From a virus, in IMG/VR virus record IMGVR_UViG_3300029893_000072, positions 1-22,796 of that record: 22,796 bases of DNA; one strand, given 5' to 3'. Below, piece by piece: positions 1 through 22,796 of this stretch; the stretch's first letter is position 1; each line of letters starts with the position of its first letter. The notes beneath the pieces were generated by a model, which did not search any database, had not been told where the DNA came from, and saw only the letters and a program-made list of their open reading frames with translations. Both the position numbers and the translations under genes were made by a program.

Positions 1-1
1 C

Positions 2-3000
2 GATGATGTTGCAGCGCTGCAGAGTTTCGGCGCAGCTAAGCAGATTCGTCGCATGACGGGGAATCTAGCAGCTGAGCGGGAGCTTTCCAGGCTGGCCAAA
101 CTGTTCGCTAAAGATCCACTGAACGATGACCTGGCAGCACAGGTTGCTAACCTTGACAGCAAAGTACTTGGTTTAGTCGGTGAAGATGCAGGCCAGATGG
201 TACGGGGCGATAAGTTTCCTCGTCGTTTGGCAGACAGCTTGCGTGCTAACGAACGCATTCAAGTGTCCGGCCACACAGTGACTGCTGGCAAAACTACAAT
301 CAAGTTCAAGCCGGATGAGGCCTTCGACGTAGCTGCTGCCTCTGACCCTCTCAAAGTAGAAGCTCGCTACATCCTTGCTGAGCGGTCCGGGCCGCTGCTG
401 CCAGGCTCCACAATCTTCGAGAAGGATATTCCTTTCTTGGAGAAAGCGCTGCGCGAAGGTACAGCCGATATCAAGGTGCGTACTACTACAGGATACCTCA
501 AGAGCTTCTCCGGTAAGGAAGAGCTGTTTAGCTACATTAAGGATGTAAAAGAGAGAACCGCTTTTGAGCTTGCGCAGCGTGCGGCTAAGCCAACAAAGAC
601 AGAGCCTGCCGGTCTGCAAGAGCGTTTCACACAGCAAGAGATTGCACAGATGGTAAATGTGCGTAATTCATACTTAAGTGGGATGCGACAAGGTTCTGAT
701 ACTGAGAACCTGTTTGCGCGCTCTGCTTATCTGCAAGAGCTTCAGCGTCGTACAGGAAAGGCTACACTCCAGAACTTCGACGACATTCCATCTTACATCA
801 AGGTAGGCTACAAGCAAGAAATGCTGGCTGGCCTGGACGGCAATCAGCTGGAAGGTATGGCCCTGATTATGGAGAAGCAGAAGCTGCAACATCAGGCTGT
901 GGACAGGGTAGCCGCTTCGGCTCTTGGTTCTGAACTGTTTGACACATTTATCCCACTGTCTCAACGCGATGTGTTGCTGGCAGACACATATGGCGCCGGC
1001 CGGGGTATGCTCTCTTTTAGCTCTGGAGATCCTGGCAGCCTCGCATCTAAGGTGGAGTATCTGGGACAGCGTACAACAAAGGCTATCATCCAAAAGAGTG
1101 ATGAGCTTAAAGAGCGCATTACAGCTCCTCTGTGGAATCTTGGACAGAATACCACAGCTGCCCGTGAGTGGGCTGTTATCCACTCCAAAATCGCCAGCAG
1201 CTCTGAGGAATATGTGTTCGATTCCGCTACTAACAGCATCAGACTCAAGAAGTTTGTAGACTTTGAGGCCAAGGTTGCAGAGTACAAAAAAGCTGGCAAG
1301 GATGTATCAAAACTGACCCCGCCGTCAGTTGCAGAAGGTGTAGAGGCTGAGTTTAAAATCATTAACCAAGAAGTTATTGAGGCCATGCGCTCGTATGTGG
1401 ATGAAACAGCGCGACAGTATGGGTTCCAGGCAGCCTTGAAGCTCAGCAAAGAAGTTGATCCTCGTGTAATCTATCCTGTGCGACCTGATCCTGGTCGGTA
1501 TAAGTACTTTGCTTTTGTGCGAGACGACCATGTACTCGGAGAAGGTCGAACAAAGATGGTCTATGCTCAAACTGAGCAGGACCTGGCTACGCTTGTTAGC
1601 GAGATTGAGGCCAAGGGACCAAGCCACTGGACTGTGTACACAAAGAAGGACGCTGAGCGTTACTATAAGTCTATCGGACAGTTCGAGTTTGATAAGACGT
1701 TGCACGACGCATACTTCGATACTGAGTTCAAGCGGCGCGGCATTGCTGCACCTGTGCTGGTAGCTACTGACCCAACTAAGATTGTGGATGACACGCTTAA
1801 CATGCTGTTGCGGCGCGAGCGTGGCCTGGTGCGTGATGTAGTAGCTGCTAAATACGAACCGCAATTTAATGCGCTGCGGGCCTTGGGCGAGCAGTATACT
1901 CGTATCGGCACGTCTAAGTTCGGCTCTCAGTCATTGCTCGACTACGCTGAAAACACAGTTAAAAACCCATACGCTGATTATGTCAAGACAGCACTTGGCT
2001 ACGCTAAGCAGGAGGAATTTAAGTGGTGGTTCGGTCCGCAGGAATTTGTAGACCAAGCAATCACATCGCTTGCTGACAAATTGCGAGTCGGTGTGCGGGC
2101 AGCCAAGACTACTGATGATCTACTGGCCATCAATGCCGAGATGCAAAGATACGGCTACAACGGCTTGGCGTATGATGCTGTGCTTGAGCAGCTGGTGAAT
2201 CACACACTGCCGCGCTCTGTACTAAGTGACTTCGGCAAAAAAGCCAACGCTATCATGTCTGCGCTTACTCTGCGTACAGACTGGTTCAACGCAGCTAATA
2301 ACATCATCGGTTCACATGTCCTTCTGTATAGTCAGATGGATGAGATTATCAAGAAGCTGCGAGTTGCTGCCCCTGATGATCTGCGACAGCTAGCTGGTGT
2401 GACTGTGGCTGGGACAGATGATTGGGTTGTTTCCCCTACCAAGCTACACGGCAACGCTATTAAAGCCTTCTGGAAAGATCGACTCGATCCGGGCAGCCCG
2501 CTGCACAAGATGTTTAAGCAGCATGGCTTCATCACAACTATCACTGATCAGCAGCGGCACGTGTTGGATGACCTAACACTTCTCGGTACAGAGACAGTGC
2601 AACAAGCCAACGGAAGGATTGCAGCTGCTCATAGCAAAGCTACCAAGATGCTTGAAGCTGCTGAGAAAGCTACAGGCAACCTGTTTGCGGAAGAGTATAA
2701 CAGGTTCGTTGCAGCTCACATGGCAAAAGAGTTGGGCGAGCTGGCAGTCGCCAAGGGTGTAATGCACAGCGATGACCTGTTGCCGCTGATAAATACATTT
2801 GTTAATCGCACGCAAGGTAACTACATTGCGTCACAGCGGCCCGCCCTGTTGCAAGGGCCTGTCGGTCAGCTTATGGGGCTGTTCCAGACTTATCAGTTCA
2901 CGCTGCTTCAGAATCTGTTGCGTAATGTCAGCGAAGGTAATGTTAAAACTTTGGCTCTGATGGCCGGCCTGCAAGGCACTATTTACGGTATGAATGGTAT

Positions 3001-3826
3001 GCCAGCTTTCAATGCCATCAATACTTATATACTTGGCCAAGCTGCCGGCAACCCTGAGTTTAAAGATGTACATTACCACGCATACAGTGTACTTAATAAA
3101 GACGCGGCCGAGTGGTTGATGTATGGAGCGGCTGCAAACTTGACAGGTACTAACCTGTATGTGCGCGGCGATATTAACCCACGCCAAGCTACTGTTGTTC
3201 CTACTACACTGGAGGAGCTGCCTATCTATGGCGGCTTTGCTAAGACATTCAACGGACTTAAAACAATGCTGCAGGGTGTTGAGGGTGGCGGCGATGTCTG
3301 GCAGAGTTTCCTTAGCGGTATCGAACACGGCTCTGTTAATCGGCCCCTGCAAGGCTTGGCACAGGTAGCTCGTGGCTTCAGTACGCCAGATGCCACTGTA
3401 TACAGCACTTCAGCGAAGGGCAACATTATCTATGAAAATGATCTGTTGAGCTTGGCCTCGCTCGCTCGTCTCGGTGGAGCTAAACCATTCGATGAAGCTG
3501 TGCTGCGTGACTTGGCTGTTCGTACTCAAGCCTACGAAAGCGCACAGAAGGCTCGCACAGAGGCACTGTATGGTGCAATCAAGAGCACAGTCAGGGCCGG
3601 CGGTGTTCCTACGCTTGACCAGCTTGAACGATTTACGAGTCAGTTTGTGAATCTTGGGTTTGATCAGGAAGATTTCAGCAAGAAGGTTATCAGCTTGTAT
3701 CAAGATACAAACACAACTCAAGCGGACAGACTGGCCGAGGAACTACGTAGCCCTGCTATGCAAAAACTGCAACAACTTATGACTGCGCCCGATCCCACAA
3801 CTTCACTCTATGAAGGAGAATTGTAA
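2..3826 (+). CDS. C-terminal part of giant virion/injected protein (5'-truncated)
   Basis: The frame is open from the first complete codon at position 2 with no stop before the Met at 53, and no Shine-Dalgarno site precedes that Met, so the gene very probably starts outside the window. At least 1274 residues are visible. Long stretches are charged and look helical, and a more hydrophobic segment lies about 935-1005 residues after Met53 (LMGLFQTYQFTLLQNLL, then TLALMAGLQGTIYGMNG). I see no catalytic motif I trust. Very large proteins just upstream of fibre or spike genes are known in podoviruses as internal virion proteins ejected with the DNA, often with lysozyme or polyvalent (DarB-like) domains nearer the N-terminus. 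That role is inferred from size and position. The stop codon TAA shares one base with the next ATG (TAATG), and AAGGAGAA at 3813-3820 in its last codons is the ribosome site of the next gene, so the two are translationally coupled. Confidence 0.75.
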   Translation, partial: DDVAALQSFGAAKQIRRMTGNLAAERELSRLAKLFAKDPLNDDLAAQVANLDSKVLGLVGEDAGQMVRGDKFPRRLADSLRANERIQVSGHTVTAGKTTIKFKPDEAFDVAAASDPLKVEARYILAERSGPLLPGSTIFEKDIPFLEKALREGTADIKVRTTTGYLKSFSGKEELFSYIKDVKERTAFELAQRAAKPTKTEPAGLQERFTQQEIAQMVNVRNSYLSGMRQGSDTENLFARSAYLQELQRRTGKATLQNFDDIPSYIKVGYKQEMLAGLDGNQLEGMALIMEKQKLQHQAVDRVAASALGSELFDTFIPLSQRDVLLADTYGAGRGMLSFSSGDPGSLASKVEYLGQRTTKAIIQKSDELKERITAPLWNLGQNTTAAREWAVIHSKIASSSEEYVFDSATNSIRLKKFVDFEAKVAEYKKAGKDVSKLTPPSVAEGVEAEFKIINQEVIEAMRSYVDETARQYGFQAALKLSKEVDPRVIYPVRPDPGRYKYFAFVRDDHVLGEGRTKMVYAQTEQDLATLVSEIEAKGPSHWTVYTKKDAERYYKSIGQFEFDKTLHDAYFDTEFKRRGIAAPVLVATDPTKIVDDTLNMLLRRERGLVRDVVAAKYEPQFNALRALGEQYTRIGTSKFGSQSLLDYAENTVKNPYADYVKTALGYAKQEEFKWWFGPQEFVDQAITSLADKLRVGVRAAKTTDDLLAINAEMQRYGYNGLAYDAVLEQLVNHTLPRSVLSDFGKKANAIMSALTLRTDWFNAANNIIGSHVLLYSQMDEIIKKLRVAAPDDLRQLAGVTVAGTDDWVVSPTKLHGNAIKAFWKDRLDPGSPLHKMFKQHGFITTITDQQRHVLDDLTLLGTETVQQANGRIAAAHSKATKMLEAAEKATGNLFAEEYNRFVAAHMAKELGELAVAKGVMHSDDLLPLINTFVNRTQGNYIASQRPALLQGPVGQLMGLFQTYQFTLLQNLLRNVSEGNVKTLALMAGLQGTIYGMNGMPAFNAINTYILGQAAGNPEFKDVHYHAYSVLNKDAAEWLMYGAAANLTGTNLYVRGDINPRQATVVPTTLEELPIYGGFAKTFNGLKTMLQGVEGGGDVWQSFLSGIEHGSVNRPLQGLAQVARGFSTPDATVYSTSAKGNIIYENDLLSLASLARLGGAKPFDEAVLRDLAVRTQAYESAQKARTEALYGAIKSTVRAGGVPTLDQLERFTSQFVNLGFDQEDFSKKVISLYQDTNTTQADRLAEELRSPAMQKLQQLMTAPDPTTSLYEGEL

Positions 3827-4131
3827 TGTCAACATCTCTTATTATGCAAGCATCCGTAAAAGTACCGGCTACCGGAGGTACTAGCGAACGACTTGATGTA
3901 TCTAGCACAGCTGTGCAGTCTTCAACATTCAGTAATAACACAACAGCTTTTGTTGTGTGTGATGTTGACGTATATGTGCGGCAAGGTGTATCCCCTGTTG
4001 CTGTAGCTAGTGGGGTAGATGTATTCTTGCCCGCAGGATCTTGGAGGCTCGACGGTATTTTGGATGAAAATAAGTTGAGCTTTGTAACTACTGGCGATGT
4101 TGGCACAGTTCACATCACACCGGGCGCATAG
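3826..4131 (+). CDS. small virion-associated protein, 101 aa
   Basis: The start ATG overlaps the stop of the giant protein and is preceded by AAGGAGAA seven bases or so upstream. The protein is beta-rich, Thr/Val/Ser-rich and has few charges. Its middle reads VCDVDVYVRQGVSPVAVASG followed by VFLPAGSWRLDG and a late VGTVHITPG. This pattern (a polar molecule with 'D.YVR.G..P.......FLPAG.W') resembles small phage proteins of about 100 residues found next to capsid, decoration or fibre genes. That is family resemblance by eye, not a search result. It lies in the late structural block and is probably a minor virion or decoration-type component; a non-structural role cannot be excluded. Confidence 0.7.
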   Translation: MSTSLIMQASVKVPATGGTSERLDVSSTAVQSSTFSNNTTAFVVCDVDVYVRQGVSPVAVASGVDVFLPAGSWRLDGILDENKLSFVTTGDVGTVHITPGA

Positions 4132-4140
4132 GAGAATTAA

Positions 4141-4605
4141 ATGGCCGCTGGAAACTTTACACTCTTTCGTGCCAACTTGGACGATATTCGTATGCAGGAC
4201 TTGGTGGGTGCAACTGTCAAGATTGCACTTGTCACATCTTCTTACACACCTGACACAACTAACACAGGTAACAGCTTGTGGGCTGATGTGAGCGCCAACG
4301 AAATTGCTGGTGGGAATGGCTACACCACTGGCGGAGCGACACTTGGTGGAGCCGCTGTAAATGCTGTAACAAATGGCTTCGCTTTCGATACCAATGATGC
4401 TACCTGGAACGCATCTGGTGGTAATATTCCTGCTTGGCGTTATGCTGTTATGTACGTGTCTGGCACGCTGTGGGGTAAAGTTAATCCGCTGATTGGGTAC
4501 TTTGTTGGAGACAACACTCCCGCAGACATTCCTGCCACCGCCTCTGGCAACCCTCTGACTGTGGCAGCTCCGGCAGCTGGTTGGTTCAGCGCTACACAAG
4601 CATAA
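4141..4605 (+). CDS. putative virion/appendage protein, 154 aa
   Basis: ATG at 4141 follows AGGAG that overlaps the previous stop (tag at 4129-4131), nine bases away from that stop, so it is in the same operon. The protein is Ala/Gly/Thr/Asn-rich with few charges. It opens MAAGNFTLFRANLDDIRMQD and continues with KIALVTSSYTPDTTNTG, WADVSANEIAGGNGYTTGG and NIPAWRYAVMYVSGTLWGKV. Proteins with the combination 'LVTSSYTPd... W.dvs.nEi.g.GYt.GG..L' are common in phage tail and head regions, where they are annotated as structural or hypothetical. No enzyme motif is seen. I infer a virion or fibre-associated role from composition and from its place between a giant virion protein and a beta-helix protein. 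Confidence 0.72.
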   Translation: MAAGNFTLFRANLDDIRMQDLVGATVKIALVTSSYTPDTTNTGNSLWADVSANEIAGGNGYTTGGATLGGAAVNAVTNGFAFDTNDATWNASGGNIPAWRYAVMYVSGTLWGKVNPLIGYFVGDNTPADIPATASGNPLTVAAPAAGWFSATQA

Positions 4606-4626
4606 TACACCTCTCGGAGCGTAGAT

Positions 4627-4848
4627 ATGCCAATCCTACAAAGCACCTTTACGTCCACTGTGCAGGCAGATGGCTCTCGCTCTGTGCATGAGCGTCACAT
4701 GGACCACAACGGCAAGACCTACGACATCCAGTATTTTGCGCCTGAATCTATGGATGTTGATTTGGTTTTGTCTGAGCGTGCTGCACGACTTGGTGCTGAG
4801 ATTGGATTAATTGCCAGCGGCCGCGCTGCTCAGATTCTTGGAGGCTAA
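4627..4848 (+). CDS. small protein of the late operon, 73 aa
   Basis: ATG at 4627 is preceded by CGGAG about eight bases upstream, 21 bases after the previous stop. The protein begins MPILQSTFTSTVQADGSRSV and carries HERHMDHNGKTYDIQYFAP, then ESMDVDLVLSERAARLGAEI ending in ASGRAAQILGG. The N-terminal half looks like beta strands and the C-terminal half like an amphipathic helix. I do not recognise a named family, although short proteins with an 'H.D.nGk.Y...Y.A' core are often found among phage tail genes. Its final codons supply the GGAGG site for the next gene, so translation of the two is coupled. Function unknown; a chaperone or structural role is possible. Confidence 0.65.
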   Translation: MPILQSTFTSTVQADGSRSVHERHMDHNGKTYDIQYFAPESMDVDLVLSERAARLGAEIGLIASGRAAQILGG

Positions 4849-4851
4849 TAA

Positions 4852-6195
4852 ATGGCTACCTATTATCTGTGGAGCGATGCTTCAGGCGCTGCAAACGGCT
4901 CAAGTTGGACAGATGCGTTTACTACACTTGAATCAGCGATTGCAGCAGCAATAGCATCTGGTGATATAATCAAGGTCCACAAAACTCATGTTGAACAGCT
5001 GTCTGTAGATACAACATATGTCTGCCAAAACAACATCTCAATTGTTTGTGTAGACAAAGACAACAGCGACGCACTGGCAGAGATGGACGGAAGTACTGGA
5101 TACATCGGACATCTAACTCTCAGTAGACATGTTATTTTACAAGGTGCGTACAAGGTGTACGTGTACGGTCTTGCGCTGGTAGTGGCGGGTACCACAGCAA
5201 AGAACTTAGGTGTCGGTACAGGTACGACTGGAAGCTTTGTTGTAGAGAGGTGCAAACTGTGGTCTCTGAACACAGCAGTCTCTCCCTTTATCTACTTTGG
5301 CAATACAGGAACCGTCACAAGAAACTTCATCCGTGTTAAGGACTCTGAATTCAGATTTGGAGGTGGTGGAACCAGTAGGAGGATCGACATTGCGGCCAGG
5401 GTTGAATTGATAGATTGCTGGCTGCATTCCAGTTCAGGTCAACCAACAGGTGGTATGTTCCAAATCAACGTCCGTAACGGCGCTCTGCTGAGTGAGGGCT
5501 GCGACTGGTCAGTTCTAGGAGCGAATCCGCTAGTAAACATAGCTGGAGGATCTGACGAAGCGGTGTTCGTAAACTGCAAACTAGGTTCCGGATTCATCGG
5601 GATCACTGGTGCATCTGTAAACACAAAGGCGGATGGATCCCTGCTACTACTAAATTGCTCCTCTGGAGATACACACTACCACCTTGGGCACTTTGACGCA
5701 ATTGGCAGCACTGTCATCGAGACCGGAATCTATGCCAATGACGGTGCCAGTCCTGATGGTGGAACTACCCGCACAAGTTGGAAGATTACGACCACAGCTT
5801 ATGCCACATACTACCAGCCTTATATCTCTCCTTGGATTGACAAGTACCACTCCGGAACTTCTGCAATCACACCGTATCTGGAAATCTTGAGGGATGGCTC
5901 AACAACAGCATTCCAAGACGATGAGGTATGGGGTGAGTTTAGCTACCAAGGTACGAGCGGCAGTACGCAATCCACTATAGTTTCGGATCGGATGACACTG
6001 CTTGGCACTCCTGCAAACCAGACAGCCAGTTCAAAGACAGTTTCTGACTGGACTGGAGAGAGTGCTTCAGCGTGGACTGGGCAGCTTGCACCGTTGGCCG
6101 CAATTACTCCAGCAGAAGTTGGCTATCTTCGAGCTCGGGTATGTGTTGGCGAGCCGTCAACCACAGTGTATGTGGATCCTCAGATCAGGACATAA
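4852..6195 (+). CDS. beta-helix appendage / tailspike-like protein, 447 aa
   Basis: ATG at 4852 follows GGAGG (4840-4844 region) inside the end of the previous gene. The N-terminus (YYLWSDASGAANGSSWTDAF then TLESAIAAAIASGDII) has the typical first turn of right-handed parallel beta-helix proteins, where 'G..G..W..a..tl..Ai' precedes stacked rungs. Residues of roughly 50-290 are short beta strands with many Asn/Ser/Thr/Gly turns, as in spike and fibre proteins. The C-terminal 150 residues differ: a beta-sandwich-like stretch ending PAEVGYLRARVCVGEP and TTVYVDPQIRT. No glycosidase residues can be assigned by eye. Position after the virion genes and before a repeat protein fits a receptor-binding or surface appendage. 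Alternatives are a capsid appendage or fibre accessory; host specificity cannot be read from the sequence. Confidence 0.78.
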   Translation: MATYYLWSDASGAANGSSWTDAFTTLESAIAAAIASGDIIKVHKTHVEQLSVDTTYVCQNNISIVCVDKDNSDALAEMDGSTGYIGHLTLSRHVILQGAYKVYVYGLALVVAGTTAKNLGVGTGTTGSFVVERCKLWSLNTAVSPFIYFGNTGTVTRNFIRVKDSEFRFGGGGTSRRIDIAARVELIDCWLHSSSGQPTGGMFQINVRNGALLSEGCDWSVLGANPLVNIAGGSDEAVFVNCKLGSGFIGITGASVNTKADGSLLLLNCSSGDTHYHLGHFDAIGSTVIETGIYANDGASPDGGTTRTSWKITTTAYATYYQPYISPWIDKYHSGTSAITPYLEILRDGSTTAFQDDEVWGEFSYQGTSGSTQSTIVSDRMTLLGTPANQTASSKTVSDWTGESASAWTGQLAPLAAITPAEVGYLRARVCVGEPSTTVYVDPQIRT

Positions 6196-6198
6196 ACC

Positions 6199-6774
6199 AT
6201 GGCGCTAATTAGAGTTACACCTACTGGCTGGCTTGAAGAGACAGGAACACGAACAGGTGTAACTCCTACAGGTTGGCAAACAGAGGTACAGAGCCAAGGC
6301 AGTGGAACAACTGTGCTGGCTGCAGCCGGGGCCTACGTCTTTACTGGCTCTGCTCCAAGTATCTCAGCGCCCCTCACAGTAACAGCTGCTACACCTGGCT
6401 CGTATTATTACTTAGGTGGCCAACCTGACATTTCCCAGTCAAGTTCAGTTCAAGCTCTGGTTGGTGGCTACATCTTTGCAGGAGCAGTTCCAGCTGTACA
6501 GCAGCACAGAACTGTGCAAGCAGCTGCTGGTTCTGTGGTATTTACTGGCGGGCTGCCGGCAATCAACTCCCAACTTGTAGTCACCCCAGAGCCTGGCGCA
6601 CTCACATATCTGGGCGCGACTCCTGGTGTGCAGTATGTACGAACAGTACAAGCAGCTTCTGGTAATTATGCGTATCTTGGCCGGGTGCCTCGTGTGCAGC
6701 AAGGTATTCCTACAACTCCAGCCCACAGAGGGCCAGGTGTTAGGTTGAACGAGGCATTGCAGTTGAAGTTGTAG
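6199..6774 (+). CDS. repeat-built appendage protein, 191 aa
   Basis: ATG at 6199 lies three bases after the previous stop, with AGGA about 11 bases upstream. Residues 4-27 hold two copies of a VTPTGW motif spaced 15 residues apart. Residues 38-170 are six back-to-back repeats of 22 residues (the second has 23) with the pattern TVqAaaGxYxFxGxxPxvq. The last 20 residues (PAHRGPGVRLNEALQLKL region) are a distinct tail. Repeats with 'GxYxxTGxxa' are widespread in phage structural proteins and host surface proteins and usually form small beta units. As the last gene before the terminator, right after a beta-helix protein, it is probably a fibre, spike tip or decoration protein. The function is inferred. 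Confidence 0.72.
   Translation: MALIRVTPTGWLEETGTRTGVTPTGWQTEVQSQGSGTTVLAAAGAYVFTGSAPSISAPLTVTAATPGSYYYLGGQPDISQSSSVQALVGGYIFAGAVPAVQQHRTVQAAAGSVVFTGGLPAINSQLVVTPEPGALTYLGATPGVQYVRTVQAASGNYAYLGRVPRVQQGIPTTPAHRGPGVRLNEALQLKL
6310..6708 (+). repeat. six tandem 22-residue protein repeats
   Basis: Within the 191-residue protein, units start at residues 38, 60, 83, 105, 127 and 149. Each has the order TV.A..G, aromatic or aliphatic pair, (T/L/A)G, x2, P, x, hydrophobic. The DNA copies have diverged (units are recognisable in protein but not identical in bases), so this is an old expansion kept by selection rather than a recent duplication. Confidence 0.85.
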
Positions 6775-6799
6775 CAACTAGACTGCGCAGAGAGCAGAC

Positions 6800-6841
6800 A
6801 AAAAGAAACCCGGAACCGCAAGGAACCGGGTTTTTGTTTTT
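6800..6841. terminator. bidirectional rho-independent terminator
   Basis: AAACCCGG (6806-6813) pairs with CCGGGTTT (6826-6833); an inner CC/GG pair closes a GCAA tetraloop across an AA/AA internal bulge. The hairpin is followed by TTTTTGTTTTTT on the plus strand and is preceded by AAAAAG (6800-6805), which is a T-run on the minus strand. It sits between the last late gene (stop at 6774) and the end of the leftward replication block (6857), so it can stop both convergent transcripts. Confidence 0.92.
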
Positions 6842-6856
6842 CTAGCTGCAACCTTG

Positions 6857-7429
6857 CTACCTATAGTGTTCTTCCAAGATGCGCTTCAAGTGAATTGCTT
6901 CGTTTACAGCGTCATCCAAGGCATAGTGCTTTGTGCCGACAAATGGACCCATAGCTACACCATCATACAGCTGAGCCAGTGTGCGATAGTTGCAGTTATG
7001 TCTGAAATCCCACGGAAGCGGCCTTCCAAACTGATTTGCTAAGTGCCCAAGAATCTTGTTGTCAAAGTCATTGCCATTACCCCACACATACAGCTTGTTG
7101 AAGTCATCGCCACAGTACTCTCGCAGCCAGCCATAAAAGTCAATGAGAACTTCTTGTACAGGCAGTGTGTCTGAAGTAGCTGCCACATACACTGCCCGTG
7201 GTTGTGAGTTCCACCAGCGCAATGTGCTATCTGACCGCGACCGCTGCGGTTGTTCACCTACGTCAAAGGTTTCATAGAAGTGATGCATCTCAGGACTATA
7301 CTCTGCTGTGCTCCAATTAAACAAGGCAGCTCCAAGTGACAGTACAACAGCATCTTCATCTGTACCAAGTGTTTCGATATCAATCACACAATGCACAGCT
7401 TGCGAGAAAGGTACGCGAGTCTTAGCCAT
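6857..7429 (-). CDS. DEDDh 3'-5' exonuclease, 190 aa
   Basis: A complete RNase H-fold exonuclease of the DnaQ-like DEDDh class. Motif I is VIDIETLGT (Asp17, Glu19), motif II is in VWGNGNDFDNKIL (Asp121/Asp123), and motif III is HYALDDA (His168, Asp172/173). The HNCNYRTLAQL segment before motif III (with the Cys-Asn-Tyr-Arg-Thr pattern) is typical of the Rv2179c-like exoribonuclease family common in phages. Two metal ions held by these acidic residues would cut nucleotides from 3' ends of RNA or DNA. AAGGGG lies upstream of the ATG. As the last gene of the leftward block it may trim RNA or DNA ends in replication or recycle nucleotides. The polymerase in this window has its own exonuclease domain, so this is an additional enzyme. 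The class is sure; the in vivo substrate is not. Confidence 0.9.
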   Translation of the reverse strand: MAKTRVPFSQAVHCVIDIETLGTDEDAVVLSLGAALFNWSTAEYSPEMHHFYETFDVGEQPQRSRSDSTLRWWNSQPRAVYVAATSDTLPVQEVLIDFYGWLREYCGDDFNKLYVWGNGNDFDNKILGHLANQFGRPLPWDFRHNCNYRTLAQLYDGVAMGPFVGTKHYALDDAVNEAIHLKRILEEHYR

Positions 7430-7450
7430 TTTATTACCCCTTACAGTTTA

Positions 7451-7484
7451 GTTCAAGAGCTAGTTCAAGAGCTAGGTCAAGAGG
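7451..7484. repeat. 12-bp tandem repeat, about 2.8 copies
   Basis: GTTCAAGAGCTA occurs twice in a row, followed by a partly changed third copy (GGTCAAGAGG). The repeat includes the stop codon of the 84-residue gene (7472-7474) and runs into the gap before the exonuclease gene. Confidence 0.88.
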
Positions 7485-7726
7485 ATGCCAGACCTACGAA
7501 TCACCAGCTTGTCAATCAATAGCTCCACAAGTCCATGAATATCTCCAGGTTCGTAGTAGCCATCAACAATGATATTAAACTCAGCTGCCAACGTTGCAAG
7601 TTGCTCAGTCCAAGTTCCTCCACTCTCGGCCACTCGTATGAGCTTGTCTTGCAGATCAGGATGATTACACAGCTCACGCTGTAATTCAACAAAAGCTTGT
7701 GGAATATAAATCTTTCTAATTGCCAT
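7472..7726 (-). CDS. small protein of unknown function, 84 aa
   Basis: I place the start at ATG 7726 (MAIRKIYIPQAF) rather than at an in-frame ATG 33 bases upstream (7759), because AAGGA lies ten bases before 7726 and nothing resembling a ribosome site lies before 7759. The gene overlaps the 3' end of the upstream zinc-ribbon gene by 11 bases. The protein is mostly helical, with DLQDKLIRVAESG, EQLATLAAEFNIIVDGYYEP and a C-terminal LVELLIDKLVIRRSG. I see no metal, nucleotide-binding or catalytic motif and do not recognise the family. It is co-transcribed with nucleotide and replication genes, so it probably has an accessory role there. The last three codons lie inside a tandem repeat. Confidence 0.65.
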   Translation of the reverse strand: MAIRKIYIPQAFVELQRELCNHPDLQDKLIRVAESGGTWTEQLATLAAEFNIIVDGYYEPGDIHGLVELLIDKLVIRRSGILLT

Positions 7727-7922
7727 CTTGCACCAATCCTTTCTTAGTTGCGCAGGCATTGCAGTACCATACTTGGTTCTTACCTTCGTTGTAGGTTACA
7801 TACATACCTGCCTTCCTCGGCTTGAACTGTTTACATACTTTACAGAATAGGTCTGGCCTGTAGCAAGCAGCTGCGTGTTCTTGCTTACGCTTGCGTTCCT
7901 GCTCTGGTGTCTCGTGTTTCAT
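7716..7922 (-). CDS. zinc-ribbon protein, 68 aa
   Basis: Two CxxC pairs, FCKVCKQFKPR and YCNACATKKG, are separated by about 22 residues with a basic linker, which is the layout of a small zinc ribbon. The N-terminus (ETPEQERKRKQEHAAAC) is a highly charged helix. Such phage proteins are often annotated as zinc-finger or HNH-like; no HNH histidines are seen here, so I do not call a nuclease. Start ATG at 7922 lies 14 bases after the stop of the upstream deaminase gene, with AGGT as a weak ribosome site. Likely a nucleic-acid-binding or protein-binding accessory factor of the replication block. Confidence 0.72.
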   Translation of the reverse strand: MKHETPEQERKRKQEHAAACYRPDLFCKVCKQFKPRKAGMYVTYNEGKNQVWYCNACATKKGLVQDGN

Positions 7923-7936
7923 GCTTACCTAACCTG

Positions 7937-8662
7937 TTAGCCAATCAAGTTCAGTGGGTAATCAGAGCACTTGACTACAAGTTCACCTTGAAGTGCGCGG
8001 CTGGCAGCTTCGTCATATGTCGCAAAAGGTCCAGCTACAAATCTACCAATAGCTGCATCTTCCATACTCTTAGCTACAGCCCACTGGTAATACTGTACAA
8101 GGTTATTGGGTCGGAAGATTGCCCCGGTAACTTCTCTGTTATTGTTGTACGAGCCACGAACTGCATAACTTTTATCTTCTGGAACAGGCTCGTGCTGGAA
8201 GAATACCATCTGCCCGATCCGGTCGCCAGCCTTGAGAACAATCACATGATTCTCGGTTGTATTCTTTAGTTCAAGAGTAAGCACTGAACAATGCCAGCCA
8301 GCGTCTGCCCAGCCTGCGTTGAGGTGATCTAGGCCCATGCGTGCCATGCTACTCTTAAGCTTGTATTCTGCACTGATTGTATCAGGGAGGTTGAACACTT
8401 CAAGGGTCTGGGCAAGAATAAACTGACCAGGATAGAGATTGTAGCCACCTTCGCAGGAGCAATCATGCTCAACCATCTCAAGCTTGTCGCGAGCTGAGAG
8501 GTGCTTGAACCTATTCTCAGGCCGCAGCCTCTCTACAAGGATCTTGGGGCCAAGATGCAAGTCAATAGATGCAGAGTTAACTGCATCGTATACTGCCGGG
8601 CTGCCGGTTATAACTCCGTCTTCTATCAAACGACACAGCTGTGTATAAGAAAGCAATGACAT
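7937..8662 (-). CDS. dcd: dCTP deaminase / dUTPase-like enzyme with C-terminal extension, 241 aa
   Basis: The start is set at ATG 8662 because AAGGAG lies six bases upstream, overlapping the previous stop; a longer frame runs upstream to 8755 but it lies inside the previous gene. Residues 30-39 (SASIDLHLGP), 103-111 (KSSMARMGL), 117-133 (GWADAGWHCSVLTLELK) and 145-155 (AGDRIGQMVFF) match the trimeric dCTP deaminase/dUTPase fold; Glu131 sits where the deaminase catalytic glutamate is expected. The enzyme would make dUMP or dUTP from dCTP, or hydrolyse dUTP, to supply thymidylate for replication. It is unclear which, since DAGW replaces the usual DPGF. Residues from about 187 to 241 (YYQWAVAKSMEDAAIG, FVAGPFATYDEAASRAL) extend past the usual C-terminus and look like a small added domain. 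Confidence 0.82.
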   Translation of the reverse strand: MSLLSYTQLCRLIEDGVITGSPAVYDAVNSASIDLHLGPKILVERLRPENRFKHLSARDKLEMVEHDCSCEGGYNLYPGQFILAQTLEVFNLPDTISAEYKLKSSMARMGLDHLNAGWADAGWHCSVLTLELKNTTENHVIVLKAGDRIGQMVFFQHEPVPEDKSYAVRGSYNNNREVTGAIFRPNNLVQYYQWAVAKSMEDAAIGRFVAGPFATYDEAASRALQGELVVKCSDYPLNLIG

Positions 8663-8672
8663 GTTTAACTCC

Positions 8673-9131
8673 TTAGTTTGTGTCAATAAATGCGAGAGTC
8701 TGCTTCTCGGTCTTAAGGTCAAGAAAGAGCTGTGTCTTTTGAAACTTTGACACATTCTTTGCTCGGCTTGGGGTAAGCCAGGTTATCCAGCGATCTAACA
8801 GAGCTTGCTCTATCAAATAATATGCAGGATATGGCGACTTTGTTTTTTTGATAAATTCAAGTTCAGCTTGCAGAGCCTCGAACGTGAACATATCTGGCAG
8901 CTTTGATAGAACTCTGCGCCTGTCCAGCAATCCTCGCGCTCTGTTAGATCTTGCTTTGCTGTTGGCTGGATCAACTAGCTTATTGGATGGAAGATAGCTG
9001 TCACTGGAAGATCCTACACCTAAGCAAGCTTCCCACTGCCTTGTTGTCAGCTTGACAGCCGGCAGGTGTGTATAGTATCCGTGATCGAATAAGTTTGATT
9101 TGTCAATCATTACAAGTGTGTCTATACTCAT
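8673..9131 (-). CDS. unknown protein downstream of the helicase, 152 aa
   Basis: The ATG at 9131 overlaps the helicase stop as ATGA, so translation is probably coupled. The protein is basic in the centre (NSKARSNRARGLLDRRRVLS) and helical afterwards (FEALQAELEFIKKTKSPYPA, LIEQALLDRWITWL). A TRQWEACLG segment and a late VSKFQKTQLFLDLKTEKQT follow no family that I recognise. Being coupled to the replicative helicase, it could be a helicase loader, primase partner or DNA-binding accessory; nothing in the sequence decides among these. No Cys/His zinc site and no nucleotide-binding loop are visible. An internal Met at residue 8 is an alternative start without a better ribosome site. Confidence 0.65.
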   Translation of the reverse strand: MSIDTLVMIDKSNLFDHGYYTHLPAVKLTTRQWEACLGVGSSSDSYLPSNKLVDPANSKARSNRARGLLDRRRVLSKLPDMFTFEALQAELEFIKKTKSPYPAYYLIEQALLDRWITWLTPSRAKNVSKFQKTQLFLDLKTEKQTLAFIDTN

Positions 9132-10393
9132 TTCTTTAACTCCTTTTCTTCTTGACTCAGGTAAGAGTAATCAAGAGTGTCGCTGGAAGCCTCAACAATC
9201 GGCCGCCGCTTAGGCAAGAAACCCTGGGGGGTGCTTTGTATCTTATCTGCAGCTGTCAGATTCTGTAAGATAACAATCAGATCTGATTGCTTCTCCAGAT
9301 CAGAGTGTACTCGCTTCCAGATCTCTTTCAACTTTACGGTGTCGTGCTGACTGTAGATGAAACTCATAACCTTGTGTGACACATCAGCATGTTTAGCTTT
9401 ACCGAACTCGCCTAAAGCTTTTGGCATCAAATGCTCAGTGTGAGTCAGCACTGTGTTAGCGGCTATCACATCCTCCTCACTAATTACTGCCGAACACCTG
9501 GCAGCCGCATGTATAATACACAGCTTCAACAGGTGTGGAAATCTTCTGTTTGCATACGAATCAAAGCGTACATCATCTTCGAAACCGGGCCAAGTGTTGT
9601 ATATCTTTTCCAATAACTTCTCAGCTGTCGGCTCAAGTGTAGCAAGGCCTCGTACAGTTTCTCTGATTTGCTGCAATCTTGTTACTATTGCAGATGTAGC
9701 TTCCAGACTTGGTGGCTTTGGAAAGGCTATTCTCTTTCCGCTGGGTTCGCCATACACAAGAATAAGACGAGAAAAGAAACCCTGGCCAATTACTTCTGGG
9801 GGGAAAGCAACACTGAATCCAGTAGGAGTATTGCCGCCAAGTATGCTGACAGTGGGATTGTTAATAACCACAGACTTGGAGTTTTTGACTCGATTGCGAT
9901 ACTGGCCAGAAAAATCCCAGAGATTACCGAGAAGAGATATAAACTCCAGATTACCATTTCCAAAGAAGTCATTGAACTCGTCCGCCATAATAAAGATTTC
10001 ATGGGTCTCTTCAGTGGTGTCTCCACCCCACAGATTCTGCTCAAGGATCTTATCAGCTGGCGCAGTTTCTTCTCCTTCCGGGGCGCCGGCCAGATCAAGT
10101 AAGAACTTCTCCTTGGTTGTTTTCTCAGCTGCTATTGTGGTATAGCCAACAGCAGGCAACAAACTTTTGGCTATCTTAATAGCTGTAGATTTGCGCGTGC
10201 CTGGGGTTCCAATCAACATAGCATAGATGTTTGGATAGATACTAGAATGTCCGAACGGAACACAAATATTTCTACCCAACAAAGCACCGATCGTAGCTAT
10301 TGCGCTCCATCTATGGAATGTCTTTGGTACCTCATTAGCATCTGTGTATTGAAGATACTCAGAGAAGAAATCCTCTCTGCTTGAAAGTGACAT
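9128..10393 (-). CDS. DUF3987-type AAA+/RecA-fold helicase, 421 aa
   Basis: The order of motifs is that of DUF3987 phage helicases: an N-terminal FHRWSAIATIGALLGRNICV, Walker A IGTPGTRKSTA (Gly62-Thr70), Walker B IFIMADEF (Asp138-Glu139), a polar sensor-like NNPTVSILGGNTP at 179-190 and GFFSRLILV (Arg209, arginine-finger-like). It should be an ATP-driven hexameric replicative helicase at the fork. No primase catalytic motif or zinc domain is attached, so a primase would have to come from another gene; no obvious one is in the window. GAGGA precedes the ATG by six bases and the gene lies nine bases after the polymerase stop. A more general packaging- or repair-type ATPase role is the alternative, but the neighbour polymerase argues for replication. 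Confidence 0.85.
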   Translation of the reverse strand: MSLSSREDFFSEYLQYTDANEVPKTFHRWSAIATIGALLGRNICVPFGHSSIYPNIYAMLIGTPGTRKSTAIKIAKSLLPAVGYTTIAAEKTTKEKFLLDLAGAPEGEETAPADKILEQNLWGGDTTEETHEIFIMADEFNDFFGNGNLEFISLLGNLWDFSGQYRNRVKNSKSVVINNPTVSILGGNTPTGFSVAFPPEVIGQGFFSRLILVYGEPSGKRIAFPKPPSLEATSAIVTRLQQIRETVRGLATLEPTAEKLLEKIYNTWPGFEDDVRFDSYANRRFPHLLKLCIIHAAARCSAVISEEDVIAANTVLTHTEHLMPKALGEFGKAKHADVSHKVMSFIYSQHDTVKLKEIWKRVHSDLEKQSDLIVILQNLTAADKIQSTPQGFLPKRRPIVEASSDTLDYSYLSQEEKELKK

Positions 10394-10402
10394 ACTAAGT
10401 CC

Positions 10403-12742
10403 TCACTCGGTCTCAGACCAACGATATGCGCCCTTGCCGTCTTTACCAGCTTTCGGGGCTGCCGGCACAGTAAACTCCCTCACCTTACCGTCACAACTCT
10501 TGACTGTGACAGGGATTTCCATGCGCTTACGAACTTCGTCAATAAGATATTCGTGGCCGTTGCGAACTTGGAATAGAATTGAATCGTGAATTTGAGCGAA
10601 TACTTTAATGTTTTTGTGGTGTTCAGGGTGCAGCATCAAATCATAAAATACAGCCATGAATGCTTTATTAAGTGTCATCGCATTCAGCGACTGTGGAGCA
10701 TGTGCAACGTACGCATTAAGCGCAGTCTTGTTTTTAGTCGGGTCACCGAAACAGTAACGTACCCAGCCCGCTGTCGTCGCCTGGTACGGAGCGGAATGTA
10801 CAGCTGATGAGACAATCTTAGCTGTGGTACGGACAGCCGCTTTAATCCACTCATAATACACTCTCGCAATCTTTGGATAAGTTTTATGAAACTGAGCAAG
10901 CAAGTACTCAGCAATTTGCTTAGGTGTCCATAGCTTAGGCAGCTTAAGTAACTTGGCTGCCTTGTAGATATTAACAAGGCCCATAGTGTCAACAAGAACA
11001 TTAGGTCCCATGTTATAGTTGGCTCCATGGTTTACACGCTTAGCTAAGTCTCGCAAGGCTTTGTTGATTGTCTTGCCTACTGCTGCGTCGAAAATGCTTT
11101 CATAAGGAATTCCGAAAAATGCTGAAGCGTTGACGCTGTGAAAATCTCGCTCACCCGTGACGGCGACAATAAGGTCTTCGTCTCCTGATATGAACGCAGT
11201 ATCTCTAGATTCAGCTTGTTCGAGGTCAACTTCTGCAAGTCTGAAATCAGGATCTGCAACGAAGATTCGCTTAACCACATGGCCGCGTGGGACATTTTGG
11301 ATTTGGAGTCCACACCAAAAATGATGCTCTCTACTTGCAAGCCTTCCTGTGTCGGTACCATGCGGAATAAGTGAATATAGGACTCGCTTATTTGAGTTTG
11401 TTCCAAAGAATTTCTCCTTGACTAAGTAGGTTGAAACTATCTTGCGCAGGCCACGAATCTCAAGTATTTCGTTAACAATGCGCGCATTAAGTGGGTGCCT
11501 GTATGCAATCTTATTAAGACTCTTTTCGTCTGAGGATGTAATATCCTCACAACCCAGAACTTTTCTTAACGCCGCATTCTGGGGAGCACTGTTAGTGTTA
11601 AAGTGGCGACCATGATACCTGAAGCCAAGCAGTCTCTCCAGACTACTCTGGTGCTTGGCTATCTCGGTCTCAGCCTCTGTTACAGCAAGTTCAAGTTCTT
11701 GTGTATCGACTCTAATCCCTGTCATCTCACACATATGAGCAGGGAAGTTAAGTGGGAACTCTTGCATGTAATTAGTTCTAGCCCAGGCCGGCGCCTGTGC
11801 GAGCCACTCAAGCACAATCAGTGCTGTGCTGTATGTATCAAGCGCGTTGTACTTGTAGTACTCCATCAAATTAGGAGTAGTTGCCAAGTCCTTCCAGTAC
11901 ATGCTGTCGCGCACATAGAATGCGAACAGCGTTCCAAGATCTTTTGGTAGCTCGCTGTACCAACAGTGGTGCATTGTTGCTGTGTCAAAGAACCAGTTTA
12001 CCGGGCTAGCATTGTAGCGGGCAAGATAGCTTATATCATACTTGCCATTCTGGAACGCCTTTTTGTAGGGAGTGTTGTTGAACTGGCGCATGATATACAC
12101 AGCTTCCATGTTATCAACAGGCAAGACACAACTGTGTGTTCTAACTCCGTGCACTTTATCAAGAGTGCAAAGAGTGTAGCCAATACATACAATGGCAAGA
12201 GGTTGTTGCTTGGTCTCTATGTCACAAGCTACAAAGGCTACACCTCCCAGGAGTTCCGTCTCCTCAACTTGCGTTTCCCACCTCTTGAGAATATTTTGGT
12301 AGCTGCCCACAGTAACAATATCAAAAGACTCAAACCTAGAATAAATACGCCAAGCGGATGGAGATAGAAACTTAGAAAGATGTCTAGCAAGAATAAAGCG
12401 TCCATATGTCACCGTAACAAGTTGTTCAAGGGGGTTTACAATAAGAATTTCGTACCGCACATCTTGAAATACCTTAACAAACACTGAACCTGCATAGTTA
12501 CTGATCTTAGGCTTGAGCTTTTCAGTTGTTGAAAGCGCCATGGAGTCTACCAACTTGTGAAGAAGTTTGGTAGAGGTAGTTACGAGTTGACTAATTCCTC
12601 GCTTTTTGGCCACAAGCAACGCTTCCGCTACTGTGCTAGGCTCCTCAAGCAAGAGCGCAACAGTAGCTGTGCCAACTAGCGGCTTCATCATGTGCAAGTA
12701 GGCTTTATCTTGCGGGGTTCCGATAAAGAGAAGCTTGTTCAT
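10403..12742 (-). CDS. family A DNA polymerase with 3'-5' exonuclease, 779 aa
   Basis: Replicative T7-like DNA polymerase. Residues 1-165 are an unassigned N-terminal region. The exonuclease follows with Asp174/Glu176 (VACDIET), Asp236 (NGKYDISYL) and Tyr298-Asp302 (YKYNALDT). The palm carries motif A EVDLEQAESR (Asp506), motif B RDLAKRVNHGANYNMG (Arg564, Lys568, Tyr576) and motif C QIHDSILFQV (His719, Asp720). In motif B the aromatic residue that follows the lysine by four in T7 and E. coli enzymes is His572, and the final glycine of the motif (YG) is Asn577; in motif C the last acidic residue is Ser721. All are variants, but the catalytic aspartates are present, so an active enzyme is expected. 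Start ATG has a modest TGGAAA site. It lies directly upstream of the helicase in the same transcript. Confidence 0.95.
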   Translation of the reverse strand: MNKLLFIGTPQDKAYLHMMKPLVGTATVALLLEEPSTVAEALLVAKKRGISQLVTTSTKLLHKLVDSMALSTTEKLKPKISNYAGSVFVKVFQDVRYEILIVNPLEQLVTVTYGRFILARHLSKFLSPSAWRIYSRFESFDIVTVGSYQNILKRWETQVEETELLGGVAFVACDIETKQQPLAIVCIGYTLCTLDKVHGVRTHSCVLPVDNMEAVYIMRQFNNTPYKKAFQNGKYDISYLARYNASPVNWFFDTATMHHCWYSELPKDLGTLFAFYVRDSMYWKDLATTPNLMEYYKYNALDTYSTALIVLEWLAQAPAWARTNYMQEFPLNFPAHMCEMTGIRVDTQELELAVTEAETEIAKHQSSLERLLGFRYHGRHFNTNSAPQNAALRKVLGCEDITSSDEKSLNKIAYRHPLNARIVNEILEIRGLRKIVSTYLVKEKFFGTNSNKRVLYSLIPHGTDTGRLASREHHFWCGLQIQNVPRGHVVKRIFVADPDFRLAEVDLEQAESRDTAFISGDEDLIVAVTGERDFHSVNASAFFGIPYESIFDAAVGKTINKALRDLAKRVNHGANYNMGPNVLVDTMGLVNIYKAAKLLKLPKLWTPKQIAEYLLAQFHKTYPKIARVYYEWIKAAVRTTAKIVSSAVHSAPYQATTAGWVRYCFGDPTKNKTALNAYVAHAPQSLNAMTLNKAFMAVFYDLMLHPEHHKNIKVFAQIHDSILFQVRNGHEYLIDEVRKRMEIPVTVKSCDGKVREFTVPAAPKAGKDGKGAYRWSETE

Positions 12743-12807
12743 AAGTTTCCACTGGTCCAGTTTGATGCAGATTCCAATTTCGTAAGCTATGATACCACTT
12801 CAGATGC

Positions 12808-12912
12808 CTAGATAGCGTAGGCTGGATCAAGCGACGCTAGCTTACGCACGGTCATGCCATAGTACTTACCATACGGCATCCTGCCGTCCCAACTAAGGTG
12901 AAAGTCTGCCAT
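12808..12912 (-). CDS. 34-residue ExoX-C/DUF3820-like fragment
   Basis: A short ORF with a near-perfect ribosome site (AGGAG, six bases before ATG 12912), just after a terminator. The translation is MADFHLSWDGRMPYGKYYGM followed by TVRKLASLDPAYAI. The 'MPyGKyyGm.v..la..DPaY' run resembles the start of small DUF3820 or exodeoxyribonuclease X C-terminal-like proteins (MPFGKYKG...DPsYL.W), which are normally 60-80 residues. Here the frame stops straight after DPAYAI, so the expected end is missing. In the +1 frame the next bases read RHLKWYHSLRNWNLHQTG and continue to overlap the polymerase start. It is therefore either a true micro-protein, a decayed gene or a frameshift. The strong ribosome site suggests that it is translated. 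Confidence 0.6.
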   Translation of the reverse strand: MADFHLSWDGRMPYGKYYGMTVRKLASLDPAYAI

Positions 12913-12933
12913 ACTATTCTCCTAGTACACAGT

Positions 12934-12970
12934 AAAAAAGGACCTGAAAGTGTTACCTCTCAAGTCCTTT
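12934..12970 (-). terminator. rho-independent terminator after the SSB-like gene
   Basis: Read on the minus strand, AAAGGAC-TTGA at 12970-12960 pairs with TCAGGTCCTTT at 12947-12937 (10 pairs around one mismatch), followed by TTTTTT (12939-12934). It lies between the stop of the 143-residue gene (12992) and the 34-residue ORF (12912). It would raise the ratio of the upstream small-protein message to the polymerase message. Confidence 0.85.
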
Positions 12971-12991
12971 GTGCTACTGGATACTATCTAG

Positions 12992-13423
12992 TTAGTCAAC
13001 CATCAGCGACTTGATAGACATGTACTTCTTATCCTTGTCATTCTTGTCGGCGCGCAGTCCGGTAGTCACAGTAACTTCCATGCCATTTGCAGCTTGGATG
13101 GTTTCACCGATGCTGCCGGTGCCGCAAGCAGCTGCCAGAGGAAGCATAACCTGCTTGAGATTGCCTTGGCCGAACTCGTTGTCCAGCATGAACGCAACAC
13201 CGCACTCGTCACCCGGAGCCGGAGTTTCGTCAGAAACGTTGGCCAGTTCAACAGTATCAATCATTTTCATCTTCATCTCAACAGCCGGATGCTGATTGAT
13301 TTCCTTGGTGCCGAAAGTAACAGAGACACGGTGCGTGCCGGGCGGGAAAACTTTGAACTCAGGCAGATCGGCCAGATCTTCCAGTTGAGCATCGAGCAGA
13401 GCGTTCAGAGTTTCGTTAGACAT
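12992..13423 (-). CDS. small abundant-type protein, possible ssDNA-binding protein, 143 aa
   Basis: ATG 13423 has AAAGGT nine bases upstream. The N-terminus is ETLNALLDAQLEDLADLPEF, followed by a beta-rich core: FPPGTHRVSVTFGTKEI, HPAVEMKMKMIDTVEL, VAFMLDNEFGQGNLKQVML and MEVTVTTGLRADKNDKDKKY. I know this pattern from unannotated phage proteins located in replication modules, but I have no family name for it. The terminator directly behind it (a sign of a highly expressed monocistronic message), the neighbour Sak4-like ATPase and the lack of any other SSB in the window make a single-stranded DNA-binding role likely. This is inference. No OB-fold aromatic pattern can be proved by eye, and the acidic C-terminal tip typical of SSBs is short (KSLMVD). 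Confidence 0.7.
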   Translation of the reverse strand: MSNETLNALLDAQLEDLADLPEFKVFPPGTHRVSVTFGTKEINQHPAVEMKMKMIDTVELANVSDETPAPGDECGVAFMLDNEFGQGNLKQVMLPLAAACGTGSIGETIQAANGMEVTVTTGLRADKNDKDKKYMSIKSLMVD

Positions 13424-13458
13424 TTGAATTACCTTTCAAAAAATGAATGAAATAAAAT

Positions 13459-13487
13459 TACTACAGGTTACTACAGGTTACTACAGT
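13459..13487. repeat. 10-bp tandem repeat, about 2.7 copies
   Basis: CTACAGGTTA is repeated twice, with a third partial CTACAGTGTA, in the 83-base gap between the DUF3310 gene and the SSB-like gene. The last copy forms the small palindrome CTACAGTGTAG. Confidence 0.85.
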
Positions 13488-13506
13488 GTAGACAACAATT
13501 TATAGC

Positions 13507-13752
13507 CTAGTTGTCCAGCGGCTCTTGAAGAACCTCAATCAGCTTTTGCAAATAGTGCTGAGCTTTCTTGAAGTCCTGCAATTCGAAGTTACCTTTTTTC
13601 AGTCTGGCGCGCATGAGGTACTTAAGTACATTGCCGCGATAGAACCCAATACGCTGCTCGCGCGGCCAGGTATCAATAACATCCCAAGGCTCAACAGAAA
13701 GAGATGTGTAATGAGCTCCAGCAACTTGGTAAGAGTTAGCAGGTGTAGTCAC
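13507..13752 (-). CDS. DUF3310 protein, 81 aa
   Basis: The start codon is GTG (GTGA overlap with the upstream stop), with AGGAG about eight bases before it. The pattern AGAHYTSLSVEPWDVIDTWP, GFYRGNVLKYLMRARLKKGN and DFKKAQHYLQKLIEVL is the small helical DUF3310 domain found across phages (sometimes listed as a nucleotide kinase or as part of such a protein). Its conserved 'HY', 'GN..KYL.R...K....D..KA..YL' residues are all there. Biochemical function is not established. Its place, right after a Sak4-like ATPase and before an SSB-like gene, puts it among replication and recombination functions. Confidence 0.85.
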   Translation of the reverse strand: MTTPANSYQVAGAHYTSLSVEPWDVIDTWPREQRIGFYRGNVLKYLMRARLKKGNFELQDFKKAQHYLQKLIEVLQEPLDN

Positions 13753-14630
13753 TTCTGCTCTCCTTTCAACGGCCCAACTTTAAGGCCACCAGCCAGTTTA
13801 TTAAGAGCGCCAACAGCTGCAACTCCTTGAGTCTGCTTAGGCTCTACAGGGGCGCCGTTGAAGATACTAAACAGCGTGGGTGCCTCGCTCTTCTCAAGTT
13901 CAATGTCAGTGCGACTGCCGGTGAGAATATTGTTCGCATAAGTGGTTGAAGATGCAAACACATGCTTGCGATTCTTCAGTTCCGCATACACAACGTGGTC
14001 AAAATACTTGGCTGTGTTGCGAGAGAAGTTAGTTGTACCTGCCACAGGCACAAGTTTCTTCCGGCCATCTTCCATCTCAACTTCAGCTTCATGTGTGATA
14101 CACACGATGTTGAAAGCAGCTTGTTGAACTTGCGACAGAAACTTATCCATTAGTGCGCCTTGGTTCCTGTAGTCTGTCCACTCAGGCTTGTAGGTGTCAT
14201 CTTGGTTCTTGGCAATGTGGTTCATTGCGCTGTTAGCAAGCTGTGTCATGCTGTCAACAACCACAATAGTGTCATTGTCCAGAGCTGCCAGCTCAACAAC
14301 AGTGGTTGACTCTCCAGCTTTCTTACACAGCGGACATTCAACTTTCCCGTGTGCGTCACATACAGTAACTCGCTTACCGCTGATGACCTTAAGCATAGTC
14401 TCAATGGCTATGGGATACACCTTGGTATCCGGAATACGAATGAGCTCGATGTTGTCCTGAGCTTCGTACGGAAGCTTGAGCAAAGTTTCAAATCCGTTCT
14501 CAAGATCAAACCACACCAGCTTATACTGCTTAGCCAGAGCGCCAGCTAGTTGAGTCTTACCGGACTTGGGGCCGCCGAATAAACAGACTCTGTGAGTCTT
14601 GCTGTGGTGCAGAGATGAAAGCTTTGCCAT
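13749..14630 (-). CDS. Sak4/RecA-like ATPase with zinc knuckle, 293 aa
   Basis: An AAA_24-type RecA-fold ATPase. Walker A is GGPKSGKTQLA (residues 19-29), Walker B is TIVVVDS (Asp126), and CITHEAE near 176-182 is the following sensor strand. A CxxHxxxxCxxC knuckle (Cys91, His94, Cys99, Cys102) is inserted between these motifs. The proteins known as Sak4 in phages look like this and promote strand annealing with a partner SSB, which fits the neighbouring SSB-like gene and the nuclease just upstream. AAAGGA lies upstream of ATG 14630, overlapping the previous stop. The C-terminal 50 residues (from about Glu244) are low in structure, with Pro/Gly/Lys. It could equally be a DnaC/DnaB-loader-like ATPase, but the gene set favours recombination. 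Confidence 0.82.
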   Translation of the reverse strand: MAKLSSLHHSKTHRVCLFGGPKSGKTQLAGALAKQYKLVWFDLENGFETLLKLPYEAQDNIELIRIPDTKVYPIAIETMLKVISGKRVTVCDAHGKVECPLCKKAGESTTVVELAALDNDTIVVVDSMTQLANSAMNHIAKNQDDTYKPEWTDYRNQGALMDKFLSQVQQAAFNIVCITHEAEVEMEDGRKKLVPVAGTTNFSRNTAKYFDHVVYAELKNRKHVFASSTTYANNILTGSRTDIELEKSEAPTLFSIFNGAPVEPKQTQGVAAVGALNKLAGGLKVGPLKGEQK

Positions 14631-14632
14631 TA

Positions 14633-15673
14633 TTAAATCCTTTCAAGAGTGGTCTGGATCAGATCTTCAAGATCAATTTCGAACATGTACGTTTCTTTGT
14701 TAAGTTCGTCAACAGTTGCTTCAGTAAGCGGAGCAGTAAGTGAAGCGGTATCCAGCTTGCATGTTGTGAAGTACTCGCACTGGCTGAAGTAGTTATAGCA
14801 GGATTCGCCGCGAGTTGGAAAGTAATTCAGTGTTGCGTAGGTTTCAACCTGGCGAGTATCCAACATAAGTTCAGTAACCCAGCCGGCCCGCTCGTAGACA
14901 CCCTTCTCAAAAGGCAGCGTTTCAAATTCCATGGAACTGCTCTTGTATACAAGATACAGTACTTGGTAATCAGTGAGGCCAGGATACAGGTAATCAAGGA
15001 TTACAGAGTAGCCCACAGCCTGGCTGGAGTTCTTGTACATGGCCTGGTCAACATACTTAGCGCCGGTAGTCTTAAGTTCCAACACCATAACTGCGCCAGT
15101 CTCTTTGTGAACAAGTACAGCATCAACAAAGCCACGTACTTTGAAGCCACCAGCAACTGTGATCCTGAAACTAAGTTCGCAGGCTGGCACATCTTCAGAT
15201 GTTTCAGTTGCACCTTGCGGAGTTACATACGCAAGCTCCCACTCATCAAGGAATCCGTTGCTGTGCATGTCTCTGAACTTGAGAACAGCGGCAAGCGCAA
15301 GAAAGAATGATTTCTTTTTCTTTGTATCTTCTGCTAGCAAGTCAGGGTCCCAGAACTGGAACAATTCCAGCATCAGTTCATTGAGTTGTTTGCCTTGCAG
15401 CACAAGCTGAATACCAAGTCCAACAACGTGCCCAAAAGCAAAGGTTACAGATTTGATTTCAGAGTCAGCTGACTTGGGCGCACGCAGTCTATACAACTGG
15501 AACTTGCGCGGACATTCGTGCAGAGTTAGCAGCGAAGAGTAAGACAGATTCTTTAGCCTGGGATCAAGCTCACCTTCAGCAAGCTCAATAACAGAAGACT
15601 TATCTACTGGCAGTTCCTCATTGAGGAAACCAGCTAGGGAGTCTGCAAGTGTGATAGTTTCAAAGGAGCCCAT
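14633..15673 (-). CDS. Cas4/RecB-like PD-(D/E)XK nuclease with Fe-S cysteines, 346 aa
   Basis: The nuclease core is SSLLTLHECPRKFQLYRL (residues 46-63, Cys54), GHVVG (His82), RGFVDAVLV (Asp184), VLELKTTGAK (Glu199, Lys201) and SQAVGYS (Gln218). Cys54 together with Cys292, Cys299 and Cys305 (SCYNYFSQCEYFTTC) makes the four-cysteine set of a 4Fe-4S cluster, as in Cas4, AddB and Dna2 nucleases. It would degrade or resect DNA ends with a metal ion at Asp184/Glu199/Lys201. The start overlaps the 3' end of the previous gene by 14 bases, and it is followed directly by the Sak4-like gene, so resection plus annealing is a sensible pairing. Host DNA breakdown is an alternative role. No CRISPR genes are near. 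Confidence 0.85.
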   Translation of the reverse strand: MGSFETITLADSLAGFLNEELPVDKSSVIELAEGELDPRLKNLSYSSLLTLHECPRKFQLYRLRAPKSADSEIKSVTFAFGHVVGLGIQLVLQGKQLNELMLELFQFWDPDLLAEDTKKKKSFFLALAAVLKFRDMHSNGFLDEWELAYVTPQGATETSEDVPACELSFRITVAGGFKVRGFVDAVLVHKETGAVMVLELKTTGAKYVDQAMYKNSSQAVGYSVILDYLYPGLTDYQVLYLVYKSSSMEFETLPFEKGVYERAGWVTELMLDTRQVETYATLNYFPTRGESCYNYFSQCEYFTTCKLDTASLTAPLTEATVDELNKETYMFEIDLEDLIQTTLERI

Positions 15674-16076
15674 TTGCTTCTCTCAATCTATGAATGTGAT
15701 TAGATGAATAAGCTGAGTTGACTTGCTTAAGTTTGGTGTGATTCTTGTACAGCCAATCTACAAGATACCTATCGGCACCAGGCAGTTTCAGTATATGTGC
15801 GATGCTTTGAAGTTCATTTGTCATGAACTCCAGTGGTACATCCGGCACAGGCTGGCTGGTCCACTCAGTTGTATCTATTACCCCTATCCAAGCTATCAGC
15901 TGCTTGAAGTAGAAGTAGTTATCTAAGTACAGACTATACCTGTCTCGTCTTGAGTACTTGAAATAAATGTAAAGTACTGTACTAAGCGGTGTTGGGATCT
16001 CTTGCTGTGCGTGAAACTCAGCCTGTGCAGCTGCTTCTTGTTTCCTGCGAGCTAGGAACTCTTCTAGAGCAGACAT
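15660..16076 (-). CDS. unknown protein, 138 aa
   Basis: Begins MSALEEFLARRKQEAAAQAE (an amphipathic, charged helix), followed by an aromatic-rich region (LYIYFKYSRRDRYSLYLDNY, FYFKQLIAWIGVID) and a C-terminal half ending HTKLKQVNSAYSSNHIHRL. No Cys-based metal site, nucleotide loop or membrane segment is visible. I do not recognise a family. The start has no clear ribosome site and is 18 bases downstream of the previous stop, so translation may depend on that gene. It overlaps the nuclease start by 14 bases, which ties the two together in expression. The aromatic tract may contact nucleic acid or another protein, but this is a guess. Confidence 0.65.
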   Translation of the reverse strand: MSALEEFLARRKQEAAAQAEFHAQQEIPTPLSTVLYIYFKYSRRDRYSLYLDNYFYFKQLIAWIGVIDTTEWTSQPVPDVPLEFMTNELQSIAHILKLPGADRYLVDWLYKNHTKLKQVNSAYSSNHIHRLREANGLL

Positions 16077-16080
16077 GGTG

Positions 16081-16101
16081 CTAGCAGCTAGAAGCTAGAA
16101 G
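16081..16101. repeat. 7-bp tandem repeat, three copies
   Basis: CTAGCAG, CTAGAAG, CTAGAAG in direct succession. The third copy contains the TAG stop (16095-16097) of the 89-residue gene and the rest fills the gap before the next start. Confidence 0.85.
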
Positions 16102-16364
16102 TCATCGGCTGTCATAGAAGCAGCAACTTTTGTTGCGCTTTTTTTCTTAGCGGCCGTTGCGGCGCCTATCTGGGTATTAGTATGCATGATAAGACCCTGC
16201 ACAATGGTGCCGATTTCATCTTCATCGAGAAGAGTTACCACATTGGGATCTTCTTTGAGCTGCTTGTGAATACGTTGCAGCAAGGTTGGAAGCTGTGGAT
16301 GAGCTGCCAGGATAGCTTGCTCCAGCTCGGCAATGTTGCTTTTAACTTGATCACTGAATTCCAT
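16095..16364 (-). CDS. small helical protein, 89 aa
   Basis: ATG 16364 is preceded by TTAGGAGATCTATT, a strong ribosome site. The protein is an alpha-helical molecule (NIAELEQAILAAHPQLPTLL, RIHKQLKEDPNVVTLLDEDE) with a basic, Ala-rich low-complexity tail (GAATAAKKKSATKVAASMTA) that may bind nucleic acid or be unstructured. A family is not recognised. It lies among replication and recombination genes and shares the GGAGAT..TAT leader with several genes further right. Could be an adaptor for a larger enzyme; nothing catalytic is seen. Confidence 0.65.
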   Translation of the reverse strand: MEFSDQVKSNIAELEQAILAAHPQLPTLLQRIHKQLKEDPNVVTLLDEDEIGTIVQGLIMHTNTQIGAATAAKKKSATKVAASMTADDF

Positions 16365-16382
16365 AATAGATCTCCTAATCTG

Positions 16383-16622
16383 CTAGAATAAATCAACATC
16401 AATGGGTTGCTTAAGTGTGAAAACTATAAACTTGTCTTCACGTTTGTACTCTAATGTAGGCAACTTGCGGCCAGCCTCATCTAGTTCTAACTTCCAGCCC
16501 ATGTCCAGCCACTTCTCTTTAGTGACCGCTTTGATAATTCGTTTATGCAGGGCTGGCGGCGCAGCAATTCTAACTTTGCCTGCGCTCTTTAGCTGAATCC
16601 AGATGGGCTCGTAGGTTCTCAT
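16383..16622 (-). CDS. small basic protein, 79 aa
   Basis: I choose ATG 16622 (MRTYEPIWIQLKSAGKVRIA), just after the previous stop (16630), rather than the in-frame GTG at 16676 inside the upstream gene. The protein has IAAPPALHKRIIKAVTKEKW followed by KLELDEAGRKLPTLEYKRED and a terminal FTLKQPIDVDLF, with a strand-helix-strand look. It is basic and compact, similar in style to small phage nucleic-acid-binding proteins, but no known motif was identified. The gene is eight bases after its upstream neighbour's stop and 18 before the next start, so it is in the same operon. Confidence 0.62.
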   Translation of the reverse strand: MRTYEPIWIQLKSAGKVRIAAPPALHKRIIKAVTKEKWLDMGWKLELDEAGRKLPTLEYKREDKFIVFTLKQPIDVDLF

Positions 16623-16629
16623 GCTTACT

Positions 16630-16908
16630 TCACTCAACAACAATGTTATATTGCTTGCTGATCTGCTTCGGCTCACGCATCATGAATGTAACTTTGAGGC
16701 CTTCATCTGTTTCTGAGAGAACTTCAAAGCCAACAACTTTGCCTTCACTGATTGACTCACCAGCAACAGCTTGAAATTGCTTATCCATGCGCGACTTGAG
16801 AGCGCGAAGGCTCCCATACAAGGTATGTAACTCATATGTTGAAGGCACTGTGAGAGTGACTCTCTTATCTTCAAGTAAGAGATTGATAATTTCAGTGGCT
16901 GTTGCCAT
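16630..16908 (-). CDS. small unknown protein after tRNA-Thr, 92 aa
   Basis: Start set at ATG 16908 (MATATEIINLLLEDKRVTLT) because GGAG lies nine bases before it; the in-frame ATG at 16923 lacks a ribosome site. Sequence after that: PSTYELHTLYGSLRALKSRM, a Gly-rich VAGESISEGKVVGFEV and TFMMREPKQISKQYNIVVE. A beta-alpha-beta arrangement is likely. No family is recognised. The tRNA ends 29 bases before the start, so the gene is read as part of the message processed at the tRNA. It is the first protein of the small-gene string leading to the recombination genes. Confidence 0.65.
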   Translation of the reverse strand: MATATEIINLLLEDKRVTLTVPSTYELHTLYGSLRALKSRMDKQFQAVAGESISEGKVVGFEVLSETDEGLKVTFMMREPKQISKQYNIVVE

Positions 16909-16937
16909 ACCTGAGCACTCCATTCTGCATAATGAGG

Positions 16938-17013
16938 TGGTGCCGGCAGCAAGAATCGAACTCGCGACCTTCTGATTACAAATCAGTTGCTCTACCTACT
17001 GAGCTATGCCGGC
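16938..17013 (-). tRNA. tRNA-Thr (anticodon UGU), 76 nt with encoded CCA
   Basis: The minus strand gives a full cloverleaf. The acceptor stem GCCGGCA pairs with TGCCGGC, followed by discriminator A and an encoded CCA (16940-16938). The D arm is TAGCTCAGTAGGTAGAGCA, and the anticodon loop is TTTGTAA with anticodon TGT. The T arm is GCGAG-TTCGATT-CTTGC. One A-A mismatch tops the anticodon stem (ACTGA/TCAGA). It closely resembles the enterobacterial UGU threonine tRNA. It is transcribed in line with the leftward genes and must be cut from the long message. Genomic CCA is common in phage-borne tRNAs from proteobacterial hosts. Confidence 0.97.
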
Positions 17014-17042
17014 ACTGTGTTTGCACTGTGTTTGCACTGTGT
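17012..17042. repeat. 11-bp tandem repeat, about 2.8 copies, at the tRNA 5' side
   Basis: GCACTGTGTTT twice, then GCACTGTGT. The first two bases of the repeat are the tRNA's own acceptor bases, so the repeat unit begins at the 5' edge of the tRNA gene. Confidence 0.87.
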
Positions 17043-17051
17043 AAGTAACTT

Positions 17052-17095
17052 CCCACACAGCCCAGATAAGATACAAACTATCCAGGCTGTGTAGG
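17052..17095 (-). other. hairpin between the 236-aa gene and tRNA-Thr
   Basis: CCCACACAGCC (17052-17062) faces GGCTGTGTAGG (17085-17095): 11 pairs on the minus-strand RNA with one G-U wobble, around a 22-base loop. There is no T-run behind it on the minus strand, so it is not a standard terminator. It may be a processing signal or attenuator ahead of the tRNA. Confidence 0.6.
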
Positions 17096-17111
17096 CTGTT
17101 ACCTACAGCTA

Positions 17112-17822
17112 TTACAGGTTGTTCATCAAATCCTCTTCGCCGGACTTCATGAAGGTGTCAGCCTTTTGTTGCAGGAACTTCACACATTCCATGTACTGTT
17201 CAGCATTCGGGCTGGTGTTGACATACAGATCCAGGCGCTCCGTGATAACCTTGAGAACCTTTTTGTTGGTCTTAACCGGCTGGAGCTTGGCACGCAAGAT
17301 GACAGCAACTTTCTCTTGCTGTTCCTTGCTCTTGCCAGTGACTGCCGGCATGACTTCAACATAGTCAGCAGAGAAGTCTTCCCAAACTTCCTTCGGAATG
17401 CCAGCACCACGACGAGTAGTAACAGGCATGTTGGCAATGGATTCCCAAGTAACCTGATCCAGCGGGAAGTTATCTTGGGAAATCTCTTCGTTCTCATTAA
17501 CAATGTCACGAGCACGATCGAGGACGATGTTAGCAGTCGCTTCCAGCAACAGGTCCAGTTCCTTGCCACCCTTCTCGAAGATGGCGACCAGACCTTCAAC
17601 GGAAGGAACAGGGAGAGCCAGTTGCACCGTAGGCCGCTTGGTTTCAACTCCGGTCGGCTTGCCTTCGCTGTCAACTTCTTTCACAGTACGGAAGTTGAAC
17701 TTCACTTCCTTTACCTGAACTTTGTTGTCATAGTTGGCAATAATACGCTGGTGCAGGGCGACTTTGGCTTCAGCATCGTTGGTTTCAACTCCGTTTGCGG
17801 TGGTGTTGGCGGTGTCGTTCAT
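17112..17822 (-). CDS. conserved-type phage protein of unknown function, 236 aa
   Basis: ATG 17822 follows GAGGA eight bases upstream. The N-terminus is polar and low complexity (MNDTANTTANGVETNDAEAK), then VKEVKFNFRTVKEVDSEGK, a long helical middle (VEGLVAIFEKGGKELDLLLE) and a C-terminal helical half (KVLKVITERLDLYVNTSPNA). No metal or nucleotide motif is visible. It is the first gene after the promoter at 17918-17946, with an untranslated leader of about 90 bases, so it is probably strongly expressed. Proteins of this type (acidic, helical, of about 240 residues) are found in phage replication regions without known function. It could bind DNA, RNA polymerase or a partner, but that remains open. 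Confidence 0.68.
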   Translation of the reverse strand: MNDTANTTANGVETNDAEAKVALHQRIIANYDNKVQVKEVKFNFRTVKEVDSEGKPTGVETKRPTVQLALPVPSVEGLVAIFEKGGKELDLLLEATANIVLDRARDIVNENEEISQDNFPLDQVTWESIANMPVTTRRGAGIPKEVWEDFSADYVEVMPAVTGKSKEQQEKVAVILRAKLQPVKTNKKVLKVITERLDLYVNTSPNAEQYMECVKFLQQKADTFMKSGEEDLMNNL

Positions 17823-17917
17823 TTGTGATTCCTCTTTGCAAAAAGAAAGGTTGGTTAGTTTGTTCAGTCCAGTGTGTTTACTGGTTTATACTGCCCTGTT
17901 CCCGACAGTGAGAGCAC

Positions 17918-17946
17918 AGTATGCCACAGGCGCCGAGGCTTGTCAA
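17918..17946 (-). promoter_or_regulatory. sigma70-type promoter
   Basis: On the minus strand TTGACA (17946-17941) is a perfect -35 box, followed after 17 bases by CATACT (17923-17918), four of six matches to TATAAT. It lies in a 154-base gap downstream of the helicase stop and upstream of the 236-residue gene, and so would drive 17822-16630 including the tRNA and on into the recombination block. The gap holds no ORF. Confidence 0.72.
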
Positions 17947-17976
17947 GTGGCACTTTTGATCTTATTTAGGTGAGGC

Positions 17977-19650
<1,674 letters not shown>

Positions 19651-19663
19651 AATAGAATCTCCT

Positions 19664-20023
19664 TCAGATTGAAATGATTACATAGGAACTAAGCTGCAAA
19701 TCGGTTATCGGTTTTCTGAAAGAAAGCGAGACTTGCTTAGCATTTTTAACTTGCAAATAGCTTGCATTCCAGATAGGAATGTATGTGTCATCCTGATGGA
19801 CAAGCAAGTGATGCGGATGTTGCTGGAGCTTTGTTAGTAGATAGCTCGGGTCCCAATAGAGAAGATAGTATTTCTCCAAAGCATCTCCGAACTGGGCTGT
19901 CGGAAACTGCTTCTCTTCTATGAGAAGTTGCTGTATTACTTGCCTGGAGAGTCCGTACTTTTGGTATGCCAGGATGGAAGGAAACACTGACGCTGCCTTG
20001 CTGGTTTTGTTAGAATATGACAT
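19664..20023 (-). CDS. unknown protein, 119 aa
   Basis: AAGGAG eight bases before ATG 20023 lies in the last codons of the 343-residue gene (stop 20027). N-terminus MSYSNKTSKAASVFPSILAY, then GLSRQVIQQLLIEEKQFPTA, a Tyr-rich YYLLYWDPSYLLTKLQQ and a beta-rich C-terminus ending LSSYVIISI. The QQLLIEEKQFP stretch could be a helix-turn-helix-like or wing element, but it fits no consensus that I trust. No catalytic residues were identified. It is paired with the 343-residue gene upstream and the helicase downstream, which suggests a replication- or recombination-related partner protein. Confidence 0.65.
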   Translation of the reverse strand: MSYSNKTSKAASVFPSILAYQKYGLSRQVIQQLLIEEKQFPTAQFGDALEKYYLLYWDPSYLLTKLQQHPHHLLVHQDDTYIPIWNASYLQVKNAKQVSLSFRKPITDLQLSSYVIISI

Positions 20024-20026
20024 GAC

Positions 20027-21058
20027 TCACTCCTTACTAGAATCATTACTAGAACTAGACTCAGCCAGTCGCCACTTGGCTAGAGCCTTTATATACTCAA
20101 ACTCGCTTCGGTATTCGCTCCGAACAGGCTTGTGAGTTGGAGCTCCTACTGAGAGTGCTTTGATATTAGCTTGCAAGATTGAATCATCGTCTGGAATGAT
20201 GTTGTATAGGCCAGTAGTTCCTGTCCCAGCCGCGGCAATATCCCAGTCTCCAATATCTAAGAGAATGTCTTGCTTCTCTCCAGCATCCCGTAATACTTTC
20301 ATTAACTTATAAGAGAAGATAGTTCCTGCCGGGATGTTCTGTTCACAGTGTTCGATTAGTTCTTGCAAGTCCTCTCTCCTGATTGACCACACTTCTTCTT
20401 CCCTACAGGCGCGAACAATGATTTGTTGCCAGTAAGAGGACAAAGAGATTGGTTCTTGTTTTCCTTCTATAGATACCTTGAATTCAGGGAAGTCTCCAGC
20501 AAGTGCTGCCCAGTGTGATAGAACTGTTGCATACTGGCGAACATCTTTGTTTACATCCTTAACTAGTCTCTCAAGGATGTTTTCTTTGTGTGTGATCTCA
20601 GAGTGCAGTTGTTGCTGTCTGTATCCTGTAGCAAAATCATGTAAGTTTTGTTTCCAGACATGAATCCAGCTATCTAGTTGCTCTAATCTATGTGAGCCAG
20701 ATTTGCTAGAAATAACGAATTTAGCTGGATGGAAACTAGGAACCAAGATAGAATTGAGTTGTTGCACAACAGTAGTTAGTTCTGCTATATGCAATGCTAC
20801 AATCTGTTGTGTGCCCGCATGAAACTCAGCTGGGGTTCTGAATTCTACGTTGCCTGTAGAATTCAACAAAGCTAGAGTTAGAAGATAAGAGGACTGCGCA
20901 TCTAGTGATTGCTCACTGAAATATCGCTCTGACAGTTTATACAACTCTGATGCTGGCGCATCAAATATAGGATGGTATGATTCACGAGAGTGCAAGTATA
21001 ATGGTACATATTCGCACTTGAACTGCAATCCACTTAGAGAACATAGGATCTTTGCCAT
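20027..21058 (-). CDS. unknown protein, 343 aa
   Basis: The largest unrecognised gene of the right-hand block. It begins MAKILCSLSGLQFKCEYVPL and YHPIFDAPASELYKLSERYF, has a Ser-rich tail (AKWRLAESSSSNDSSKE) and a helical middle (HSEITHKENILERLVKDVNK, QELIEHCEQNIPAGTIFSYK). Cysteines at residues 6 and 15 are isolated, so no zinc ribbon is obvious. I see no Walker, HNH, PD-(D/E)XK or polymerase motif. Its start has AAGGAACCTATCATG, the shared leader. It is followed, with overlapping ribosome site, by the 119-residue gene, so the two are translated together. Possible roles include helicase partner, replication initiator or host-takeover protein; none is supported by a motif. Confidence 0.7.
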   Translation of the reverse strand: MAKILCSLSGLQFKCEYVPLYLHSRESYHPIFDAPASELYKLSERYFSEQSLDAQSSYLLTLALLNSTGNVEFRTPAEFHAGTQQIVALHIAELTTVVQQLNSILVPSFHPAKFVISSKSGSHRLEQLDSWIHVWKQNLHDFATGYRQQQLHSEITHKENILERLVKDVNKDVRQYATVLSHWAALAGDFPEFKVSIEGKQEPISLSSYWQQIIVRACREEEVWSIRREDLQELIEHCEQNIPAGTIFSYKLMKVLRDAGEKQDILLDIGDWDIAAAGTGTTGLYNIIPDDDSILQANIKALSVGAPTHKPVRSEYRSEFEYIKALAKWRLAESSSSNDSSKE

Positions 21059-21082
21059 GATAGGTTCCTTCTCTTGAGTTGG

Positions 21083-21274
21083 TTAGTGTGTCAGCTTCCA
21101 TTGGATTTCAAACTGCTCGTAGAATTCTGCCACTGGCTTTACTACCCTACCACATACAGGCTCTGTTGGTAGGAGCACAAACTGATCTACAAAGTGACAT
21201 GAGATGTCTTGTTGAATATGCAAGAGTTGGTCACACGACGGAGCAAGATCAGCTGGATGAATGTGTTTTGCCAT
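21083..21274 (-). CDS. small unknown protein, 63 aa
   Basis: ATG 21274 is preceded by GGAAGGAATCTATC, an excellent ribosome site of the shared leader type. The protein carries three Cys, two of them distant (LAPSCDQLLHIQQDISCHFV and EPVCGRVVK), and ends EQFEIQWKLTH. No recognised family. It is one of a string of very small genes that phages use for early host-directed functions. It starts 38 bases after the 53-residue gene stop and ends 24 before the 343-residue gene start. Confidence 0.6.
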   Translation of the reverse strand: MAKHIHPADLAPSCDQLLHIQQDISCHFVDQFVLLPTEPVCGRVVKPVAEFYEQFEIQWKLTH

Positions 21275-21312
21275 GATAGATTCCTTCCATTTGAACTAGG
21301 TGTTATGCACCA

Positions 21313-21474
21313 TCAGCGCCAGTGCAGCGTGACGCATCCGTACCCCTCGCGTTTTGCCTTAAAGAAGTTCCACGCCGCAGCAATCCAGCTTTCGCCGCGC
21401 CAAAATTCCTCGTAGGCGTAGGCATCGCGCCAATCCACAAATTTCCAAACTTGAATTTCCCAAGTGTTGCCCAT
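21313..21474 (-). CDS. small conserved-type phage protein, 53 aa
   Basis: A short ORF below the usual length limit, with AGGAGAGTGAACG before ATG 21474. It reads MGNTWEIQVWKFVDWRDAYA, then YEEFWRGESWIAAAWNFFKA and ends KREGYGCVTLHWR. The pattern 'WEI.VW..VD...Y.....W.GES...A...FFKAK...GCVT.rWR' is a Trp/Phe-rich type often seen in phage genomes as hypothetical protein. The G+C content is higher than its neighbours (about 54% by hand count against about 40%), with codons such as CGC and GCG, pointing to separate acquisition. Function unknown. Confidence 0.75.
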   Translation of the reverse strand: MGNTWEIQVWKFVDWRDAYAYEEFWRGESWIAAAWNFFKAKREGYGCVTLHWR

Positions 21475-21505
21475 CGTTCACTCTCCTGTCTGTTGCATAA
21501 CGATG

Positions 21506-21637
21506 TTAGTTGAAGGTAAGACTTACTGGGCATTTCGGGGCTGGTCTGCCTTGGAAGTCAAAGGCAAAAACCAGAACTTGCTTGTATCCACCCTTTGTGC
21601 CAATGTAGATTGGCTTGAAGCACCAAATTACTGACAT
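21506..21637 (-). CDS. micro-protein, 43 aa
   Basis: ATG 21637 has the full AAGGAGATTCTATC leader. The protein is MSVIWCFKPIYIGTKGGYKQ, then VLVFAFDFQGRPAPKCPVSL and TFN, beta-rich with one Cys pair 29 residues apart. Thirty-one bases separate its stop from the start of the 53-residue gene. The strong leader is the main reason to call this a real gene. Family not recognised. Confidence 0.65.
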   Translation of the reverse strand: MSVIWCFKPIYIGTKGGYKQVLVFAFDFQGRPAPKCPVSLTFN

Positions 21638-21649
21638 GATAGAATCTCC

Positions 21650-21871
21650 TTAGTTTGAAATCAGATACTTGGTTGCAAAGTCAAAAGCTGCCGGGTAAGA
21701 CATTCTCTTAAATTGCTCAAGCAATGGATGCTTGATTGTTGCATAATGTTTTGAACAGATAATGCTCCCCAAGTTTTCCTTGTGGTATCCACAAGCATAT
21801 AGTGAAGAAAAGAACTGATCCTCACATTTCTGGTATTGCGATAGTGTGATGGTGGGAAGATTGAGTGTCAT
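21650..21871 (-). CDS. small unknown protein, 73 aa
   Basis: The ATG has the shared GGAGATTCTATC leader and is the first gene behind the promoter at 21942-21970. The protein contains four Cys and two His spread over CEDQFFSSLYACGYHKENLG and IICSKHYATIKHPLLEQF; Cys16, Cys27, Cys39 with His30 and His42 could make a small metal site, but the spacing is not that of a known finger. Ends AFDFATKYLISN. Family unknown. First position in the transcript and small size suit an early host-interaction protein, by inference. Confidence 0.65.
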   Translation of the reverse strand: MTLNLPTITLSQYQKCEDQFFSSLYACGYHKENLGSIICSKHYATIKHPLLEQFKRMSYPAAFDFATKYLISN

Positions 21872-21897
21872 GATAGAATCTCCAATGATGTGTTGAT

Positions 21898-21930
21898 GAT
21901 GTACTACTGATGTACTACTGATGTACTACT
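21898..21930. repeat. 11-bp tandem repeat, three perfect copies
   Basis: GATGTACTACT three times without a mismatch. It lies between the -10 box of the promoter (21942) and the ribosome site of the 73-residue gene, that is, in the untranslated leader. One turn of DNA per unit would put protein sites on one face. Confidence 0.9.
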
Positions 21931-21941
21931 GAGAAAAAGAA

Positions 21942-21970
21942 AGCATACCATATTTTAATGTGGCTGTCAA
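21942..21970 (-). promoter_or_regulatory. sigma70-type promoter
   Basis: On the minus strand a perfect TTGACA (21970-21965) is followed after exactly 17 bases, which include an A+T-rich TTAAAATAT, by TATGCT (21947-21942), four of six matches to TATAAT. It starts just downstream of the stop of the metallopeptidase gene (21984) and would drive the 73-residue gene and those following it. Same design as the promoter at 17918-17946. Confidence 0.75.
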
Positions 21971-21983
21971 GTCCCCTCATTTA

Positions 21984-22424
21984 TCAGAGCAAGTCAAACA
22001 GGTCATCAATAGTAGTTACTTGCACATGATCTGACTTTGTGGGCTTTTTATTTGCCACTCCAGCGACATTAGCGTTACGCGGTTTATATCTATATTCATA
22101 GCATTGAAACTCCTCTGGGCATATCCGCTTAAACTCTTGCATGAATCCAGCACCATGAATGCTTCTGGTAACATCGAACGCATGGGCCATCTCGTGACAG
22201 AGATAGTATATCCAATATCCAGGCCGATTATCATTTATTGCCCAAGTTGGAATTGTTATCACTTTGTTGTGATAATAACAACGTCCTCGATTTTGTTTCA
22301 CTATGTAGACTCTCCAGCCATCTTCTAATAGAAGCATGAGATAGTATCCTACATGTTCCAAAGCCGTTGCGTCAATTAAAAAGAGTTGTGTCTGTAGTGT
22401 ATCGATGTTGGCTGGCTTTCTCAT
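21984..22424 (-). CDS. SprT/M48-like HExxH metallopeptidase-type protein, 146 aa
   Basis: The zinc motif is in YYLCHEMAHAFDVTRSIHGA (His-Glu-x-x-His, then a second His in HG), followed by AGFMQEFKRICPEEFQCYEY. That is the layout of SprT-like and small M48-like domains, in which the third ligand comes from the later histidine. The region before it (CYYHNKVITIPTWAI) has the usual strand. AGGAGACACAC precedes ATG 22424, with no promoter obvious from motifs but an A+T-rich region upstream. SprT-like proteins act on DNA-protein crosslinks or host proteins; the phage role here is unknown. The N-terminus (MRKPANIDTLQTQLFLIDAT) has no signal peptide, so it acts in the cytoplasm. Confidence 0.8.
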   Translation of the reverse strand: MRKPANIDTLQTQLFLIDATALEHVGYYLMLLLEDGWRVYIVKQNRGRCYYHNKVITIPTWAINDNRPGYWIYYLCHEMAHAFDVTRSIHGAGFMQEFKRICPEEFQCYEYRYKPRNANVAGVANKKPTKSDHVQVTTIDDLFDLL

Positions 22425-22464
22425 GTGTGTCTCCTAAGTTAGAGAGTAAACTATGATCCCTGTA

Positions 22465-22491
22465 TGTAACACTTGTAACACTTGTAACACT
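22465..22491. repeat. 9-bp tandem repeat, three perfect copies
   Basis: TGTAACACT three times, followed by TGTGACT, in the region upstream of the metallopeptidase gene. The multiple-of-three length keeps any frame through it open, which gives a spurious ORF on the minus strand. Confidence 0.87.
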
Positions 22492-22712
22492 TGTGACTAC
22501 TGTGACTGATGAGCACATGAGACGATAGGTCCCTATCCTATATTGACCCTGACCCTGGCATCTCCTGTAACTTATATCTCCTATCCTCACCCCAGTAATT
22601 ATGCCTCATACAGTCTGGTATGTTATTTCTTCCATTCTGCTCTATGCATCATTTACCCCCCACTTAAAAATTTAATTAATAATATACCCTATATAAATAA
22701 GATGCTATATAT

Positions 22713-22758
22713 AGGATAGTAACTAGTGGGAGCATAGTAGGATAGTAGTTAGTGGGAG
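22713..22758. repeat. 20-bp direct repeat, two copies spaced 26 bp
   Basis: AGGATAGTAACTAGTGGGAG (22713-22732) and AGGATAGTAGTTAGTGGGAG (22739-22758), 18 of 20 bases identical. Their start-to-start distance is 26 bp. Confidence 0.88.
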
Positions 22759-22796
22759 TGTCCGAGAGGGGGCCATAGGGGGGTGGGGGGGGGTGA

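What the first reader, a model, noticed from the sequence alone, without database searches (positions are those of the whole stretch)
7451..22491. Short tandem triplications at gene junctions, all different in sequence
At 7451-7484 (12 bp), 13459-13487 (10 bp), 16081-16101 (7 bp), 17012-17042 (11 bp), 21898-21930 (11 bp) and 22465-22491 (9 bp), a unit occurs about three times in a row, always at a junction of the minus-strand genes and never in the plus-strand block. The sequences are unrelated, so one recombining element is not the cause. Either local slippage during replication fixes triplets in gaps, or the architecture itself (about three turns of helix) is selected, for example as spacing or protein-binding arrays. 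I know of no described class that fits exactly.
Basis: partly seen in the sequence, partly recalled or inferred. Interest (0 to 1): 0.7.

Follow-up and report, generated by a model that had tools for sequence, protein, structure and literature searches.

The report
Slippage-born tandem repeats in phage gaps
This bacterial virus and its relatives keep gaining short stretches of DNA copied head-to-tail, which survive mostly between genes because there they break no reading frame; the copies behave like accidents of DNA copying rather than a designed control element, although this viral group gains them unusually often.

Summary
The six arrays are real and far beyond chance. Tandem Repeats Finder recovers all six and a seventh inside a helicase gene (CGCTGT x5.5). 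Shuffled windows give 0.05 comparable arrays each; the window has six. The "junction-only" pattern is mainly a reading-frame filter. Across 97 records of the same uncultured phage clade (1.55 Mb), 79 of 88 coding arrays have units divisible by three, against 27 of 76 gap arrays (p = 2e-13), and all 76 gap units differ. Relatives 88% alike differ in presence of an array at the same junction. A 97.7%-identical pair differs at four arrays by whole units or sub-units (7, 33, 12, 12 bp). Unit lengths show no peak at 10-11 bp, so helical spacing is not supported. Best explanation: recurrent tandem duplication and expansion, probably replication slippage, filtered by selection. The clade itself is enriched: 38 gap arrays of at least 2.7 copies in 110 kb of gap, against 3 in 129 kb of control gap (p = 3e-10); one relative has 17 gap arrays of any copy number. 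The closest described phenomenon is the tandem repeats of archaeal Borg elements. What raises the rate is unknown; the polymerase proofreading motifs are present.

The parts
7449..7483 (-). 12-bp array x2.9 (GCTCTTGAACTA on the minus strand); first copy holds the TAG stop of gene 7472-7759, later copies repeat in-frame TAG and TAA; 20 nt upstream of the exonuclease gene 6857-7429
13458..13486 (-). 10-bp array x2.9 (CCTGTAGTAA) between gene 13507-13752 and the single-stranded-DNA-binding-like (position-based name) gene 12992-13423, ending 35 nt before its ATG
16080..16101 (-). 7-bp array x3.1, imperfect (TTCTAGC); first copy holds the TAG stop of gene 16095-16364; abuts the start of gene 15660-16076
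17012..17042 (-). 11-bp array x2.8 (AAACACAGTGC) abutting the 5' end of tRNA-Thr(TGT)
16938..17013 (-). tRNA-Thr (anticodon TGT)
21897..21932 (-). 11-bp array x3.3 (GTAGTACATCA) in the leader downstream of a sigma-70-like promoter, 26 nt before gene 21650-21871
21942..21970 (-). sigma-70-like promoter TTGACA-17-TATGCT with TG before the second hexamer (consensus match only)
22465..22494 (-). 9-bp array x3.3 (AGTGTTACA) 41 nt upstream of the SprT-like gene 21984-22424
17977..19650 (-). Dda-like helicase gene that carries the in-frame array
10403..12742 (-). family A DNA polymerase with the three 3'-5' exonuclease motifs (D174/E176, N232-Y235-D236, Y298-D302); candidate enzyme for slippage; used to collect relatives

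Best explanation
The arrays are independent, recent tandem duplications of whatever 5-13 bp happened to lie at the spot, expanded to about three copies, most likely by replication slippage (strand misalignment during phage DNA synthesis). They arise across the genome. Units not divisible by three survive almost only in gaps, where they break no reading frame; units of 6, 9 or 12 bp also survive inside genes, mainly (inferred) at tolerant sites such as linkers and gene ends. Arrays near a gene's 3' end often carry or create its stop codon and so straddle it. Copy number keeps changing by whole units. Shown: the arrays, their excess over chance, the frame filter, lack of shared units, presence/absence and copy-number differences between close relatives, and enrichment in this clade over controls. 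Inferred: that slippage rather than recombination is the mechanism, and that most arrays are neutral. Unknown: why this clade, and some members above all, have so many.
For: Frame filter: 79/88 coding arrays but 27/76 gap arrays have 3n units, Fisher p = 2e-13. 76 of 76 gap units differ. L029 carries (AGCAACAGT)x3.6 upstream of the SSB-like gene where L028, 88% identical, has a single partial copy and is 27 bp (3 x 9) shorter. L085 and L086 (97.7% identical) differ by 7 bp (one unit) with identical flanks and by 33 bp (three 11-bp units) in gaps, and by 12 bp at two coding arrays (one 12-bp unit; two 6-bp sub-units). The window's in-gene array is in frame, in a linker that varies among homologues. 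Arrays scatter over the polymerase tree. No RNA-fold signal (z from +0.5 to -1.5) and no Rfam match but the tRNA. The same gap arrays occur in L322, L323 and L324 from three separate metagenomes, which speaks against assembly error.
Against: No close relative of the window was found (best polymerase identity 58%), so copy-number change was seen in relatives, not at the six sites themselves. All six window arrays lie within 41 nt upstream of a start codon or tRNA, which mere tolerance would not demand. Straddling of the upstream stop is about two-fold above uniform placement (22 vs 10.7 expected of 56); I explain this by arrays carrying or creating the stop, which was seen directly only for L029/L028. 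The SSB-junction gap has 15 arrays per 10 kb against 5.5 for all other gaps (p = 0.004), though gaps of 51-100 bp in general have about 12. The density differs strongly among members and its cause is unknown.
Confidence: 0.78

Rival explanations
1. The arrays are functional leader or spacer elements: three short repeats placed before starts act as binding arrays, translation leaders or spacing devices, with only the architecture conserved.
For: All six window arrays lie within 41 nt upstream of a start codon or tRNA; one sits directly downstream of a promoter; the SSB junction carries arrays of unrelated sequence in about 10 of 73 relatives.
Against: Most relatives have nothing at these junctions; L028 lacks what L029 has; periods are not centred on a helical turn; no fold signal; the SSB-junction density is near that of other gaps of similar length; the same process makes in-frame arrays inside genes.
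Confidence: 0.07
2. Stop-codon insurance: arrays triplicate the stop codon of the upstream gene, giving stops in one or all frames to prevent read-through.
For: The 7449 array repeats an in-frame stop; the 7-bp period at 16080 puts TAG in all three frames; 22 of 56 same-strand gap arrays begin at the upstream stop.
Against: Arrays away from the stop show no enrichment for stop triplets (23 observed, 22.6 expected); the 17012 array has none; in L029 the array itself appears to have brought the stop in.
Confidence: 0.03
3. Assembly or sequencing artefact of metagenome contigs.
For: All members are uncultured metagenome contigs, and no reads could be inspected.
Against: Arrays are 18-46 bp, far below read length; the reading-frame filter is biological; three independent assemblies share the same gap arrays; random contigs of the same collection lack the density.
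Confidence: 0.02
4. The arrays arise by recombination (single-strand annealing or end-joining during phage recombination, for example through the Sak4-like protein and PD-(D/E)XK nuclease) rather than by polymerase slippage; the rest of the account is the same.
For: The window encodes a Sak4-like annealing protein and a recombination-type nuclease; tandem duplication of about 10 bp can follow either route.
Against: Nothing here separates the two; very short units favour slippage (general knowledge).
Confidence: 0.1

Closest known systems
Tandem repeats of Borg archaeal extrachromosomal elements (PMC9879509)
   Same: Perfect head-to-tail repeats scattered over the genome; units virtually all unique; unit lengths in genes divisible by three (100% there, 79/88 here), only 14-38% in gaps there (27/76 = 36% here); [quoted passage not shown] unit number varies within populations or between close relatives; recent and independent origin; rate is genome-specific.
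   Different: Borg arrays were defined as at least 50 nt and 3 units; those here are 18-46 bp (at least 2.7 copies). Borg units are enriched in A; only a weak trend here (0.355 vs 0.328). Borgs are very large archaeal elements with a family B polymerase; these are roughly 44-kb phages with a family A polymerase.
Bacterial VNTR / minisatellite loci made by replication slippage
   Same: Short units, copy number changing by whole units, intergenic or in-frame in genes.
   Different: Studied loci are usually a few per bacterial genome; here there are up to 17 gap arrays in 40 kb of one phage.
Iterons and other protein-binding repeat arrays
   Same: About three short direct repeats in a gap, some near a promoter.
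   Different: Iterons share one sequence recognised by one protein; here every array has its own sequence.

Membership tests
Borg-type tandem repeats (PMC9879509) | Units in genes divisible by three, units in gaps mostly not | tested here: met
   79/88 coding vs 27/76 gap, p = 2e-13
Borg-type tandem repeats (PMC9879509) | Unit sequences unique to each array | tested here: met
   76 distinct units of 76 gap arrays
Borg-type tandem repeats (PMC9879509) | Fast evolving: unit number or presence differs between close relatives | tested here: met
   L029/L028 and L085/L086; not testable at the window's own sites
Borg-type tandem repeats (PMC9879509) | At least 50 nt and 3 units | tested here: not met
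   window arrays span 22-36 bp; clade gap arrays of at least 2.7 copies 18-46 bp
Borg-type tandem repeats (PMC9879509) | A-enriched units on the coding strand | tested here: inconclusive
   A 0.355 in units vs 0.328 in gaps, 662 bases
VNTR made by replication slippage | Copy number changes by whole units | tested here: met
   7, 33 and 12 bp differences equal whole units; a second 12-bp difference equals two 6-bp sub-units
VNTR made by replication slippage | Origin by polymerase slippage | not testable with these tools
   needs an experiment
Iteron / protein-binding array | Same sequence in all arrays of the genome | tested here: not met
   all units differ
Helically phased array | Unit length near 10-11 bp | tested here: not met
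   peak at 8 bp; 8 of 42 arrays at 10-11 bp

The most novel reading that the evidence does not exclude
A clade of small podovirus-like phages has an unusually high rate of tandem-repeat birth, set by something in its replication machinery or host, which keeps remodelling gene ends, leaders and protein linkers: a phage counterpart of Borg tandem repeats.
Probability: 0.35. Interest if true: 0.55.

Novelty: new member of a known kind. Interest (0 to 1): 0.36.

Why it matters
It replaces a tempting functional reading (a new class of junction element) with a simple mutational one. It also shows that one uncultured phage clade carries about fifteen times as many multi-copy gap arrays per base of gap as control phages. 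That clade could serve to ask what sets the rate of tandem-duplication birth, a question left open for Borg elements.

Tried and rejected
Missing proofreading as the cause: all three exonuclease motifs are present in the window polymerase and near-invariant in the clade. A gene that explains array-rich genomes: 17 variable gene clusters tested over 18 near-complete contigs; the best (p = 0.003, uncorrected) is a head-protein-like gene present in array-poor genomes that fades by divergence; a MazG gene seen only in three array-poor genomes is too few to judge. RNA structure at the arrays: nothing beyond shuffles. Rfam: only the tRNA. Shared unit motif: none. A-enrichment as in Borgs: weak trend only. 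Remainder beyond whole copies as a microhomology signal: shaped by the detection threshold, so dropped. Queries with the helicase (17977-19650) and the plus-strand protein 4852-6195 found no relatives by pattern search. Close cultured relatives: none.

Full report
What is there. The window is a 22.8-kb fragment of an uncultured phage (a virus record). Its minus-strand block encodes an exonuclease, dCTP-deaminase-like protein, primase/helicase-like protein, family A DNA polymerase, Sak4-like annealing protein, PD-(D/E)XK nuclease and Dda-like helicase. Annotated phages with the nearest polymerase are Aeromonas phage P5, Polaromonas phage Tiera, EBPR podovirus 3 and the PaP2 group at 27-31% amino-acid identity; the closest uncultured relatives reach 58%. 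The gene I call SSB (12992-13423) has no family match; the name rests on its place and is only a label.

The observation. TRF recovers all six arrays, and shuffles show they are not chance. Two corrections change the picture. First, there is a seventh array, CGCTGT x5.5 at 19558-19590, in frame in the helicase linker, giving an alternating Ala-Thr stretch. Second, the plus-strand block has almost no gap sequence, so its lack of arrays means nothing.

The frame filter. I collected relatives by primase and polymerase and extended the longer contigs. Over 97 non-redundant records (1.55 Mb, 112 kb of gap by a simple ORF caller), exact arrays with units of 5-30 bp number 76 in gaps and 88 in coding sequence. 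In coding sequence 79 of 88 have units divisible by three; in gaps 27 of 76 do, about the one third expected without a filter (p = 2e-13). All 76 gap units differ. So the process is not confined to junctions: gaps are where any unit length can survive.

Change between relatives. L029 and L028 are 88% identical. Upstream of the SSB-like gene, L029 has 3.6 copies of AGCAACAGT, whose first copy supplies the stop of the upstream gene; L028 is 27 bp (three units) shorter, has one partial copy, and its frame runs on past that point. The direction of change is not settled: more distant relatives lack the array but align poorly there. L085 and L086 are 97.7% identical and differ at four arrays: one 7-bp unit in a gap with identical flanks, three 11-bp units in a gap, and 12 bp at each of two coding arrays. 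By contrast, gap arrays of 14 bp x2.0 and 12 bp x2.4 are the same in three contigs from three metagenomes (L322-L324), so the arrays are not assembly noise.

Is the clade special? Gap arrays of at least 2.7 copies: 38 in 110 kb of gap for the clade without the window, against 3 in 129 kb for controls (T7-like phages, T1, four distant polymerase relatives, and a sample of viral contigs drawn by an arbitrary 15-mer); p = 3e-10. Without the richest contig it is 28 against 3, p = 2e-7. Against the arbitrary sample alone it is 38 against 1 in 30 kb, p = 0.0015. The window has 4 in 2.16 kb, above its clade (p = 0.008), though it was picked for its arrays. Members vary from none (G012, G015, G016, G033) to 17 gap arrays (G022) in 40 kb. 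Base composition was not matched between clade and controls.

Position and architecture. Unit lengths of multi-copy gap arrays run from 5 to 13 bp with a peak at 8, so helical phasing is not supported. At the SSB junction, 11 arrays in 7.3 kb exceed the average of other gaps (p = 0.004), but gaps of similar length have nearly the same density, and most relatives have no array there. Arrays begin at the upstream stop codon about twice as often as uniform placement predicts (22 against 10.7 of 56), without enrichment of stop triplets in arrays away from the stop; arrays in a gene's tail that carry or create its stop would do this. RNA folding at the six sites is unremarkable.

Mechanism and rivals. 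The account that fits is birth by tandem duplication and change by slippage or recombination, filtered by reading frame and tolerance. Slippage is inferred from unit size and unit-multiple changes; recombination by annealing is not excluded. The polymerase keeps its proofreading motifs, and no gene convincingly tracks array density.

What is known. Borg elements of archaea show the same signature: unique units, in-gene units divisible by three, 14-38% in gaps divisible by three, arrays starting in ORF ends, unit number varying within populations (PMC9879509). The arrays here are shorter and show only a weak A trend, so they work like Borg repeats but do not meet that paper's definition. The eight literature searches found no report of this pattern in a phage clade; that is limited evidence, as only open-licence papers were searched.

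Verdict. The remaining point of interest is the clade-level enrichment, whose cause is unknown.

Noticed in passing
L278 and L279 (contig IMGVR_UViG_3300033232_000028): 17 exact tandem arrays in about 3.6 kb of gap, the densest phage seen here; a good model for studying how they form.
   Followed up: partly
window 17823-17976, minus strand: Sigma-70-like promoter TTGACA-17-CATACT with TG before the second hexamer (17946-17918) in a long gap that carries no array.
   Followed up: no
window 12937-12970, minus strand: Strong terminator-like hairpin with a T run after the SSB-like gene.
   Followed up: no
window 21984-22424, minus strand: SprT-like protein (weak Pfam match, below the curated cut-off) whose sequence reads HEMAH, a metalloprotease-like motif.
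   Followed up: no
L066 100-285: Long imperfect 9-bp repeat region inside a coding sequence at the contig end, also in the overlapping locus L296.
   Followed up: no
L253 6731-7138: MazG-like gene seen only in three array-poor relatives (G016, G019, G033); too few to judge.
   Followed up: partly
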